From assembly GCF_001375595.1 (NCBI RefSeq), contig NZ_CVJQ01000001.1:2321001-2385000 (forward strand): a stretch of DNA of 64,000 bases. Direction: 5' to 3'. Both the position numbers and the translations under genes were made by a program. The first letter of the stretch is position 1. Each line of letters opens with the position of its first letter. This document shows positions 1 through 64,000 of this stretch, one piece after another. A model generated the notes under the pieces. That model did not search any database. It was not told where the DNA came from and saw nothing but the letters and a program-made list of their open reading frames with translations. Origin of the DNA: Phenylobacterium immobile (ATCC 35973) (GTDB taxonomy: Bacteria > Pseudomonadota > Alphaproteobacteria > Caulobacterales > Caulobacteraceae).

Positions 1-596
1 TTGGCGACGCCCGCCTCGCCATCGGCGAAGTTCTCGGTGTGGACAGGACCGACCGTGGTGATCACGCAGGCCTGCGGCGCGACCATCTTCGACAGCGGCG
101 TGATTTCATCGGCGTGGTTCATGCCGATCTCGAAAACCGCCCGCTCGGTGGCCGCCGGCATGCGGGCCAGCGTCAGCGGCACGCCGATGTGGTTGTTGTA
201 GGACTTGACCGAAGAATGAGCCCGGCCGGCGAGCATCAGCCCCGCCATCACAGCTTGCGTCACGCTGGTCTTGCCGACCGACCCGGTGACCGCGCCGCGC
301 ACGGCCTTCGAGCGATCTCGCGCCGCTGCGCCCAGCGCTTCCAGCGCCTTCAGGGTGTCGCCCGTCACGACGGCGGGCGCGTCGACGGCGCGCGCCGCCA
401 GGACGCCGGCCGCGCCGTCGCTCATAGCCTTGCCGATAAACTCATGACCGTCGCGAACGCCCGCCAGGGCGACGAACAGGTCGCCGGCGTCGATGCTGCG
501 GCTGTCGATGGAGACGCCCGTGACGTTGAATGGCGAGGTGGCGCGTCCGCCAGTCGCGGCGGCGATAGCGTCGGAGGTCCAGAGGGGCTCAGACAT
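1..596 (-). CDS. murF: UDP-N-acetylmuramoyl-tripeptide--D-alanyl-D-alanine ligase, 5' part
   Basis: Cytoplasmic Mur ligase that adds D-Ala-D-Ala to UDP-MurNAc-tripeptide in peptidoglycan precursor synthesis. About 198 N-terminal residues are present; the gene leaves the window at base 1. I read it directly from the reverse strand: it starts MSEPLWTSDAIAAATGG, carries the Mur-ligase P-loop TGSVGKTSV near residue 105, then YNNHIGVPLTLARMP and EIGMNHADEITPL, all typical of MurF. The ATG at 596 overlaps the murE stop by 8 bases, so the two are probably translationally coupled in the dcw operon. The truncation is only the window edge. Confidence 0.95.
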   Translation of the reverse strand, partial: MSEPLWTSDAIAAATGGRATSPFNVTGVSIDSRSIDAGDLFVALAGVRDGHEFIGKAMSDGAAGVLAARAVDAPAVVTGDTLKALEALGAAARDRSKAVRGAVTGSVGKTSVTQAVMAGLMLAGRAHSSVKSYNNHIGVPLTLARMPAATERAVFEIGMNHADEITPLSKMVAPQACVITTVGPVHTENFADGEAGVA

Positions 597-2031
597 TGAG
601 CGCCGCCGCGGTCTCAGTGACGTCGTCAAAGGGATGGACGACGCCGGCGATGGTCTGGCCCTGCTCGTGGCCCTTGCCGGCGACAACCAGGACGTCGCCG
701 TCGCTCAACAGCGCGGCGGCGGCGCGGATCGCGGCGCGGCGGTCGCCGATTTCGCGCAGACCTGGAGCGCCGGCCATGACCTCGGCGCGGATGGAGGCGG
801 GATCTTCGCTGCGCGGATTGTCGTCCGTGACGATCCCAACGTCGGCCAGGCGCGCAGCGATGGCCCCCATAAGGGGCCGCTTGGTGCGATCACGGTCGCC
901 GCCGGCGCCGAAGACGACGATCAGCCGCCCGCGGACGTGCGGCCGAAGGGCGTTCAGCACCGTCTCCAACCCATCCGGCGTGTGGGCGTAGTCGACGTAG
1001 GCCTCGCCCCCGTTCAGGCCGGCGCCGACGCGCTGCAGGCGGCCCGGCGCGCCTTCCAGCTCGGCCAGAGCGTCGAGCGTGGTGGCAAGATCCACGCCGG
1101 CGGCCAAGCACAGGCCCGCGGCGGCCAGGGCGTTGGCCGCCTGGAAGCCGCCCGCCAGCGGCAAGGCGACAACATGGGTCTCACCCTGCGCCGCGATCGT
1201 CAGCGTCTGGCCAGCCGGCGTCGGTTGGCGGTCGATCAGCTTGAGGCCCTGCCCCGCCTCCCCGACCGACAGGATCGTCTGGCCGTGGGTCACGGCCGCG
1301 GCGGCGAAGACCCCGAAGGCGTCGGAATCGGCGTTCAGCACCGCCGTCCCGCCGCGCGGCAGCAGGGTGTCGAACAGGCGCAGCTTGGCGGCCCGGTAGG
1401 TCGCCATGTCGCCGTGGTAGTCCAGATGATCCTGGGTCAGGTTCAGGAAGGCCGCCGCCGTCAAGGCCACGCCGTCCAGCCGCCGCTGGTCGACCCCGTG
1501 CGACGAGGCCTCCATGCAGACGCGGTTGACGCCAGCGGCGGCCAGGCGCGCCATCAGTTCGGCGACATCGGCGGCGTCCGGCGTGGTGAGCCCCGGCGGG
1601 GTCCATTGCTCGTCCGCCGCGTTCGGCCGCGAGACCCGGACGCCCAGCGTCCCCATGCTGGCTGCAGGATGGCCGGCGTGGGCGAAGATCTGGCGGCAGA
1701 AGCCCGCCACCGAAGTCTTGCCGTTGGTGCCGGTGACAGCGACCACGACCGCCGGCTGGGCGCGATGGAAGGCCGCCGCGGCCAGCGCATAGGCGCGGCG
1801 CGTATCGGCGGCCGTCACCGTCGGCGCGGCTAGGCCCAGATCCTTGTCGGCGAGGATCGCCACGGCGCCCGCGGCCACAGCCTGGGCGGCGAAGGCGCGG
1901 CCATCGGCCTTGGCGCCGGGCAGGGCCGCGAACAGGAAGCCCGGCGCGACCTTGCGGCTGTCGGCGGTGACCCCGGTGATCTCGGGATCGGCGGCCAGGT
2001 CGCGGCGGACCAGTTCGGACAGGCGGGTCAT
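589..2031 (-). CDS. murE: UDP-N-acetylmuramoyl-L-alanyl-D-glutamate--2,6-diaminopimelate ligase
   Basis: Cytoplasmic ligase adding meso-diaminopimelate to UDP-MurNAc-L-Ala-D-Glu. The 480-residue length is normal. It shows the ATP-binding loop VTGTNGKTSVAGF near residue 110 and, in the C-terminal domain, DDNPRSEDP; the DNPR motif is the family signature for meso-DAP selection, as expected of a Gram-negative. ATG at 2031 overlaps the ftsI stop (ATGA), and its own stop lies inside the start of murF. It is part of the minus-strand dcw operon. Sequence is intact and confidence is high. Confidence 0.97.
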   Translation of the reverse strand: MTRLSELVRRDLAADPEITGVTADSRKVAPGFLFAALPGAKADGRAFAAQAVAAGAVAILADKDLGLAAPTVTAADTRRAYALAAAAFHRAQPAVVVAVTGTNGKTSVAGFCRQIFAHAGHPAASMGTLGVRVSRPNAADEQWTPPGLTTPDAADVAELMARLAAAGVNRVCMEASSHGVDQRRLDGVALTAAAFLNLTQDHLDYHGDMATYRAAKLRLFDTLLPRGGTAVLNADSDAFGVFAAAAVTHGQTILSVGEAGQGLKLIDRQPTPAGQTLTIAAQGETHVVALPLAGGFQAANALAAAGLCLAAGVDLATTLDALAELEGAPGRLQRVGAGLNGGEAYVDYAHTPDGLETVLNALRPHVRGRLIVVFGAGGDRDRTKRPLMGAIAARLADVGIVTDDNPRSEDPASIRAEVMAGAPGLREIGDRRAAIRAAAALLSDGDVLVVAGKGHEQGQTIAGVVHPFDDVTETAAALNV

Positions 2032-3794
2032 TCGCCTGACACCGACTTGGAGATTTCGCCGACCGGCGCATAGGGGTTGGTTTCGGCGCGGCGGCGCACG
2101 TTCAGGAACGGCGCGATCCGCTGGATGACCTTGCCGGCCGCGGGCGCAGCGACCCAGCCGCCGGTGGAGTAGCCGTAGGTGTTGGCGCTCGGGTGCGGCT
2201 CATCCATCAGGATCAGCACGAAGTAACGCGGATCGCCCAGCGCTCCGTCCGTGGGGAAGGTGGCGGCGAACGACGAGACCTGCTTGGTCTTGGAATAGGC
2301 GCGGATGGCGGGATCGAACTTCTCGCCGGTGCCCGTCTTGCCGCCGACGTTCAGCCCCTGGACGTTGGCGTTGCCGCCCGAGCCGCACGTGCAGCTGACA
2401 TTGGCGCGCATGATCTGCAGGAACTGCTGCGAGGTCTGCTCGGAGACGACCCGGCGGCCCGGCGGGCGCACGCCCGGGGCCATCTTGCGGATCGTCAGCG
2501 GCACGACGATCCCGCCGTTGACCAGGCCGCCATAGGCCCGCGCCAGCGCCAGCGGCGTCACGTCGATGCCGTGGCCGAAGGAGGTCGAGGCCACCGCATC
2601 CTCGTTCCACACCTTGGGCGTGAGGGGGCGGGCGGATTCGCGCAACTCCACCGGTGTCGCCTCGGTGAGCCCGAGTCCGCGGAAATACTGCTCCAGGCGC
2701 TGCGGGCCGATGCCCAGGCCCAACTTCGCCGTACCGATGTTGGAAGAGTGCTGGAAGACTTCCACCAGATTCAGGACGCGGCGAGTCGCGTGATAGTCGT
2801 GGATGGTCCGGTAGCCGATCTTCAGCGGCTGGCTGGCGTCGAAGGTCGTGGACGGGGTCGCGACGCCGGTGTCGAGGCCGATGGCCACGGTGAAGCCCTT
2901 GAAGGTCGAGCCCATCTCGTAGACCTGGCCCGCCGCGCGATCGAGCTTGGCGTCGTCGCTGGCCCTGCCCGGCGCGTTGGGATCGAAGGTCGGCCAGCTG
3001 GCCATACCAAGGATCTCGCCCGTATGGACGTCGGTGACCACGCCGACCGCGCCCCTGGGCAGGAACTCGGCGGCGGCGGTCGCTAGCTCTTCTTCGAGGG
3101 CGGCCTGGATGCGCAGGTCGATGGACAGAGGCGTCGCCGGCGCGCTCGCCCCATGGGTCGCGGCTTCGCGCAGTTCGTCGTTCAGGGCCCGCTCGGCGCC
3201 CGAAAGGCCGACCCCGCCCGAATCGACAAAGCCGATGATGTGCGCGCCGGTCGAGCCCAGCGGATAGACCCGCCGCTGCTCCGGCTCGAAGCTGAGGCCC
3301 GGCAGGCCAAGATCGTGGATCGACTTCTTCACCTGCGGCGTAAGCCCGCCGGACAGGAAGGTGCGCCGGCCAGCCCGCAGCGCCCGGGTGATGCGCGCAT
3401 CCTCCAGGCTGGGGATCGTCGCCTTCAAGGCGCGCCGGGTCGCCGGCTCGTCCCAGACTTCCCTGGGGTCGAGATAGAGGCCCCAATGCAGGAGGTCAGC
3501 GGCCAGCATCATGCCATTGCGGTCGACCAGATCGGCGCGCGCAGCGCCCGCGGCCAGGGCGCTGCGGCCCGGCGCCTCCAGGCCGGAGAACAGCGCCGCG
3601 CGCGTCGCGCCCACCGCCAGGATGACAAAGCCCATCAGGAACATCGCCAGCACCACGAAGATGCGGACGCGGGTGTCCTCTTCCGGCCGGCCAGAGGCGC
3701 GGGCGCGCTCAAAGGCGTGTTCCAGGCCCCAGACGCGGCCCGCCAGCCAACGCGACAGCAGGGATGGCCCCAGCGACTGGAGCCCCAGGCTCAT
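2028..3794 (-). CDS. ftsI: Peptidoglycan D,D-transpeptidase FtsI (PBP3)
   Basis: Inner-membrane septal transpeptidase that cross-links peptidoglycan at the division site. 588 residues: a basic cytoplasmic N-terminus, one transmembrane segment (about residues 44-66, VVLAMFLMGFVILAVGA), a dimerisation/pedestal domain and a C-terminal penicillin-binding domain. The three active-site motifs are visible: STFK (near residue 300), SSN in FQHSSNIG, and KTG in GGKTGTGEK. ATG at 3794 overlaps the upstream ftsL-like gene by 4 bases, and its stop overlaps murE. Everything needed for activity is present. Confidence 0.97.
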   Translation of the reverse strand: MSLGLQSLGPSLLSRWLAGRVWGLEHAFERARASGRPEEDTRVRIFVVLAMFLMGFVILAVGATRAALFSGLEAPGRSALAAGAARADLVDRNGMMLAADLLHWGLYLDPREVWDEPATRRALKATIPSLEDARITRALRAGRRTFLSGGLTPQVKKSIHDLGLPGLSFEPEQRRVYPLGSTGAHIIGFVDSGGVGLSGAERALNDELREAATHGASAPATPLSIDLRIQAALEEELATAAAEFLPRGAVGVVTDVHTGEILGMASWPTFDPNAPGRASDDAKLDRAAGQVYEMGSTFKGFTVAIGLDTGVATPSTTFDASQPLKIGYRTIHDYHATRRVLNLVEVFQHSSNIGTAKLGLGIGPQRLEQYFRGLGLTEATPVELRESARPLTPKVWNEDAVASTSFGHGIDVTPLALARAYGGLVNGGIVVPLTIRKMAPGVRPPGRRVVSEQTSQQFLQIMRANVSCTCGSGGNANVQGLNVGGKTGTGEKFDPAIRAYSKTKQVSSFAATFPTDGALGDPRYFVLILMDEPHPSANTYGYSTGGWVAAPAAGKVIQRIAPFLNVRRRAETNPYAPVGEISKSVSGE

Positions 3795-4282
3795 TGCAGC
3801 CCGCCGGGCGCGACGCCGACCGAAGCGACCGGGAGGATCAGGGCCGGCCGGGGCGCCTGGGCCACCTGCATCCGCGGTTCGGCGAACTGGATCGCCACCG
3901 GCGCGGCCGGCTGGATGCGAGCCTGCGCCTCGGCGAGCGCCTTGGCGCGCTTGGCCGCGTCCAGCTCCGCCTGCTTGCGCAGGGCCAGCGTCAACTCATC
4001 GACCGTCGCGTCATGGGTGATGGCGACAGGCTTCAGGCCGAGGTAGGATTCCGACAGCCGCTCGATGCGGCCGGGTTGCTCCAGGTGGCTGACCTCGGCC
4101 TTCAGCAGACGGATTCGGGCCCGCTCGCCATCGATCTGACGGGTGACAGATGCGATCTCGGCGCGTTCGCGCCCGGCGAAGGTCTTGGCCAGGTAGACGC
4201 CCAGGATCATGGCGGCGAGCACGCCCATCGCCGCCAGGTCGACCAGCCTGAAACCGCGAACCCTGCGATCAAACAGGCTCAT
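3791..4282 (-). CDS. ftsL: FtsL-like cell division protein
   Basis: Small bitopic division protein, 163 residues, in the exact position of ftsL between rsmH and ftsI. It has a short cytoplasmic N-terminus ([16 protein letters not shown]), one transmembrane helix at about residues 15-32, then a charged helical stretch suited to a coiled coil ([19 protein letters not shown]) and a Pro/Ala-rich tail. FtsL proteins diverge strongly in sequence, so the call rests on position, topology and the motif [13 protein letters not shown]. It overlaps rsmH (stop of rsmH at 4279) and ftsI. In other bacteria FtsL works with FtsB and FtsQ to activate FtsW/FtsI; that role here is inferred. Confidence 0.85.
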
Positions 4283-5211
4283 TCCGCTTCCCCCCAGACA
4301 GGCGCCGCGGTTCTCACCGCCGCCCGAAGCTTCGCCGAGCGCGACCGGGGATTGGCCTGCGTCTCGTCCTCGCCCGGCGCCCGGGCGCCGTTAAAAAGAA
4401 GCTCGAAACTCGGCTCCGCCCCAGCTTCCGTCGGCGGTGCATGTCGCGATCCCGCCGGCGTCCTGCCGCTCCGTAACGTTAAGAATGACTTCACGATTCT
4501 GTCTTCGAGCGAATGGAAAGTAACGACGCAGAGGCGTCCGCCGACCTTCAATCCGCGTTCGGCCGCCGCCAGGCCTTCCTCGAGCTCGGACAGTTCCTCG
4601 TTGACGGCGATCCGCAGGCCCTGGAATGAGCGCGTCGCCGGATGGACCTTGGCGCCGCGACGGCCGCCGAGCGCGCGCTCCATCACGTCGGCCAGGTCCA
4701 GGGTGCGGGTGAAGGGCTGTTCAGCCCGGCGGCGGACGATGGCGCCGGCCACACGACGGCTCTGCCGCTCTTCGCCGTAGACGTAGAAGATGCGCGCCAG
4801 CGCTTCGGCGGTCTCGCTGTTGACGATGTCGGCCGCCGTCGGCCCATCGGCGCCCATGCGCATATCAAGCGGGCCGTCGCGCATGAAGGAGAAGCCGCGA
4901 TCGGCCTCATCCAGCTGCATCGACGAGACCCCGAGATCCAGGGCGACGCCGTCGATGCTTGCCTGGCCCAGCGCCTCGTCCATCTGCGAGAATCGCGCCT
5001 CGATGAGCTTGAAGGTCTCCGCCGGCAGGCCCTCCGCGAAGCGCGCGGCCGTCGGGTCGCGATCAAAGGCGACGACGCTCGCCCCTGTCGCCAGGATTGC
5101 GCGGCTGTAGCCGCCTGCGCCGAAGGTGCCGTCGACGATGGTCTGGCCCGGCCCAGGCTGCAGCGCGTCCAGCACTTCGGCCATCAGAACAGGAACATGC
5201 GGCGCGCTCAT
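4279..5211 (-). CDS. rsmH: 16S rRNA (cytosine(1402)-N(4))-methyltransferase
   Basis: SAM-dependent methyltransferase (MraW) acting on C1402 of 16S rRNA. I place the start at ATG 5211 ([17 protein letters not shown]), which overlaps the mraZ stop as ATGA; the longer frame upstream runs through mraZ and is spurious. 310 residues. SAM-binding motif [12 protein letters not shown] near residue 33, and the family motifs [18 protein letters not shown] and [10 protein letters not shown]-type segment ([19 protein letters not shown]), followed by [13 protein letters not shown]. Second gene of the dcw operon. Confidence 0.96.
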
Positions 5212-5684
5212 GTCACGGTCTTCGCCAGCCGCTGCTGAGCGCGCAGATCGGCGAGACCCGCGCGGGCGATATCGCGTTGCGCGGCGCGATGGGCCTGGAA
5301 GGCTGAACGCTCCCAGATCTGGAACCGGTCGCCCAGACCCACCACCGCGACCCAATCACTGAGGCCGAACTGCTCACACAGGGTCTCGGGCAGGGTGATC
5401 CGGCCGGCCGTATCGAAAGCCAGGCGGTTCAGCCCGCCCAGCACGGAATATTCCATCGCCGTGCGGACCGGGTCGCCGAACTCCAGCTCGCCGATCAACG
5501 CCTGGTAGCGCTCGAACAACGCCTGGCCGCCGGCCTCGATGCAGTCGGCTTCAAAGGAGGGAAAGCAGAAGATCCCGTCGAACGGGCCTAAGACCAGGGC
5601 GCGATAATCCTGCGGCACGACGATGCGCCGTTTGGCGTCCAGCTGTTTCTCGAATGTCGAGAGAAACACTAAGCCCAGCCCCAT
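5208..5684 (-). CDS. mraZ: Transcriptional regulator/division protein MraZ
   Basis: First gene of the dcw cluster. MraZ is an AbrB/SpoVT-fold DNA-binding protein that represses its own operon in several bacteria. 158 residues with the duplicated motif: [19 protein letters not shown] at the N-terminus and [13 protein letters not shown] in the second half. ATG 5684 gives five extra residues (MGLGL) before VFLSTFEK; the GTG at 5669 would give the more usual [11 protein letters not shown] start, so either is possible. Its stop overlaps rsmH (ATGA). Putative MraZ boxes lie 61-85 bases upstream. Confidence 0.95.
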
Positions 5685-5744
5685 CCAATGGGCCGCCCAT
5701 TCGGCCCCAGCCCAAGCTCCACAACGTGGTTAGCGACTGGTGTT

Positions 5745-5769
5745 TGGGTTAACATGGGATGAATTGGGA
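5745..5769. promoter_or_regulatory. Putative MraZ boxes (three TGGGN repeats)
   Basis: TGGG occurs at 5745, 5755 and 5765 on the + strand, exactly 10 bases apart (TGGGT-TAACA-TGGGA-TGAAT-TGGGA), with a degenerate fourth (TGACA) at 5775. The known MraZ target in E. coli is TGGGN repeats with 5-base spacers upstream of mraZ. The spacing and location here match. The repeats read toward mraZ's opposite strand, so orientation relative to the gene should be compared with characterised sites. Confidence 0.7.
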
Positions 5770-5908
5770 TGCAATGACACGAGCGGCCTGAAACCGCCCG
5801 ATCCGGACATTCCCGCCATCGCACCGCGGCCCAAGGACGCCACGCTCACGTCGCCTCGGCGCAAGCCCAGGGGTGGCGTTCGAAGGAGACCAGACTGGGA
5901 CGTAATGG

Positions 5909-6302
<394 letters not shown>

Positions 6303-6329
6303 CTGCGCCCATCTGGGCGCGTGTCGCGG

Positions 6330-7040
6330 TCAGGTCAAGCGCAGCAGGGCGATCAACCGGGCCCGGGTCTCGCCGTCGGCGACGCCATCGACCAGATCCG
6401 GCCGCCAATGCCGTTGAAAGGCGGTGACGACGAGGGCCGTACGCGCATCAAATTGCCCCGACGGCGAACAGTCGTAACCCAGCCTGGTGAACCCCGCCTG
6501 CAGGGCGAAGACTCCAGGGCCCTCCGCGCCAAGCGTCAGCGGATCGCCGGGCGCGGGCGCGGGCTCCACCCACAGCCCATGGCTGGCTTCGGCCAGGCGC
6601 TTCCAGGGAAAGAGCTCGCCGGGATCGGTCTTGCGATCCGGCGCCACATCGGCGTGGCCGACGATCATGCGGTCGTCGATGCTCCAGCGTGCGCGGATCC
6701 CGTCCAGCAGGCCGATCACCGCGTCGATCTGGATGTCCGGGAACGGCCGGTAGCCGTGGTCGTGGCCGGGATTGACGATCTCCACCCCGATTGAAGCAGT
6801 GTTGATGTCGCTCTCGCCCCGCCAGAAGGAGCGACCGGCATGCCAGGCCCTGCGTTCCTCGGCGACCAGGCGGAAGACGCGGCCATCCTCCTCCACCAGA
6901 TAGTGGGCCGAAACCTCGGCCGTCGGATCGCGCAGCCGCGCCAGCGCCAGATCGCCTGTGCGCATGCCGGTGTAGTGCAGAACGACCATGTCCGGCGGCC
7001 GCTTGCGGGGTCCGAAATTGGGCGACGGCGCTTCGATCAT
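6330..7040 (-). CDS. N-acetylmuramoyl-L-alanine amidase, AmpD/AmiD-like
   Basis: Zinc amidase predicted to release peptides from (anhydro)muropeptides. Start at ATG 7040 (MIEAPSPNFGPRKRPPDMVV) overlaps the stop of the upstream transporter as ATGA. 236 residues: amidase_2 domain with VVLHYTGM (zinc His), VSAHYLVEEDGRVF, WHAGRSFW (HAG zinc region), SIGVEIVNPG and GHADVAPDRKTDPGELFPW (zinc/catalytic end), then a C-terminal peptidoglycan-binding domain (about residues 165-235, FALQAGFTRLGYDCSPSGQF). The domain pair resembles E. coli AmiD rather than the single-domain AmpD. No signal peptide is evident, so a cytoplasmic muropeptide-recycling role is inferred. Confidence 0.88.
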   Translation of the reverse strand: MIEAPSPNFGPRKRPPDMVVLHYTGMRTGDLALARLRDPTAEVSAHYLVEEDGRVFRLVAEERRAWHAGRSFWRGESDINTASIGVEIVNPGHDHGYRPFPDIQIDAVIGLLDGIRARWSIDDRMIVGHADVAPDRKTDPGELFPWKRLAEASHGLWVEPAPAPGDPLTLGAEGPGVFALQAGFTRLGYDCSPSGQFDARTALVVTAFQRHWRPDLVDGVADGETRARLIALLRLT

Positions 7041-7936
7041 GGTGCGGTTCCGGGGTTTCGCATCGCCGCCATCAGGGCCGCCATCTGGTTGCGGCGCAGG
7101 ACGATGAACAGCACGCCAAGCAAGACCACCGTCGCCCCGATCAGCAATCTCGGCGATAGCGCTTCGCCGAAAAAGATCACACCCATCACAACGGCGAACA
7201 TCGGCATCATCAGCGTCAGAGGCATGATCACCGTCGCTTCGTGGCGCTGGATCAATCCGTAGAACACGGTGTGGGCGATCAACGAGGCGAAGACGCCGGA
7301 ATAGGCGACGCAGGCCCAGACCTGCCAGTGGGTCCACACCCCTTCATGCCAGGCGCCCGGCTCCATCACCGCCGAGATGCTCAGCAGCGGCCAAAGCGAA
7401 CAAAACGACACCCACGCCTGCAGTTGCAACGGACTGACACCCTCGATGGTCTTGATCAGCACGCCCGCCAGCGCGCCCATGCTGGCGCCGCCGGCGATGA
7501 ACAGCAGGCCCGGCGAGAGGGCCAGCTGGCCGCCGTCCCAGACGATCGCCAAGGTCCCCGCCAAAGTCAGGACAATGCCGAAGGCGCGCCACCGGCTGAT
7601 CCGCTCCTGCAGCAGCAGCATGGAGAAGATCGCGCTGACGGGCACGCCCGCCTGGGCGACGATCGCCGCCGAGGCGACGGTCGCGTCCTTCATGCCGAGG
7701 AAGAACAAGCCGAAGTTGCCTGCGCCCATCAGCACGCCCACCAGCGCCAGCCGCCAGTAGGGGCGCGGCGCCGGCAGCAGCCAACGGAAGGTCAGGACCG
7801 CCACCAGGACAAACCGCAAGGCGGCGTAGGCCATCGGCGCCACGCCAAGCACGCTGATCGCGTACTTCGAGACGACGTTGTTGCTGGCCCACAGGATGCA
7901 GACGCCAACGAGGAGCACGAAGTCACGAACGGGCAT
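7037..7936 (-). CDS. EamA/DMT-family transporter
   Basis: Predicted inner-membrane drug/metabolite transporter of 299 residues with about ten hydrophobic segments in two repeated EamA halves; typical stretches are CILWASNNVVSKYAI near the N-terminus, MGAGNFGLFFLGMKDA and the conserved second-half ending GEALSPRLLIGATVVLLGV. Substrate cannot be read from sequence. It precedes and is translationally coupled (ATGA) to the amidase gene; whether it moves a cell-wall fragment or is just co-transcribed is unknown. Confidence 0.9.
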   Translation of the reverse strand: MPVRDFVLLVGVCILWASNNVVSKYAISVLGVAPMAYAALRFVLVAVLTFRWLLPAPRPYWRLALVGVLMGAGNFGLFFLGMKDATVASAAIVAQAGVPVSAIFSMLLLQERISRWRAFGIVLTLAGTLAIVWDGGQLALSPGLLFIAGGASMGALAGVLIKTIEGVSPLQLQAWVSFCSLWPLLSISAVMEPGAWHEGVWTHWQVWACVAYSGVFASLIAHTVFYGLIQRHEATVIMPLTLMMPMFAVVMGVIFFGEALSPRLLIGATVVLLGVLFIVLRRNQMAALMAAMRNPGTAP

Positions 7937-8055
7937 GGCCTCCGGATAGGCCGCGAGGTCGCGCTTGCCAACGGTGAAGGAACCGCTCCTGTCGGCGGCG
8001 GCTTATCTGCAGTCGTCTTGCCTTCGCCAAAGAAGGACGGCACCTGTGCCCGCCC

Positions 8056-8793
8056 ATGCCGCGCATTCTGACCTATAACGTCCATCGCTGTGTCGGCACC
8101 GACCGCCGCCTCGACGTGGCGCGGGTGGCCGACGCCATCGCCCGGCTTGATCCGGACATCGTCGCTCTGCAGGAGCTGGACGTCGGCCGCGCCCGCACCG
8201 GCGGCGTCGACCAGGCCCACGAGATCGCCCGCCACCTCGACATGGTCTGCCACTTCCACGCCGCCCTGCAGGTCGAGGAAGAACTCTACGGCGACGCGAT
8301 TCTCACCGCCTACCCTGAGCGGCTGGTGAAGGTCGGCCCCCTGCCCGGCCACCCGCGCATTCCCCAGCTCGAACCGCGCGGCGCGCTCTGGGTCGAGGTG
8401 ATCATCGAAGGCGCGCCCGTGCAGATCATCAACACTCACCTGGGCCTGGTGCCCCGCGAGCAGCGGGTCCAGGCCCGTTACCTGGCGGGCCCCGACTGGC
8501 TGGAGGATCCGGCGTGCACGGGGCCGCGCATCGTGCTCGGCGACTTCAACGCCACCGGCGGTTCATCGGTCTATCGCACCATGACCCAGCGCCTTGCGCC
8601 GGCTCGCGGCCTTTCGCCCAAGCCCTCGCCGACCGCGACGTTCCCTTCGCCGCTGCCGGTGCTGCGCATCGACCACCTGTTTGTCAGTCCGCAGATCGAG
8701 GTGCTGGACGTCTTCGCCCCCTTCGATCCCATGACGCGAACCGCCTCCGATCACCTGCCGCTGGTGATGGACTTCACGGTGAGGACGGCTTGA
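8056..8793 (+). CDS. Endonuclease/exonuclease/phosphatase family protein
   Basis: 245 residues of the EEP superfamily (metal-dependent phosphoesterases). Motifs in order: LTYNVHRCVG at the N-terminus, IVALQELDVGRARTGG with the metal-binding Glu, INTHLGL, LGDFNATGGSSVYR with the Asp/Asn pair, and the terminal SDHLPLVMDF with the catalytic Asp/His. No signal peptide. The substrate could be nucleic acid, an inositol phosphate or a lipid headgroup. It is convergent with, and its 3' end overlaps by 20 bases, the phospholipase D gene; neighbouring EEP and PLD genes suggest a shared phospholipid role, which is inference. Confidence 0.9.
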   Translation: MPRILTYNVHRCVGTDRRLDVARVADAIARLDPDIVALQELDVGRARTGGVDQAHEIARHLDMVCHFHAALQVEEELYGDAILTAYPERLVKVGPLPGHPRIPQLEPRGALWVEVIIEGAPVQIINTHLGLVPREQRVQARYLAGPDWLEDPACTGPRIVLGDFNATGGSSVYRTMTQRLAPARGLSPKPSPTATFPSPLPVLRIDHLFVSPQIEVLDVFAPFDPMTRTASDHLPLVMDFTVRTA

Positions 8794-10252
8794 GGCCCTG
8801 GGCCAACGCCCTGGCCTGGGCGTAGAGCTTCTCGCGGCGGCGTCCAGGCCTCCATGCGTCGGCGACGTCGCTGGGATCGCCGAGGTGGAAGGCCTCGACC
8901 AGCCGGCCAAAGCGCGTGATCGGCGCGGGCTCGATGAGCTTGAGACGGCCCTTTCCGTTCAACACCTCGATGGCGCCGACCAGACCGCCGCGCTCGGCGC
9001 GGGCCTTGGCCACCGCATCGCCCGTGCAGCCCATGAAATGACCGACGAGCCGGTCGCGGAAAGCGGCGATCTGCCGGCCTGTCGTCTCCGGGTCCTGCGC
9101 CGTGTCGCGGACGATGCTGAGCTCGACTTCTGTGTCGAAACCGCCGGAGCGATTGTTGAGGTTGGCCGATCCCACGCGTGCGATGGCGTCGTCGAAAATG
9201 CTGACCTTGGAATGGACGATGATGGTGCTGCCTCCCGCCGTGGCGGGCCAATAGGCGCGGAAACGGCCAAAGACATCCGCCGCGCGGAGCCGCCAGATCA
9301 TCGCGCCGCGGGCCCGGTCCATGGTCAGCTGATCGAACCAGCTGGGGGCCTTGCCGGTCGAGATCATCACCACTTCGGGTCCATCCGGCTCGCCAAGTCG
9401 CGCGGCTAGCGCCTCGGCGATGATCGGCGAGGTGAAATACTGGTTCTCCAGGTAGATCAGGTCCTTGGCCTTGGCGATGGACGCCAGCGCCAGGTCCATG
9501 ATCTCGCGGGCCTGCGCGCGTCCCTTCCAGGCAGGTACGGTGCGGGCGATGCCGATCTGCGGGCCGATCATGTGCGGCGGCACGTGCTCCGGCCAGGGAT
9601 CGCCGCCCGCGTCCGGCGGCGGCGCCATGGTCTCGCCCGTCGCCAGCGCCCAGCGCTCGCGGCACAGGTCCCCCAGGGCCTTGGCGGCCTCGCCGTCGAC
9701 GGCCATCATCACCTCGTGCCGCGGCGCATGGTAGTCGTGGTCAGGCATGATCCGCCGCAAATCCACATCGAGGTGGCCTGGCGTGTCCCAACGGTCGACG
9801 GCGATATCGCCGCCGCCGCAGAAGGCCACGCGGTCGTCGACCACCACCACCTTCTGATGGTGACAGGCCCCGAAGGGCACCTGATCGTCGAGGATGAATT
9901 TGATCGGGGTGTCGCGGAAGAACTTGCGCGCCTTGTGGGGAAAGAACTCCTGGCTGGCGCTGATCGGCAAGGCCGATTTCCAGATCAGCAGCCGAACATC
10001 CAGTTGCGGCCGCGCGCAGGCGAGATTGACAAGCAACCGGCCCACCTCGTCGGAATCATCGGGGCCGTCAAAGCCATCGGGGAACAGCCGGGTGCGGGGA
10101 TCGAACCCCCAGCCCAGGATGAAGATGGAGCGCCGCGCCTTGTCAAAGGCGTCGAACAGCGCCCTGAAATAGGCCTCTGTATCGACGAGGAAGGCCGCGC
10201 GATCAGCCCGGGCCGTCCGCCAGAAAAGGTCGCTCGTCAGACCCGTCATCAC
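8774..10252 (-). CDS. Phospholipase D / cardiolipin synthase-like protein
   Basis: 492 residues with two HKD catalytic motifs: HHQKVVVVDDRVAFCGGGD at about residue 130 and VHSKVSIFDDAIARVGSANL at about residue 345. Two HKD motifs form one active site in phosphatidyltransferases and phospholipases D. No obvious N-terminal membrane helices, unlike classical ClsA, so it is closer to soluble PLD-like enzymes. Start is either of two adjacent methionines (MMTGLTSDLFWR). The 3' end overlaps the convergent EEP gene by 20 bases. Confidence 0.9.
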   Translation of the reverse strand: MMTGLTSDLFWRTARADRAAFLVDTEAYFRALFDAFDKARRSIFILGWGFDPRTRLFPDGFDGPDDSDEVGRLLVNLACARPQLDVRLLIWKSALPISASQEFFPHKARKFFRDTPIKFILDDQVPFGACHHQKVVVVDDRVAFCGGGDIAVDRWDTPGHLDVDLRRIMPDHDYHAPRHEVMMAVDGEAAKALGDLCRERWALATGETMAPPPDAGGDPWPEHVPPHMIGPQIGIARTVPAWKGRAQAREIMDLALASIAKAKDLIYLENQYFTSPIIAEALAARLGEPDGPEVVMISTGKAPSWFDQLTMDRARGAMIWRLRAADVFGRFRAYWPATAGGSTIIVHSKVSIFDDAIARVGSANLNNRSGGFDTEVELSIVRDTAQDPETTGRQIAAFRDRLVGHFMGCTGDAVAKARAERGGLVGAIEVLNGKGRLKLIEPAPITRFGRLVEAFHLGDPSDVADAWRPGRRREKLYAQARALAQGLKPSSP

Positions 10253-10329
10253 CCTGTCCGCCCCGGCCGCTGCTGTCAGCCATAAAGCTTTGCCATGACT
10301 GCGGTTCCGCGCAGATTAACACATGCGAA

Positions 10330-10370
10330 AAGCGCGCGCCGAAGCCGGCTTGGGGCTTCGACGCGCGCTT
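10330..10370 (-). terminator. Rho-independent terminator hairpin
   Basis: Arms 10330-10346 and 10354-10370 form a 17-bp stem with one non-Watson-Crick position and a 7-base loop. On the minus strand it is followed by CTTTTCGC, giving a short U-run, so it terminates transcription of the exported-protein gene at 10407-10739 before the phospholipase D gene. Confidence 0.8.
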
Positions 10371-10406
10371 CGCCGTCGCAACGCGCTTGGCGGGTGGGGC
10401 GCTGGA

Positions 10407-10739
10407 TCAGCGCTGTGCGACGGCCTTCGGCGCGCCCGCATAGGCGGCGCAGACGCCCGAAAGTTCCGTTTCGAACTTCGCCTTGCTCTCGGCCTTGGCG
10501 GCGGACTTGCGGCCCTTCATCTCCGCGGCGGCGGCCTGTTCGCTGATGACGGGCAGGCGCGTGCGGCCCTCGGCGCGGACGAAGCCGGTCAACTCGGCGG
10601 CGTCGACGCCCAGGCCCGCGGCGATGCCCTTGCAGCGGCTGGCGCGGATATAGTCGGAATCGCTCACGGCGGCTGAGGCGGTCCCAGCCAGGCTGGTGGC
10701 GGCGATGGCGGCGCAGATGGCGGCGGTGGTGAAACGCAT
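10407..10739 (-). CDS. Small exported protein of unknown function
   Basis: 110 residues starting at ATG 10739 (MRFTTAAICAAIAATSLAG) with a clear Sec signal peptide cleaved after about TASA. The mature part contains two cysteines (SRCKGIAAGLGV and LSGVCAAYAG), a Lys/Ala-rich helical centre and no family motif I recognise. The reading frame extends 17 codons upstream, but that would bury the signal peptide, so the internal ATG is preferred. A strong terminator hairpin follows it, indicating a monocistronic unit. Confidence 0.75.
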   Translation of the reverse strand: MRFTTAAICAAIAATSLAGTASAAVSDSDYIRASRCKGIAAGLGVDAAELTGFVRAEGRTRLPVISEQAAAAEMKGRKSAAKAESKAKFETELSGVCAAYAGAPKAVAQR

Positions 10740-10912
10740 GGTCGATGTCCCTCTCGAAAACCTGGCGCGAACCTGATCTCGAAGTGGCATTTACTCAAAT
10801 GAATTAGCCGCAATGTACGGCATCCAAGATTAAACTTTGGACACATCCTATCGTTACTGTGATCAACCTTACCGCATTGTAATGTTCCATCCGAGTCGGC
10901 AAGAGTGAGCGC

Positions 10913-11107
10913 ATGTCGTCCGCCCTCAGCCCTTGCGTCCTTGTCTGCACGCTCGACGACACGGCGAATCTCTGCCTGGGCTGCATGCGCACCCTCGATG
11001 AGATCGCGGGCTGGGCCTTGCTCGACGATGCGGCGCGCGAGACCGTCATGGCCGCCTTGTCGGCGCGTCGCCCCGCGATCCATCCGCCAAATCCTGGAGA
11101 CGCCTGA
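10913..11107 (+). CDS. DUF1289 family protein
   Basis: 64-residue protein matching the small cysteine motif family DUF1289: SPCVLVCTLDDTANLCLGC followed by MRTLDEIAGWALLDD, with four spaced cysteines (C-x3-C-x8-C-x2-C), probably a metal site. Function is unknown in the family. Its stop overlaps the start of the next gene by one base (TGATG), so the two are co-translated. Confidence 0.88.
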   Translation: MSSALSPCVLVCTLDDTANLCLGCMRTLDEIAGWALLDDAARETVMAALSARRPAIHPPNPGDA

Positions 11108-11460
11108 TGCTGCGCGATGTCGAGCTGGCCAAGACGATCTGCCAGGCGATCGGAGGATCGCACGCCGAGATGGACGCCGACGCCATTTCCATAGAAGGCC
11201 AGCCTCCCTGGAAGGTTTCGCGCCATGTCGAGCTGATGGTCCAGGCCGGTCTTATTGACGCCTCGCCCGGCCCCCGCGCCGTCGACGGTCAGAAGGTCTA
11301 CAGGGTTCGCTCTCTCACGCCCTATGGCGCAGAGTTCGCCCACAGCCTGAAGGCGGCGGATGTCTGGGCGCGGCTTGAAGACCTGTTCCCTGGCGAGACA
11401 ATCCAACAAATCCCCCTGCGCGTCATCGCCGGCCTCGCGCCTAGGATGATCAAGCCCTAG
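11107..11460 (+). CDS. DUF2513-like small protein (winged-helix character)
   Basis: 117 residues. The layout MLRDVELAKTICQAI at the N-terminus, HVELMVQAGLID in the middle and LTPYGAEFAHSLK near the end resembles DUF2513 proteins, which look like small winged-helix proteins; the assignment is from pattern recall only. It is coupled to the DUF1289 gene (TGATG). Its stop codon TAG shares the CTAG at 11457-11460 with the stop of the convergent dusA gene, so there is no room for a terminator between them. Confidence 0.65.
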   Translation: MLRDVELAKTICQAIGGSHAEMDADAISIEGQPPWKVSRHVELMVQAGLIDASPGPRAVDGQKVYRVRSLTPYGAEFAHSLKAADVWARLEDLFPGETIQQIPLRVIAGLAPRMIKP

Positions 11461-12503
11461 GCCGCCCGCCGCTCGCCGGCGTCGCGCAAGGCCGCAAGCG
11501 CCGCATCCACGACTTCGAGACCCGCCCCGGCCCTCACGCCTTCGACCGTCAGAATGCGCCGCCACGCCCGTGCGCCCGGCCGGCCGTGGAATAGCCCCAG
11601 CATGTGCCGCGTCATCGCCGCCAGGTTTACGCCCGCCGCCAGCTGCCGCGCCATATAGGGCCGGTAGCGTTCGATCGCCGTGAAGCCGTCGACGTCTTCC
11701 GTCGTCACGCCGAACACCCGACGGTCAACCTGCCCAAGGATTTCCGGCGTGTGATAGGCAGCCCTGCCCAGCATCACCCCGTCCACAACCGCCAACTGGG
11801 CGATCGCCGCGTCCAGCGAGTTGATCCCGCCGTTGATATCGATCGTCAGCCCCGGCCGCTCGCGCTTCACCCGCGCGACGAGCGCGTAGTCCAGCGGCGG
11901 CACGTCCCGGTTCTCCTTGGGCGACAAGCCCTGCAGCCAGGCCTTGCGCGCATGGACGATGAAGCGGGTGACGCCGGCCTGGGCGCACAGATCGACGAGC
12001 CCAAACAGGCTCTCCTCGGGGTCCTGATCGTCCACGCCGATCCGGCATTTCACCGTCGCCGGCAGATTGACCGCCGCCTTGATCGCCGCCATGCCCTCGG
12101 CGACCAGCTCCGGCTCGCGCATCAGACACGCCCCGAACCGCCCGCTCTGCACACGGTCGGACGGGCAGCCGACATTCAGGTTGATCTCGTCATAGCCATA
12201 GTCCGCGCCAATCCGCGCCGCCGCCGCGAGATCCGCCGGCTCAGACCCGCCCAGTTGCAAGGCCACCGGATGCTCGCCAGCGTCGAAGCCCAGCAGATAG
12301 TCCCGGTCGCCGTTCAGCACCGCGCCCGTCGTGACCATCTCAGTATAAAGCAGCGCCCGCGCGCTGAACGCACGATGGAAAGACCGGCAGTGCCGATCCG
12401 TCCAGTCCATCATGGGCGCAACGGCTAACCTATTGTTTTTATTCACAAATTTCGGTCCAATTGGTCCCCATGTCGGACTGGACGGATTCACCTGTAATTT
12501 CAT
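11457..12503 (-). CDS. dusA: tRNA-dihydrouridine(20/20a) synthase
   Basis: FMN enzyme reducing U20/U20a of tRNA. Core motifs: LAVAPMMDWTDRHCR at the start, LQLGGSEPADL, INLNVGCPSDRVQSGRFGACLM with the catalytic Cys, VKCRIGVDD, FIVHARKAW and DINGGIN. The first 25-35 codons are unusually AT-rich (AAT AAA AAC AAT AGG TTA) and precede the core PMMDWTD, where dusA-specific islands insert; the 5' end therefore appears to be supplied by the island. The start is uncertain: ATG 12503 is used here, GTG 12446 (just before NKNNRLAVAPMM) is a good alternative, and neither has a strong ribosome-binding site. The frame stays open up to ATG 12569. Confidence 0.93.
   Translation of the reverse strand: MKLQVNPSSPTWGPIGPKFVNKNNRLAVAPMMDWTDRHCRSFHRAFSARALLYTEMVTTGAVLNGDRDYLLGFDAGEHPVALQLGGSEPADLAAAARIGADYGYDEINLNVGCPSDRVQSGRFGACLMREPELVAEGMAAIKAAVNLPATVKCRIGVDDQDPEESLFGLVDLCAQAGVTRFIVHARKAWLQGLSPKENRDVPPLDYALVARVKRERPGLTIDINGGINSLDAAIAQLAVVDGVMLGRAAYHTPEILGQVDRRVFGVTTEDVDGFTAIERYRPYMARQLAAGVNLAAMTRHMLGLFHGRPGARAWRRILTVEGVRAGAGLEVVDAALAALRDAGERRAA
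12396..12421. other. dusA attachment core, left copy
   Basis: GTCCAGTCCATCAT at 12400-12413, encoding MMDWTD on the minus strand, is repeated exactly at 40741-40754; over 26 bases around it 23 are identical. dusA is a documented integration target for a tyrosine-integrase family. This copy is joined to the intact downstream part of dusA. Confidence 0.75.
12475..12487. repeat. Inverted copy of the dusA core
   Basis: GGACTGGACGGAT at 12475-12487 is the exact reverse complement of ATCCGTCCAGTCC at 12396-12408, the left half of the attachment core, 66 bases away. It lies within the island-supplied 5' region of dusA. Confidence 0.6.
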
Positions 12504-12610
12504 CGTATTAGAGATATCCGTGTGCAATCCGGCCGTCAAAAAGTCGAGCGGATATGCGAGCGTGTGCACCGATGCACATGCCCATGTGTGAACACCTCTC
12601 CGCTGATGAT

Positions 12611-12655
12611 AATCTGAAAGTTATAGAATGCCGGTCAGGCGATAACTTTCAGGTT
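12611..12655. repeat. 14-bp inverted repeat near island left end
   Basis: AATCTGAAAGTTAT (12611-12624) and ATAACTTTCAGGTT (12642-12655) are inverted with one mismatch and a 17-base centre. A second palindrome, CACATG-CC-CATGTG, lies at 12575-12588. Both fall between dusA and the DUF302 gene, and could be recombinase or repressor sites. Confidence 0.55.
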
Positions 12656-12771
12656 ATTGACCTGGTCGCCCGTAAGGCGGACACCTTATGCTCCGTCAGC
12701 GCCGCCGGCTCGCGCCGGAGATTCCGGGGCCGCAGGCCTGATGTATTCCCGCCCCTACCGATGAGACGCCG

Positions 12772-13158
12772 ATGACCTATGTCTTTTCAAAGACTCTCGC
12801 GTTGCCCTTTGCTGACGCGATCACTCGGACTCGCGAAGCGCTCGCCGCCGAAGGCTTCGGCGTAATCGCGGAAATCGATCTCCAGAAGACGCTAAAGGAG
12901 AAACTGGGCGTCGAATTTCGCCCCTACCTGATCCTGGGTGCCTGCAATCCGGCGCTAGCGCACGAGGCCTTACAGTTAGAACCCAACGTCGGCGCCATGC
13001 TGCCGTGCAACGTCGTCGTACAGGACGCCGGCGACGGCCGAACGGAAATATCGGCCATCGACCCGGTCGCCTCCATGCAGGCGATCAACAATCCTGAACT
13101 GAAGATCAAGGCCGGCGCGGTGGCGGACAAGCTCAAGGCGGCGATCGCAAGGCTCTGA
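12772..13158 (+). CDS. DUF302 family protein
   Basis: 128 residues. Family features are the N-terminal amphipathic helix and strand LPFADAITRTREALAAEGFG, then VIAEIDLQKTLKEKLGVEF and YLILGACNPALAHEAL, with MLPCNVVVQD in the centre. DUF302 proteins are small soluble proteins often found beside stress and oxidative-response genes; their reaction is unknown. First gene inside the left end of the island, not evidently in an operon with the next. Confidence 0.9.
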   Translation: MTYVFSKTLALPFADAITRTREALAAEGFGVIAEIDLQKTLKEKLGVEFRPYLILGACNPALAHEALQLEPNVGAMLPCNVVVQDAGDGRTEISAIDPVASMQAINNPELKIKAGAVADKLKAAIARL

Positions 13159-13213
13159 ACTCCACTCACCCCCAGGGACGAGCCGCCGCCCTGCCCGGGC
13201 GGCAGGCCGTCAT

Positions 13214-13483
13214 TCAGCCACTTGCCAAGCGACCTGCGGACAAATTGCCTGGGCGGAAGGTCGGACGGGCGGATCGTCGCGTCCATCCCAAGCCGTCGCT
13301 CGCTTTGATAATTTCGGTAACGGGCGGTCGCTTTTGGAACGTCTCCTCTGCCAGAGACGCGCGGATAATGCCCTGACGGTCGATGACATATATCACCGGA
13401 CCGGGCACACCATTGGGCCCGTTGCCTGGAGGATGCTGCACGTCGCGCAACCCCAGCGAATTTGGAACTGCGCTTGCGCTCAA
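13214..13483 (-). pseudogene. C-terminal remnant of an AhpC/TSA-type redoxin
   Basis: The frame contains GPVIYVIDRQGIIRASLAEE followed by FQKRPPVTEIIKA, which reads like the last third of a peroxiredoxin-like protein (strand, D-R-x-G turn and terminal helix). The peroxidatic-cysteine region is absent and the sequence after EIIKA becomes unstructured. It is best seen as a truncated remnant; the small frame could still be expressed but would lack the active site. Confidence 0.5.
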
Positions 13484-13587
13484 CCGCTTAGGTATCCGAG
13501 CGGCTAAGCGCCGCCGTTCCAGCAGATTTTACTGTGACGAACAAGCTGCGCTCCTATGCGCCGCTCCCGCAACGTCAAAGGACCACC

Positions 13588-14508
13588 ATGATCGCGCTAC
13601 CCAAACTGCCTTATGCCCATAGCGCGCTTGAGCCGGTCATCTCCGCGGCGACGATGACGCTTCACCACGATAAGCATCATGCCAAGTACGTGGAGACCGT
13701 GAATGCTCTTGTCGGTGAGAATGGCGACGGGGACCTCGAGAGCATTCTACGGGAGGCCAACCAGAACGGCAGCGTCAAGCTGCAGCAGAATGCAGGCCAG
13801 GCCTGGAACCACGCCTTCTTCTGGAACTGCATGGCGCCCGTCCAGACGTCGCTGGCCGGGCCGCTGTCTGACGCCGTCAGTACTGCGTTCGGGGATTTGG
13901 GTGAGTTGCGGAAGGCTTTCATAGAGGCCGGAAGCAGCCATTTCGGTTCAGGGTGGGTCTGGTTGGTCGCCAGCGGTGAGGCGCTGGCCGTGGTGACGAC
14001 CCACGATGGCGACACTCTGGCCCTTGGACCCGACCTCCCCTTGCTGGTCTGCGACCTGTGGGAGCACGCCTACTATCTCGACCATAAGAATGATCGCGCT
14101 GGATTTCTCGGATCCTGGTGGGACCGCTTGGTGAACTGGGAGTTCGCGGAGGCGCAATATCGCGCAGCCATCTCTGACCGCGAACCCTGGAGCTATGACG
14201 AGGGATCCCGCCCGACGCCCGTCGTCACGCGCGAGGATTTCGAGCAGGCCCTTGAGGAGGTGACGGTCCACCTCGCTCGACCGCCACAGGCGGGAACCCC
14301 TGAGGACCGGCGCCTCACGGTCAGACTTGAACAGATCGCCGACTACCACGAGGTCCGCAAAATCGAACCGACGCCAGCCGACAGGGACCGCTTCATCCAT
14401 TTGGACGAGCGGCTGAAGGCCTTCGAGCGACGGTGGCCCAAGCGCCCTCCTCCCGGAACTCCCGATCATTGGCCGCCTTCGCTGGGAGGCGGGCTCAGCG
14501 ACCGGTGA
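13588..14508 (+). CDS. Fe/Mn superoxide dismutase with C-terminal extension
   Basis: Superoxide dismutase (2 O2- to O2 and H2O2). ATG 13588 starts MIALPKLPYAHSALEPVI, the standard N-terminus. Metal ligands are visible: His26 in TLHHDKHHAKYV, His in AWNHAFFWNC, and Asp/His in CDLWEHAYYLDHKN. The catalytic domain ends near residue 200 (WDRLVNWEFAEAQYRAA); about 105 further residues (rich in Arg, Pro and Glu, ending PSLGGGLSDR) are not part of the family and I do not recognise them. No signal peptide, so cytoplasmic. The amino-acid permease gene starts 28 bases downstream, possibly in the same transcript. Confidence 0.92.
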   Translation: MIALPKLPYAHSALEPVISAATMTLHHDKHHAKYVETVNALVGENGDGDLESILREANQNGSVKLQQNAGQAWNHAFFWNCMAPVQTSLAGPLSDAVSTAFGDLGELRKAFIEAGSSHFGSGWVWLVASGEALAVVTTHDGDTLALGPDLPLLVCDLWEHAYYLDHKNDRAGFLGSWWDRLVNWEFAEAQYRAAISDREPWSYDEGSRPTPVVTREDFEQALEEVTVHLARPPQAGTPEDRRLTVRLEQIADYHEVRKIEPTPADRDRFIHLDERLKAFERRWPKRPPPGTPDHWPPSLGGGLSDR

Positions 14509-14536
14509 GGCGGTATTTGCGAGGACGCTTCGGCCC

Positions 14537-15922
14537 ATGACAGTCCGGGCTGCAACTTCGCTTAAGCGCGCGATCGGTCCGGTCCAGATGATGCTGCTTG
14601 GCGTCGGCTCCATGTTGGGCGCGGGTATCTATGGCTTGGTCGGTAAGGCAGCTGGTGTCATGGGCGGCGCGGTGTGGATGGCGTTCCTTGTGGCCATGAT
14701 CGCCGCCCTGCTAACCGGCATCAGCTACGCCTCGATCGCCTCTCGCTATCCCAGAGCCAGCGGGGCGGCCTATGCGGCTCAACGCGCCTACCGGGCTCCA
14801 TGGCTCAGCTACTTGGTGGGGCTTGGGATTGTCTGTTCAGGTCTCGGTTCGATCGCAACCCAGGCCAAGGTCGTGTCCGAAAACGTCAATGTGCTCCTTA
14901 GCCTAAACTTCGGCTTTAACGTCGCGGGGGCGCCGGCGGAAATTCTCTTCCTCTCGATCGGCTTCCTGCTGCTGATGAGCGCCATCGTTTATCGCGGGAT
15001 CACCGAGTCCTTGTGGGCAAACGCCGTTTGCACGGTGATAGAGACTGCGGGTCTGCTGATGATCGTCGCAGTGGGCATGAGGTTCTGGGGACAGGCCGAC
15101 CTCTTGTCAGGGCCGATTGCGCCAAGCAATCCAACCGGGGCGATCACGATGGGCTTGGTACTGCAAGGCTCTATCCTGACCTTCTTTTCGTTCCTCGGCT
15201 TCGAGGACATGATCAATGTCGCCGAGGAGGTCGAGCGGCCCGAGCGGACCATCCCGGTGGCGATCATCGGGGCGATGCTCATTGCATCGGTGATCTATAT
15301 CGCCGTGTCGGTCACCGCCGTCTCAGTCGTCCCCTGGTCGGAGCTGGCGGCTGCGCCAGGGCCGCTCAGTCTCGTTGTCGCGCGCGCGGCCCCCTGGTTT
15401 CCGGCCGTTGGCTTCACCTTCATTACCATCGCTGCTGTCGCCAACACCGCCCTCGTAAACTACGTCATGGCCTCTCGGCTACTTTACGGCATGTCTAGGC
15501 AAGGCCTCTTGCCCGAACAGCTTGGCCGCGTGCATTCGCGCCGGCAGACGCCGCATATTGCGATTGGCGTCTTGCTGGTCGCTGTCGTCGGTCTTCAGTT
15601 CGCTGGCGACATCACGCAGTTGGCGGGCGCGACGGTGCTGCTGCTCTTGTTCGTCTTCACACTCGTCAACGGCGCGCTGATCGTTCTTACAATGCGTGAG
15701 GGTGACATGCCCGGCGCCTTCAATGCGCCGGTGTTCGTGCCGGCTCTCGGAGCTGTGGTCTGCATGGTCATGATTGCAGGACGGCTCGTCGAAGGCGATT
15801 GGCGAAGCCCGGCTATCGCCCTTGGCATGATTGCGGCGATCCTGCTGCTTTACCGCCTGACGAGGCGGCAACGCCACCCGATGACCCCCGATGTGGAATT
15901 GGCCGGGCCCGCCTCCCGGTGA
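14537..15922 (+). CDS. APC-superfamily amino acid permease
   Basis: 461 residues with about twelve hydrophobic helices. The family start GVGSMLGAGIYGLVGKAAG (helix 1 GxGxGIF/Y-type motif) is clear, as are FFSFLGFEDMINVAEEVERP (helix 6 region) and NYVMASRLLYGMSRQGLLP (helix 8/9 loop). Predicted inner-membrane importer or exchanger of an amino acid or amine; substrate not assignable. It follows the superoxide dismutase gene with a short gap. Confidence 0.9.
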   Translation: MTVRAATSLKRAIGPVQMMLLGVGSMLGAGIYGLVGKAAGVMGGAVWMAFLVAMIAALLTGISYASIASRYPRASGAAYAAQRAYRAPWLSYLVGLGIVCSGLGSIATQAKVVSENVNVLLSLNFGFNVAGAPAEILFLSIGFLLLMSAIVYRGITESLWANAVCTVIETAGLLMIVAVGMRFWGQADLLSGPIAPSNPTGAITMGLVLQGSILTFFSFLGFEDMINVAEEVERPERTIPVAIIGAMLIASVIYIAVSVTAVSVVPWSELAAAPGPLSLVVARAAPWFPAVGFTFITIAAVANTALVNYVMASRLLYGMSRQGLLPEQLGRVHSRRQTPHIAIGVLLVAVVGLQFAGDITQLAGATVLLLLFVFTLVNGALIVLTMREGDMPGAFNAPVFVPALGAVVCMVMIAGRLVEGDWRSPAIALGMIAAILLLYRLTRRQRHPMTPDVELAGPASR

Positions 15923-16142
15923 CTACCGCGGCTCCAGACGCCCAGATCGATCACGTTCAATAGCCTATCGGTCTGGCTGCGCCGTCAAATCTCGCCTCGA
16001 CGATTTAATGCCGCTCAGTGGGTCAACTGGCTTCGGCGACTGTGGATTCCGCTACAACTCACATGACCCGATGACCAATGTGACGATGGCCGCGGGCTGT
16101 CGGCCGCTCAGACGCTTGAGCGTCGCGCCCCAGCTGAAGGCT

Positions 16143-16904
16143 CTAAGGCCGATCGATATAGCGGCCTACCCAAGCCGATATGACCTTCGCCGCGTAAACG
16201 GAATCCGCCCTATCCGTCAGCAGGTGGTCGGCGTTGTCTAGGGAGATGAAGCTTTTCGGGTGCTGGGCCGCTTCGAAGATGCCCGCGGCGTTATTGATCG
16301 AGACCACGTCGTCGACAGGAGAATGCAGTACCAGGAGCGCCCGATCGAGACCCGCGATGCGGGCCGCCTGATCCTGCCCGCAGACATCCTGAACAAAGTC
16401 GGCGCCGAGTTCGAAGACACGTCCGCCGATTGTCACGGGCAGGCGTTCGCCCGAAGGCACTTCGCCGAGGCCGGGCTTGAGGTGGACCAGAATGTGATCG
16501 GCGGAAAAGGGTGCGCCAATCACAGCCACGGCTTTGATCGTGGGCAGTTTGGAGACGGCGGCGAGGACTGCCGCCCCGCCAAAACTATGGCCAACGAGAA
16601 GCTGAGGAGTCATGCCTCGCTCGTGCATCGCTTCCGCTGCGGACACCACGTCCTGGATGTCACTTGAGAGGCCGTCGCCGAATTGGCCGCCGCTTTCGCC
16701 CAAACCGGTAAAATCGAAGCGCAGGACGCCGATCCCCGTCGCAGCTAGCGCGCGGCTTACATGCGTAGCGGCCAGGGAGGACTTGTCGCAGGTGAAACAG
16801 TGGGCGAACACGGCCCAGCTCATCGGCTGCTTTCCGGCTTCCAGAACCCCGCTCAAGCGCCGTCCGGCCGCGTTCGTGAATTTGAAACTTTGCTTGGCCA
16901 TCAA
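16143..16904 (-). CDS. Alpha/beta hydrolase (hydrolase half of hydrolase-OsmC type)
   Basis: 253 residues. Oxyanion region FAHCFTCDKSSLAA, conserved VLRFDFTGLGESGGQFGDG, nucleophile elbow GHSFGGAAVL, catalytic Asp in LHSPVDDVVS and His in LDNADHLL. This sequence type is known from bifunctional proteins in which the hydrolase is fused to a C-terminal OsmC domain; here the protein stops after the hydrolase. A separate OsmC gene is at 44028-44432, outside the island. Start at either of two adjacent methionines. Cytoplasmic; substrate unknown. Confidence 0.88.
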   Translation of the reverse strand: MMAKQSFKFTNAAGRRLSGVLEAGKQPMSWAVFAHCFTCDKSSLAATHVSRALAATGIGVLRFDFTGLGESGGQFGDGLSSDIQDVVSAAEAMHERGMTPQLLVGHSFGGAAVLAAVSKLPTIKAVAVIGAPFSADHILVHLKPGLGEVPSGERLPVTIGGRVFELGADFVQDVCGQDQAARIAGLDRALLVLHSPVDDVVSINNAAGIFEAAQHPKSFISLDNADHLLTDRADSVYAAKVISAWVGRYIDRP

Positions 16905-16977
16905 TCAACTTTCGCGACGCCAAACGATACATCGGCCGCCGCAGAGCCGCCGTATGACGCCAGGGCGGGCAGAACTT

Positions 16978-17157
16978 TCATTCAGACTTCCGAGGCTTTT
17001 CGGGCTTTGGGATGTCACGGGCGGGCGGCACGTGGGGCTCATCGACCATTGCGCCCCCCTCGTTCACCCAACGATTGATCGCTTGCGGCTTCGGATCGGT
17101 TGCGACGGTAGGCCTTGGGGCCTGGACTGGCGCATCTGGGGCCTTACGCGGCATCAT
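16978..17157 (-). CDS. Small Pro-rich protein, unknown
   Basis: 59 residues starting at ATG 17157 with a good ribosome-binding site (AAGGAG, 4 bases ahead). Composition is Pro/Arg/Lys-rich and hydrophilic (PRKAPDAPVQAPRPTVATDP; ending PKPEKPRKSE), suggesting a disordered protein. It lies 37 bases downstream of the 102-residue gene on the same strand, so an operon is possible. I recognise no family. Confidence 0.5.
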   Translation of the reverse strand: MMPRKAPDAPVQAPRPTVATDPKPQAINRWVNEGGAMVDEPHVPPARDIPKPEKPRKSE

Positions 17158-17194
17158 TGTCTCCTTGTCAGCTTTGGCGTCTGTGCGCTCAGGC

Positions 17195-17503
17195 CTACGA
17201 AACCGGATAGCGAGAGGGCCTGTCGCAAACGACGGCCTCCAGCGCGGTTGGGACCTGTGGAGTTTCCGGGCCAGCCGCCGGCTCGGGCATAAGATAGGCT
17301 TTCGCCGCGCCTCCATTCGCCAAAATGGCCGCGACGGCGCATTGCGCTGACGCCTGGGCGTGTTCTTCTTTCAGATAATCGCCGAAGAACGCGCCGTCCT
17401 TGGTGACTGTCCAGACGCCGGCAGTTGGCGCGATCAGAAAGACGGTCTCAGGGTCGGGTTTGCGTTCCACGGGCCCGTGCGAGGCCGGATCGGAAGCTTT
17501 CAT
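17195..17503 (-). CDS. Hypothetical protein, DUF2188-like feel
   Basis: 102 residues with AAGGGA 8 bases before ATG 17503. The centre GVWTVTKDGAFFGDYLKEEH then QASAQCAVAAILANGG resembles small single-domain proteins that pair a beta hairpin with a helix (DUF2188-like), but I cannot assign it firmly. It sits 30 bases after the L,D-transpeptidase gene on the same strand and probably shares its transcript. Confidence 0.55.
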   Translation of the reverse strand: MKASDPASHGPVERKPDPETVFLIAPTAGVWTVTKDGAFFGDYLKEEHAQASAQCAVAAILANGGAAKAYLMPEPAAGPETPQVPTALEAVVCDRPSRYPVS

Positions 17504-17533
17504 ATCGAAATCCCTTCAAACTTGGTGCAGCAC

Positions 17534-19057
17534 CTACGGACCGAGTGGGGCAGCGGTGACGGCTTCGACGCCCTCGCGGGCTGGCGCGGTCAGGCCCATC
17601 GCCGACGCGGTACGAACATCCCAGCCGTAGATGTCGGGCCTGAAGGTCACCGCGCCATCATCGCCGAACAGAGCGGTCAGGTAGATCAGCCGCACAGGGA
17701 TCGGCGCGCGAAGCGGCACGACGCCGGTGCGTCCCGACTTGAGAATGCTGTCAAAGCGGTCGCCATTGCCGCTGCTCGTCGCCAGCCGGCGGCCGAATTC
17801 GACGGCGTGCTGGACGCGGATACAGCCGTGACTGAGATGGCGCTGACTGCGTGAAAACACGCTCTTTGACGGGGTGTCGTGCAGATAAATCGCGTAGCGG
17901 TTCTGCATGTCGAATTTCACCTGGCCGAGCGCCGCCCAGGGACCGGGTGATTGAATGATCCGGCCCGATACCCGCCGCATATGGTTGCGCGCCAAATAGC
18001 CCGGACCCTTCGGCGTGATTTCGCGCCGAGCGATGGACGCGGGCACATACCAGGGCGGGTTCACGACGAGCCGCTCAAAGCTGGCTTGAAGCTGCGGCGT
18101 TTCGTGTCCCGGTCGACCGGGAACGACGATACTCGTCCATGCGACCTCGCCGTTCACGATATAGCTGAGCATGGAAGCGGCGGTATTGACGTCGATCCGG
18201 GTTGGCGGCGGCTCGCGCTGCAGCCAACGGAGCCGTTCAAGATTCACGGCCAAGCGGCGCGCCTTGTCGCGCGAAGATGCATTGAGCAGCGCTAGTGTGT
18301 TTGGACCAACCACGCCATCTTCAGCCAATCCCCGGCTGCGCTGGTAGGTCTTGAGCAGATCTGCATCGGCCTGCGTCCAGATATTACTCTGCGGCTGAAC
18401 GACTGCATTCGGCGCCGACGCGCCGGCCAGGGCCGCGAGGACGGCGGCGCGCCGACCATCCCTGTCGCCAACCCTGATCGAAGGGCCCGGGGGGACCGGC
18501 GGCAAGTCAGAGGCTGAGGAACGTCCGGCCATTTCGAGGTACGCGGCGGAAAGCGCAGCGTACAGGGAGTCTTGCGGCGTCAATCCCGCCAACCAAGCGG
18601 TCACACGTTGGTCCGCCAGGGCGCTTCTCAGGCCTACGACCAGATCGGGCGCATCCCTCGCGATCGTATAGTTGCTGAAGATTTTGCTGGGATCGACCAG
18701 TCCGATGGCGAGGGCCTTGGAGTATGCCAAGGCGGTCCGGCTGAGGTTCAGGTCCCTGTCGCCGACGGACGTGGAGCCCTCGATCAGCGCTAGATAGGGC
18801 TGTGGATCAAGCCCGTGAGCACTCGCCCTCTCGAGACCCTCCGCAAGCGCGGCGGCATTCCGATCCGTCCAGAGCGGCGCATTTTGGCCGGCATATAGAC
18901 GTTTCACCGCGTCGCTGGCCGACCCAAGATCAACTTGGCTGGCGCTGACGTCACCAGCCGCTAAGCGCCTGCGTGATTGAGCAAGCGCGCGCGCACCGAT
19001 ACCCGTGAGGACAAATCCCGACCCAAGAATAACGCCTCTGCGTGTCGAGGAACTCAC
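17534..19057 (-). CDS. Murein L,D-transpeptidase (YcbB-like)
   Basis: Periplasmic enzyme that forms 3-3 peptidoglycan cross-links. 507 residues: a Tat/Sec-like N-terminus (SSTRRGVILGSGFVLTGIG), a scaffold domain, a peptidoglycan-binding segment (LKTYQRSRGLAEDGVVGPNT) and a YkuD catalytic domain with YLHDTPSKSVFSRSQRHLSH followed directly by GCIRVQ, containing the catalytic His and Cys of HxxxxxxxSHGCIR. Order and length match YcbB/LdtD-type enzymes. In an island of envelope-stress genes, reinforcement of the wall is a plausible role (inference). Confidence 0.93.
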   Translation of the reverse strand: MSSSTRRGVILGSGFVLTGIGARALAQSRRRLAAGDVSASQVDLGSASDAVKRLYAGQNAPLWTDRNAAALAEGLERASAHGLDPQPYLALIEGSTSVGDRDLNLSRTALAYSKALAIGLVDPSKIFSNYTIARDAPDLVVGLRSALADQRVTAWLAGLTPQDSLYAALSAAYLEMAGRSSASDLPPVPPGPSIRVGDRDGRRAAVLAALAGASAPNAVVQPQSNIWTQADADLLKTYQRSRGLAEDGVVGPNTLALLNASSRDKARRLAVNLERLRWLQREPPPTRIDVNTAASMLSYIVNGEVAWTSIVVPGRPGHETPQLQASFERLVVNPPWYVPASIARREITPKGPGYLARNHMRRVSGRIIQSPGPWAALGQVKFDMQNRYAIYLHDTPSKSVFSRSQRHLSHGCIRVQHAVEFGRRLATSSGNGDRFDSILKSGRTGVVPLRAPIPVRLIYLTALFGDDGAVTFRPDIYGWDVRTASAMGLTAPAREGVEAVTAAPLGP

Positions 19058-19083
19058 GCTCCGCCCTGTCGAACTGGCCTCGC

Positions 19084-19482
19084 CTACCAGTAAGGCCGGG
19101 CGCCCAGGGGGCCGTAATAGGCGTGGAAGGCCTCGCGGCTTGCACTGTCATCCCATCCACTGAGCTCTGAAACATCGAGCTTCGGCGCCAGGGACAGAAA
19201 TTCCTGGGTGATGTCGACGACATAGCCGCGTTGGTCGGTATCGTAGTTCAGAACGGACCAAGGCAGGGGCTGATGCTTCTCGCCCATGCCGACAAATCCA
19301 CCAAAGCTCAGGATCGCGTAGGCGACCTTTCCGCTGCGCTTGTCGATCGCGACATCCTCGATCTTTCCGATCTTTTCATTGGCCTGATTGAAGACGTCGG
19401 TGCCGTTCACGCGCTGGGCGGGGATGAGTGGATGCGCCATCTCGCCAGCATCCACGGGCTTAGCCATCGTTTGGTCCGTCAT
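19084..19482 (-). CDS. PRC-barrel domain protein
   Basis: 132 residues. PRC-barrel pattern: VNGTDVFNQANEKIGKIEDV, AIDKRSGKVAYAILSFGG and LPWSVLNYDTDQRGYVVDI. Cytoplasmic, no signal peptide. A C-terminal tail AFHAYYGPLGARPYW resembles that of other PRC-barrel stress proteins, including the one at 34580-34972. It ends 26 bases before the L,D-transpeptidase start and probably leads that operon. Molecular role unknown. Confidence 0.9.
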   Translation of the reverse strand: MTDQTMAKPVDAGEMAHPLIPAQRVNGTDVFNQANEKIGKIEDVAIDKRSGKVAYAILSFGGFVGMGEKHQPLPWSVLNYDTDQRGYVVDITQEFLSLAPKLDVSELSGWDDSASREAFHAYYGPLGARPYW

Positions 19483-19944
19483 GTTCTATCCTTTGTGAGT
19501 GTTCGCGCGTGAGCCTAGAGGCCTCGAACGGTCGTGGCGCCTCGCGCTCTATGGATAGAAAGCGGCCATCGCGCCGCTCGGTTGCGCCTCATCAAATGAC
19601 GATACCGTCAACGCCTTCTGATTTATAGCAATCTGGCGGCCCGCCGTTAGAACAGCCGGGGGAGATGATGCCAGATTTACTATAGATTTACATGGGACGG
19701 ATGCCTGACTAACCTTATGACATCTGAATTAAATTCCCTACAGAGGGTGGCGCGAGAGCCCTTGGCCATTTCGCGGCCGTTGATAGGAAACCGTCGGCTC
19801 CCCGAACGATGGCGATCAGCAGAAGGTAGGCGAGCGGGCCAACGAGCAGGATGCGCAGCGAGCGCTCGGCCGTTCCGAGGTCATCGCGCCTGCCTTCAAT
19901 TTCTGAGCCAGCCCATCACCGATTTCTTGCCTTCGATACGTCGC
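19483..19944. other. Gene-free spacer
   Basis: About 460 bases between the PRC-barrel start and the end of the MscS-BON gene. The centre (19655-19740) is AT-richer, with TTTACTATAGATTTACATG, and could hold the PRC-barrel promoter. I see no coding signal, RNA or repeat that I can support. Confidence 0.4.
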
Positions 19945-21318
19945 TCACTCGATGGGGCGAGCGCTGTCCAACAAGTCGCGAGGTCCGCCCTCCGCTCGCT
20001 CTTCATTGACGAGCTGCTCAATGTGGTCATCTGGACGCGTGTCGGCATCCGATGGCGGCGGCGGCGGCGCCTTTGCTCTGAGGCGAGGCTTGGCGGGCAC
20101 GCCGTCGGCGTCATTCATGCTCGTCAACGGTATGGATGCACCCTCGTCAAAGCGTAGGCGATAGATGGGCTCCGGCAGCGCGAAGCCGGCTCCTATGAGC
20201 GCCTGCGCCGCTGCATAGATCGCAAGACTGCGCCCCTTGAAAAAATCGGTCTCGTTCTGATCCAGCCAGCCGAAGAACCGCAAGACGATATTAGAGTCGC
20301 CCACGTCTTGGATGATTGCGCTGGCCTTTGGCGTATCGAGGACGAACTTCAGAGCGTTTATGGCGGCGAGGCCGACCGCCATGCCATCTACGGGATTGTC
20401 ATCAGCATCGACGCCAAGATCGAAGGCGAAGCGCCGCTCGGAGTTTCGCGTATAGTTGAGGATAACCGACTTAAAGACGATCGCGTTCGGTATGCGCAGG
20501 TGATTGCCATCGAGCGTCATCAGCACCGTGGCGCGAGAGGTGAGGCGCACGACCCGGCCTTCATTTCCGTCGATCACGACATGGTCGTTGGCCCTGAAGG
20601 GCTGACGCAGGCTGAGCATCAGGCTCGAGACATAATTGTCGACCGTATCGCGAACGGCAAAACCGAGCGCCACGCCAATGACGCCCGCACCGCCGAGAAC
20701 CCCACCGAGCAGTGCGGTGGCCCCGAGCACCTCGAGTGCTGCGATCAGTCCGAAAATTATAAAGGCGAACCGTACAAAGGTCGCGACGAGTTCGGCCAGA
20801 AATGTATTTGGGGTGATCCACCGCCACAGGCGGTCGATCGATGCGAGCAAATGGCCGATAAGCCCGATTGTGATCGCGATCGCCAGAGCCACGCCTAAGA
20901 GCGGCAACGCCTGAACCAGGCCACGAAGGTCGTTTCCAAACTGTCCGATCGCAGGCGTGAGGTTGGTGTTGACCTTCAGGTCGCGCGTCAGATCGTTCTG
21001 GACTGTCACCACACCCGAGACTCGCCCAGCGATGGCCTCAGCGCGCAGGATGTCGCCCGCGCCAGGCACTACGCCCATCAGCGTGACCACGCCGGCCGAC
21101 ACACGGACCCGTACGTCCTTGAGTGGCGCGATCTCGGAAAAAATGCTCTGGATCCGACCGGCGATCTCTGAGTCGGCATTGGCCTCCGTCTTGGTCGCGA
21201 TCGCAGTGACGGGTTCTACCTGGGTCACGACCTTCTCTGGCGGAGCGATTTGCGCGCTGGCGTTCAATCCGACACTTAGAAGAGCCAAGGTGATGATGAT
21301 GCGAGCGAACACGGCCAT
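19945..21318 (-). CDS. MscS-family mechanosensitive channel with BON domain
   Basis: 457 residues: signal peptide (MAVFARIIITLALLSVGLNA), a periplasmic BON domain (about residues 50-110, VRVRVSAGVVTLMGVVPGA), two or three transmembrane helices, then the MscS pore and beta domain (GGVLGGAGVIGVALGFAVRD; FRANDHVVIDGNEGRVVRLT) and a Pro/Asp-rich tail. BON domains bind membranes or lipids, and the fusion suggests a channel anchored to outer envelope components. Divergent from the DUF2254 gene. Predicted to release osmolytes on hypo-osmotic shock. Confidence 0.92.
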   Translation of the reverse strand: MAVFARIIITLALLSVGLNASAQIAPPEKVVTQVEPVTAIATKTEANADSEIAGRIQSIFSEIAPLKDVRVRVSAGVVTLMGVVPGAGDILRAEAIAGRVSGVVTVQNDLTRDLKVNTNLTPAIGQFGNDLRGLVQALPLLGVALAIAITIGLIGHLLASIDRLWRWITPNTFLAELVATFVRFAFIIFGLIAALEVLGATALLGGVLGGAGVIGVALGFAVRDTVDNYVSSLMLSLRQPFRANDHVVIDGNEGRVVRLTSRATVLMTLDGNHLRIPNAIVFKSVILNYTRNSERRFAFDLGVDADDNPVDGMAVGLAAINALKFVLDTPKASAIIQDVGDSNIVLRFFGWLDQNETDFFKGRSLAIYAAAQALIGAGFALPEPIYRLRFDEGASIPLTSMNDADGVPAKPRLRAKAPPPPPSDADTRPDDHIEQLVNEERAEGGPRDLLDSARPIE

Positions 21319-21559
21319 CCCTCACGGTGCGCGTTTTATGACGCCGATATAAGCCCCACTGTGATTCGAGATTGAGGTTCCCCGCGTTCCAAAGTTAGCG
21401 CTTCAGTGAAGCTGAGACCTCGCCTGACCCGGCAACAAGCCACAACTATCTTCATCTGGAGCATTCGATGCTCCGACGCGTTCCCTCTGGGCACAACTCG
21501 GAATGTAGAATCGGGCAGTTTCAGCTGGATTTCCCGGGCCATGCAGGGGATCTGCGTTC

Positions 21560-22975
21560 GTGAAAACGACTATTCTAAAGTTCGCTGACGGCTTACGGGG
21601 CAGCTATTGGTTTCTGCCCACGGTGATGGCGCTGGGCGCCGTGCTGCTCGCAGGCGGCATGATCTTGCTCGACACCTACAAGGGTTCGGATTGGATGGAC
21701 GGCCTGCCGTGGCTCTACGCGGCTCGGCCAGACGGCGCGCGCCAGGTGCTCTCAGCCATCAGCGGCTCGATGATCACGGTCGCCGGCACCGTCTTCTCCG
21801 TGACGATTGCGGCGGTCGTGTATGCCTCCGGCCAATACGGACCGCGCCTGCTCAGCAACTTCATGAGCGACCGGGGCAACCAAGTGACCCTCGGCACTTT
21901 CATTGCCACCTTTGTCTATTGCCTTCTGGTGCTGCGCACGATCCGCTCGGCCGGGGAAGCGGGCGCTGGTGCGGGCTTCGTACCGAACCTCGCGCTGCTG
22001 GTGGGCGTGGCGCTGGCACTATGCTCGATCGCGGTGCTGATCTTCTTCATCCACCACGTGCCCAGCCAACTTCACATCAACGTCGTCATAGAAGACATCG
22101 GTGACAAGCTGTTGAAGGAGATCGACAACCGTTTCCCCCGGTTCATCGGCGCGCCCCAGCCCGACGACAATGGCCAGGATGACGCGGCCCGTGTGCCGGC
22201 GACCTTTCAGCTGGACGCGAGCCAGGCCGACGGCGCGCGTCGCGCGCTCGTTGCGGCCAAGGACACGGGTTACCTCCAACTGATCGACGACGACGCGGTG
22301 ATGGTCGTCGCGCGCGAGCACGACCTCGTTCTGCGCCTCCAATACCAGCCGGGGGATTTTATCCACGCGGGCAGAACCCTGGTCGAAGCTTGGCCGCCCG
22401 AACGCTGCGACGACGACACGGCGGCGGCGATCGGCGCGGTGTTCTCGGTTGGGTCCAGACGCACCGCCCTGCAGGACCTGCGCTTCCTCGTTGACGAGCT
22501 GGTGGAGATCGCCGCGCGCGCGCTATCGCCCGGCGTCAACGACCCGTTCACGGCCGTCACCTGTCTGGATTGGCTAGGCGCCGCGATTTCGGACCTGGCG
22601 GGCCGCGAACTGCCATCGCATCTGCGGCTCGATGGGGATGGCGCGCTTAGGGTCATCACTCATCCCGTGACCTTTGCAGGCTTCATGGAGCGGGGCTTCG
22701 GGGCTCTGTCCCAGTACTGCGCCACCGATATGGTCGCGTCCCTGCGTTTCATCCGCGCGCTCGGGGAGGTTTCCGTCGGCTGTGATGACCCGGAACGACT
22801 GAAGAACCTTGATGATCACGCTCAAAAGCTGGTCGTGCTGGTGCGTGAGAACCTTAAAGGATTCAACCGGGACCGGGTGATCGAACGCGCCGATCAATTG
22901 CGACGCGCCATGGCCGAGCCCGATTACAAGCGCCGGCTGCGCGACAGCGGGGCTTGGCTTGGCGGAACAGCTTGA
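21560..22975 (+). CDS. DUF2254 membrane protein
   Basis: 471 residues matching DUF2254: an N-terminal helix pair (YWFLPTVMALGAVLLAGGMI), the conserved AISGSMITVAGTVFSVTIAA and YASGQYGPRLLSNFMSDRGN, two more helices, then a large soluble C-terminal domain (residues about 190-470; PGDFIHAGRTLVEAWP, ARALSPGVNDPFTAVTCLDW). Function of the family is unknown. Four transmembrane helices plus a cytoplasmic domain suggest a sensor or channel. Divergently placed against MscS-BON with 240 bases between start codons. Confidence 0.92.
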   Translation: MKTTILKFADGLRGSYWFLPTVMALGAVLLAGGMILLDTYKGSDWMDGLPWLYAARPDGARQVLSAISGSMITVAGTVFSVTIAAVVYASGQYGPRLLSNFMSDRGNQVTLGTFIATFVYCLLVLRTIRSAGEAGAGAGFVPNLALLVGVALALCSIAVLIFFIHHVPSQLHINVVIEDIGDKLLKEIDNRFPRFIGAPQPDDNGQDDAARVPATFQLDASQADGARRALVAAKDTGYLQLIDDDAVMVVAREHDLVLRLQYQPGDFIHAGRTLVEAWPPERCDDDTAAAIGAVFSVGSRRTALQDLRFLVDELVEIAARALSPGVNDPFTAVTCLDWLGAAISDLAGRELPSHLRLDGDGALRVITHPVTFAGFMERGFGALSQYCATDMVASLRFIRALGEVSVGCDDPERLKNLDDHAQKLVVLVRENLKGFNRDRVIERADQLRRAMAEPDYKRRLRDSGAWLGGTA

Positions 22976-23071
22976 GGCAACCCTTCCCGTGGGGGGCTCG
23001 GTCGAACGGCCCCCCTCGTCGACATCTGTCTTCTTCATCAGTGGCGCACCATTCCACCCAAGCAGTGGCTG

Positions 23072-23869
23072 TTAGACTTCGTCGTTCGGGATGTTGAGGA
23101 GCAGGCCGCAGGCCTTGCAATGCACCGCATCAGGCTCATGCCGCATGAGACCACACCTCCCACACAGGAAGCGGACCTTGTGTGGACGGAACAACGTCTG
23201 CGCCAAGCGAACGAAAAGCGTAATGCCCGCGATCATGGTGACGATCGAGATCAGCTTGCCCCAGGCGCCCGGCAAGACGATGTCGCCAAAACCCGTCGTC
23301 GTCAGGGTCGCGACGGTAAAGTAAAGCGCTTCGATATACCCATCCACGCCAACATGGCGGCCGGCAAAGCTCGTATAGACGAAGCCCGTCACGATGAAGA
23401 CGAAGGTGACGAGTGTGGAAGCAGCCCGGGTCACCTCCTCGTAGCGCGTTTCGTCGTAACGTCGCCCAATGGTGCTCCAGAAGAAGTCGCTATGCAGCAG
23501 CGTCCAGAGGCGAAGCACACGCAGGAAGGCCAGGTTGAACAGCCATCCTGGCGCCAGCAGCGTCAGCAGGACGAACGCGTCAACCCAAACGATCGGGCGC
23601 TTAGCCCACGTCCGCAGCGAACGGGAGGCCAGAGCGCGGGCGCAGAGGTCGAGCGCCAGGATGAAAGCGACGAAATAGTCGATGGCCAGGAAGAACGGTG
23701 TCTCCCTCAACAAGGGCGCGGCGATGAAAAAGCCGATCAGCGCGATGTCGATCATGATCACCGCAAGACGGAAGCGGACCGCCGCGGCAGACTGCCCGTG
23801 ATAGAGGTACCGCAAGCGTGCGCGAAGGCGACGAACGCCACGACGGACTGGCGTACGTCGCGCGGACAT
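23072..23869 (-). CDS. Potassium-channel-like protein with C-terminal zinc ribbon
   Basis: 265 residues, an ion-channel protein of the voltage-gated-like fold: helices from about residue 30, the pore helix and filter ATLTTTGFGDIVLPGAW (TTTGFGD in place of TVGYGD), and a last helix KLISIVTMIAGITLFVRLAQ. The C-terminus carries four cysteines as CGRCGLMRHEPDAVHCKACG, a rubredoxin-like zinc ribbon unusual for K+ channels. The start overlaps the nhaA stop by one base (TGATG), so channel and antiporter are made together. GFG instead of GYG is found in some K+ channels. Confidence 0.9.
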   Translation of the reverse strand: MSARRTPVRRGVRRLRARLRYLYHGQSAAAVRFRLAVIMIDIALIGFFIAAPLLRETPFFLAIDYFVAFILALDLCARALASRSLRTWAKRPIVWVDAFVLLTLLAPGWLFNLAFLRVLRLWTLLHSDFFWSTIGRRYDETRYEEVTRAASTLVTFVFIVTGFVYTSFAGRHVGVDGYIEALYFTVATLTTTGFGDIVLPGAWGKLISIVTMIAGITLFVRLAQTLFRPHKVRFLCGRCGLMRHEPDAVHCKACGLLLNIPNDEV

Positions 23870-25095
23870 CAGCTTTCTTCCTCAACTTCTGAAGCGCCGG
23901 GCCTGCACGGCTTGCAGGCCCGCAGGATCGCCATGCCAACGAGCGCAGACGCGAGCGAGCCCACAAGCACGCCGATCTTGGTCTCGTCGATCAGCTTCGG
24001 ATCACCGAAGGCGAGGTTGCCAATGAAGAGGCTCATGGTGAAGCCGATGCCGCACAGGACCGCCACACCGTATAGCTGTCCCATGGATGCGTCCCGGGGC
24101 ATGTCGGCCCACCCCATGCGAATGATGGCCCACGCCGTGCCGAAGACCCCGAGTTGCTTGCCGATGAATAGGCCGAGCGCGACGCCGAGCGGTACGGGAT
24201 CGAGCGCGGCTGCGGGACTGACACCGGCGAAGGACAGCCCGGCGTTTGCGAACCCGAAGAGCGGCACGATCAGGAAGGCTACCGGCTTGTGTAGCGCGTG
24301 CTCTAGCCGATGGAGCGAAGACGTCGCATCGTCCGGCGCGCCCGGGCTCCTGCGCAGCGGGATCAGCATCGCCAGAGCGACCCCGGCCAGGGTCGCATGG
24401 ACACCGGACTCCAGCACGAAGTACCAAAGCGCCAAGCCGCCGAGAATGTAGGGCCAGAGCGCGGTGACTTTCAGGCGGTTGAGCGCGAAGAGCACCACGA
24501 GGATCCCACCGGCGGCGGCCAGGGCGATCAGGTGGAGTTGGGCTGTGTAGAAGATCGCGATGATAACGATCGCGGCCAGGTCGTCCATGATTGCGATGGC
24601 GGTCAGGAAGATCTTGAGGGACCCCGGTACGCGCGACCCCAGGAGGGCCAGCACCCCTAGCGCAAAAGCGATGTCGGTCGCAGAGGGAATGGCCCAACCG
24701 GCTCGGCTATCGGGGTGGGCGCCATTGAACGCCAGATAAATCAGGGCCGGCAGGACCACGCCGCCGAGCGCCGCCACGCCAGGCAGGATGATCTTCGACG
24801 GTCGCGAGAGCTGCCCGTCGAGCACCTCGCGTTTGATCTCCAGTCCGACCAGCAGGAAGAAGAGCGCCATCAGGCCGTCGTTGATCCAATGCAGCACGCT
24901 CTCGGTCAGGTGAAAGACGCCGAGGGCGAAGCCGAACTCGGCCTTCAGCGCGGCGAAATAGCTCTCCGCAAACGGCGAGTTGGCGACGATGAGCGCCAGG
25001 GCGGCGGCGGCCATGAGGACGTAACCTCCAGAAGCCTCGTGGTGAAGAAAGTGGCGCAAGGCCGACAGGGGCCGCTTGGCGGTCGAAGAGCTCAT
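23869..25095 (-). CDS. nhaA: Na+/H+ antiporter NhaA
   Basis: Inner-membrane antiporter exporting Na+ in exchange for protons; 408 residues, about twelve helices. Family motifs: [40 protein letters not shown] and, in helix 5, [18 protein letters not shown] with the two essential aspartates. The C-terminal half carries [12 protein letters not shown] and [15 protein letters not shown]. The downstream channel gene is translationally coupled. Salt and alkaline-pH tolerance is the expected contribution to the island. Confidence 0.96.
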
Positions 25096-25313
25096 CGCGA
25101 TCCTAGCGCTGTGTCATCGGGACGTGCTTCGAGCGCATCCCCTCGGTGACCGAGGCGTCTGCACCAAGGTGCAGGTGGGGCCTAGCATCATGAACTATCT
25201 ACGATTCGGCACGATGATCGTCACGATCAGCTGACCCCTGATCAGGAGCGTCATGCCCGTCGCCCAGATACGTCCGACCGACTTGGCGCCATTGGGCCGC
25301 AGGACAACACCTA

Positions 25314-26726
25314 TCAGGCGCCGCATGCGACCTTCAGCGGGGGCGGGCGGCGCGAAGACTTCTCCAGCGCGCCGACGAACCCATCTCGCCACGCGCCGAC
25401 ATGGTCGCGTTGCACGCCGTCATTCAGGGCCGACCATCTTGCACGACGCTCCTCGGTAGGCATGATCAAGGCGCGCCGCATGGCTTCGGCCATGTCCTCG
25501 CGGCTGAACGGATTGACGATCAGGGCCTCGGCCATCTGTTCCGCGGCCCCGGCCAATTCCGACAGGATCAACACGCCAGGATCGACCGGATCCTGCGCCG
25601 CCACATACTCCTTCGCCACGAGGTTCATACCGTCGCGTAACGGGGTCACCAGCCCAACGTGGGCAGCGCGGTAGATGCCCGCCAGGGCATCGCGCCGGTA
25701 GGCCTTGTTGACGTAGCGGATCGGCACCCAATCGATATCGGCGTAGGCGCCGTTGATACGGCCTGACAGAGCTTCAAGGCGGCCCCGAATATCCTGGTAG
25801 GCCTCCACTTCATCACGGCTTGGCGTCGCGATTTGCAAGAAGAACACCTTCTCCAACTGATCGGGATGATCGGCCAGCAGCTGCTCGTAGGCGCAGAACC
25901 TTTCTTCGAGACCCTTGGAGTAATCTAGCCGATCGACCCCGACGATCATCTTGCGGCCTAGCAGGCTCGCGCGCGTGCGATCGAAGGCGGCCTTGGCGGG
26001 TGCGGACGCCACCGCCTTCGCAAAGTCCACTGCATCGATCCCGATGGGAAACGCGCCGATCCGAGCACGCTTGCCGAAGGCGCTCGCCTCCCCGCTCGCG
26101 TCCACGGAGCCTTCGGCATTCTGGACGACGTACTCCGCGAAGGCTTCTCGTGAATCCTGCGTTTGAAAGCCAATCAGGTCGTAGTCGAACAGCGCCTCGA
26201 CCAGCTCGGCATGCCGGGGTAGCGTCGTCAACAATCGGCGCGCTGGCCAAGGGATGTGGAGGAAAAACCCGATCTTATTGCGCACGCCGCGCTGGCGCAG
26301 CTCCCGAGCGAGGGGCAGCAAATGGTAATCCTGCACCCAGATCAGGTCGTCGTCCTGGATCAACGGACGCAGCGTTTCGGCAAAGCGGGTGTTCACCCGT
26401 TCATAGCCTTCGTCGAATGACCGCTCATAAGCCACTAGGTCGGTCCGATAGTGGAACAGCGGCCACAGCGTGCGGTTGGCGTAACCGTTGTAGTACTCCT
26501 GTCGATCCTGCTCCTCGAGATCGACCAGCGCCACAGTCACGCCGCCAACCTGTTGGATGGAAAGGTTGCCTGTGAAGGTTTCGCAGGTCTCACCGCTCCA
26601 ACCGAACCACAGTCCCGAGCTCTCGCGCAGGGCAGCGGCGAGCGCCATCGCCAGACCACCGACCGATCCGACACCGGGATCGGTCGGCGGATTTACTCGG
26701 TTAGAAACGACAATCAGGCGTCCCAT
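25314..26726 (-). CDS. otsA: Alpha,alpha-trehalose-phosphate synthase (UDP-forming)
   Basis: Glycosyltransferase family 20 enzyme joining UDP-glucose and glucose-6-phosphate to trehalose-6-phosphate. ATG 26726 (MGRLIVVSNRVNPPTDPG) has GGGAGG ahead; the longer frame adds an unlikely extension. 470 residues with the substrate motifs GLWFGWSGE, DLIWVQDYHLLPLARELR, HIPWPARRLL, FQTQDSREAF, VDRLDYSKGLEERF and LRDGMNLVAKEYVAAQ. Its start lies inside the end of otsB (13-base overlap). Last gene of the operon beginning at 29761. Trehalose accumulation protects against osmotic and desiccation stress. Confidence 0.96.
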   Translation of the reverse strand: MGRLIVVSNRVNPPTDPGVGSVGGLAMALAAALRESSGLWFGWSGETCETFTGNLSIQQVGGVTVALVDLEEQDRQEYYNGYANRTLWPLFHYRTDLVAYERSFDEGYERVNTRFAETLRPLIQDDDLIWVQDYHLLPLARELRQRGVRNKIGFFLHIPWPARRLLTTLPRHAELVEALFDYDLIGFQTQDSREAFAEYVVQNAEGSVDASGEASAFGKRARIGAFPIGIDAVDFAKAVASAPAKAAFDRTRASLLGRKMIVGVDRLDYSKGLEERFCAYEQLLADHPDQLEKVFFLQIATPSRDEVEAYQDIRGRLEALSGRINGAYADIDWVPIRYVNKAYRRDALAGIYRAAHVGLVTPLRDGMNLVAKEYVAAQDPVDPGVLILSELAGAAEQMAEALIVNPFSREDMAEAMRRALIMPTEERRARWSALNDGVQRDHVGAWRDGFVGALEKSSRRPPPLKVACGA

Positions 26727-27487
26727 CCCGCCTCCCAGAAATCGAACTTTCCGCGGTCGAGGCTGCGCATGATCCACGACAAGGTGGCGGCCGGGCTGGC
26801 GAGACGGCCCTGCGCCAAGGTTTTCCTGGATTCCCCCACGAGCACCCCTACGCCGCCGTGGGCGCGCGCCGCAGCGAAGCCGGCCTCATCGGTCAGGTCG
26901 TCGCCGACAAACACCGGCGTCGCGCCGGCGAACGGCGCCTCAAGCATGAAGCGGTTGAGCGCTGCGCCCTTGTCCGGACCGGGAGTCCGCAACTCAATGA
27001 CCATTTTTCCGCGCTGGATCTCCAGGCCGCTCGCTTGAGCCAGCCGCTCGACTGTCTCGACGATGGCGGCCTCCGCTTCCGGCGCCGCGCGGTAATGAAT
27101 CGCGACACTAGGCCCCTTGGCCTCGACCAGGAGTCCCGGCCGCGCGCGGGCCAAGGCCTCAAGCACAGACGCGGCGTCGGCCACGCGCGCATGGGGCGGC
27201 TCCAGGACAAGCCCTCCCACGGGGGTGCGGCGTTGCAGTCCGTGTACGCCGGCGACGCAAGGGATGGCGCCGCCCAATACCTCGTCCACATCCTCGATAG
27301 TTCGGCCGCTGAGGATCGCCAGGCGCCCGCATAGGTGATCGCGGGCGCGATGCAGGACGATCCGACAGGAGGGGCTCGCGCGAACCTGGTCGGGTTCCGC
27401 GGCGATCGGGACGATGGCGCCGTCGAGGTCCAGGAACAGCGCTGTCTCTGCGACCGGAAGGGCGTGGGTGATCTGACTATGCAGCAT
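26714..27487 (-). CDS. otsB: Trehalose-6-phosphate phosphatase
   Basis: HAD-family phosphatase converting trehalose-6-phosphate to trehalose. ATG 27487 (MLHSQITHALPVAE) overlaps the end of the upstream MscS gene; 257 residues. Motif I reads FLDLDGAIVPIA: the two aspartates are kept, but the usual Thr of DxDGT is Ala. Motif II SGRTIEDVDEVLG and motif IV FVGDDLTDEAGF are intact, with Lys in GPDKGAALNRF. Activity is likely but the substitution deserves attention. Overlaps otsA by 13 bases. Confidence 0.93.
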   Translation of the reverse strand: MLHSQITHALPVAETALFLDLDGAIVPIAAEPDQVRASPSCRIVLHRARDHLCGRLAILSGRTIEDVDEVLGGAIPCVAGVHGLQRRTPVGGLVLEPPHARVADAASVLEALARARPGLLVEAKGPSVAIHYRAAPEAEAAIVETVERLAQASGLEIQRGKMVIELRTPGPDKGAALNRFMLEAPFAGATPVFVGDDLTDEAGFAAARAHGGVGVLVGESRKTLAQGRLASPAATLSWIMRSLDRGKFDFWEAGWDA

Positions 27488-28646
27488 GGCCAGCAAGCTC
27501 CGAAAGTTGTTGATCCGGCAGCACAACCTTCATGTGCGGGAATGGGATTTCGACACCCGCCCGGTCGAAGGCCAGCTTGATACGGCGATTGTATTCGCGC
27601 CCGACACTCCATTGCTGGATGGGCTGGGTCTTGATCCGGGCTTTCAGCACCACGCCGCTGTCGGCGAGATTATCGACGCCGACCACTTCGATCGGCTCGA
27701 GGATCTTGGCGGCAAAGGCCGGCTCGGCCTGCATCTCCTCGCCGACCCGCTTCATGATCCGAAGCGCGTCATCGATGTCCGAGCCGTACGAGACCTGCAG
27801 ATTGAAGACGTAATAGGAGAAGGTCTTGGTGAGGTTATGCACCACCTGCGCCTCGCTGTAGGGGAAGACGTGCAAGGTGCCGTCGAAATCGCGCAGCCGG
27901 ATCGTGCGCAGGGTCATCGCCTCGACAAGCCCACCGGACTCACCGACGCGTACGATATCGCCCACCGAGACGATGTCCTCGATGATCAGGAAGAGACCGG
28001 TGAGAAAGTCCTTCACCAGCGTCTGGGCGCCAAAGCCCAGCGCGATGCCGACGACCCCAGCCCCGGCCAGCAGCGGCCCGATCTTCACGCCCAGTTCGGA
28101 TAGCGCCATCAGCACGGCGACAATGACGATAGCAGTCTGCACGATGCCTTCGAGCAGTGGACCCAGCGTCTTCAGCTGAGCCTGGCGCCGGGCCTCAGAG
28201 GCGCCGGCCGCCACCCCGGCGAAGAGTCGGCCGATAAGAAAGCCCGCAATCTCGAAGGCGGCCGTGGCGACGACCAGCAGGACCACCAAACGCAGGGCAG
28301 CTGCGGCGAGCAGCTGCCCTGCCCCGCGCGAAAGCCAGGCTATGGGATCCGCCCCCCAGATCTGGCCGATCACCAAGATCGCGCCGACCGCGGCCAAGAA
28401 GCGGACCGCCCAGGCGGCGAGCCGCGCGACGCGCGTCGTGCGGACGGCGCGATCAGCTGTGTGCGGCCCTGGCAAACGCCGTACCGCCACGCGCATCGCG
28501 CGCCGTGCGATCCACACGAGGGCGAGCCCCAGGAGGGCGACCAAAACGCTGAGCGCGAGGTTCAGGAAGACTTGAGGCCAGCCCAATTGCGCAAAATGCG
28601 TCGTCGTGTCTTGCCAACCCGATAGCAGGCGTTCGCTTGCGGTCAC
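27477..28646 (-). CDS. MscS-family mechanosensitive channel
   Basis: 389 residues. N-terminal helices from residue 25 (VFLNLALSVLVALLGLALVW), further helices, then the pore/beta-domain signature GAGVVGIALGFGAQTLVKDF followed by IIEDIVSVGDIVRVGESGG and a C-terminal soluble domain ending KVVLPDQQLSELAGHAA. Third channel-type gene of the island. It is co-transcribed with and overlaps otsB, physically linking an osmolyte release valve to osmolyte synthesis. Confidence 0.92.
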   Translation of the reverse strand: MTASERLLSGWQDTTTHFAQLGWPQVFLNLALSVLVALLGLALVWIARRAMRVAVRRLPGPHTADRAVRTTRVARLAAWAVRFLAAVGAILVIGQIWGADPIAWLSRGAGQLLAAAALRLVVLLVVATAAFEIAGFLIGRLFAGVAAGASEARRQAQLKTLGPLLEGIVQTAIVIVAVLMALSELGVKIGPLLAGAGVVGIALGFGAQTLVKDFLTGLFLIIEDIVSVGDIVRVGESGGLVEAMTLRTIRLRDFDGTLHVFPYSEAQVVHNLTKTFSYYVFNLQVSYGSDIDDALRIMKRVGEEMQAEPAFAAKILEPIEVVGVDNLADSGVVLKARIKTQPIQQWSVGREYNRRIKLAFDRAGVEIPFPHMKVVLPDQQLSELAGHAA

Positions 28647-28665
28647 GGCTATCCTTTCATTTCAT

Positions 28666-29151
28666 TTACGCGCGCAGGATGACGCTGAGGTCTCCATTGC
28701 GCTCTAGGAACACGGCCTTCACCGCGCTCAGGTCCATCTGGCCCGCCTGTCGCAGAGCCTGGTCGAGATCGCCCTGCCCCACGCCGTGGCGGCGCATGGC
28801 CCGCCAGTCGATTTGGCCGTCGGCCACCAGCTGGGTCGGCCGCCCCTTGAGGAGGTCGCCCAGAGGCCACCATGTCGCGGCATAAGCGAGGAGCGCGTGG
28901 ACGCCAATGAGCACGGCCGTGGCGCAAAGAGTTGGGAAAAACGGGGCTCCACCCGTGATGGTGCGGCTCAGGTTCGAACCGATGATGATCGCCAGAAGGA
29001 TGTCGAGAGCGCCCCACTTGCCGAACACGCGCTCGCCGGCCAGACGCACGAACGCCAGGCCGATCAGGAAGATCAACAGGGCTCGCGCTGACATCTGCGA
29101 CCAGGTGATCGTCTCGCCGTGGCGGCCGATCAGGTCGTACAGAAGGTCCAT
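28666..29151 (-). CDS. DUF421 (YetF/YcaP-like) membrane protein
   Basis: 161 residues: three transmembrane helices in the first half (RALLIFLIGLAFVRLAGERV; ILLAIIIGSNLSRTITGG; ATAVLIGVHALLAYAATWW) and a C-terminal cytoplasmic DUF421 domain (GRPTQLVADGQIDWRAMRRH; GDLDQALRQAGQMDLSAVKA; LERNGDLSVIL). Family function is unknown; members are common in spore-germination and envelope-stress settings. Nineteen bases separate it from the MscS gene downstream in the same operon. Confidence 0.9.
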   Translation of the reverse strand: MDLLYDLIGRHGETITWSQMSARALLIFLIGLAFVRLAGERVFGKWGALDILLAIIIGSNLSRTITGGAPFFPTLCATAVLIGVHALLAYAATWWPLGDLLKGRPTQLVADGQIDWRAMRRHGVGQGDLDQALRQAGQMDLSAVKAVFLERNGDLSVILRA

Positions 29152-29162
29152 CCCCGGGCCAT

Positions 29163-29390
29163 CTAGGCAGCCAGGAGGCGGCGCCCCCTAGGATAGCGCT
29201 CAAGGCGCTGGATCGCGTCCCACGCCCGCTCGAGTTCATCGGCTGTCGGGAAGCTGTCGTTCGGGCTCATCAGCTTGCGCACGACGAGGCTCGCATGGCG
29301 CAACGCATCCCGCTCAATGTCGGTATGCACCGGCAGGTCGCAGCGCGTGGCGACGTGCAGGCCCACAGGGTTGGTTTGGTGAGTCTTCAT
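29163..29390 (-). CDS. Small hypothetical protein
   Basis: 75 residues (MKTHQTNPVGLHVATRCDLP at the N-terminus; a helical C-terminal half with DELERAWDAIQRLERYPRGR). Start overlaps the stop of the upstream receiver-like gene by one base (TGATG), which supports its being a real coupled gene. No family recognised. Confidence 0.65.
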   Translation of the reverse strand: MKTHQTNPVGLHVATRCDLPVHTDIERDALRHASLVVRKLMSPNDSFPTADELERAWDAIQRLERYPRGRRLLAA

Positions 29391-29761
29391 CAGGTGGCCC
29401 TCCCGTTTTCAGCATCCGGCTGCAAGGCGCGGCGGATATGGCTGAGCCGATCATCGTCGGCCGCCCAAACCGCATCGGGCGATGCGCCCATGACTTCCAC
29501 GCGTTCAAGAACCCAGGACCGGATACCCCAAGTCCGCATCAGGTCGTTCGCCAGTTCGGCTGCGTTGCGCCGGCCGTTCGGTGGGCTTGCGACCACGGCA
29601 ATGGTCGGCGCGGTCTGAGCGGCCATCAGAAGCGCCATCCGTGCATTGGGCGCTGGCCCGACAACACTGAATCCCCCGTGGTAGAGTTTATCGAGAATGT
29701 CCGCGGTGCTGTTTTCACAATCACAGACAAGTAGAATGGTGTCGTTTCTCGGTTCCGTCAT
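29390..29761 (-). CDS. Degenerate response-regulator receiver-like protein
   Basis: 123 residues. The fold pattern of a CheY-like receiver is visible: a first strand TILLVCDCENSTADILDKL, then GGFSVVGPAPNARMALLMAA, a third strand at TIAVVASPPNGRR and a later helix. In related receivers the third strand ends in the phospho-acceptor Asp; here the position reads Ala-Ser. The protein therefore appears to be a pseudo-receiver acting by protein contacts, if functional. First gene of the operon leading to otsB-otsA, with a palindromic operator 33 bases upstream. Confidence 0.6.
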   Translation of the reverse strand: MTEPRNDTILLVCDCENSTADILDKLYHGGFSVVGPAPNARMALLMAAQTAPTIAVVASPPNGRRNAAELANDLMRTWGIRSWVLERVEVMGASPDAVWAADDDRLSHIRRALQPDAENGRAT

Positions 29762-29793
29762 CCGGTCTCCTTGCTTTGTTTCTGGATGCCCTC

Positions 29794-29816
29794 ATTATAT
29801 CACAAGACGATATAAT
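29794..29816. promoter_or_regulatory. Operator-like palindrome S1
   Basis: ATTATATC (29794-29801) and GATATAAT (29809-29816) form a perfect 8-bp inverted repeat with a 7-base centre, directly upstream of the minus-strand operon starting at 29761. The same ATC-N7-GAT layout recurs at 33200, 35002 and 35736. Confidence 0.65.
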
Positions 29817-29868
29817 TTGCGACCTGTCAGGCTTGACAATTCCGTGAGCGGACGCGCGGCCGGTGTGC

Positions 29869-31164
29869 TCAGAAGGGGAAGAAGAAGGGAATGATCGCCA
29901 CGCCGACCAGCCAAGTGAGGAGATTCAAGGGAACCCCGATCCGGACGAAATCCAGGTAGCTGTAGCGTCCCATCTGGTAGACGAGGACGTTGGTCTGATA
30001 GCCAAACGGCGTGGCGAAGGCAGCGCTCGCGGCCATCATGATGCCCACGAGAAACGGCCGGGGATTGACGCCGAGGCTCTCCGCCAAAGCAACCGCGACC
30101 GGCGTGAGAAGGACGGCGACCGCCGCATTCGACAGGATCTCGGTCAGAAATAGGGTCGCCCCATAAAGCAGCGCCAAGGCCATCCAGGGACCAAGCGCCG
30201 TGACCCAGCCGACCAGAGCATTGGTCGCAAGCGCCGCAAGGCCGGTCACCTCCAGGGAGAGGCCCACCACCACCATCCCCGCGATGAGGAGAAGGATTTC
30301 GGGGCGAAGGCCCTTGTAGGCATCCTCGGCGCTGATCACGCGGAGCACCACCAGGAGGACAGCCCCTGAAAACGCTGACGCCGCGATGGGGGCGACGCCC
30401 AGGGCCGCAACCGTCACGACGCCTACGAACACCACCAATGAGGCCACCGCCTCGAACGGGCGGAAAGGACGGTCGAGAGGAAAGACGCTCGGATCGTCGC
30501 CTGCGGCGCTTTCAGCCTTCTCTGGCAACGCCACCTCGCCACTCCGGCTTGGGCTATGTCCCAGCAGTCGGCCGCCGAACAGAAAAAGGTAGAGGCCGCC
30601 GGCTAGCCCGACAACCAGTCCGACAGGTGTGATCTCGAACATCGAGAACACCGGCTGGCCGGCGTTGCGCGCCATGTCGTTGACCAGCAGATTGGTCGAG
30701 GTGCCGATCAAGGTGCACGCGCCGCCCAGGATGGTCACATAGGAGAGCGGGATCAGGAATCGCTTCGGCGACAGGTTTAGTGACTCGGCGACGTCCTTCA
30801 CGACTGGGGCGGCCAGCACCACGATCGGTGTGTTGTTGAGGAAGGCCGACGCCGCCCCCGACACAGCGATAACAATCCAAAGGCCCAGAGCGCCGAGCCT
30901 TGCACAAAGGCGTGTGGCCCCACGGATGATCAACCCAAGGAGGCCCGACAGTTCCATGGCGTAGGCGATGACGAAAAGAGAGGCCAAGGCGATGATCGCT
31001 GGGCTGGCGAACGCGCCCTGGACTTCCACCGGCCGGATCGTGCGCGTGCCCAACAGAACCGCAGCACCGGCCAATGCCACGACATCAGACCGCACCTTGC
31101 CCCAGATCAAGGCCGCCACGACCGACAGCAGAACCGCCAAAGTCACGAGTTGAGGAGACGTCAT
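29869..31164 (-). CDS. SLC13/ArsB-NhaD superfamily permease
   Basis: 431-residue membrane transporter with about eleven helices. Start ATG 31164 (MTSPQLVTLAVLLSVVAAL) has GAAGGA upstream. Family features: AFLNNTPIVVLAAPVVKDVA (re-entrant loop of the first half), YVTILGGACTLIGTSTNLLV with the substrate-binding NT motif, and the mirrored second half FLTEILSNAAVAVLLTPVAV with PFGYQTNVLVYQMG. It lacks the TrkA-C domains often inserted in this family. Likely substrate a small anion (sulfate, dicarboxylate or similar) or Na+/H+; unresolved. Confidence 0.9.
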   Translation of the reverse strand: MTSPQLVTLAVLLSVVAALIWGKVRSDVVALAGAAVLLGTRTIRPVEVQGAFASPAIIALASLFVIAYAMELSGLLGLIIRGATRLCARLGALGLWIVIAVSGAASAFLNNTPIVVLAAPVVKDVAESLNLSPKRFLIPLSYVTILGGACTLIGTSTNLLVNDMARNAGQPVFSMFEITPVGLVVGLAGGLYLFLFGGRLLGHSPSRSGEVALPEKAESAAGDDPSVFPLDRPFRPFEAVASLVVFVGVVTVAALGVAPIAASAFSGAVLLVVLRVISAEDAYKGLRPEILLLIAGMVVVGLSLEVTGLAALATNALVGWVTALGPWMALALLYGATLFLTEILSNAAVAVLLTPVAVALAESLGVNPRPFLVGIMMAASAAFATPFGYQTNVLVYQMGRYSYLDFVRIGVPLNLLTWLVGVAIIPFFFPF

Positions 31165-31258
31165 CGGTCCTTCTTTAGCGGCGATTGCTGGACCGAGCGC
31201 CGCAAAAAATGGTCCGCGCGGGTCGAAACCCATGCCATCCATCTGTTAGGGTTGGGGC

Positions 31259-32131
31259 ATGCCGAACAACAAGCCGAGGTTCATCGACCGCAAGCGAACA
31301 CTGATCGCGCCCGTCGTTCTGGGCGGTCTGGTCCTCATCCTTCTCGCTGCGGCCCTGCTTTGGAAGAGTCGTACGCCGACCCCCGTAGCAGCGCCTGAGC
31401 CTCCTGCGGCCGCGCCGGCGGCAAAGGTCGCGCCGACGGCCATTCCGCTGCCTCCCCCGCCGCTTGGCCGGCGCGACATCGTGGATGCCGCTCGCCTAGC
31501 CGCTGCAGCTTATGCCGCCCGCGCACCCAGTGATCCGAAGGCGAACACGGATCTGATCGGTCAACGCTTTGCACTGCGCATCCCGTTCGGCTGCGACGGG
31601 CCGCAGGTTAGCGCAGGCTCCTCACAGGCCTATTTCGAATTCGATCCGCTGAAAGGCACCAGCAAGCTGGTGGCGCGTCCGAGTGACTGGACGGCCCTTC
31701 CGGCCATTCCGCAAGCGACGGGCGAGAAGATGGTTGAAGATGTCGAGGGGTTCTGGCTTCCGCGCCCCTGGAGCTTTGCCGAGGTCTGCCCGCCACGACA
31801 CGACGCCCCGGCGCCGGCGGCGCCAACGCCGGTCGCGGCGCAATCGGTCGGCCTGGCGAGGGTCTTCGAGAAAGGCGGCTCGCGTCTACTGCGGCGCGAC
31901 GGTCGCGCTTATGAATTTGTCCGCAAGGCGCCGGCAGACAAAGCGCCGATGGCGACCACCACCTATCGCTTGGTGCTGGAAGGACGCGTCGTCGGCTTCA
32001 GTGATGGCCAAGCGATCCGCTGCTGGAGCGAAACCGCCGAGCATCGCCCGACGTGTCTCTTCGGTGTCGAATTCGATCGCGTCGCGTTCGAAGACGCTTC
32101 GGGGCAACTATTGTCGGAGTGGCGCGACTAG
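31259..32131 (+). CDS. Membrane-anchored protein of unknown function
   Basis: 290 residues. A short basic N-terminus is followed by one helix (IAPVVLGGLVLILLAAALLW), then a Pro/Ala-rich linker and a periplasmic domain with three or four cysteines (PFGCDGPQVSAG, AEVCPPRHDAP, IRCWSE, PTCLFGVEF), which may pair as disulfides. No family recognised. Divergent from the SLC13 gene and 27 bases ahead of an MscS gene on the same strand, so probably co-transcribed with it. Confidence 0.7.
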   Translation: MPNNKPRFIDRKRTLIAPVVLGGLVLILLAAALLWKSRTPTPVAAPEPPAAAPAAKVAPTAIPLPPPPLGRRDIVDAARLAAAAYAARAPSDPKANTDLIGQRFALRIPFGCDGPQVSAGSSQAYFEFDPLKGTSKLVARPSDWTALPAIPQATGEKMVEDVEGFWLPRPWSFAEVCPPRHDAPAPAAPTPVAAQSVGLARVFEKGGSRLLRRDGRAYEFVRKAPADKAPMATTTYRLVLEGRVVGFSDGQAIRCWSETAEHRPTCLFGVEFDRVAFEDASGQLLSEWRD

Positions 32132-32158
32132 CGTCTCCACAAACCTCCAAGGCTAGCC

Positions 32159-33172
32159 ATGACCCATACCTACGACGCCCTTTGGACGTGGCTCCGGACT
32201 GGCGCATGGATTGAAGGCGCGACCCGGCTTCTCCTTGCGGTGGGCATTGTGGTCGCCGCCGCCATCGTGGCGCGGCTGGTCGTCAGACTGCTCCGCCGCC
32301 TGCGCGACCGTTCCCGCATTGGCCGGCCGCTGATCTACATCGTCGAGAAGCTGGCGGGTTACGCGCTGGTGATCATCGGCGTCTTCATCGGCCTTTCCAC
32401 GCTCGGCATCAATCTTACCTCGCTGGCCGTGTTCGCGGGCGCCGTTGGCGTTGGCGTCGGCCTGGGACTCCAAGGGGTTGTCCGCGAGTTCGTGTCCGGC
32501 CTGGTCGCCATCTTCGATCCCTTCGTCAACGTCGGCGACTTCATCGAGCTTGAAAACGGAATCCGCGGCGAGGTCACCGAGGTCGGCCCCCGTGCGACCC
32601 GCATCAAGACAAACGACGGTTTGAACGTAATCCTTCCCAACTCGAAGCTTATCGAGACTCAGGTCGTGAACTGGACCCTGAAGGATGGGACGCGCCGGAT
32701 CCATGTGCCGTTCTCGGTGGCCTACGGCGTGGACAAGGTCCGGGTGCGCGACGTCGTTCTGGACGCCGCCAGGGCCGTCGCCTTCACACTGCCAGACACT
32801 GACTCCCGCAAGACGCAGGTCTGGCTGACCGGCTTTGGGGACTCGTCGCTGAACTTCGAACTGGTGGTGTGGCCCACAGTGGACGCTGTGCGGCGGCCGT
32901 CGGCGATGCACGCGGCTTACACCTGGGCCATAGAGGATGCGCTGCGCGGCGCAGCCATCGAAATCCCGTTCCCGCAACTCGATCTCCGGGTCCGGAGTCT
33001 CTTTGGGCGTGAGGAGGATGCTGGATTGCGGGCGCTGGGCCTACAGCGCGGCGAACCGCACGTTCCCGCGACGCCGGCTCCGGGTCACCCGAGCCCGAAT
33101 GACGCCGCTGACGCCCTCATCGCCGATGCTGAAGAAGCGGCGCGCCTGAAGAAGGCTGCCGAGGGGGCCTGA
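32159..33172 (+). CDS. MscS-family mechanosensitive channel
   Basis: 337 residues with three N-terminal helices (LLLAVGIVVAAAIVARLVVR; GYALVIIGVFIGLSTLGINL), the pore segment GAVGVGVGLGLQGVVREFVS, then FVNVGDFIELENGIRGEVTE and TNDGLNVILPNSKLIETQVV. The C-terminal domain ends in a charged tail. Third MscS paralogue of the island; the three differ enough in length and N-terminus to be separate families rather than recent duplicates. Confidence 0.93.
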   Translation: MTHTYDALWTWLRTGAWIEGATRLLLAVGIVVAAAIVARLVVRLLRRLRDRSRIGRPLIYIVEKLAGYALVIIGVFIGLSTLGINLTSLAVFAGAVGVGVGLGLQGVVREFVSGLVAIFDPFVNVGDFIELENGIRGEVTEVGPRATRIKTNDGLNVILPNSKLIETQVVNWTLKDGTRRIHVPFSVAYGVDKVRVRDVVLDAARAVAFTLPDTDSRKTQVWLTGFGDSSLNFELVVWPTVDAVRRPSAMHAAYTWAIEDALRGAAIEIPFPQLDLRVRSLFGREEDAGLRALGLQRGEPHVPATPAPGHPSPNDAADALIADAEEAARLKKAAEGA

Positions 33173-33199
33173 ACTGCCTAAAGCTACGCTCTCAAAAAT

Positions 33200-33222
33200 G
33201 TTACATCGTGGCGCGATACATT
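33200..33222. promoter_or_regulatory. Operator-like palindrome S4
   Basis: GTTACATC (33200-33207), seven bases, GATACATT (33215-33222): the same ATC-N7-GAT architecture as S1-S3, with less perfect arms. It lies about 175 bases upstream of the TonB-like gene and after the MscS stop. Confidence 0.5.
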
Positions 33223-33290
33223 TCGGAAATTTCAGTTATAATTCCTTCAATTCACAATCCAGGAGAACGATTTCAGGAAAGGGAAAGATC

Positions 33291-33401
33291 ATGGAGGCGT
33301 TGTGGACCCGTATTAACTCTCCGCCGCATCTGATGCGATGCGTGAGATTTGAGATCCACGGGCGTGCCACCTTCGGCACCCCCTTGCGGAGGTCAGTGTG
33401 A
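33291..33401 (+). CDS. Possible 36-residue leader ORF ahead of tonB-like gene
   Basis: ATG 33291 is preceded by GGAAAGGGAAAG and opens a 36-codon frame (MEALWTRINSPPHLMRCV...) whose TGA overlaps the GTG start of the TonB-like gene (GTGTGA). The arrangement would allow translational coupling. The peptide has no recognisable family, and the frame could be chance; a small hairpin (GTGCC/GGCAC, 33363-33378) lies within it. Confidence 0.3.
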   Translation: MEALWTRINSPPHLMRCVRFEIHGRATFGTPLRRSV

Positions 33402-34129
33402 ATGCGCTCTTCTCTGCGAACACCACACTCGTACATTCGCCATTCGACGCGCCGAAGCCGGTGGTGCGCCCTCGCTCAGCGATCGTTACGGCCTTGGCCG
33501 TCGCTGCGGCCTTTCACCTTGGCATAGGCGCCTACCTCTGGAAGGCGCGCTTCGAGCCGCAATACCGCGACTACATTGATGAGGTTACGGACGTCGTGCT
33601 GATTAAGCCCGCGCCGCCGCCCCCGCCGCCAGCGGTCGAGCCGCCTGAGCCGCCGCCTCCGAAAAGACTCCCGCAGGTTCAGCCTCGCCCGCCGAAGGCG
33701 CTCGTGCCCGCGACCATTCCGCCGCTGCCCATCCCGCCCGCACCAAGGCGGATCGAAGTGAAGGCTCCGCCGGTCCTGGCGCTGCCGCCTGTTCCGAAGC
33801 CCGCCACGCTGCCCATTCCGCGACCGCCGCCGGTGATCGCCAGTCCCGACTGGTTGCGACGTCCCACAGGCGCCGAGATCGCCCGCTACTACCCTGATCG
33901 CGCAGCGCGCCGAGACATTTCCGGGCGCGCGGTCATCGCATGCCGCGTGACCCGCGAGGGCGGATTGGACGGATGCACGGTCGACGCAGAAGCGCCAGCT
34001 GGCGAAGGCTTTGGGGCTGCCGCGCTCAAGATGAGCCGCCACTTCAAGATGCGGCCAATGACCAGCGACGGTGAGCCCGTCGCCGGAGGCCGGATCCGCA
34101 TCCCGATCAGGTTCGCCCTGCCCGATTAG
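33398..34129 (+). CDS. TonB-family energy-transducing protein
   Basis: 243 residues starting at GTG 33398 with GGAGG seven bases ahead. An N-terminal transmembrane anchor (AIVTALAVAAAFHLGIGAYL), a long periplasmic Pro-rich spacer (PPPPPAVEPPEPPPPKRLP) and a C-terminal TonB domain (ISGRAVIACRVTREGGLDGC ... MSRHFKMRPMTSDGEPV). No ExbB, ExbD or TonB-dependent receptor gene is near. It would either use the chromosomal ExbBD or serve as a generic envelope-spanning protein. Confidence 0.85.
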   Translation: MNALFSANTTLVHSPFDAPKPVVRPRSAIVTALAVAAAFHLGIGAYLWKARFEPQYRDYIDEVTDVVLIKPAPPPPPPAVEPPEPPPPKRLPQVQPRPPKALVPATIPPLPIPPAPRRIEVKAPPVLALPPVPKPATLPIPRPPPVIASPDWLRRPTGAEIARYYPDRAARRDISGRAVIACRVTREGGLDGCTVDAEAPAGEGFGAAALKMSRHFKMRPMTSDGEPVAGGRIRIPIRFALPD

Positions 34130-34158
34130 GCCTCGCCGCAAAAACGAAGGAGAACGCC

Positions 34159-34608
34159 ATCCACGACAACGTCATAAACGCCAAGCCGATCGCGAGCCGC
34201 CTAGGGGGAGCACCAGTTTATGGACTTGAGCGTCGCCGGCTTGGAAATTTGGTCGACATCGCGATCAACGAGCCGAGCCTGACGCCAGCGTACCTCATCG
34301 TCACCTTTGGCGGCTGGTGGGGTATCCCCCGTGAGTATCGCGCGGTCCCCTGGGCCCTCCTCGAAAGCGACGAAGTCGGGGAGCTCTACCTTCCCATGTC
34401 ACGTGATGAGCTGAAGATCGGTCCTCCGCTGGAACGGCCCGATCTCAAGCACTGGACCGATGAGGGAGTGCGCGAGGAGATCCATCGCTACTACGCCAGC
34501 TTCGGGTCCACGAAGACCGGACCACCTCCGGACCCATTGGTGGAATCTGCACATCCAACCGCAAAGGAGATCGCAACGCATGAAACGACTGAAACCAAAC
34601 TCCAATGA
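34159..34608 (+). CDS. PRC-barrel domain protein with apparent non-canonical start
   Basis: The PRC-barrel pattern begins well upstream of any ATG/GTG: in frame from 34159 the product reads DNVINAKPIASRLGGAPVY, then RRLGNLVDIAINEPSLTP and YLIVTFGGWWGIPREYRAVP. The only well-placed initiator is ATC at 34159, six bases after AAGGAG (34148-34153). TTG 34249 would remove the first strands. So either ATC is used, or the original ATG has mutated. 149 residues. The downstream PRC-barrel gene starts inside its end (34580). Confidence 0.7.
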   Translation: MHDNVINAKPIASRLGGAPVYGLERRRLGNLVDIAINEPSLTPAYLIVTFGGWWGIPREYRAVPWALLESDEVGELYLPMSRDELKIGPPLERPDLKHWTDEGVREEIHRYYASFGSTKTGPPPDPLVESAHPTAKEIATHETTETKLQ

Positions 34609-34972
34609 CGACCGGACTCGCACGAAGCAAGGAACGTCTCGCCGCATGCTCTCGGCGAACGGAATGACCGGCGCCGGCCTCTACAACCGCCAGCGCGAGA
34701 AGGTCGGCACGATCGAGGACGTCGCCTTCGACCAGCTGAGCGGCCGCGTGGCCTACGTGGTCATGTCTCATGGCGGCTTCCTGGGCTTTGGCCAAGCGCT
34801 GAACACCCTGCCCTGGGAACTGATCGCCTACGATGCGAGCCGGCAGACCTACGTCATCCCTGATGAGTGGCGAGATCAGTCCGAGCCTCTGCAGGTCGAG
34901 GGCATGGCGAACTGGCCCCTGACCCCGCGTCCCGTGGGGCCCGGAGTTCCGGCACCCTACGGCTTTTACTGA
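34580..34972 (+). CDS. PRC-barrel domain protein
   Basis: 130 residues from ATG 34580, with AAAGGAG 10 bases ahead. Features: LSANGMTGAGLYNRQREKVG, TIEDVAFDQLSGRVAYVVMS, HGGFLGFGQALNTLPWELIA and a tail PVGPGVPAPYGFY comparable to the 19084-19482 protein. It overlaps the preceding PRC-barrel gene by 29 bases in another frame. Three PRC-barrel proteins in one island suggests a related set of cytoplasmic stress proteins of unknown biochemical role. Confidence 0.87.
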   Translation: MKRLKPNSNDDRTRTKQGTSRRMLSANGMTGAGLYNRQREKVGTIEDVAFDQLSGRVAYVVMSHGGFLGFGQALNTLPWELIAYDASRQTYVIPDEWRDQSEPLQVEGMANWPLTPRPVGPGVPAPYGFY

Positions 34973-35001
34973 CCAAGAGAAGCCAGCGCTTACGCCGCGA
35001 C

Positions 35002-35024
35002 AATACATCGTCTAAAGATATAAG
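35002..35024. promoter_or_regulatory. Operator-like palindrome S3
   Basis: AATACATC (35002-35009), seven bases, GATATAAG (35017-35024). It matches S1 at 13 of 16 arm positions. It lies between the convergent PRC-barrel and MarR genes, an odd place for a promoter operator; I found no supportable gene starting just beyond it. Confidence 0.5.
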
Positions 35025-35165
35025 GCGCGGGCGCGGTTCGCCGGCGGATCACGCGACCAACCTGCCAAGCGCCTTAAGGCGAACCAGAAGCAGGCGGCGC
35101 ACGTCCGAGCGCGATGGGGCGGGCCGGCTGGCGCGTGGATGCGCGACGGCCGGTTCCCCGACCAC

Positions 35166-35654
35166 TCAACTGTCCTGATCGCCGGAACCGCGCGCGCTGA
35201 GCTTGCGCGTCGTACGCAGCACCCCTTCCAGGATACGCGTCGCGCTTTTCAACTGAGCGAGATTGCGGACGGAAATGTCGTGAAGAACCTGGGAGCCGGC
35301 GGGCGTCAGCGCCACCAGGGCGCGACGCCGATCGATCGCTGATTCCAGGCGGTGTGCGAATCCACGATCGACAAGTCTGGTGACCAAGCCGATCGCGCTA
35401 TGGTTCTTGATGAGCAAACAATCGGCCAGTTCTCCCACCGATATGGCCTCTTCGCCATCGTGCGCGCGGATCGCGAGCATCGCCTGGTGTTGCTGCGAGG
35501 TCAGGTCGTGGGCCAAGGCGCCCTCGGCGCTGAAGGCCAGAAATTCGCGTATCGCGCGCCGAAAGGCACCTAGCGCCCTGTAGTCCGCGTCTTCAAGGAT
35601 GTCACCATTCGAGCGGCTCTGCCCCTTCCCTGTCGCCATTGAAACCCTGCTCAA
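35166..35654 (-). CDS. MarR-family transcriptional regulator
   Basis: 162 residues (157 if ATG 35639 is used). Winged-helix features of MarR: an N-terminal helix DYRALGAFRRAIREFLAFSA, the recognition region ISVGELADCLLIKNHSAIGL, VTRLVDRGFAHRLESAIDRR (wing) and LTPAGSQVLHDIS. No cysteine typical of OhrR-type redox sensing is evident. Operator-like palindromes flank it: S2 82 bases upstream of its start and S3 downstream. It is the only DNA-binding regulator of usual type inside the island, so it is the best candidate to bind S1-S4. Confidence 0.9.
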   Translation of the reverse strand: MSRVSMATGKGQSRSNGDILEDADYRALGAFRRAIREFLAFSAEGALAHDLTSQQHQAMLAIRAHDGEEAISVGELADCLLIKNHSAIGLVTRLVDRGFAHRLESAIDRRRALVALTPAGSQVLHDISVRNLAQLKSATRILEGVLRTTRKLSARGSGDQDS

Positions 35655-35735
35655 GCAAGCCCTGTCTGGCGACCGTGCGTCCCAGACTCCCAGGTGTCAT
35701 CTCAAACAAAACCCCGTGATGCCAAGCCTTTTCAT

Positions 35736-35758
35736 ATTATATCGTTATACGATGTTAT
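35736..35758. promoter_or_regulatory. Operator-like palindrome S2
   Basis: ATTATATC (35736-35743), seven bases, GATGTTAT (35751-35758), in the space between the MarR gene (minus) and a small membrane-protein gene (plus). Left arm identical to S1. Confidence 0.6.
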
Positions 35759-35760
35759 TT

Positions 35761-35943
35761 ATGGAAACCCATCGTTTGGAGATCACCTCGCCCAACATCA
35801 CGCGGCGCGCCCAGGAAGCGCGTCGCTTCTCGCCGAGTCGCCGTCGCAATGAAGGTGGCGCGCAGATCGAAGTCTGCCTCCTGATCGCCACCGTGCTGGC
35901 CTGCATGGCTGCGATGACCTGGAGCCTGATGGGCGCAACCTGA
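35761..35943 (+). CDS. Small single-helix membrane protein
   Basis: 60 residues: a basic N-terminal part (RRAQEARRFSPSRRRNEGG) followed by one hydrophobic helix (EVCLLIATVLACMAAMTWSL) ending MGAT. ATG 35761 starts just after palindrome S2; an in-frame ATG at 35752 lies inside S2. Divergent from the MarR gene, a common layout for a regulator and its target. No family recognised. Confidence 0.5.
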   Translation: METHRLEITSPNITRRAQEARRFSPSRRRNEGGAQIEVCLLIATVLACMAAMTWSLMGAT

Positions 35944-36407
35944 CCCTCGCGCATGTCATATGGGCCGTGGCGGGCGCCTGCGCGGCAATGGCACTGGGCT
36001 CCGCCGTAGGTCACAGCTTAAGGCCGGCGCCCGAGGACCTGACGCCCGTGTTGGGCGCCCCGCGCCTCATTGTTAGCCGTTGAGTTGATCTGGCGTCGGA
36101 TGCCATGCTGACGGCAAGCGCGCGCTTGCCATGCTGCGAAGATTACAGCTGTCGCCGTCCCACCCATTCGTGGTTGGCTGAAATCTGGTTGATCATGCAT
36201 CGCCCGACGCAAATCTGCGTCGCGGCGCTTAGGGGGCGCCGCCATACCTGTCACGCCTTTCCGGACGGCTGGTGGCCTTGACTTGCGGCTCTGCCCCGGA
36301 GAGGGGCGCTACTGCATGTGCATTCGCCTTCCCCAAGCTTCGCTCAACCGCACACTCCCCTCCACCTTGCAAGTATCCGGTCCCGCCATGGCGCCGGCTG
36401 AGGAGTG
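35944..36407. other. Spacer without supported gene
   Basis: About 460 bases. The first 140 bases hold an open stretch without ATG (GTG near 35967) encoding a hydrophobic Ala/Gly-rich peptide, too weak to call. Around 36210-36330 the bases resemble coding DNA in no consistent frame. No RNA or repeat seen. Confidence 0.35.
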
Positions 36408-37190
36408 ATGGCGCGGGAACCAACCCTCATGCCTCCGCCGGGCGCAGATCGGCTGAAGCCGCGGGTCGTCGCCTGTATAGACGGATCAGGTTACGCCAAC
36501 AGCGTGTGTGACCACGCGGCCTGGATGGCCAGTCGCATAGAAGGCGACATCGAAGTTCTGCACGTTGAGGATCCGCAGGAGCCCGCCCGCGCAAGCCTGG
36601 TTCGCGAGGCCGTCAGTCGTCTTCACGAGGAAGGCTCGCCCGACGCGACGGGTAGGGTCGCCGCCGGCGCGTTCCCGCTAACCGCCACCGAGGGCGGGCC
36701 CGATCTGATTGTAATGGGCAAGCGAGGCATCACGAGCGAACAGGACCGCGGTCGCCTTGGCTCCCACGTCGATCGTATGATCCGTGCGACCACGGTTCCG
36801 GTTTGCCTGACTTCGAGGTTCTTCCTGCCAATCGGCCGCGCCGTGGTGCTGCTTGACGCAGACATGAAACATCGAGCGGCTGTCGAACTGGTGGCGACCC
36901 ACAGGGGCCTGCACAGGCTTGCGATCGACCTCATCGTGACGGCGCGAGATGGCGAGGATCCAGCTCCAAAGATGGCGTGGGCCCGGCGTGCATTGGCCGC
37001 GCGCGATGCCGACGTCTTCGCCATGCAGGCGAACGGCCCCGATGATGCTGCGGCGCGCTACATCGGGGAGAAAGGAGCGGACCTGATCATCATCTCACGG
37101 GCCGTCCTGGCGCCGGATCCAGAGGCGCGCCTCGGGCGCATCGAGGAAGGAGCGGTCTGGGGCTGGCGGACGCCCGTCTTGGTCTGCTGA
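36408..37190 (+). CDS. Universal stress protein, tandem-domain type
   Basis: 260 residues, two UspA-like domains. First domain: VVACIDGSGYANSVCDHAAW and, later, GGPDLIVMGKRGITSEQDRG with RLGSHVDRMIRATTVPVCL. The second, AVVLLDADMKHRAAVELVAT to GADLIIISRAVLAPDPEARL, is more degenerate. ATG 36408 follows AGGAG very closely; GTG 36405 and ATG 36429 are alternatives. UspA proteins bind ATP or AMP and act in stress survival. The last codons are part of a 30-bp tandem duplication. Confidence 0.87.
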   Translation: MAREPTLMPPPGADRLKPRVVACIDGSGYANSVCDHAAWMASRIEGDIEVLHVEDPQEPARASLVREAVSRLHEEGSPDATGRVAAGAFPLTATEGGPDLIVMGKRGITSEQDRGRLGSHVDRMIRATTVPVCLTSRFFLPIGRAVVLLDADMKHRAAVELVATHRGLHRLAIDLIVTARDGEDPAPKMAWARRALAARDADVFAMQANGPDDAAARYIGEKGADLIIISRAVLAPDPEARLGRIEEGAVWGWRTPVLVC

Positions 37191-37230
37191 AGCGCTGGAA
37201 CGCCCGTCTTGGTCTGCTGAAGCGCCGGAA
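37171..37230. repeat. 30-bp tandem duplication over a stop codon
   Basis: Bases 37171-37200 and 37201-37230 are the same 30-mer with one difference (T/C at the 26th base). The first copy contains the last codons and TGA of the universal stress gene; the second repeats them after the stop. Confidence 0.9.
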
Positions 37231-37390
37231 AATGGGTCTGACGAAACCACGCTGCCGGAGGCCTCAAGGAGCGTCCGATAGCCTCCGGTTCCGATGAGGA
37301 GGCCTGGGCGCAGAACCGCAACGCTCACACCGTGCTTGTAGACGCCGTGGGCCGGGGCTGGTAACGCTCACTCCTGAGCAGTGCTTTGAA

Positions 37391-37561
37391 ATGCGCTGCG
37401 CACTGCGGATGAGCACTGCGCGACTCGCATCGCTGGCGGGGCTCGCCGAAAGGACGGTCGTAAAGTTCGAGGGCCATGAGGTGTGTGCGAGACCCGGCAC
37501 GATCATAGCCCTGCGTAAGGCCTTGCTGACCGCGGCGTGCGCGAATTCTGCCGCCGCCTAA
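37391..37561 (+). CDS. Short XRE-type helix-turn-helix protein or remnant
   Basis: 56 codons from ATG 37391. The frame reads ALRMSTARLASLAGLAERTV, then VVKFEGHEVCARPGTIIALR and KALLTAACANSAAA, which has the helix-turn-helix rhythm of small alphaproteobacterial XRE proteins; the frame continues upstream with LTPEQCFEM, typical of their N-terminus, but lacks an ATG there. Either it starts at an alternative codon or it has lost its 5' end. Confidence 0.5.
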   Translation: MRCALRMSTARLASLAGLAERTVVKFEGHEVCARPGTIIALRKALLTAACANSAAA

Positions 37562-37677
37562 TACACCGACTGTTCTCCTGCGCGCGCCAAACCGCATAGC
37601 GCCCTAGCTTAGGTCGTCGAGCACCGCGCGGGCAAGACGTCCCTCCACAGGGGTTCTCCGGGGCGTCTCAAGGCTGT

Positions 37678-38407
37678 CTAGGCGCGTCCTGCGTCAGGTG
37701 TGAGCCAGCCTAAAACGCGATCACGCAATACGATCCAACAGCGTCGAAAAAGTATCCCAGTGTCGTCAATAAACGCTCTCCAGGATTCCCGAAGCCGGTC
37801 CATCGGGGAGGGAACTGGCGAAATGGACGCAGGAGGCGCGTCGTGCGCCGGCAGTGCTCCCGCCGCCTCGCTGATGTCGGTGGGCTCACCGCTGGTCATG
37901 AGGGAAACTGTCTCCGTGATGAAGTCGGCCTGGGTGACGTTTCCGATGGCCAACCGATCACCTTTGATCTTGATCTGCTGAGTGAGCAGCCCGGTTATCA
38001 CGACCCTTTGCGGGCTATTCGCTCGGGCACGCGGGATCGAGATGTAGACCGGACCGCCTGAATTCCCCGCAAAAACGGAGAAGTCCAGCATGTAGGTCGG
38101 GTATTTGTCGGCGGGCGATAGCGGAAAAGACGCCACTTTGCCTGCGCGAAGGATAGGAAAGCCGGCAGCATTGGCTGCAAAGCCCCGTGGATATCCGAGA
38201 GCCACCGGCGGCGACGGCCAAATCTTCCTGAGAGCCCGGTCTGATGCCGCCGGTCTGATCAATCGGCGGGCGATCTTGAGAACTCTCTGAAGGGGCGTCT
38301 GCGGGCGCGCTCGGTTGGGGTGCTGCATATTTTGGTTTGCTGGCGCACGACGCGAGGCTGAGCGCAGCCAGGAGAGCTGCCCCGCAGGGGAGTGCAATGT
38401 TCTTCAT
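37678..38407 (-). pseudogene. Trypsin-like protease C-terminal half fused out of frame to a lipoprotein start
   Basis: Two pieces on the minus strand. ATG 38407 opens MKNIALPCGAALLAALSLAS with a lipobox (LASC) and about 35 further residues. In a different frame, from about 38260 to 37678, lies PVALGYPRGFAANAAGFPIL and LDFSVFAGNSGGPVYISIP, the serine-protease strand and GNSGG catalytic-Ser motif. The His and Asp parts of the triad are missing. A deletion with frameshift seems to have removed the N-terminal protease domain. The C-terminal frame is still open for 239 codons, so a product cannot be excluded. Confidence 0.6.
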
Positions 38408-38458
38408 GTGCTGTCCTTGGGAGGCGATCTTCGGTTTCCGGAGTTCGGTCGCCGAACA

Positions 38459-38647
38459 TACCGCCCGCCAACAGGAGGCGCGGTTGTGTTCTCGTGTTCC
38501 CTGCTGCACGAGGCTACGCCCGTCACGCGGGGGACGCGCTACGCCTTCCTGCCGTTTCTCTATGACGACGAGGGAGCCCGGATCAGACAGGAAAACTTGC
38601 ATTCCTTGGAACCCGCGCCCCCTGCGACGGACGCCGCCGAGGACTGA
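38459..38647 (+). pseudogene. C-terminal remnant of a 2OG-Fe(II) oxygenase
   Basis: The frame encodes YRPPTGGAVVFSCSLLHEAT, then PVTRGTRYAFLPFLYDDEGA and RIRQENLHSL. LHEATPVTRGTRYAF carries the distal iron His and the 2-oxoglutarate-binding Arg of prolyl-4-hydroxylase-like enzymes. The HxD half of the active site is missing upstream, where the bases are the antisense of another remnant. Non-functional fragment. Confidence 0.65.
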
Positions 38648-39039
38648 CGCGTAGGTTGGTATTTCGTGGCCCCGTGAGCGGCTCCAGAAGTATGCTCCTG
38701 ACGCCTACAGACCAAACACCTTCATGCTGGCGTCAAGCATGCCCTCATTCCATGAGGAATGTCGCCGGCTCGTCGGCCTGCCATGACGTGCCGGCGAAGG
38801 CGAGCAGAGGCGCGAGTGCCGCGCGGCCAATTGATCCAGACGCTGGCCAGCGCGCACCTGAGGGACGTTAGATGCCCCAACCGCTTGCTTTGCATCTCGT
38901 ATTGCCAGATGAGGGAGCACGTTTGGACCTGCCGTGCGCGGGTGGCTATCCTGAGCGCCTATCCCTCGGGAAACCTCAGTTCGCTTATCGATCGCCGCCG
39001 AGCATCGGCAAGCGGCTGTTTTGATGTCTGTTTTCCGCA
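38648..39039. other. Spacer without supported gene
   Basis: About 390 bases ahead of the SulP gene. A small palindrome (CATTCC-ATGA-GGAATG, 38748-38763) is present. No frame shows protein-like composition and I see no RNA motif; part is probably the SulP promoter region. Confidence 0.35.
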
Positions 39040-40524
39040 ATGTCTGTCTTTGCTTCCGCGCGCCAGCAGTGGTTCGCCAATCCCCGCCGGGACTTGCTGG
39101 CGGGGACCGTCGTCGCCTTGGCGCTCATCCCTGAGGCCATCGCCTTCTCGATCATCGCTGGGGTTAATCCAGCGGTGGGCCTCTACGCCAGCTTCGTCAT
39201 CGCCGTGACCATCGCCTTTGTCGGAGGCCGGCCTGCCATGATTTCGGCAGCCACCGGAGCAATGGCGCTTTTGATGGTTACCCTCGTGAAGGATCACGGG
39301 CTAGAATATCTGTTTGCCGCCTCGATCCTGTGCGGCCTCTTCCAGATCGCCATCGGCCTTCTGAAGCTTGGCCGCTACATAAAGTTCGTTTCGCGAAGCG
39401 TGATGACCGGTTTCGTGAATTCGCTGGCGATCCTGATTTTCCTGGCTCAGATGCCTGAGTTAATCGGAGCCAATTGGCAGACCTTCGCCATGGTGGGCAC
39501 CGGCTTGGCGATCATCTACGGCTTCCCCCTGATCACCAGGGCGATCCCCTCGCCTCTCGTGGCCATCGTCACGCTCAGCGCTTTCGCCGTCCTAACCAAA
39601 CTCGATGTGCGAACGGTCGGCGACATGGGCCAGATGCCATCGACGCTACCCATCTTCCACCTGCCGGCAGTGCCCCTGACCTGGGAGACGCTACGGATCA
39701 TCGGCCCCATATCGGCGACGTTGGCATTCGTGGGCCTTCTGGAATCCCTGCTGACCGCCAACCTGCTCGACGACCTCACCGACACACCGTCGGACAAGGA
39801 TCGCGAGACCCGCGGCCAGGGTATCGCCAACGTCCTGTCGCCGCTGTTTGGCGGTATGGCCGGCTGCGCCATGATCGGCCAGTCGATCATCAATGTGAGT
39901 TCCGGCGCGCGGGGCCGTCTATCAACGCTCTGGGCGGGCCTGTTCCTGCTCTTTCTGATTCTGGTGTTGCAGACCTGGGTGGCCCAGATCCCGATGGCCG
40001 CGCTGGTGGCGGTGATGATCATGGTCTCGGTCGGCACCTTCGATTGGTCTTCGATACTCAAGCTCCGCGCGACGCCGGCACAGTCGTCAATTGTGATGCT
40101 GGCGACGACCGCCACCGTGGTCGCGACCCACGATCTCTCCAAGGGCGTCATGCTGGGTGTAGTGCTGTCGGCGATCTTCTTCATGCGTCGGGTGGGCAAG
40201 ACGCTGACCGTGGTGGAGTTGGAGACACCGGAAGACGGCCATCTGCGTTATCGCGTGACGGGGCAGCTGTTCTTCGCTTCCGCCGACCTGTTCGCCGCCA
40301 GCTTTGAGCACCACGGCCATCCTAAGCGCGTCGAAATCGATATGACCGGCGCGCACCTTTGGGACCTCACGGGTTCAGCCGCGGTAGACAAGGTGGTCTT
40401 CCGTTATCGTCGGCAAGGCGCGGAGGTTGACCTAGTCGGCATCAACGAAGCGAGCCGCACCCTGATCGACCGTGTCGGCCGGCACGACAAACAGCACCTC
40501 CCCGCGGGGGAGATCGCGCACTAG
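39040..40524 (+). CDS. SulP-family anion transporter with STAS domain
   Basis: 494 residues. SulP core: [40 protein letters not shown], the [20 protein letters not shown] region, and [20 protein letters not shown] with [20 protein letters not shown]. The C-terminus from about residue 400 is a short STAS domain ([40 protein letters not shown]). Predicted inner-membrane transporter of sulfate, bicarbonate or another anion. Last complete gene before the right attachment copy. Confidence 0.93.
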
Positions 40525-40719
40525 CCCGCTTCTCCCAAATTCGGTCTGGCCACGATCATGCGAAAAGAAAACGGCGGGATCGCGAGATCGGCAAGGCTAG
40601 CGAACCCCTGGCCTCAATAGGCGCTCAAAGGCAGCGCCGGCGGGCGGCGCAGGGCGAACGAAAGTGAACGAAAACGCGAACGCCGGTGCACTATTTTTGC
40701 ACCCAACCCTCACTAACAT

Positions 40720-40766
40720 ATTGATTTAATTAATCAATCTGTCCAGTCCATCATAGGTGCAATAGA
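40720..40766. other. dusA attachment core, right copy, with adjacent palindrome
   Basis: GTCCAGTCCATCAT at 40741-40754 repeats the core inside dusA. On the minus strand the flanking bases encode HRLSIAPMMDWTD followed by a stop, a dusA start with AT-rich codons unlike the surrounding genome. Immediately inside the island is the palindrome ATTGATT-TAATT-AATCAAT (40720-40738). This is the expected structure of the second junction of a dusA-inserted element. Confidence 0.72.
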
Positions 40767-40878
40767 CAATCTATGTGCTTGAGATTTAGTCACTTTTCCT
40801 GCAACTTCAATTCGGTAGATCGGCTTTGTGTACACCGATTTTACGATCCAATACGCCATTCCACGCCAGGGTTCTCCG

Positions 40879-41551
40879 CTTGACTGTACACATAGGGGAC
40901 ACGAATTTGGCCGCCTTCGTGAAGCTTCCATCTGGGTCCTGGCGGGCCGTCGTGCGGCTATATCAGCGAGACCTTCCGGCGCAAGGATGACGCCCGCGCG
41001 TGGGCCTTGGACGCCGAGCGCCAGATCGATCGCGGCGAGGCGCCCAGGCCTCGCGCACCGCCAAGCTGCGGACCCTCGGCGACCTGATCGACCTGCATAT
41101 CGAGGACACGAAGGAAGTCGGCCGGGCGCCGGGCCGGTCCAAGGACGCCGCGCTCTCAATGCTTAAGCGCGAACTGGGCGGACGCAACATCGGCACGATC
41201 AAGCTGGTGCTGTCCCACGCCGCCGCCGTGCATGGCGTGGCCGTCCCCGTCGAGCCGGTGGACCTGGCGCGCATCGCGCTCAAGCGCCTCGGCCTCGTCG
41301 GCAAGGGCAACGCGCGCAACCGGGGCCCGACCGACGACGAGCTGGCCAGGCTGGTCGCCCACTTCGACGGCAACCCGCGCCAGATCATCCCCTTGGGCCG
41401 GTTCGCGGTGGCGACCGCCATGTTCGAGGCAGGCTTCGCCATCGAACAGGTTGCGCTCGTCGCCGGCCACAAGGACTGGAAGATGCTGCGGCGCTACACG
41501 CGCCTGAAGCCTGAGTCGCTGCACGCGCTGGCAGCGTCGAGGGCTGCGTGA
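40879..41551 (+). pseudogene. Tyrosine-type site-specific integrase, multiply broken
   Basis: Integrase of the type associated with dusA islands. Reading across frames: AAFVKLPSGSWRAVV, a small deletion/frameshift, GYISETFRRKDDARAWALDA and ERQIDRGEA, another frameshift, then TLGDLIDLHIEDTKEVGRAP. Two further in-frame deletions follow: one after GGRNIG and one after IIPLGRFAVATAM, the latter removing the catalytic Arg and the HxLRH box. AGHKDWKMLRRYTRLKPESL, with the last His and the nucleophilic Tyr, remains. The enzyme cannot be active. Second related remnant at 43681. Confidence 0.85.
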
Positions 41552-41562
41552 TCGATGGAGTC

Positions 41563-42315
41563 TTAGTCGCTGCCGAAATCGTCCGTCGATTTCTTGTTGA
41601 TAACGGCATTTGATTTGAGAAAGCGGATCAACGATTGCTCAAGTTGATGCCGAAGCTCCTTATTGGAAACCTCAATATATGAGGCGTATTCGACCACTGG
41701 AGACTTGAACCAAAACTTTTCCTCGTGGACCTTCAGGCGTGTCGATATTTTCTCGCCCTTGCCCACGTAGATCGGTCGCTGGCTGATATCGTAAAGCACG
41801 TAGACGCCGGCACAGGTTGGCCAATCCTTCTTGTCGTGCGGCTGAAAGTCTGTGAGCGGGCCGAGACCGGCGACCTCTTGGCTTTCGACTGTTTCCGCAA
41901 CCACCTGTTCCGGCACAGCCGTCTCGAGCGCCGCAGCGATCCTGTCGCGGGTTGCCGGTTGCGGATTCTGGATTTTCCCGCTCTCGATGTTGTAGATGGC
42001 CGGCGCGGAAACGCTTGCACGCTTTGCAAGCTCCGGAACCGACAGGCCATTTTGGACGCGCTGCTCACGAAGCCAAACTCCGAAGCTGGAAACCTCGTCA
42101 GTTTCTTCTTCCGATGGTTTGGAAGGCGCGCGAACTCGAGACCACCCAAGGATCACCTTGAGCTTCCTCTTATTCTCTTCGGTCGGAACGGTTCGGCCGC
42201 CTTCCCAGGCGGCTATCGCCCCTTGGGAAACACCAACCTTTTCAGCCAACGCAGTCTGCGAGAGACCCTCGCGTTGCCGGGAACGACGGATTCGCTGACC
42301 AATTTCTCCCGCCAC
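41563..42315 (-). CDS. Double XRE helix-turn-helix / GIY-YIG nuclease fusion
   Basis: 250 residues from GTG 42315 (GAGGGG six bases ahead; TTG 42339 also possible). Domain 1, about residues 3-60: IGQRIRRSRQREGLSQTALA and EKVGVSQGAIAAWEGGRTVP. Domain 2, about 75-135: VWLREQRVQNGLSVPELAKR and ASVSAPAIYNIESGKIQNPQ. Domain 3, about 160-245: CAGVYVLYDISQRPIYVGKG, ISTRLKVHEEKFWF and LRHQLEQSLIRFLKSNAVIN, i.e. the GIY and YIG strands, the Arg, the catalytic Glu and the terminal Asn. All GIY-YIG catalytic residues appear present. Function unknown: a defence effector, autoregulated nuclease or mobile-element protein. Base composition is lower in GC than neighbours. Confidence 0.75.
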   Translation of the reverse strand: MAGEIGQRIRRSRQREGLSQTALAEKVGVSQGAIAAWEGGRTVPTEENKRKLKVILGWSRVRAPSKPSEEETDEVSSFGVWLREQRVQNGLSVPELAKRASVSAPAIYNIESGKIQNPQPATRDRIAAALETAVPEQVVAETVESQEVAGLGPLTDFQPHDKKDWPTCAGVYVLYDISQRPIYVGKGEKISTRLKVHEEKFWFKSPVVEYASYIEVSNKELRHQLEQSLIRFLKSNAVINKKSTDDFGSD

Positions 42316-42463
42316 GTCGCACCCCTCGATTCCACCCAACTCCTACGCTAGTGCGACGAGGCGGATTTGTCGCTCGGTTGCCTGCGGCCTACCGACTTCC
42401 CCTTGCGGGCCAAACCATTTCGACTATATTTTGACCTAGAATGCGGTCAACAGGGCGACGCAA

Positions 42464-42886
42464 ATGGTCCACGCGGTCAAAAAGGAAACGCCTTCCGGCC
42501 ATCGGCGCGTGCGCAGCAGGCCGGTCGGCCGCCTTTCGATCACGAGTCTTATGGACGAGAATGGCTCGCTCAACGTCGATGATGTAGCCGAGGCGTTCAG
42601 CATGTCTAAGGTGCAGCTCGCAGAGACAGCCGGCCTGGCCCGACAAGTCTTCCAAAAGTCCAGCCGCCGTGACGGACCCAAGGCGCAAAGCCGAATCCGC
42701 GAGATGCTGGAGATCATCAACCTCGTCCAGGGCTGGGCGGGCGGCGCGGCGCAGGCGATGGCCTGGTATCGAGCCGAACCCATCCCGGCGTTCGGGGGCC
42801 GCACGGCCGAGGCCCTGGTCAAGTCGGGGAATGCCACGGCTGTTCGGGACTATGTCGATCACCTGGCGACCGGCGGATACGCTTGA
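42464..42886 (+). CDS. Xre/MbcA/ParS-type antitoxin
   Basis: 140 residues. An N-terminal HTH-like region (LNVDDVAEAFSMSKVQLAET; AGLARQVFQKSSRRDGPKAQ) is followed by the toxin-binding DUF2384 segment: AMAWYRAEPIPAFGGRTAEA and LVKSGNATAVRDYVDHLATG. The stop TGA lies within the TTG start of the RES toxin gene, the usual antitoxin-first coupling of RES-Xre pairs. Confidence 0.88.
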   Translation: MVHAVKKETPSGHRRVRSRPVGRLSITSLMDENGSLNVDDVAEAFSMSKVQLAETAGLARQVFQKSSRRDGPKAQSRIREMLEIINLVQGWAGGAAQAMAWYRAEPIPAFGGRTAEALVKSGNATAVRDYVDHLATGGYA

Positions 42887-43401
42887 GGTTCAACGGCGAG
42901 TGCTTCCGGGCCCATGATCCCAACTGGGCTTGGAGCGCGCTGTCGGGCGCGGGGGCTGCGCTAAAGGGTTGGCGGTTCAACTGGCCGGGCCTGGAGACGC
43001 TCTATCTCTCACTGAGCTTCAACACCGTGTTCCGCGAAGTATCGGGCGGCTTCGCGCATCGCCTGACACCCTATGTGCTATGCAGCTACGGCGTGGACTG
43101 CGAGGATGTCGCCGATCTGCGGACCGACGCGGATCGAGCGGCGCTGGGCGTCGAGCTGAGCGATCTGGCTTGTGCGTGGGGCGACGCGCTCATCGGCGGG
43201 CGGGAACCGGAATCGTGGGCCGTGGTCAAGCGATTGATTGCAGACGGCCACGCCGGGGCTCTGGTCCCGAGCTTCGCCAGCGGCGCGACGGTGGATGACC
43301 AGAACCTTGTGCTGTGGCGGTGGGGACCTGATCTTCCACACAAGGTCATGGTGTATGATCCGACCGGGAAGCTCCCAAAGAACCAGCTATCTTGGACTTG
43401 A
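42883..43401 (+). CDS. RES-domain toxin
   Basis: 172 residues, start TTG 42883 overlapping the antitoxin stop. RES features: FRAHDPNWAWSALSGAGAAL, KGWRFNWPGLETLYLSLSFN with the conserved Arg and Tyr, then FREVSGG with Glu, and a Ser-containing C-terminus (VPSFASGATVDDQNLVLWRW). Characterised RES toxins either degrade NAD+ (MbcT) or ADP-ribosylate a target (ParT); which applies here cannot be read. Intact TA pair inside a decayed mobile segment, consistent with stabilisation. Confidence 0.9.
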   Translation: MRFNGECFRAHDPNWAWSALSGAGAALKGWRFNWPGLETLYLSLSFNTVFREVSGGFAHRLTPYVLCSYGVDCEDVADLRTDADRAALGVELSDLACAWGDALIGGREPESWAVVKRLIADGHAGALVPSFASGATVDDQNLVLWRWGPDLPHKVMVYDPTGKLPKNQLSWT

Positions 43402-43405
43402 GGTC

Positions 43406-43573
43406 ATGGCGAAACCGGGAAGCAAGCGCGGCATCCTCGGCGCGATCAACAAGACGGCCGCCGGCCTGCACAGCGCCGGCGTCATCGATAAGGCGACCAT
43501 GCGTGAGTTTGACGCCCTGTGCCGGACGGTCATCCGGCCCAGCGTGAAGTTACCCGCAGAGCAGAATGAATGA
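43406..43573 (+). pseudogene. Truncated HigA-like antitoxin N-terminus
   Basis: 55 codons: MAKPGSKRGILGAINKTAAG then LHSAGVIDKATMREFDALCR. This is the N-terminal part of HTH antitoxins of the HigA type, whose DNA-binding region should follow after REFDALC; instead the frame ends at LPAEQNE. It starts five bases after the RES stop. Probably a remnant. Confidence 0.6.
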
Positions 43574-43680
43574 CCGACAAAGGGCGACCAAGCGAGCTGA
43601 GCCAAGCCATTCATCCTACGCTATTTCTCGACCCTTTTCGCCACGTTGCGACATCCCACTGCGCCGGATCTGCACCCAGA

Positions 43681-43947
43681 ATGGCATCGATCCGAAAACA
43701 GAAATCCGGCGCCTGGCGCGTGTAGGTCCGCCGCAAGGGACGAACCGTCAGCGAGACGTTCGTTCGCTACGACGACGCCAAGAAATGGGGCGTCGACGCC
43801 GAGCGACAAATCGACCGCGGCGAGACCCCGACTCTTTCCAAGGTCGGCAAGCTACAGACGTTCGGCGATCTGATCGATCTGCACATCGACGACATGAGGG
43901 AAGTTGGCAAGCCGCCCGGGCGCTCAAAGGACGCCGCGCCGCCATGC
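43681..43947 (+). pseudogene. Second integrase remnant (N-terminal part)
   Basis: Frame from ATG 43681: MASIRKQKSGAWRV, an in-frame TAG, then VRRKGRTVSETFVRYDDAKK, WGVDAERQIDRGETPTLSKV and FGDLIDLHIDDMREVGKPPG, breaking off after RSKDAA. It closely parallels the remnant at 40879-41551 (DAERQIDRGE, GDLIDLHI, PGRSKDAA shared). The rest of the integrase is deleted. Two related dead integrases in one place indicate repeated use of this site. Confidence 0.85.
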
Positions 43948-44027
43948 TGAGGGCCGGCGGTCGCCGCATTGATGGAGATCATGTCGGCCTTCGCTTCCTC
44001 AGCCAGGTTGGCCATCTTGAACCGAGG

Positions 44028-44432
44028 TCAGCCCTTTCGTTTGATGACACCCTCGAGCTTCGTCGCCCGGGCTACGGTGTTGGAGATCGTGCCGTACTTG
44101 CGGACGTTGGTGTGCAGCAACTCCAGGCGCTGATCGCTTTCATCGGTGTCGACCGTGATCTCGTAATCGATCGAGATCATCATCGGGGGCGCGTCCTGGC
44201 GCACGCCGTGCAGCCGGACGTCAACTCCGCGCAAGTCGAACTGCAGCATCGGCGTCACCCGCTCGATGCCCTTGATCATGCAGGCCGCGATAGAGGCCAA
44301 GAACAGCTCGGCGGGATTGAAGGCGTCGGCTCGGCCATTCACGTCCGTATCCAGGGTGATCTCGGCCGCCTTGCACGCGGCGAGGCTTCCATGCCGGTCC
44401 TGCCTGTGCGCGGAAATTCGGTACTCAAGCAT
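44028..44432 (-). CDS. OsmC-family protein
   Basis: 134 residues from ATG 44432 (MLEYRISAHRQDRHGSLAAC). Features: ADAFNPAELFLASIAACMIK with the conserved Glu and Cys of the peroxidase site, and ISIDYEITVDTDESDQRLEL. The other cysteine position of Ohr/OsmC is less clear, so peroxidase activity is uncertain. Lies just beyond the mobile remnants; the upstream frame extension is not credible. Confidence 0.85.
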   Translation of the reverse strand: MLEYRISAHRQDRHGSLAACKAAEITLDTDVNGRADAFNPAELFLASIAACMIKGIERVTPMLQFDLRGVDVRLHGVRQDAPPMMISIDYEITVDTDESDQRLELLHTNVRKYGTISNTVARATKLEGVIKRKG

Positions 44433-44537
44433 CAGGGACCTCAAGCTGTCAGGGAATGAAAGATTGGCGGCTCGTGCGTCGATTTCTCGCCGAGAGCCTT
44501 TGGCCAACGAGCTGAGCGCCGCCAAAGCTCGGTGAGG

Positions 44538-44906
44538 CTAAGGGACCGTCTCGAAGGTCCGAAGGTAGTTAGCGAGCGCCACCACCTCATCCTCCCTGAG
44601 GGGGAAGGCGGGCATGCGCGGGTGAACCAGGCGCTTGCCCGCCTGCAGCGGATGGGGTCGATCCTTGATCATCCCCTTCTCCAGGAGCTCGGCGAGCCCT
44701 CCTGCGCCATAACGATCTTTGAGGCTCGCAAAGGGCGGCGCGTCCCCCAGGGGACTTTCGCCGTCGGCGATGTGGTGACAGGTCGCGCAATAGCGTTGGG
44801 CGACGGCGCGGCCGGCAGAGACGTCCTGGGCCATCGCCATCCCGCTCATCGCCAGGGCGCCTAGCGCCGAAAGGACAGCGGCCAGCCCTATAGTTGTTGT
44901 CATCAT
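44538..44906 (-). CDS. Class I c-type cytochrome
   Basis: 122 residues from ATG 44906 (MMTTTIGLAAVLSALGALAM) with a signal peptide ending near MAMAQ. Heme-binding CATCH follows in RYCATCHHIADG, and MPAFPLREDEVVALANYL supplies the distal Met. A soluble periplasmic electron carrier. Divergent from the universal stress gene; the FNR-type box at 45032 lies in the shared 230-base space, so both could respond to oxygen. Confidence 0.92.
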   Translation of the reverse strand: MMTTTIGLAAVLSALGALAMSGMAMAQDVSAGRAVAQRYCATCHHIADGESPLGDAPPFASLKDRYGAGGLAELLEKGMIKDRPHPLQAGKRLVHPRMPAFPLREDEVVALANYLRTFETVP

Positions 44907-45031
44907 CAGGCCTCTCGTCGCGATGCTAAATAGACACTTGGAGCTACTGGAAGAATTCCACGAGCTGGCGCCCCGCTTTGCGGAGAGCAGTACAACGAGA
45001 CCACAATTTGCCACGTGGAGGCGCTCGGTCG

Positions 45032-45045
45032 TTGATCTCTATCAA
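45032..45045. promoter_or_regulatory. FNR/FixK-type box
   Basis: TTGATCTCTATCAA, a perfect TTGAT-N4-ATCAA palindrome, 93 bases before the start of the universal stress gene at 45138. Confidence 0.85.
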
Positions 45046-45137
45046 CGCTGGCCGGGGCCATTGCGATACGCATGGACAGGGTGCGCGATCCCTTCACGCA
45101 ATGTCGCGCCTGACGAACGGCCAGAGAGGAAGAACCC

Positions 45138-45575
45138 ATGTATCAGCATATTCTTATCTCCACCGATGGTTCGGAGGTCGCCCAGAAAGGCGTCGATCAC
45201 GGGCTCACAATCGCCAAGGCGCTCGGCGCACAGGTGACCATTGTCACCGCGACTGAGTCGCTTCCGGCTTACGGCTTCGATGCCGGTTTCGACGCCATGA
45301 CCTATGCCGACTACGGCGCCGACCAGAAGGAAGCGGCTGAAAAAGTGCTCGCCAGCGCAAAGGAGGCCGCGGATCGCCTCGGAGTTCCGGTCGAAACGGT
45401 CCTCCTTGAGGATGCCGTTCCCGCTGAAGCGATCATCGATACCGCCAAGGCGCGCAACTGCAGCCTGATCGCCATGGCCTCGCACGGCCGGCGCGGGCTC
45501 GGGCGTTTGCTTCTCGGCAGCGTCACCTCCGAAGTTCTCGCGCGCAGTCCCGTTCCAGTGCTCGTCGTTCGCTGA
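45138..45575 (+). CDS. Universal stress protein, single domain
   Basis: 145 residues. UspA fold: MYQHILISTDGSEVAQKGVD, then the ATP-binding motif near the end, MASHGRRGLGRLLLGSVTSE (G-2x-G-9x-G-S type), and SPVPVLVVR. AGAGAGGAAG precedes the ATG. A perfect FNR box upstream implies induction under low oxygen, as known for usp genes of other anaerobic regulons. Immediately downstream are remnants of pta and ackA, which may once have been co-transcribed with it. Confidence 0.93.
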   Translation: MYQHILISTDGSEVAQKGVDHGLTIAKALGAQVTIVTATESLPAYGFDAGFDAMTYADYGADQKEAAEKVLASAKEAADRLGVPVETVLLEDAVPAEAIIDTAKARNCSLIAMASHGRRGLGRLLLGSVTSEVLARSPVPVLVVR

Positions 45576-45645
45576 CCTGTCGATCACCATCGCTTCCAGG
45601 CGGGGATCAATACGCCCCGGACGAGCCCCGCCCACGCGCCGCCAG

Positions 45646-45880
45646 ATGGTCAGCACGAGCATGTCTTCGCCCAGTGAATCCTCCGTCAGAATAGAGCCGC
45701 CTGCCGCCACGGGGACGCAACTTCTGCGCCTCATGCCAATGGCGGAAGCGCACTTGCCGCTGCCGACCGCGGTCGTTCACCCTGTTGACGCGCTGCCCCT
45801 CACGGGCGCGCTCGAGGCGGCCCGGCGCGGGCTTATCGAACCCATTCTGATCGGGCCGCGTCGGAGAGAACGCCGCGGCG
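45646..45880 (+). pseudogene. Phosphate acetyltransferase N-terminal remnant
   Basis: From ATG 45646 or 45661: TGTQLLRLMPMAEAHLPLPT, then AVVHPVDALPLTGALEAARR and GLIEPILIGPR, which match the start of the PTA/PTB catalytic domain. After ILIGPRRRE the frame loses similarity. About 70 residues of a 300-residue domain survive. Together with the ackA remnant this marks a deleted pta-ackA acetate fermentation unit. Confidence 0.7.
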
Positions 45881-45914
45881 ATCCACGTCAGGATTGCGGA
45901 GCGATGCGCCTGGC

Positions 45915-46126
45915 TGGGAGTGCGATTAGACCTCGGCGCCAACGGATCCGGGGCACGTCAAATCAGCCACCCCGACAGCGCCGTTAAAGCCCTGGTGATC
46001 CCAACCAACGAACAATGGCTGATCGCGCGCGGGGCGCCGGGCCTGGCGGGGCAGTGGGCGCCCGAGACGAAAGCGAGGGACGATGTGATCACGCCGCCCT
46101 CGCTCGCCCCAAATCCTTCCCACTGA
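45915..46126 (+). pseudogene. Acetate kinase C-terminal remnant
   Basis: In another frame, GVRLDLGANGSGARQISHPD then SAVKALVIPTNEQWLIARGA correspond to the last 40 residues of acetate kinase (G-x-LD--N--G-----S---S----VIPT-EE--IA). The N-terminal nine-tenths are gone, directly joined to the pta remnant, which points to one deletion between the two genes. Confidence 0.7.
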
Positions 46127-46151
46127 CTGGCCGTCAAAGCTCGACGAAATC

Positions 46152-46460
46152 CTAAGCGAGCTTTTTGCGGGCGACGCCAAGCACCGTGATGAGCGCGGCC
46201 GCCGCTGACAGAGCCGCCGCCGCTGTGGCGATCGGGTGCGCTTTGGCTTCGTCTGCCGCCTGCTGCGCGACGAGCCTGGCTTGGACGGGCGTCCTTTCGA
46301 CGAGGTCGTGCGCGGCTTTTCGCAGAGCCAGGGCCGCGTCAGCGACCGCGTGTTCGGCGTCATCGCTCAGATTGTCCGCCGCGGCGCGGAGGGTCTTGGC
46401 GATCTCTTCGATCGCGTCCTGTACGTCGTCTTTGACTTCGCGTGTAAGCGACTTGGACAT
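46152..46460 (-). CDS. DUF883/ElaB-YqjD-like membrane-anchored protein
   Basis: 102 residues: an amphipathic helical N-terminus (DVQDAIEEIAKTLRAAADNL), Ala/Asp-rich helices, and a C-terminal hydrophobic anchor (IATAAAALSAAAALITVLGV) with a KK end. The layout is that of ElaB/YqjD-type proteins, which in E. coli are stress-induced and bind ribosomes at the membrane. Divergent from the small gene at 46643, with the FNR box at 46580 between them. Confidence 0.75.
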   Translation of the reverse strand: MSKSLTREVKDDVQDAIEEIAKTLRAAADNLSDDAEHAVADAALALRKAAHDLVERTPVQARLVAQQAADEAKAHPIATAAAALSAAAALITVLGVARKKLA

Positions 46461-46579
46461 CGACTTCTCCTCGGATGTGAGAGGTCTTCATCGCCTGCCG
46501 TGGCGGGCTGCGCCTTGATGCCTATCAACTTCGGCCCGCTCAGAATGGAGCGCTCGCCCGAGATCCACGGTTGAGCCTC

Positions 46580-46593
46580 TTGACCAGGGTCAA
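46580..46593. promoter_or_regulatory. FNR/FixK-type box
   Basis: TTGACCAGGGTCAA, a perfect TTGAC-N4-GTCAA palindrome, 50 bases before the start at 46643 and 120 bases from the divergent start at 46460. Confidence 0.82.
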
Positions 46594-46642
46594 GGGCGAA
46601 CGCCGGCGGGCTGGCAATATGGACCTCTCATTGGAGGTTTGC

Positions 46643-46900
46643 ATGTCTATGGATCCCGCCCCCGCACCGTCCCGCCCCAACGGTGGCGAAGGCTTTGTAG
46701 GCGAAGCAACCAGCGTTTGGACCTGCGCCTATGAAGCGTGGTCTGACTATCTTGGGCGCCTGTCGACGGCCGGCAGTCCGCTTGCGCTGTTCGCGGCTGG
46801 TGCGCAGCTGATGAATGACAGTCTCCAGATCAGCGGACGCGCAACGGCGAAGAGTCTTCAGGATGCGGGTTTGGCGAGCCCACTTCTGAACGACGCCTAA
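46643..46900 (+). CDS. Small hypothetical protein, FNR-box controlled
   Basis: 85 residues from ATG 46643 (MSMDPAPAPSRPNGGEGFVG), with GGAGG five bases ahead. The C-terminal half is helical (AYEAWSDYLGRLSTAGSPLA; AGAQLMNDSLQISGRATAKS), somewhat like phasins or small stress proteins, but no family is assigned. The polymerase-X-like gene starts four bases after its stop, so both should share the FNR-type promoter. Confidence 0.65.
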   Translation: MSMDPAPAPSRPNGGEGFVGEATSVWTCAYEAWSDYLGRLSTAGSPLALFAAGAQLMNDSLQISGRATAKSLQDAGLASPLLNDA

Positions 46901-46904
46901 TTCG

Positions 46905-47921
46905 ATGCCGGACACGCCGGTTCCAGGGGTTGCAGCCATCGCGCCGGCGAATGCCGCCGTGGCGTCGCGTTTCCGCCGCTTGGCCGAACTTCTGGAGCTC
47001 GAAGGCGACAACCCTTTCCGGGTACAAGCCTACCGGCGGGCCGCAACCGCGGTCGCAGGCCTTTCGGAAGACGTGCTGCAGATCGTCTCGCAACCCGACG
47101 GTCTGGAGCGCCTCGACGCCCTGCCGGGCGTAGGCGAGGACTTGGCGGCGAAGATCGCCGAAGTTTGCCAAACTGGCCGGCTTGGATTGCTGGACGCCGT
47201 CCAGGCGCGCCTCCCGTCTTCCCTCGTGGCCCTTTCCGCGCTGCCCGGCCTGGGCCCAGACCGCATTCGGCGACTGCACCGGGAACTGGGCGTTCAATCC
47301 TGCGAGGATCTACGAGGCGCCGTCGAGGCTGGCCGGCTGCGCAGTCTTCCGGGCTTTGGGGCCGCGCTGGAGCGAAGGCTAGCCAGGGCTTTATCTCGCG
47401 CCCCGCTTCAACGGACGCCACGGCTTGAGGCCCAACCGGTCGCCGAGGCCCTCCGCCAATCTCTCCTCGCCGTCCCCGGCGTTGAGCGCGCGGACGTTGC
47501 GGGTAGCCTGCGCCGAGGTCGGTCCGATGTGGGCGACATCGATCTGGTCGCCGCGGCGTCGGGGGCGAACGTGACGGTGGCGTTCTCGGCCTTACCTCAA
47601 GTCGAGGAAGTCCTGTCCCGCGGTCCATCTCGCGCCACGGTGCGCCTCATCGGCGGTCTGCAGGCCGACCTGCTCGTCGCGCCGCCGGAAAGCTACGGCG
47701 CCGCCCTGCTCCACTTCACCGGCTCTAAAGCGCACAATATCGCCTTGCGTCGCCTGGCGCGGCGGCAGGGCCTGAAACTGAACGAATGGGGACTCTTCAA
47801 GGCCGAGCAGCGCATTGCTGGCAAGACGGAGGCGGACGTTTATGGCGCGCTCGGATTGACAGAACCGCCACCCTGGCAGCGCGAAACCGGCTCGCTCCCG
47901 CCTCCTCTCCCGACGCCTTGA
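46905..47921 (+). CDS. Family X DNA polymerase core lacking the PHP domain
   Basis: 338 residues. N-terminal 8-kDa-like domain (RFRRLAELLELEGDNPFRVQ; AYRRAATAVAGL), two helix-hairpin-helix motifs (LDALPGVGEDLAAKIAEV; LSALPGLGPDRIRRLHRELG), then the polymerase palm GSLRRGRSDVGDIDLVAAAS with GDIDL and the third carboxylate in GGLQADLLVAP, and HFTGSKAHNIALRRLARRQG. Bacterial PolX is usually about 570 residues with a C-terminal PHP exonuclease; here the protein ends after the polymerase thumb. A repair polymerase without its proofreading module is implied. Confidence 0.88.
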   Translation: MPDTPVPGVAAIAPANAAVASRFRRLAELLELEGDNPFRVQAYRRAATAVAGLSEDVLQIVSQPDGLERLDALPGVGEDLAAKIAEVCQTGRLGLLDAVQARLPSSLVALSALPGLGPDRIRRLHRELGVQSCEDLRGAVEAGRLRSLPGFGAALERRLARALSRAPLQRTPRLEAQPVAEALRQSLLAVPGVERADVAGSLRRGRSDVGDIDLVAAASGANVTVAFSALPQVEEVLSRGPSRATVRLIGGLQADLLVAPPESYGAALLHFTGSKAHNIALRRLARRQGLKLNEWGLFKAEQRIAGKTEADVYGALGLTEPPPWQRETGSLPPPLPTP

Positions 47922-47970
47922 GCATCCATGCCGCTGGTGCAGACGCCGCGAGATTTAGCGCTGCAGAACT

Positions 47971-48423
47971 CTAACAGGTCACCAACTCGGTGTGGCCAAA
48001 GCCCTTCGAGTAGTCGAGCACTGAGATGACGATCGGCTCCACGCGGAAAATCCGGACGTCGTCGGGCTTGGGAAGAGGGAGCTCCGGGCCTGCCTGTTGC
48101 GGATAGCGCGCCAGCAGCAGCGCGAGGGCTTTCTCGCCCTCGGCGCGCTCAGTGACCACCTCGGCCCGCCCGGCCATGGAGAGCCCCTTGATCTCCATCA
48201 CCTGCGGCGTGTCGTGGTCGATCGTGAGTGAGACCCTGTTGTCCCGCGCCAGGTTCGACGCCTTCTGACTGTCGAGGCCGCATAGAAAATAGAGGGCGAG
48301 GTCGTCGTTCGCGTAGCCGACGGTGGTTACCTGCGGCCATCCATCGCCGCGAAGCGTCGCGATGGACATGATCCTATGCTCTTGGATCAACGACAGGATC
48401 TGAGCTCTGATTTCTGGGGTCAT
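47971..48423 (-). CDS. Pyridoxamine 5'-phosphate oxidase-family protein
   Basis: 150 residues of the FMN-binding split-barrel fold: RIMSIATLRGDGWPQVTTVG, then YANDDLALYFLCGLDSQKAS and NRVSLTIDHDTPQVMEIKGL. Such small members usually reduce F420 or FMN-linked substrates or bind heme; the substrate here is not assignable. ATG 48423 overlaps the stop of the upstream lipoprotein frame (ATGA), giving a likely operon with it and the nitroreductase. Confidence 0.87.
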   Translation of the reverse strand: MTPEIRAQILSLIQEHRIMSIATLRGDGWPQVTTVGYANDDLALYFLCGLDSQKASNLARDNRVSLTIDHDTPQVMEIKGLSMAGRAEVVTERAEGEKALALLLARYPQQAGPELPLPKPDDVRIFRVEPIVISVLDYSKGFGHTELVTC

Positions 48424-48620
48424 TGTCCGCCTCCTGGGGCGCGCGGTTGGCTAGGTGCGTTAGGGTCCTGGCCGAGCCCCATGCGGCCAGCGGGTCCCGA
48501 TCCCTGCGCGCCCGCTGCAGCGGAGAGGCTCTGCTCTTGGAACGGCTGTCGCGGTGGAATTGGCCTCTTGCACCCCGCCAGCGGAATGCTCGCCAGCAAA
48601 GCGGCGGCGATCACGCGCAC
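48420..48620 (-). CDS. Small predicted lipoprotein
   Basis: 66 residues if started at GTG 48620: VRVIAAALLASIPLAGCKR is a lipoprotein signal with lipobox LAGC. The mature part is short and Pro/Gly/Gln-rich (PIPPRQPFQEQSLSAAAGAQ). There is no strong ribosome-binding site, but the frame ends in an ATGA overlap with the following gene and starts 45 bases after the nitroreductase stop. Function unknown. Confidence 0.45.
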   Translation of the reverse strand: MRVIAAALLASIPLAGCKRPIPPRQPFQEQSLSAAAGAQGSGPAGRMGLGQDPNAPSQPRAPGGGQ

Positions 48621-48664
48621 CAGGGGAGAAGGCCGCCCGGGGACGCCCGAGGGCTTGTGGGGCG

Positions 48665-49240
48665 TCACGACGCCGCTCTCAGACTCACGAAGCCGATTTC
48701 CGGAGCTTTGCGCGGAGGCGGGTCTCCTGCCACTTTCGGGCGACCGATCAGGATGGGGGCCACGGGGCGAAAGGCCTCGGGAACACCCAATTCGGCTTTG
48801 CCGGCAGGCGAATTCAACCAGGCTTCGGCGAAACCGATCCAGCATGTCCCAAGCCCCCGCGCCCAGGCCGCCAGCATCAAGGTCTGGGCCGCAAGACAGC
48901 AGTCCTTGGCCGCCATCTCGTCGGCCTCGCTCGCGCAGATGATGATCAGCGCGGGAGCGTTGTAGAAGATGTTGAACTCCTGTTGTTCGAGCATGCCGCG
49001 AACTGCAGCGATTTCTGGACGATGCTCTGCCTCAGCCAACATCAGCGCTTTGGCCTCGGCCGAGCAACGCGCGAGCGTGTTGCGCCCCTCGATCACGAAG
49101 AAGCGCCAAGGCTGTCGGTTCATGCCGCTGGGGGCCCAGATCGCATCACCGATCACGGCCTCGATCAGCTGCCGGTCGAGCGGCGCGTCGAGGTAGTCGC
49201 GGACAGCGCGACGGTGATGGATCGCTTCCAAAACATCCAT
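48665..49240 (-). CDS. Nitroreductase-family protein
   Basis: 191 residues from ATG 49240 (MDVLEAIHHRRAVRDYLDAP). FMN-binding features: RRAVRDY near the N-terminus, IWAPSGMNRQPWRFFVIEGR, and in the C-terminal half ARGLGTCWIGFAEAWL with PIAPILIGRPK-like PVAPILIGRPK. NAD(P)H-dependent reduction of quinones or nitro-compounds is the family activity. In a minus-strand group with the lipoprotein and PPOX-like genes. Confidence 0.9.
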   Translation of the reverse strand: MDVLEAIHHRRAVRDYLDAPLDRQLIEAVIGDAIWAPSGMNRQPWRFFVIEGRNTLARCSAEAKALMLAEAEHRPEIAAVRGMLEQQEFNIFYNAPALIIICASEADEMAAKDCCLAAQTLMLAAWARGLGTCWIGFAEAWLNSPAGKAELGVPEAFRPVAPILIGRPKVAGDPPPRKAPEIGFVSLRAAS

Positions 49241-49330
49241 GGCGGCCGCCTCTGATCGGCAGTGAGAAAGCGGGGCGCTCCGCGCCGCGAGCCCGGAGCA
49301 CTCCCTCCAGTCCAACCTCGGGGGAGAGGC

Positions 49331-49801
49331 CTACTTCGCCGACTGGATCTTGATGGACTTGGCGGTGGCGCTGCCGTCTTTCGGCGCAACGACCTTCAGC
49401 ACGCCATTCAACATCGTCGCCTGAATCTTGTCGGCGTCGACGCTGCGCGGCAGCGGGATGGAACGCGAGAAGGCGCCGTAGGAGCGCTCGGACACGCGAA
49501 GATCGCCGTCCTCGGTTTCCTTTTCCGACTTCTTCTCGCCGCTGATCGTCAGAACATCATCATCGACATCGATCTTGATGTCTTCCTGAGCGATGCCGGG
49601 CAGTTCGACCGTCACCTCGATGGCCTTCTTGGTGTCACGCACCTCGATGCGCGGCAGCATCTCGATTTCGGTGAAGGCGTTCCAGCCGCTGGAAAGCTCA
49701 TCGAACAGGCGATTGAACTCGCGCTGCACCGGCAGGAACGCCGAGGTGGCCGAGCGCTGCAGGGCCGGAAGGAATTGCTTGGTGGCGGGGTGGGTGGTCA
49801 T
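49331..49801 (-). CDS. Small heat shock protein Hsp20
   Basis: 156 residues with an alpha-crystallin domain: EIEMLPRIEVRDTKKAIEVT, VELPGIAQEDIKIDVDDDVL, TISGEKKSEKETEDGDLRVS and ERSYGAFSRSIPLPRSVDAD, then the A-x-x-x-NGVLKVVAPK segment. An ATP-independent chaperone holding unfolded proteins. An FNR-like box (49870-49883) lies 69 bases before its start, so low oxygen rather than only heat may drive it. Confidence 0.95.
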   Translation of the reverse strand: MTTHPATKQFLPALQRSATSAFLPVQREFNRLFDELSSGWNAFTEIEMLPRIEVRDTKKAIEVTVELPGIAQEDIKIDVDDDVLTISGEKKSEKETEDGDLRVSERSYGAFSRSIPLPRSVDADKIQATMLNGVLKVVAPKDGSATAKSIKIQSAK

Positions 49802-49869
49802 GGGGGTGCTCCGGGGGCTCTTGGGGAAAACTGACAGCTCCTTTCGAGCCCAGAAATCGCCGCCGATCC

Positions 49870-49883
49870 TTGACCACGCTCAA
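49870..49883. promoter_or_regulatory. FNR/FixK-like box
   Basis: TTGACCACGCTCAA: TTGAC-N4-CTCAA, one change from the palindrome, 69 bases upstream of the Hsp20 start on the minus strand. Confidence 0.65.
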
Positions 49884-49949
49884 GATGGCGACCTCTTTTC
49901 ACCGGATGAACGCCCCCGTCTCGCGCTCCTGAAGCGTGAGACCTTTGGC

Positions 49950-50969
49950 TTAACCTGGAGGCCCTGAAGAAGGGCCGTTCATCGCCAACACTGCCGCGCC
50001 GGCAAAGGCCCCACGGCGAAGATCATCAAGCGCTCGGTTGGCCTCCAGCAGCGGGTAGATCGTGACGTGTGGTCGGACTCCGGCCCTGGCGGCGCGTGGC
50101 AAGTATTCAGTGGCGTCGGCGCGGGTCAGGTTGGCGACTGAGACGAGCCGCCGCTCCTCCCAAAGATCCGCGTAGGGAAAGCTCGGAATGTCACTCATGT
50201 GGATTCCGCCGCACACCACCGTCCCGCCCTTGCGCACCGCGCGCAGAGCCAGCGGCACAAGATCGCCGACCGGGGCGAACAGGATGGCGGCGTCCAGCGG
50301 TTCGGGCGGAGTTTCCTGCGATGCGCCAGCCCAAATGCAACCCAACTCGCGCGCGAGATCCTGCGCCAAGCCGTCTCCACTTTGCGTGAAGGCATAGACA
50401 TCTTGGCCTTCCGCGATCGCCAGCTGGGCCAGGAGGTGCGCCGCCGCGCCAAAGCCATAGAGCCCCAGACGCTGCACCGGCCGGACCTCGCAGGCCTTGC
50501 GCCAGGCGCGGTATCCGATGAGCCCCGCGCAGAGTAACGGTGCGGCCTCCACGTCGCTCAGACCCGCCGGCAGGGGAATGCAGAACCTGGAGTCGGCGAC
50601 CGCCAGTTCGGCGTAGCCGCCATCACGGGTCCAGCCGGTGAACTCGGGACTATCACAGAGGTTCTCAGCGCCTTCGAGGCAGTAGCGGCACCGGCCGCAG
50701 GTCCGGCCAAGCCAAGGCACGCCCACCCGGTCGCCGACGGCCATGCCGGCGACCCCTGGCCCGAGCGCTTCGACGATCCCGACGATTTCATGTCCCGGGA
50801 TGATCACGGCCTTCGCCGGCCGCAGGTCGCCATCAACAACGTGAAGGTCTGTTCGGCAGACGCCGCAGGCGCGCACGCGCAGCAGAACCTCGCCCACGCC
50901 TGGTTCCGGAACCGCGAGGGTCACGGCCTGGAGCCGACCGTCGGTTCCCGTCGTGGTCATAGCTAACAT
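49950..50969 (-). CDS. Zinc-dependent alcohol dehydrogenase
   Basis: 339 residues of the medium-chain dehydrogenase family. Catalytic zinc region RACGVCRTDLHVVDGDLRPA and PGHEIVGIVEALGPGVAGMA; structural zinc cysteines CGRCRYCLEGAENLC; Rossmann region GLYGFGAAAHLLAQLAIAEG. The coenzyme loop GFGAAAH is as in AdhA-type enzymes. It starts 13 bases after the host-attachment-like gene, so it is the third gene of the operon behind the FNR box at 51947. Regeneration of NAD+ under low oxygen is a sensible role (inference). Confidence 0.92.
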   Translation of the reverse strand: MLAMTTTGTDGRLQAVTLAVPEPGVGEVLLRVRACGVCRTDLHVVDGDLRPAKAVIIPGHEIVGIVEALGPGVAGMAVGDRVGVPWLGRTCGRCRYCLEGAENLCDSPEFTGWTRDGGYAELAVADSRFCIPLPAGLSDVEAAPLLCAGLIGYRAWRKACEVRPVQRLGLYGFGAAAHLLAQLAIAEGQDVYAFTQSGDGLAQDLARELGCIWAGASQETPPEPLDAAILFAPVGDLVPLALRAVRKGGTVVCGGIHMSDIPSFPYADLWEERRLVSVANLTRADATEYLPRAARAGVRPHVTIYPLLEANRALDDLRRGAFAGAAVLAMNGPSSGPPG

Positions 50970-50982
50970 GCGGGCGGGGCTC

Positions 50983-51444
50983 TCAATGCATCGACCGGAG
51001 CCCGAAGGATGGTTCGGTCAGCCATTCCCGAAGTTCGTGATCCGGTATCTTCGTCAAATCCTTGCCCAAGGCGCCGGCGACCGGCGCCCGATTGGCGATC
51101 TGGCTACGGAGCGGGCCGGCCAGGCGGCGCGGCGACACTAGGAACACCCCTTCGAAGTCACCTCTCGCGCACAGGTGCGTGGCTCGCTCGGCCACCTCGA
51201 CCATGAAAGCCTCCTTGGCGGCCCGGAGATCATCTTCCCTGCCGAGCTTGTGGCGATCAGGCGACAGCCGCTCGAAGCTACGCCCTGCCTGAGCGCCGCG
51301 TTGTTTGGCGCGCACCTTTAGGAGGGCGTGCGAGTGGTCGAGGGTGTCCACCGTGACGAAGTCTCTCTTGGCTGCGCGACGCTCAACGAAGCGTGCGCGA
51401 CCGCCATCGGTCAGGACGAAGAGAAGCTTGCGCAATCTGGACAT
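50983..51444 (-). CDS. Host-attachment-family protein
   Basis: 153 residues from ATG 51444 (MSRLRKLLFVLTDGGRARFV). It shows the pattern of the host-attachment (AtsE-like, eRF1-related) family: a first strand VLTDGGRARFVE, a charged central region (RAKQRGAQAGRSFERLSPDR; AKEAFMVEVAERATHLCARG), and LVSPRRLAGPLRSQ. Despite the family name, a role in attachment is not shown for most members. It overlaps nothing but follows the DUF2267 gene by 16 bases. Confidence 0.82.
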   Translation of the reverse strand: MSRLRKLLFVLTDGGRARFVERRAAKRDFVTVDTLDHSHALLKVRAKQRGAQAGRSFERLSPDRHKLGREDDLRAAKEAFMVEVAERATHLCARGDFEGVFLVSPRRLAGPLRSQIANRAPVAGALGKDLTKIPDHELREWLTEPSFGLRSMH

Positions 51445-51460
51445 GATGGCCTCGTGAAGC

Positions 51461-51898
51461 TCAGGCCGCGCGATAGGCCGCCGGCCAGGTCGCCCGCAAC
51501 GGGGCAGGCAGGTGTTGAATGATCTTGGTGATCTCGCCGGGATCGAGCCGGTTCGCCATGACGCTGAAGACCGCCTCGACCGCGCCCAGGGCTTCTCGCG
51601 GAAAATGCGGCGGCAATTGATTTGCGACAGCCTCGGCGAAAGCCTTTGGATCGCGCAGGTTCGTGGGGGGAAGAGCCTGCCATCCCTCCAGGAAAACGCC
51701 GCGAAGCAACAACGGCAGTTGAGAGGACAGTCCGAGCACCGCCTCCAGGGGCAGACGGTCGCGCAGAACATGCAGCACAGCTCTAAGCGCCCCATAGGCC
51801 TGCCGCCGGTCACAGGGAGGAAGCTCCGCCTCCAGCCGGCTCAGCCATTGGTTGGCTTCCTGAACCGTGGTGTCGAAGACCTCTAGACCAGTGCTCAT
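51461..51898 (-). CDS. DUF2267 family protein
   Basis: 145 residues: VQEANQWLSRLEAELPPCDR, RQAYGALRAVLHVLRDRLPL and SSQLPLLLRGVFLEGWQALP are characteristic of DUF2267, a helical family with an internal duplication (second half AEAVANQLPPHFPREALGAV; VMANRLDPGEITKIIQHLPA). Function unknown; frequently found in stress and low-oxygen clusters. First gene of the operon with a perfect FNR box 49 bases upstream. Confidence 0.9.
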   Translation of the reverse strand: MSTGLEVFDTTVQEANQWLSRLEAELPPCDRRQAYGALRAVLHVLRDRLPLEAVLGLSSQLPLLLRGVFLEGWQALPPTNLRDPKAFAEAVANQLPPHFPREALGAVEAVFSVMANRLDPGEITKIIQHLPAPLRATWPAAYRAA

Positions 51899-51946
51899 GG
51901 GGGCGCTCCTTCAAAGTGAATTCTGCGCTCGGCGCGCCTGACCGCG

Positions 51947-51960
51947 TTGATGTCGATCAA
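51947..51960. promoter_or_regulatory. FNR/FixK-type box
   Basis: TTGATGTCGATCAA, a perfect palindrome, 49 bases before the DUF2267 start codon on the minus strand. Confidence 0.88.
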
Positions 51961-52358
51961 GTCAGCTCATCGCCTTTTGGCCTCCGTCTCGACAGCGACC
52001 GCCGGCTGGCGCAGCTTGGCCGTCGCCGAACAGTCGGTGTGGTGTTTCTTCGCCGCGGCCGGGAGCATCGTTCTGCTTGGCCACTTCGCCTGGGCTCGCC
52101 GGCGACATCTGGTGGTGGCCGCGGCGTGACGGTCGCGCCGCCCGGTTAAGCGGTGGTGGGTGTTCGAAGGCTGTAGACGGGAAGGAATGCGCGACCGGAC
52201 CTGCTGCACGGGCTACAGATCCGGTCTGATTTCTCACTCGGCCAGATCCTCGTGTCCTGGCTTGAGGCGGCGATTCAATCCCGAGGGACTGAGCCGACTT
52301 CAAGCTGTCTTTCGGCCGCTTGAAGCCTCATCAAAATAGTAAGCCCCGAAGTTGGAAG
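51961..52358. other. Spacer without supported gene
   Basis: About 400 bases between divergent FNR-controlled units. A hydrophobic frame (51950-52129, plus) starts inside the FNR box and is therefore unlikely to be real. No RNA or repeat recognised. Confidence 0.35.
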
Positions 52359-52372
52359 TTGACGTTGGTCAA
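52359..52372. promoter_or_regulatory. FNR/FixK-type box (distal)
   Basis: TTGACGTTGGTCAA, a perfect TTGAC-N4-GTCAA palindrome upstream of the triple-BON gene, 56 bases ahead of a second box. Confidence 0.82.
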
Positions 52373-52414
52373 CTTGCCCACGTTTTCTTTCGACGGAGCA
52401 AAGTTCCTGGGCTG

Positions 52415-52428
52415 TTGACCGACGTCAA
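52415..52428. promoter_or_regulatory. FNR/FixK-type box (proximal)
   Basis: TTGACCGACGTCAA, a perfect TTGAC-N4-GTCAA palindrome 74 bases before the BON gene start. Confidence 0.82.
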
Positions 52429-52501
52429 CACGTGCTGGAGCCGCGCGAATCAGATGAGGGCTCGGCCGCGACAGTCGAGGCCGCAACCTGGAGCCAGAAC
52501 C

Positions 52502-53149
52502 ATGGATGACAAGGCCCTCAAGAAGAGTGTGACCGCCGAACTGGAATGGACACCAAGCATCGACGCTGCTGACATCGGCGTCACCGTCGAAAACGGCATC
52601 GTGCGCCTTACCGGCCACGTCGCCAATTACGCCCAGAAGATCGCCGCGGAAAACGCCGTGAAGCGGGTCAAGGGCGTCCGCGGCCTCGTCGAGGACCTGG
52701 AGATTCGCGCCTTCGTCGAAACCTATACCGACGAGGCCATCGCCGCCCGTGTCGCGAATATGCTCGATTGGGACGTCACGGTTCCGAAAGACACCGTGAA
52801 GGTGAAGGTCGAAAACGGCTTCGTGACGCTGACCGGGCAGGTCGACTGGCAATATCAGCGCTCCGCCGCCGAACAGGGCGTCCGGCGGCTGCAGGGCGTC
52901 CGTGGGTTCAGCAACCAGGTGCAGCTCAAGCCCCATGTCCAGGCCAGCGACGTCAAGCGCCGCATCGAAGCCGCGTTAGAGCGTCAGGCTGAAGTCGAAG
53001 CCGACAAGATCAGCATTTCGGTCGATGGCGGCAAGGTGCGTCTGGACGGCAAGGTGCGCGCCTGGTTCGAGCGTGACATCATCGAGCGGGCCGCCTGGGC
53101 CGCCCCCGGGGTAAGCGCGGTCGAAGACCGCGTCTCCATCGGCTACTAG
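52502..53149 (+). CDS. Triple-BON domain protein
   Basis: 215 residues from ATG 52502 (MDDKALKKSVTAELEWTPSI). Three BON units follow one another: IGVTVENGIVRLTGHVANYA, VKVKVENGFVTLTGQVDWQY and ISISVDGGKVRLDGKVRAWF, each with the conserved G-x-V-x-L-x-G. There is no signal peptide, so the protein is cytoplasmic, unlike OsmY. Two consecutive FNR-type boxes upstream suggest strong control by oxygen. Exact function unknown; the family binds membranes or lipids. Confidence 0.92.
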   Translation: MDDKALKKSVTAELEWTPSIDAADIGVTVENGIVRLTGHVANYAQKIAAENAVKRVKGVRGLVEDLEIRAFVETYTDEAIAARVANMLDWDVTVPKDTVKVKVENGFVTLTGQVDWQYQRSAAEQGVRRLQGVRGFSNQVQLKPHVQASDVKRRIEAALERQAEVEADKISISVDGGKVRLDGKVRAWFERDIIERAAWAAPGVSAVEDRVSIGY

Positions 53150-53560
53150 CGGCGGGGCGCCGCCAAATGGCGGCGCTCCCCTCATACCTCAATGCTGCGA
53201 GCGCTGCAGGTCGACTCGGGTGGCGACTTCCGCGCTCCAGACGCGCAGGCAGGCTCGGGCGCAGACGATCGCTATCTCGTCACACCCGGCCATCGATAGC
53301 GACGTCAAAGGTTTCGACCCCTTCCGTAGCGCCGAACTCGGGCCGCGAGAGCGCTTCCGGATGGCGCAGGGTGACAACCGCATCCCGGTATCCGGCCGAC
53401 CAGTGCTAGGTCCCTCGAATACTCTCTGCCCACAAGGGACACGGCCTGCCAGTGCTGCTGAGCAAGGCGGGCGGCATTGCCGTTGACTCCGATACAACTA
53501 TGGCGCGCAATCTCCAAGCTTCGCACCCCTTCCGCATCGCTGACTCGGCTGGAGCTTGGC
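53150..53560. other. Spacer without supported gene
   Basis: About 410 bases. Several short frames on the minus strand read like fragments (for example LRHPEALSRPEFGATEGV near 53330) but do not join into a gene; this may be the trace of a decayed gene. No regulatory motif recognised. Confidence 0.35.
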
Positions 53561-53746
53561 ATGGAGGAACACGCGCATCGTAAGAACATTGAACGGTTCG
53601 AGCATGACTTGTTGCTCGAGACCGATCCGGCGAGGTGCGCTCTGCTCAAAGGCTTGCTCCGGAACGAACGAGGTCAACTCGAGAGGGTCGTCGCGGCGAA
53701 AGCAGCGGAGCTAAAGGCCGGAGCAAAGCCGTCCAACCTCCTCTGA
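53561..53746 (+). CDS. Small hypothetical helical protein
   Basis: 61 residues from ATG 53561 (MEEHAHRKNIERFEHDLLLE) with GGAG seven bases ahead. Entirely helical and charged; contains ETDPARCALLKGLLRNERGQ. Similar short proteins with an E-x-D-x-x-R-x-x-L-x-x-L-L pattern occur widely in alphaproteobacteria, but I know no function. Convergent with the HlyD-like gene. Confidence 0.6.
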   Translation: MEEHAHRKNIERFEHDLLLETDPARCALLKGLLRNERGQLERVVAAKAAELKAGAKPSNLL

Positions 53747-53795
53747 AGGATGACAGCTAGCGCGAGCGGCCCCGACCGAATGGGGCCCGCATCAG

Positions 53796-55010
53796 CTAGG
53801 GAGTCGGCCGGGGTCGAACGCGCGCACCGTCCGCGAGCGACTGGTTCGGATGCAGCACGACCTGATCGCCCGGGTTCAGACCCGACCGGACCTCAGCCTG
53901 GTCGCCGTTGTTCTGCCCTATCTCGACGAACCGCAGCCGGGCGCGACCGCCTTCGACCTTGAACACCGCCCACCGCCCCTGACTGCGAAAAAGGGCGGCT
54001 ACCGGTGTGCGAACAACCGTATCCGCCTGCCAAACCGTGACCGCGACCTCGACCCTGTAGCCATGACCGACCGTGCTCCAGGCGGCGGGAGGATCGATCG
54101 GATCGATGATGACATTAACCCGCTGCTCCTCGACTCCGAGCGCCGAGACCTTGAGAAACCCGTAGGGCTCGACCCGTCGAACCCTGCCGCGAAGCGCCGG
54201 CCCCTCCCCCCAGGCCTCGATCCTGGCCGCCGCACCAGCCGGTATCCGCGCCGCGTCGCCAGAGAGCAGTTCGGCCACGACCTCGAGATGGCCGGGATCG
54301 CCGATTTCCATGATCGGCGCGCCCTGGGCGATGACGCTTTCGCTCTGCTGCAATACCCGCAGGACGCGGCCTTCGACCGGCGCGCGGATCGTCACGGCCC
54401 GGGCGGTGACGCTCGCCGCGCGCGGCTCGATCAGACGGGCGCGGGCGGCTTCAAGCGCCGCCTCTTGCAAGGCGACGCCAGCGCGGGCGTTCGCAGTTGC
54501 CGCGCCCGCGGTGCGAACATCCAGGCGGGCGCGGTCCAAGGCGCTCTGCGACGCGACGGACGCCGCAGCCAAGGTCTCGATACGGGCGCCCTCCAGCTGC
54601 GCATGGGCCAGGCGAGCCTCCGCGCCCTCCAACTCCGCCCGGGCCAGGGCAAGGGCCGCTTCGGCCGAGCGGACCCCAGCCTCGACCTCCTGACGGGAAC
54701 GCTCGTCGACAAAAGTCGGTGGAGCGGGTTGGATGGTTGCAATCACCGCCCCCGCCTGCACGCGCTCGCCCGCCCGGTCGCCGATCCGCAGCAGCCGGCC
54801 GGACACCGGCGCGGAGACCACATAGACCTCGCGGGCCCGCGTGCGCGCCTCGTCGCGAACAGCGACGGTGAGAGGACCACGGCTGACTTCGCCCACGTCC
54901 ACCGAGACCGGCTGCGGTCGAAAGGCGAAGAGCAGCAATATCGCGAGCGCCAAGGCGGCGGTCGCCCAGAACACGGTCCGGAAGTTGAGGTGCAACCAGC
55001 TCGTCGTCAC
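53796..55010 (-). CDS. HlyD/RND-type periplasmic adaptor
   Basis: 404 residues from GTG 55010, four bases after the permease stop. One N-terminal membrane anchor (VFWATAALALAILLLFAFRP), lipoyl/barrel-sandwich halves (VSAPVSGRLLRIGDRAGERV; IRAPVEGRVLRVLQQSESVI) around a long alpha-hairpin (VRSAEAALALARAELEGAEA), and a C-terminal beta-barrel. It forms the adaptor of a MacAB-like tripartite exporter with the upstream ABC ATPase and permease. An outer-membrane partner could be the TolC-family gene at 63274. Confidence 0.92.
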   Translation of the reverse strand: MTTSWLHLNFRTVFWATAALALAILLLFAFRPQPVSVDVGEVSRGPLTVAVRDEARTRAREVYVVSAPVSGRLLRIGDRAGERVQAGAVIATIQPAPPTFVDERSRQEVEAGVRSAEAALALARAELEGAEARLAHAQLEGARIETLAAASVASQSALDRARLDVRTAGAATANARAGVALQEAALEAARARLIEPRAASVTARAVTIRAPVEGRVLRVLQQSESVIAQGAPIMEIGDPGHLEVVAELLSGDAARIPAGAAARIEAWGEGPALRGRVRRVEPYGFLKVSALGVEEQRVNVIIDPIDPPAAWSTVGHGYRVEVAVTVWQADTVVRTPVAALFRSQGRWAVFKVEGGRARLRFVEIGQNNGDQAEVRSGLNPGDQVVLHPNQSLADGARVRPRPTP

Positions 55011-55014
55011 AGGC

Positions 55015-57390
55015 CTATTCTCCGGTCTTGAGGGCTGCAGCCAAGTCCAACCGGTCAATCTGGCCGCGCACCATCAGGCTCGAAACCGCGGTGATGGCGA
55101 GCACCAGGGCGGCCGTGACCCCAAAGGTCGCCGGGGAAACTGCGAAAGGGAGCCGAAACAGGTCCGAACTCATCGCACGCGACAGGTACCAGGCGAGCAG
55201 CGCGCCCGCCCCTGCGCCCAGGGGCAGGGCCAGCAGCGTCAGGAAGGCGACTTCGCCGAGCAGGATGTAGGAGACGTCCGCGCGAGAGAACCCGAGCACC
55301 CGTAGAGAGGCCAGTTCCCGCTGTCGTTCGGCGAACGAGATGCGCAGGCTGTTGTAGACGACCCCGATGGCGATCAGGCTCGCAAAGCCGAATAGGATGA
55401 GGATGGATCGGCCGAGGTTTTCGTCGACCATGGCGGCCAGGCGCCTGACCGCCTCCGCCTGCAGCCCCACGCCGGAGATGGCGGGAGCCTCCTTCAGGCG
55501 GGCATAGAGCTCCTCGGTCTCCGCTGCATCGACCGTGAGCCATGCCCCCGAGACCTGGCCGCCTTCGCCCAGCGCCCGGTTCAACTCCTCGATACGCATG
55601 CGCGCGCCGGAACCGACATAACTCGTGGTGACCGCCGAGACGGGGAGAACTAGCAAGGGGCGCCGGCCCGAAGTGACCTGCGCCTCGACGGTGTCGCCCG
55701 GCTCGACGTCGAGCTTGGCGGCCAAGTCTGCCGACAGGACCAGGCCGCCAGGGTGGGGCGACACCGGCCGGTCATCGGCATCGACCATCCTCGACAGGGC
55801 GCCGTCGAGCGGCGCGCCCGTAATCACCGCGCGTTCCTCGCGCGCGCCATTGCGGAGGCGGACGGGGACCACGCGGAAGGGCTCCGCCGTCAACACGCCG
55901 GCCTCGCCAGCGAGCGCGAACAGGGCGGCGCGCGGTCGAGGCTCGACGAAACTCACCGCCACGTCGTACGGGTTTGAGGCGTCGAAACTCGAGTCGATCA
56001 TGACCTTGACGCCGTCCATCATCGACAGGGTGCCAATCAGGAGGGCGCCGGAGGCTACGATCCCGGCCACCGTCAGCGCCGCGCGCCCCGGCCAGCGGAT
56101 GATCTGGCGCAGGATCATGCGCGACTGTTGATCGAGGAACCTGAGCCGGGTGATCCAGGAGCCCACGGCCTTCGAGTAGTCTGGGGGCGCCGAAGGCGTC
56201 ATGGCTTCTGCCGGATTCAGCGCCGCGGCTCGCCGAACCGCGAGGGCGGCGCCGCCCATCACCGTCACCACTGCGACCCCGATGACGATCGCGTAGTCGG
56301 CCGGATTCGCCTCGAACAGCAGGAAGGGAAAGCGGTAGTATCGAATGTAGAGCTCGGCCGTCGCCTGACCGAGCCAGATCCCCGCCGCGCCGCCGATCAA
56401 AACGCCCGCCGCCACGATCGCGGCGACGAGCTTGAGGTAGTGGCCGATGATCTGGGAGTCGCGATAGCCGAACGCCTTCAACAGACCAATGCTGCCCCGC
56501 TGGACCGCGATCAGCCGCGAAACCACGACATTGACCAGGAACGCCGCCACGAGCAGGAAGACCGGGGGCAGGACCCGGCCCATCGTCGCCAACTGGTCGA
56601 TCTCGCTGGACAGGAACGCGTCCGAAATCTGGTCGGCGCGAGCGTAGGCGCCGGGCGCTCCATAGGGCTCCAGAAGCCTATCCAGGCGGGCGATCACCGC
56701 CGGCGACGACGCGCCGCGGGACAGCCGCACGACCGCCTCGTTGAAGGCCTCATCCTGATTGACCGCCTGCGCCAGCGCGCTGCGCCGCATCCACAGCACC
56801 CCGAACATGCGGTCGTCGGGCACGAACTGGCCGGGCCCGATGGCGTAGACATGTTCCGGCGACAGGACGACGCCCACGACCTGGAGCTTTCTTCGACCGC
56901 CTCGCAAGGTCGCCGGGACAGCGTCGCCGATCTGCAGCCCGTGGGCGTCGGCAAAGGCCTGCAGGACCACGGCCTCGTCGCGCCGGCCCAGGTCGGGAAG
57001 GCGACCGCGCAGCAAATGAAGGCGATTGACCGCGGGCTCGCCCACGTCCGGCAGCGACAGAACCTCACCGGTCGCCGGGGCGCTCATGCCTTCCATTGCG
57101 AAAAGCGCCGGCATCCGAATGCGAGTCTCCGCGGCCTGGACGCCGTCGATGGCCATGATGTCGGCGATCAGGCGCTCTGGAGCGCGCACTGTCGGGGCCC
57201 AGATGTCGGCGAACTGATAGCGCTCGTAGTAGGCTTGGCGGGTTCCCTGCAGGGAACTCAGCATCCCCGCCGACAGAAGATGGACCGCGACGCCGCCTGC
57301 GATGACGAAGGCGATCGCGAGGGCCTGGGCCTTCATGCGCCACAGATCACGGACCAGCTTGCGGTCGAGCGAGCCCATCCAGTTCGGCAT
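55015..57390 (-). CDS. FtsX-like ABC transporter permease
   Basis: 791 residues from ATG 57390 (MPNWMGSLDRKLVRDLWRMK); GTG 57399, overlapping the ATPase stop as GTGA, is an equally good start. It has an N-terminal helix, a large periplasmic domain, three helices, a linker, then a second set: two FtsX domains (FLVAAFLVNVVVSRLIAVQR; ILFGFASLIAIGVVYNSLRI). This ten-helix, two-FtsX-domain layout is that of long MacB/LolE-like permeases which work without a separate second subunit gene. Substrate unknown. Confidence 0.92.
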   Translation of the reverse strand: MPNWMGSLDRKLVRDLWRMKAQALAIAFVIAGGVAVHLLSAGMLSSLQGTRQAYYERYQFADIWAPTVRAPERLIADIMAIDGVQAAETRIRMPALFAMEGMSAPATGEVLSLPDVGEPAVNRLHLLRGRLPDLGRRDEAVVLQAFADAHGLQIGDAVPATLRGGRRKLQVVGVVLSPEHVYAIGPGQFVPDDRMFGVLWMRRSALAQAVNQDEAFNEAVVRLSRGASSPAVIARLDRLLEPYGAPGAYARADQISDAFLSSEIDQLATMGRVLPPVFLLVAAFLVNVVVSRLIAVQRGSIGLLKAFGYRDSQIIGHYLKLVAAIVAAGVLIGGAAGIWLGQATAELYIRYYRFPFLLFEANPADYAIVIGVAVVTVMGGAALAVRRAAALNPAEAMTPSAPPDYSKAVGSWITRLRFLDQQSRMILRQIIRWPGRAALTVAGIVASGALLIGTLSMMDGVKVMIDSSFDASNPYDVAVSFVEPRPRAALFALAGEAGVLTAEPFRVVPVRLRNGAREERAVITGAPLDGALSRMVDADDRPVSPHPGGLVLSADLAAKLDVEPGDTVEAQVTSGRRPLLVLPVSAVTTSYVGSGARMRIEELNRALGEGGQVSGAWLTVDAAETEELYARLKEAPAISGVGLQAEAVRRLAAMVDENLGRSILILFGFASLIAIGVVYNSLRISFAERQRELASLRVLGFSRADVSYILLGEVAFLTLLALPLGAGAGALLAWYLSRAMSSDLFRLPFAVSPATFGVTAALVLAITAVSSLMVRGQIDRLDLAAALKTGE

Positions 57391-57395
57391 GGCGC

Positions 57396-58187
57396 TCACC
57401 AGGAAATGTCCCGGGGCTGGCGCCTGTCCCGATTCTCGCGGACCTCGCGCACCTGACCGTCGGCGAACAGCACGACGCGGTCGGCGATCGCCGCGATCGC
57501 GGCATTGTGGGTGATCAGCAGGGTCGTGGCGCGCAGGGTGTCGTTGACGGTCTTCAGCGCCTCCAGCACCCGCACGCCCGTCGCGGAATCCAGGGCGCCT
57601 GTCGGCTCGTCGCAAAGCAATACGGACGGCTGCTTGGCGACGGCGCGCGCGATGGCGACGCGCTGCTGCTCGCCGCCGGACAACTGGGCCGGAAAATGGT
57701 CTAGGCGGTTCTCGAGACCGACCATGGCGAGCGCCGTCTCGGGAGTCAGCGGCGCCTCGGCGATCTCGGTCACCAACGCCACGTTCTCGCGCGCGGTCAG
57801 GCTGGGCATCAGGTTGTAGAATTGGAAGACGAAGCCGACATGGCGACGGCGATACTCCGTGAGGCGCCGCTCATTCGCGTGACTGATGTCGTCGCCCCGG
57901 AACTGGATCTGGCCCGCCGTCGGCGTGTCCAGGCCGCCGAGGATGTTGAGAAACGTCGACTTGCCGCTGCCGGAGGCGCCGAGCACCACCACCATTTCGC
58001 CTTCAGGCAGGTCCAGGTCCACCCCGCGCAAGGCGGGCGCCGCCGCCGGCCCTGAGCCATAGACCTTGGTGACCCCTCGGGCGCGGAAGCACAGACCCGG
58101 CGCTGTCGGGCCCCCGTCGCTCGGCGCTGGGTCCGGTGGGCGGGTTTGACGCCTAGGCGCCCGGGTATGCTTGCTCAGCAGGGGCAT
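57396..58187 (-). CDS. ABC transporter ATP-binding protein (LolD/MacB type)
   Basis: 263 residues: Walker [11 protein letters not shown] near residue 75, Q-loop [20 protein letters not shown], signature [16 protein letters not shown], Walker [16 protein letters not shown] and the H-loop [10 protein letters not shown]. First gene of the exporter operon ATPase-permease-adaptor. An FNR-like box 59 bases upstream places the operon in the same oxygen-responsive set. N-terminal 30 residues are disordered and basic. Confidence 0.95.
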
Positions 58188-58245
58188 AGGCAGCGGTGAT
58201 CCGTGTCAGCCAGCCCGCACCCTAGCGGAGGGGGAATCGGAGACC

Positions 58246-58259
58246 CTGACTTGGATCAA
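58246..58259. promoter_or_regulatory. FNR/FixK-like box
   Basis: On the minus strand TTGATCCAAGTCAG: TTGAT-N4-GTCAG, one or two changes from the consensus, 59 bases before the ABC ATPase start. Confidence 0.6.
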
Positions 58260-58311
58260 GAGTTGCCGGTTGGAGCTCGTAGGCTTCTCCCGCGAGAGGC
58301 TCGCCCACCGC

Positions 58312-59378
58312 CTAGGGTGTGATGGCCACTTTCAGCACCCCGTCGCGCTGGTGTGAGAAGAGGTCGTAGGCCTCGACGATCTGGTCGAGGCTGAAGCGGT
58401 GCGTGACCAGCGGACGGGTGTCCAACCTCCCCGAAGCGATCGTGTCCATCAGCCGCCGCATGCGCTCTTTGCCTCCGGGACACAGCGTCGTCACGATCTT
58501 GTGGTCCCCGAGTCCGGCCATGAAGGCGTCAAGCGGGATCCTGAGGTCGCTGGAATAGACGCCGAGCGAAGACAGGGTCCCGCCCGGGCGAAGCACCCGC
58601 AGGGCGGCCTCAAAGGTCTCCTGGCGTCCCAGGGCCTCAATCGCCACATCGACCCCGCGGCCGTCCGTCAGCCGCATGATCTCGCCGACAACGTCCCCTT
58701 TCGTGAAGTCCACGATGTGGTCGGCGCCCATCCGGCGGGAGATGGCCATCCGCTCGGGCACGGATTCCACGCCGATGATGGTGGTGGCCCCCATCAAGCG
58801 CGCGCCGGCCGTGGCGCACAGCCCGATCGGACCCTGGGCGAAGACGGCGACCGTATCGCCGATGCGCACCTGTCCGCTTTCGGCCCCGGAAAACCCCGTC
58901 GACATGATGTCGGGGCACATGAGCACCTGCTCGTCGCTCAGTCCGTCCGGGATCAGCGCCAGATTGGTCATGGCGTCCGGGACCAGGAGGTACTCGGCCT
59001 GGGCGCCGTCTATCGTGTTGCCGAAGCGCCAGCCGCCCATCGGCTTGAAACCATGCTTGGTGCCGGCGCCGTCCTGGGAGTGATAGCCGCACAGGCAGGC
59101 GGCGCTATGACCGCTCGGGGTAATGGCGCCCGCGATCACCCGCTGCCCCTCTGTGTAGCCTGCACCGCGGACCCAAGCTTCTCGATGACACCGACCGGCT
59201 CATGGCCGATCGTCAGCCCCCGCGCCACCGGGTATTCGCCCTTCAGGATGTGGACATCCGTTCCGCAGATGGTGGTGGTGGTCACGCGGATCACGGCGTC
59301 GAGCGGCCCGGGCTCCGGGACGGGCTTATCCTCGAGCACGATCCGGTTCGGCTCGACGAACACGGCGGCTTTCATCAT
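58312..59378 (-). pseudogene. Zinc-dependent alcohol dehydrogenase with a frameshift
   Basis: Two frames join into one dehydrogenase. The first, from ATG 59378, reads MMKAAVFVEPNRIVLEDKPV and GTDVHILKGEYPVARGLTIG HEPVGVIEKLG, with the catalytic-zinc Cys and His. Near 59160 one G is missing from GGGCTAC, and the rest continues in another frame: GYTEGQRVIAGAITPSGHSA, with the structural cysteines altered, then TVAVFAQGPIGLCATAGARL and GADHIVDFTKGDVVGEIMRL. Restoring one base gives a full protein of about 355 residues. It is either a sequencing or assembly error or a recent loss. Confidence 0.85.
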
Positions 59379-59433
59379 CTGAACCACGGTTCTTTTCCTC
59401 TGATGCAAGTTGAGCGGCCGCCGCGGCGCGGCG

Positions 59434-61989
59434 TCATTTCAGGGCGTGTGAATTCCCTCGGCGGCCACGTCGGTCGCTTCGGCTAAATCGGCTTCCGGCG
59501 ATGACGCCCACGCTGGTCCAGCCGCCGCTGAGGGCGCCGGTCGCTAGCGCTGCCAGGAGCAGGTCACGCTGCGGCAGGGCGACATCGAAGAGGGTCGCGA
59601 TGGCAGGGACGGTGAGAACCAAGGTCATCACGACCGCCACGGCGGCCACGATGATCCAATAGGTGCGGCGATGTGGGGCGAATAGCCGGCCCGATGACGC
59701 CGAGTCGGTCAGGGCGAGGACGAGGTTGCCGACCACCAGGGCGAGGAAAGCGGCGCCCCGGGCCGCGTCCTCTGCACCCGGGAAGGCGCTTAGCGCCCAC
59801 CAGTACAGACCAAGGACACCCACCAGCACACCAGCGCCCTGCACGAGCGCCACAAGAATCTGCGTGGGCCCGAACAGCGCCTCCTCGGGACGCCGTGGAG
59901 GGCGCTTCATGGCGTCCGCTTCGCTCGGCTCCGCCTCGAACACCAGCGAGCAGGTCGGATCGATGACGAGTTCGAGCAGCACCACATGCATGGGGAACAG
60001 CAGGGGCGGCAATCCCAGTAGGATGGGACTGAGCGCGAGCCCGGCGATCGGGACGTGGATCGCTGTGATGTAGGTCAGGGCGCGTCGCAGATTGGAGAAG
60101 ATGCGGCGGCCAAGCCGCACGCCGCCGACGATCGAGGCGAAGCTGTCATCCAGCAGGACCAGGTCGGCGGCTTCCCGGGCCACGTCGGTCCCCTTCCTGC
60201 CCATGGCCACGCCGATATGCGCAGCCTCAAGCGCAGGCGCGTCGTTGACGCCATCGCCCGTCATCGCCACCACTTCGCCGTCGGCCTTCAGGGCCTCGAC
60301 GATGCGGAGTTTCTGCTCAGGGGTGATGCGCGCAAAGACCCGAACGCGCTTGAGCCTCTCGCAGAGCACCTCGAAGGAAAGAGACGCGACTTCCGTGCCC
60401 GTCAGCACGCCGGCCTCGGTATCGATTCCGGCTGCGCGGGCGATGGCCAGGGCCGTCGCCGGATGGTCGCCGGTGATCATCATCACCTTGATGCCGGCGC
60501 CCCGCGCCTCGTTCAGCGCCGCTGGGACCTCTGGCCGCAGCGGATCGAGAAATCCCACCAGCCCAGCGAACTCGAAGGCGACGTCCTGAGGGTCGGCGAA
60601 CGCCTGCGTCGGTCGCGTAAACGCAACGCCTAGGACCCGCAGGCCGTCACGCGCATAGGACTCGATGATCCCTTGAAGGCGCGCCACCTCGGCGTCGGGC
60701 AGTCTGCACAGCCGGAAAATGGCTTCCGGCGCGCCCTTCGCGGCGGCGAGGCAAACCTCACCGGGTAATCGCCAGAGCTGGACGACGGCCAGCAGTTCCG
60801 GACGCAGGGGCCAAGTCCGCTCGGGCTCCTGTTCACCCTGCTGCTCTCCCGCGCCGGAGAGGTCCAAGGCCCGGACGGCCTTATCCATTGGGTCGACCGG
60901 GCGGACCGCAGAGGCAAGAGACGCATAGCGAAGAAGGTCGGCCGCTGCGCCGCTGGGCGCGCCGCTGGCGAGCGCGAATTCCCCGGCGGCCGTCCAGACC
61001 CGAGCGACCTGCATCCGGTTTTCGGTGAGGGTTCCGGTCTTGTCGACGCACAGGACCGTTGCGCCGCCGAGGGTCTCGATGACCGCGCTGCGGCGGGCGA
61101 GGACCTGATGATTGGCGAGCCGCCAGGCGCCCAGCGCCAGGAACACCGCCAACACCATCGGAAATTCTTCTGGAATGAGCGATATCGCCACGGTGACGCC
61201 CGCCAGCGCTCCGCCGATCCAATCGTCGCGCAAGAATCCATAGGCCATGGCGACAAGTCCGCAGAAGACGAGCGCCAGCAGACCCAGCAGCGCCACCAGA
61301 CGTCCCGCAGTCTTCTGCAACGGCGTGGGCTCATGGCTGATCGCCGCCAGCGAACTGCCAATGCGTCCCAGGGCCGAGGCCGCTCCGGTGCGGCTCACGG
61401 CCACGACGCCTTGGCCGCGGACCACCAGCGTGCCACCGAACAAGAACGGCCCGGCCTCCGCGCCTGGAGCCGGCTCGACGGTGAGGTCCGGAACGCCGAC
61501 CGCAGGTTGCTTGGTGACGGGCGCCGACTCGCCGGTGAGAGCGGATTCGTCGACGCTGAGCACGTCGCCGGCCATAAGGACGCCATCGGCGGGAAGCCTC
61601 TCCCCCTCACCAATCAACAGGATGTCGTCGGGCACCAGATCGCGGGCCGCAATCCGCGTTTCGACGCCGTTTCGCAGCACCCGCGCATGCGGCTGCGCCA
61701 GCTCGCGCAACGCGGCGAGCGCCCGCTCGCTCCGAGCCTCCTGGAAGATCACCAAGCCGATCGAGGCCGCGGCCCCGGCCACCAGAAACAGGCCCTCGGC
61801 GAGATCGCCAATGAATAGATAGAGCACCGCGGCCCCTATCAGGAGCAGAAACATCGGCTCGCGCAGGGTCTCCATGATGATTTGGCCGAGCGTGCGAGCG
61901 CCGCCGGCGGGCATCTCGTTGGGCCCGACGGCCTCGAAGCGCTGCGCCGCCTCGGCCGTTGTCAATCCGGCGATGCGCTGGATCTGCAT
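59434..61989 (-). CDS. Cation-transporting P-type ATPase
   Basis: 851 residues from ATG 61989 (MQIQRIAGLTTAEAAQRFEA); the longer frame upstream covers the broken stress gene and is spurious. P-type motifs: TGES in ESALTGESAPVT, the phosphorylation site DKTGTLTENRM, GDGVNDAPALEAAHIGVAMG and, in the C-terminal membrane part, HVVLLELVIDPTCSLVFEAE. N-terminal cation_ATPase_N domain; about ten helices. The order resembles P2-type Ca2+/Mg2+ or related pumps rather than heavy-metal P1B pumps (no CPC motif); ion specificity is not clear. Confidence 0.93.
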   Translation of the reverse strand: MQIQRIAGLTTAEAAQRFEAVGPNEMPAGGARTLGQIIMETLREPMFLLLIGAAVLYLFIGDLAEGLFLVAGAAASIGLVIFQEARSERALAALRELAQPHARVLRNGVETRIAARDLVPDDILLIGEGERLPADGVLMAGDVLSVDESALTGESAPVTKQPAVGVPDLTVEPAPGAEAGPFLFGGTLVVRGQGVVAVSRTGAASALGRIGSSLAAISHEPTPLQKTAGRLVALLGLLALVFCGLVAMAYGFLRDDWIGGALAGVTVAISLIPEEFPMVLAVFLALGAWRLANHQVLARRSAVIETLGGATVLCVDKTGTLTENRMQVARVWTAAGEFALASGAPSGAAADLLRYASLASAVRPVDPMDKAVRALDLSGAGEQQGEQEPERTWPLRPELLAVVQLWRLPGEVCLAAAKGAPEAIFRLCRLPDAEVARLQGIIESYARDGLRVLGVAFTRPTQAFADPQDVAFEFAGLVGFLDPLRPEVPAALNEARGAGIKVMMITGDHPATALAIARAAGIDTEAGVLTGTEVASLSFEVLCERLKRVRVFARITPEQKLRIVEALKADGEVVAMTGDGVNDAPALEAAHIGVAMGRKGTDVAREAADLVLLDDSFASIVGGVRLGRRIFSNLRRALTYITAIHVPIAGLALSPILLGLPPLLFPMHVVLLELVIDPTCSLVFEAEPSEADAMKRPPRRPEEALFGPTQILVALVQGAGVLVGVLGLYWWALSAFPGAEDAARGAAFLALVVGNLVLALTDSASSGRLFAPHRRTYWIIVAAVAVVMTLVLTVPAIATLFDVALPQRDLLLAALATGALSGGWTSVGVIAGSRFSRSDRRGRRGNSHALK

Positions 61990-62005
61990 GCCAGAAGACC
62001 TCGAT

Positions 62006-62288
62006 TTAATGAGACAGGAACAGCGGCGTCTTGGGATCGTGCGGCACGTGTTCCGTCGCCCCCCCCGAGAATGAACTCCCGGACGCGTGATCGACCGTAG
62101 GCCCCCATCACCAGCAGATCGGAACCGCATTCGGTCACATAGTCGTCAAGCACCTCGCCGATCCGGCGGCCGGAGGCGATAGCCGCGGTAAACCTGGCCG
62201 CTTGTTCGATCGCCTCGGTTGAGGTCGCCTCGGTTGAGGTCGCCTCGGGATAGCTGTCGATCTGCAGCACTACGTCGCGGATGGGCAT
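62006..62288 (-). pseudogene. Universal stress protein with internal deletion and poly-G frameshift
   Basis: Starts MPIRDVVLQIDSYPEATSTE, the usual beginning of a two-domain (about 280-residue) UspA protein, but jumps directly to SGRRIGEVLDDYVTECGSDL and VMGAYGRSRVREFILGG, the end of the second domain: roughly 180 residues are missing. A run of eight G (62075-62085) then shifts the frame; removing one G restores ATEHVPHDPKTPLFLSH and a TAA at 62006. The N-terminal part also carries a 15-bp tandem duplication (EATST repeated). Clearly non-functional, though its promoter box is preserved. Confidence 0.8.
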
Positions 62289-62340
62289 GACTTCGGTCCT
62301 CTTCGAACATGGACCATCATAGCTCCCGGCGAGGTCTGCT

Positions 62341-62354
62341 TTGACGCAAGTCAG
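62341..62354. promoter_or_regulatory. FNR/FixK-like box
   Basis: TTGACGCAAGTCAG: TTGAC-N4-GTCAG, one change from a perfect palindrome, 53 bases before the broken universal stress gene and its downstream P-type ATPase. Confidence 0.65.
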
Positions 62355-62590
62355 GTCATGATGGCGCGACTCTGCGCGCCGGGCGCTGTTCCGACAAGTC
62401 GGGGGTTCAGCTTCAGCGTCTAATTGCGCCCTGTCCTGGCAAGGCGTCAGCGATCAGGCGCGCCACGCTGATGGCGTTCGACTGCGCGCGGCGCGTCGGT
62501 TGATACGACGCGCGTGACCGCTTCAGCCGGTCTTTGGAGGCATCGCCACGCTCGCCGCCCTTTCCACGACGGTGAGGCGGAAGGCGAGAG
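62355..62590. other. Spacer without supported gene
   Basis: About 240 bases after the FNR-like box. Short frames on the minus strand (62413-62649) overlap the cytochrome gene end and have no protein-like character. Nothing else recognised. Confidence 0.35.
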
Positions 62591-63148
62591 CTAAGCCTTG
62601 CGAGTTCGAACCCACAGCATCCGCTGAAGGGTCCCGTCCCGATCGACAACCAAGTGCTTCAGCGCCCCCGCGACGTGCAAGGCGATGAGCGGCCAGAAGA
62701 GCTTGGAGACCGCGCCATGGACCTTCTCGGCGATCTCGTGCAGCGCCGGTGCAGGGACCGGAAACGGTGACGGCATGGCGAACAGGTCGAACACCTCGAT
62801 CGGCCGCCCCGTTGACCAGACCGAGAGTGGCCCGGTGACCAGGAGCACCGCGATCATGATCAGGAACAACACCTGCACCGCGGCAGCCGCTATCCGAAAC
62901 AGCCGCCTGGCTTCCAGAGGCGAAGGCTTGGGCTGCGAAGCGCTCCACAACAAGCGGGCGGCCAGAAAGGTGAAAAGCAGAACGCCGACCGAGACGTGAA
63001 GATTTTGGGCCGCGATCTTGGCGGCGCGATCAGGCGCCTCCTCCATGCGTTCGCCGAGGAAATAGAGTGCGATCACCCCGACCGCACTGATCCAGTGCAG
63101 CGTAATGGCGCCCCAGCCGTATGCCTGACGGGTGTTGCTGAAGCTCAT
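62591..63148 (-). CDS. Cytochrome b561-family protein
   Basis: 185 residues with four helices and the heme-ligating histidines in helices 1, 2 and 4: YGWGAITLHWISAVGVIALY, KIAAQNLHVSVGVLLFTFLA and AVSKLFWPLIALHVAGALKH (His pair). This is the CybB type, which passes electrons from quinol, often to superoxide or peroxide systems. A weak FNR-like half palindrome (TTGATCGATCGCAA, 63183-63196) is 35 bases upstream. Confidence 0.9.
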   Translation of the reverse strand: MSFSNTRQAYGWGAITLHWISAVGVIALYFLGERMEEAPDRAAKIAAQNLHVSVGVLLFTFLAARLLWSASQPKPSPLEARRLFRIAAAAVQVLFLIMIAVLLVTGPLSVWSTGRPIEVFDLFAMPSPFPVPAPALHEIAEKVHGAVSKLFWPLIALHVAGALKHLVVDRDGTLQRMLWVRTRKA

Positions 63149-63273
63149 TCGGGTATGTTCGACCTAATCGCAGACCTTCGCCTTGATCGATCGCAATTCG
63201 GCTAGGTTTGGTCACCTCTCGTGAGGCCGCCCTCGCCGGCCAGGCAGCCGCCGTCCCGTCCTGAAGGGTCGGC

Positions 63274-64000
63274 TCACTCGCCGCGCAAAAGTGCGTTCAG
63301 GCGGTAGGCTGCGGCGACGGCTCCCCCCCGCGCGACGACGCCCGCGCTCTGCGCGGCCAGCGCCTCGCGTTCGGCGTCGAGCAAGTCGAGGGTCGGCTTT
63401 TGTCCGACCCGGACTTCGTGGCGCACGCTGTCGAGCGCGCTGGCCGCCGCAGCGCCCTGGTCGTCGGCGGCGGCCACAAGCGCACGGGAGGTTTGCACAT
63501 CTTCCCAGGCGCCCGTGACGGCCTCGCGGACCCGGGCGCGGGCGCTATCGACCCCTGACTGAGCGCCACGCGCGCCGGCGCGGGCCTCGTTGATCTTGCC
63601 GTTGATCAGGCCGCCGGCGAAGAGGGTCCAGTGACCCTGGACGCCGACCGTCACGCCGTCGGCACGATAGCCAGGGAAGAACTGATCGCGCGCGCTGCTG
63701 GCCGTTGCGGTCAAGGCGAGGCTCGGAAGCCGATCGGCTTGGGCGTAGCGCACGCCCGCGTCGGCGGCGCGCGCCTGGGCCTGGGCGGCGACAAGCGCCG
63801 GGCTGGTCCGCAGGGCCGTGGCCATGGCGGCGTCGAGGGACCTCGGAATGGGTGGCGGCGCAGGGAGGGATTCCAGATTGTCCGGCTCCACCCCGAAGAC
63901 GGTGACAAAGTGCGCGCGGGTGCGGGCGACATCGCCGCTGGCCCGGGCAAGACCGGCGCGGGCCTCGGCCAGTCGGGCCTGCGCTTGAGCCAGATCGGTG
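63274..64000 (-). CDS. TolC-family outer membrane protein, 3' part
   Basis: Runs off the window; the last 240 or so codons are seen, including TDLAQAQARLAEARAGLARA at the edge and later LRTSPALVAAQAQARAADAG, GHWTLFAGGLINGKINEARA and KPTLDLLDAEREALAAQSAG. These are the alternating coiled-coil repeats and the LxxLLDAE-type motif of TolC/OMF proteins. It would supply the outer-membrane channel for an exporter such as the ABC-HlyD system at 53796-58187. The start lies beyond base 64000. Confidence 0.93.
   Translation of the reverse strand, partial: TDLAQAQARLAEARAGLARASGDVARTRAHFVTVFGVEPDNLESLPAPPPIPRSLDAAMATALRTSPALVAAQAQARAADAGVRYAQADRLPSLALTATASSARDQFFPGYRADGVTVGVQGHWTLFAGGLINGKINEARAGARGAQSGVDSARARVREAVTGAWEDVQTSRALVAAADDQGAAAASALDSVRHEVRVGQKPTLDLLDAEREALAAQSAGVVARGGAVAAAYRLNALLRGE

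Follow-up and report, generated by a model that had tools for sequence, protein, structure and literature searches.

Gene content and boxes of the cluster

The 64,000-nucleotide stretch of Phenylobacterium immobile DNA analysed here (the window) carries, in its last third, a cluster of stress-protein, enzyme, transporter and small-protein genes interspersed with palindromic boxes (Table 1). No family scored above cut-off for the 102-aa protein, a relative of which (53%) lies near fixK at locus L109. The 85-aa protein has neither a family match nor relatives among the loci compared; its PLLNDA tail recurs at the end of a minus-strand ORF (6563-6934) at a second BON locus, L030. Because the Host_attach ORF overlaps the DUF2267 ORF, its true start is probably later than the ORF start, and the P-type ATPase probably also starts later in its ORF. 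The 108-aa ORF is apparently a fragment of a universal stress protein (Usp), and a further Usp, lacking a box, is encoded at 36405-37190.

Table 1. Genes and candidate FixK boxes of the cluster, in window coordinates.
Feature	Position	Strand	Remarks
Candidate FixK box TTGATCTCTATCAA	45032..45045	+	92 bases ahead of usp
Universal stress protein, 145 aa	45138..45575	+	Pfam Usp, E 8e-35
Small protein, 102 aa, divergent from next unit	46152..46460	-	Codon score
Candidate FixK box TTGATGCCTATCAA	46515..46528	-	Perfect; 54 bases ahead of 102-aa gene
Candidate FixK box TTGACCAGGGTCAA	46580..46593	+	49 bases ahead of 85-aa gene; CAATAT 21 bases past box
Small protein, 85 aa	46643..46900	+	Start at 46643
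PolX-type DNA polymerase region, 338 aa	46905..47921	+	Pfam DNA_pol_B_thumb, E 1e-21; HHH_8, E 1e-18
Pyridoxamine-phosphate-oxidase-like protein	47971..48423	-	Pfam PNPOx_N, E 5e-21
Nitroreductase, downstream of hsp20	48665..49315	-	Pfam Nitroreductase, E 5e-29
Hsp20 small heat-shock protein	49331..49801	-	Pfam HSP20, E 4e-25
Candidate FixK box, one change	49870..49883	-	68 bases ahead of hsp20
Zinc alcohol dehydrogenase, last gene of DUF2267 unit	49950..50969	-	NCBIfam TIGR02822, 368 bits (cut-off 283.5)
Host_attach / baeRF family 12 protein	50983..51813	-	Pfam, E 5e-18
DUF2267 protein, first gene of unit	51461..51898	-	Pfam, E 1e-26
Candidate FixK box TTGATCGACATCAA	51947..51960	-	48 bases ahead of DUF2267; CAGAAT 21 bases past box
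Candidate FixK box, upstream one of BON gene	52359..52372	+	129 bases ahead of BON gene
Candidate FixK box, main one of BON gene	52415..52428	+	73 bases ahead; 56 bases from upstream box
Triple-BON-domain protein (BON3), 215 aa	52502..53149	+	Pfam BON, 3 stretches, E 1e-44
HlyD-type membrane-fusion protein	53796..55058	-	Pfam HlyD_3, E 9e-17
FtsX/MacB-type permease, 866 aa	55015..57615	-	Pfam FtsX, MacB_PCD
ABC ATPase, first gene of exporter unit	57396..58187	-	Pfam ABC_tran, E 3e-36
Candidate FixK box, one change	58246..58259	-	58 bases ahead of ABC gene; TAGGGT 21 bases past box
Cation-transporting P-type ATPase	59434..62130	-	Pfam E1-E2_ATPase, E 3e-44
108-aa ORF, weak partial Usp match	61962..62288	-	Pfam Usp, E 3e-4, 21.7 bits (cut-off 24)
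Candidate FixK box, one change	62341..62354	-	52 bases ahead of apparent Usp fragment; TATGAT 19 bases past box

The original prediction had listed eight boxes, all of which were found where it placed them, and had missed a sixth perfect site, at 46515. The half-sites TTGAY...RTCAA are intact in the five boxes that it called perfect palindromes (45032, 46580, 51947, 52359 and 52415); the other three, described as carrying one or two changes, have one each and none has two. Its distance from box to start codon, 49-93 bases, came out at 48-92 bases, with the exception of 52359, and 52359 and 52415 share one target, the triple-BON gene. As true sites, the one-mismatch boxes at 58246 and 62341 are less certain.

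Box density in the window and the genome

The boxes are real and exceed chance expectation. With up to two mismatches to TTGATN4ATCAA allowed, the window contains 28 sites against 9.4 expected, a count reached by none of 100 shuffles. Genome-wide, the strict pattern TTGAYN4RTCAA occurs 14 times against once for the reversed pattern, TTGAN6TCAA 34 times against 10 for the control, and sites with at most one mismatch 222 times against 62 for the control, while a spacing control with one base too many matched 5 distinct places. A stretch of 7,397 bases in the window holds six of the 14 strict sites, and 200,000 random placements gave a maximum of 4 sites in any 7.4-kb stretch. The first 44 kb of the window, said to be free of boxes, indeed hold no perfect site, but they do hold boxes once one mismatch is allowed, with four such sites before 45 kb (15656, 20114, 31097 and 43969).

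Boxes are much sparser elsewhere in the genome, apart from two related box-rich loci, at 834-844 kb and 2656-2662 kb, which with the window cluster make up three boxed loci. The 834-844 kb locus holds six of the 34 TTGAN6TCAA sites, around fixK, fixL and fixJ; 17 of the 34 are found outside the box-rich loci, and 13 of those 17 fall within predicted genes or across their starts. That one-mismatch sites are so frequent across the genome might suggest that the palindromes are a chance product of local base composition, to which we give almost no credence in view of the shuffles of the window, the rarity of the reversed pattern, and the one-sided placement of the box at BON3 genes in other genomes described below. 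For the perfect sites, shuffles, reversed patterns and placement simulations rule chance palindromes out.

Spacing between box and promoter

Using 13 chosen promoters of this genome, we found that a -10-like hexamer fits best 21 bases past the box, a peak reached by 0 of 2,000 shuffles, and this spacing would place the box near -40.5. For the window's eight promoters alone, the peak was matched by 8/2,000 shuffles at the best place and by 0/2,000 at 21, and for the full set of 21 sites taken from this genome again no shuffle (0/2,000) reached the peak. Eight further boxed sites outside the 13 chosen promoters (two upstream boxes and six others) show no -10 peak on their own, their value at 21 being reached by 422/2,000 shuffles. 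The original prediction anticipated a position near -41.5; in the window's eight and the 13 chosen promoters, but not in the eight further sites alone, the -10-like element lies where it would be predicted for a box at about -40.5. The relatives' promoters peak at 21 in Pseudomonas (13 promoters) and at 22 in alphaproteobacteria (12 promoters), where 21 taken by itself does not reach significance (P 0.08).

Conservation of the box in other genomes

A box with at most one change stands within 200 bases upstream of BON3 at 24 of 34 loci (23 of 33 if the paralogue from the same genome is left out) and within 200 bases downstream at 0 of 34; ten of the 34 loci have no box. Boxed BON3 genes range from alpha- to gammaproteobacteria, which suggests that the triple-BON gene with its box is a widely reused low-oxygen unit. 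DUF2267 relatives are boxed at both loci compared (perfect, L033 and L104) and hsp20 relatives at one of two (perfect, L033); the ABC relative in L033 has a perfect box beyond the gene. Among alcohol dehydrogenase relatives the box occupies its usual place at few of 7 loci, among FixK relatives at 2 of 7 and among FixJ relatives at 0 of 5. One box stands ahead of a decayed BON copy.

Tandem boxes 56-59 bases apart precede BON3 at 9 of 15 Pseudomonas loci, and the spacings in other alphaproteobacteria are 32, 44 and 93; a conserved tandem spacing, considered as a general feature, is tight within Pseudomonas only. FNR tunes expression through tandem sites at yfiD. The similarly spaced pairs of the window and of Pseudomonas could mean that FixK represses some units, or that tandem BON3 boxes give an expression peak at intermediate oxygen, but in the window's promoters the box nearer the gene is placed as expected for activation and the alphaproteobacterial spacings differ, so we consider this unlikely.

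A candidate regulator outside the window

The window holds no match to HTH_Crp_2 (PF13545), in agreement with the earlier statement that it lacks a Crp/Fnr regulator. The same genome carries fixK, together with fixL, encoding a haem-PAS kinase, and fixJ, about 1.5 Mb away. FixK, whose nearest solved relative is FixK2 (4i2o, E 6e-44), scores under the cut-off of the NCBIfam Caulobacter FixK model (NF050806, 207 vs 300). It combines a Crp/Fnr fold with an FNR-type recognition helix, IETVSR, the sole E-x-x-S-R among the genome's nine PF13545 hits, and lacks Fe-S cysteines; it has no N-terminal cysteines, its first cysteine being residue 56, and an Fe-S FNR was rejected on these grounds. The weaker PF13545 hits are, by their look, presumably GntR, AsnC, MarR and ArsR type proteins. 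All 130 residues of the FixL PAS domain align with FixL (1dp6, E 3.5e-55), with conservation of a histidine that we take to be the haem ligand; HisKA and HATPase_c are present, and the best NCBIfam match is the rhizobial FixL model, with a score below its cut-off (574 vs 850). FixJ, with Response_reg and GerE domains, matches NF006900 at 274 bits, above the cut-off of 255.

A box one change from the strict pattern, TTGAGCGTGATCAA at 837560, lies about 123 bases ahead of fixK; an autoregulatory box of fixK is present in some Caulobacterales. It is rather improbable that another Crp/Fnr-type regulator (Fe-S FNR or nitric-oxide-type) owns the sites with FixK as a bystander: although the box is common to several Crp/Fnr regulators (PMC4999443, for FnrN and FixK) and persists in genomes without a FixK hit, the E-x-x-S-R helix is found in FixK alone among the nine PF13545 hits, FixK's own locus is boxed, and in the four Caulobacterales surveyed FixK is reported and FnrN is not (PMC4999443). 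These sequence features support FixK beside a haem-PAS FixL, and not FNR, as the putative regulator.

The cbb3 oxidase is a usual FixK target, though the cascade is not defined by it. Our search found no cbb3 subunit FixO in the genome and detected the Caulobacter control; with no FixO found, the cbb3 oxidase (ccoNOQP) does not figure as a FixK target here. As a clear target, cydA was also set aside, the strict site at 2397084 being ambiguous (inside the start of a cydD-like ORF, 146 bases ahead of cydA).

Linkage of fixK and BON3 in the genus

In six of ten BON3-bearing congeners (G004, G011, G030, G031, G032 and G065) a fixK gene is found no more than 11 kb from BON3, and it is various fixK copies that adjoin the BON gene. 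In a 15-sequence fixK tree built by one method, the FixK studied here groups with those of G002 and G009 and the BON-adjacent copy of G011, while the BON-adjacent copies of G004, G032 and G065 fall elsewhere; in G030, G031 and G032, the less similar of two fixK copies adjoins BON3. A single inherited fixK-BON island is not borne out, because the BON3-adjacent fixK genes in this tree are not one lineage. Across 60 genomes of the genus, including this one, the presence of FixK and of BON3 shows no association (Fisher P 1.0; FixK in 9/11 genomes with BON3 and 39/49 without). The median number of strict sites is 11 in 48 genomes with FixK against 4.5 in 12 without a FixK hit (P 6e-4), a comparison that is confounded by completeness and in which the count for the reversed-pattern control rises as well (mean 1.6 vs 0.9).

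The FixK cascade of this lineage may have largely shed its respiratory output (no cbb3 oxidase) to serve a survival programme through three boxed stress loci, with survival islands repeatedly pairing with FixK. Since the fixK tree speaks against one inherited island, it lowered an already limited confidence in this reading as a whole, which we regard as speculative and somewhat doubtful.

Proposed regulation of the cluster

Box density, -10-like spacing and a fitting regulator outside the window support the FNR/FixK regulon first proposed, and we think it highly probable that the boxes are sites bound by a FixK activator, in a FixLJ-FixK hypoxia regulon driving a survival island of the type of the Burkholderia cenocepacia lxa locus. 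When oxygen drops, the haem-PAS kinase FixL would be freed from oxygen inhibition and would phosphorylate FixJ, which would turn on fixK; FixK would then bind TTGAY-N4-RTCAA about 40.5 bases ahead of the transcript start and recruit RNA polymerase (class II). The output would be a survival programme comprising the universal stress protein, Hsp20, DUF2267, Host_attach, alcohol dehydrogenase, triple-BON and ABC exporter products, with the P-type ATPase a less sure member. We infer DNA binding, activation and the survival role of the island; its oxygen control, and with it the presumed oxygen response of the cluster, would follow by analogy with what is established for FixL, FixJ and FixK.

So read, the cluster would be a further example of an already known type of low-oxygen response. 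The FixK regulon published for the group is described as redox-limited (PMC4999443). The analysis offers a candidate regulator, and the window eight candidate target units, for functionally uncharacterised proteins (BON, DUF2267, Host_attach and the small proteins).

Comparison with known systems

FixK-dependent stress genes of rhizobia are of similar kinds, among them usp, hsp20, adh and genes for P-type ATPases. The DosR regulator of mycobacteria belongs to a different family from FixK and recognises a different binding site. The DosR dormancy regulon includes hypoxia-induced universal stress proteins and has been likened to lxa (PMC6127331). Caulobacter crescentus has a FixLJ-FixK hypoxia cascade which, as described in PMC3751524, PMC3073932 and PMC4999443, resembles the one proposed for our genome in FixL, FixJ, a cluster-less FixK and a similar box. 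The Caulobacterales FixK targets published for four genomes comprise 70 genes in 21 operons, with cco, cyd, hemN, fixLJ and fixK among those named (PMC4999443); in contrast, most clear sites here stand ahead of stress-type genes, no FixO was found and the cydA site is ambiguous.

The lxa locus, for which a FixK/Anr-type regulator has been proposed, encodes Usps and a heat-shock protein along with a BON protein, a cytochrome c and a protein of the flavin/nitro-reductase type (PMC6127331). It has six Usps in that account, whereas the cluster here has one whole Usp and a fragment. DUF2267, Host_attach and MacB-like exporter genes also lie in the cluster here. In gene content, as judged by Pfam, the cluster resembles lxa: Usp, Hsp20 and BON genes occur together with those for cytochrome c and a nitroreductase.

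Genomic distribution of the boxes

We scanned the 3.33 Mb genome of Phenylobacterium immobile (6 contigs) for FNR/FixK-type palindromes. The strict pattern TTGAYN4RTCAA is found at 14 sites, six of them at window positions 45032-52428, whereas its reversed form occurs once genome-wide; in 200,000 trials, 14 points placed at random never put more than four in 7.4 kb. The looser TTGAN6TCAA has 34 sites against 10 for the reversed pattern, and 34 random points gave at most five (100,000 trials). Apart from the grouped sites in the table, 17 of the 34 remain, 13 within a predicted gene or across its start and 4 intergenic, as placed by codon-score gene calls rather than a trained gene finder. The original prediction, eight boxes in one 17-kb cluster, was to fall if box density proved equal elsewhere in the genome. 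Because of how the 34 sites are distributed outside the cluster, density is not the same there, and the box observation was right, if slightly understated.

Box-bearing loci and neighbouring features (G000:C1, contig of the P. immobile genome; L-numbers, compared loci)
Feature	Location	TTGAN6TCAA sites	Content
Window cluster	window 45032..62354	7/34	
fixLJK locus	834015-843473	6/34	At 834-844 kb: lipoyl-domain protein (two strict boxes), Rieske oxygenase, DUF1003 protein, fixK, fixL, fixJ; further, lone receiver protein, short-chain dehydrogenase, lysine-decarboxylase-like (LOG) protein
Lone receiver gene	G000:C1:840877-841311 (L026:14878-15312)		Beside fixJ; product without cysteines
Third locus	G000:C1:2656896-2663000 (L030); sites 2656896, 2659816	2/34	Second intact triple-BON gene, boxes nearby; small look-alike of the 85-aa protein, alcohol dehydrogenase, L,D-transpeptidase, hsp20
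Decayed BON copy	G000:C1:2405328-2405557 (L025:1328-1557); site 2405328	1/34	In-frame stop; perfect box still 69 bases upstream
cydD site	2397084	1/34	Inside cydD, 146 bases before cydA
Intergenic site	1209915		51 bases from start of pyridoxamine-phosphate-oxidase-like gene; one of the 4 intergenic
Tandem BON3 boxes	window 52359-52428		56 bases apart
Xre/MbcA/ParS-type antitoxin, then RES-domain gene	window 42464-43401		Just before the cluster
Weak phage integrase match	window 41000-41551		E 1e-3, under cut-off
Universal stress protein	window 36405-37190		No nearby box

The Xre/MbcA/ParS-type and RES-domain genes form an apparent toxin-antitoxin pair, and the integrase match, at the cluster edge, is perhaps a mobile-element remnant.

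The probable regulator

The fixLJK locus carries the candidate regulator. FixK has FixK2 as its top solved relative (4i2o, E 6e-44), its first cysteine is residue 56, and the helix has the sequence LTIETVSRM. The E-x-x-S-R pattern in this helix, which we take to be the FNR-type contact, is absent from the other eight PF13545 matches of the genome. The FixL PAS domain aligns over its full length with FixL crystal structures and keeps a histidine and an arginine, presumably the haem ligand and oxygen contact. The proposed regulon is supported, with 'FNR/FixK' narrowing to FixK with FixLJ. Not every box at this locus is intergenic, box 841274 lying within the end of the lone receiver gene. The receiver protein sits at a position that could suit a FixT-like regulator, but it has no cysteines.

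Promoter anatomy

For 13 of this genome's promoters, hand-picked because each has a box ahead of a gene, the top score of a sigma-70 -10 matrix falls precisely 21 bases past the box (mean -1.2 versus a median of -6.2; 0 of 2,000 shuffles), which would put the box centre at about -40.5. The window's eight promoters by themselves also peak at 21, a best value reached in 8 of 2,000 shuffles. No -10 peak was seen in eight further boxed sites taken alone (two upstream boxes, the receiver and short-chain dehydrogenase sites, the decayed BON, two at the third locus, and 1209915); with all 21 sites pooled, the peak is still at 21 (0 of 2,000 shuffles). Across 25 promoters from relatives, the best position is likewise 21: the 12 alphaproteobacterial ones peak at 22 and the 13 from Pseudomonas at 21, the latter so closely related that they count as few independent cases.

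Conservation around the triple-BON gene

The closest named relatives of the window's triple-BON gene (BON3) come from MAGs that carry the labels Caulobacter (76%) and Phenylobacterium (75%), and the full-length gene is patchy, present in 10 of 59 congeners. In the 200 bases upstream of BON3, 24 of 34 loci carry a box with no more than one change (23 of 33 once the own-genome paralogue L098 is set aside), and none of the 34 downstream stretches does. Perfect boxes also precede DUF2267 in both relatives examined and hsp20 in one of two. One Phenylobacterium locus (L033) holds relatives of DUF2267, Host_attach, hsp20, BON3 and the exporter, and nine TTGAN6TCAA sites fall within 20.6 kb there; it and L034 belong to one contig on which two BON3 genes are separated by about 18 kb. 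Tandem boxes, 56-59 bases apart, recur before BON3 in 9 of 15 Pseudomonas loci (L037, L039-L041, L043, L044, L048-L050), and such pairs may tune expression to intermediate oxygen.

We also considered whether fixK and BON3 travel as a single island. Among the 10 BON3-bearing congeners, fixK lies within 11 kb of BON3 in six (G004, G011, G030, G031, G032, G065), lies farther away or on another contig in two (G022, G033), and was not found in two (G035, G061). Several observations count against a single island: the BON-adjacent fixK genes are not one clade in the fixK tree, and in G030, G031 and G032 the adjacent gene is the less similar of two copies. Presence of FixK showed no association with presence of BON3.

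Relation to known systems

This kind of system is already known. Caulobacter has a FixLJ-FixK hypoxia pathway (PMC3751524, PMC3073932). According to a comparison of four Caulobacterales genomes, the FixK regulon comprises 21 operons limited to redox processes, and several species, Phenylobacterium zucineum being one, autoregulate fixK (PMC4999443). In Burkholderia cenocepacia, the lxa locus, for which a FixK-type regulator has been proposed, has gene kinds similar to those of the window cluster (PMC6127331, PMC3759415). Among the titles listed from one open-access library, none describes such an island in Caulobacterales. The window locus unites two known things, the FixLJ-FixK pathway and an lxa-type locus. 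In this genome, where no FixO was found, the predicted FixK regulon seems to be dominated by survival-type genes, and it is this prevalence that is worth following.
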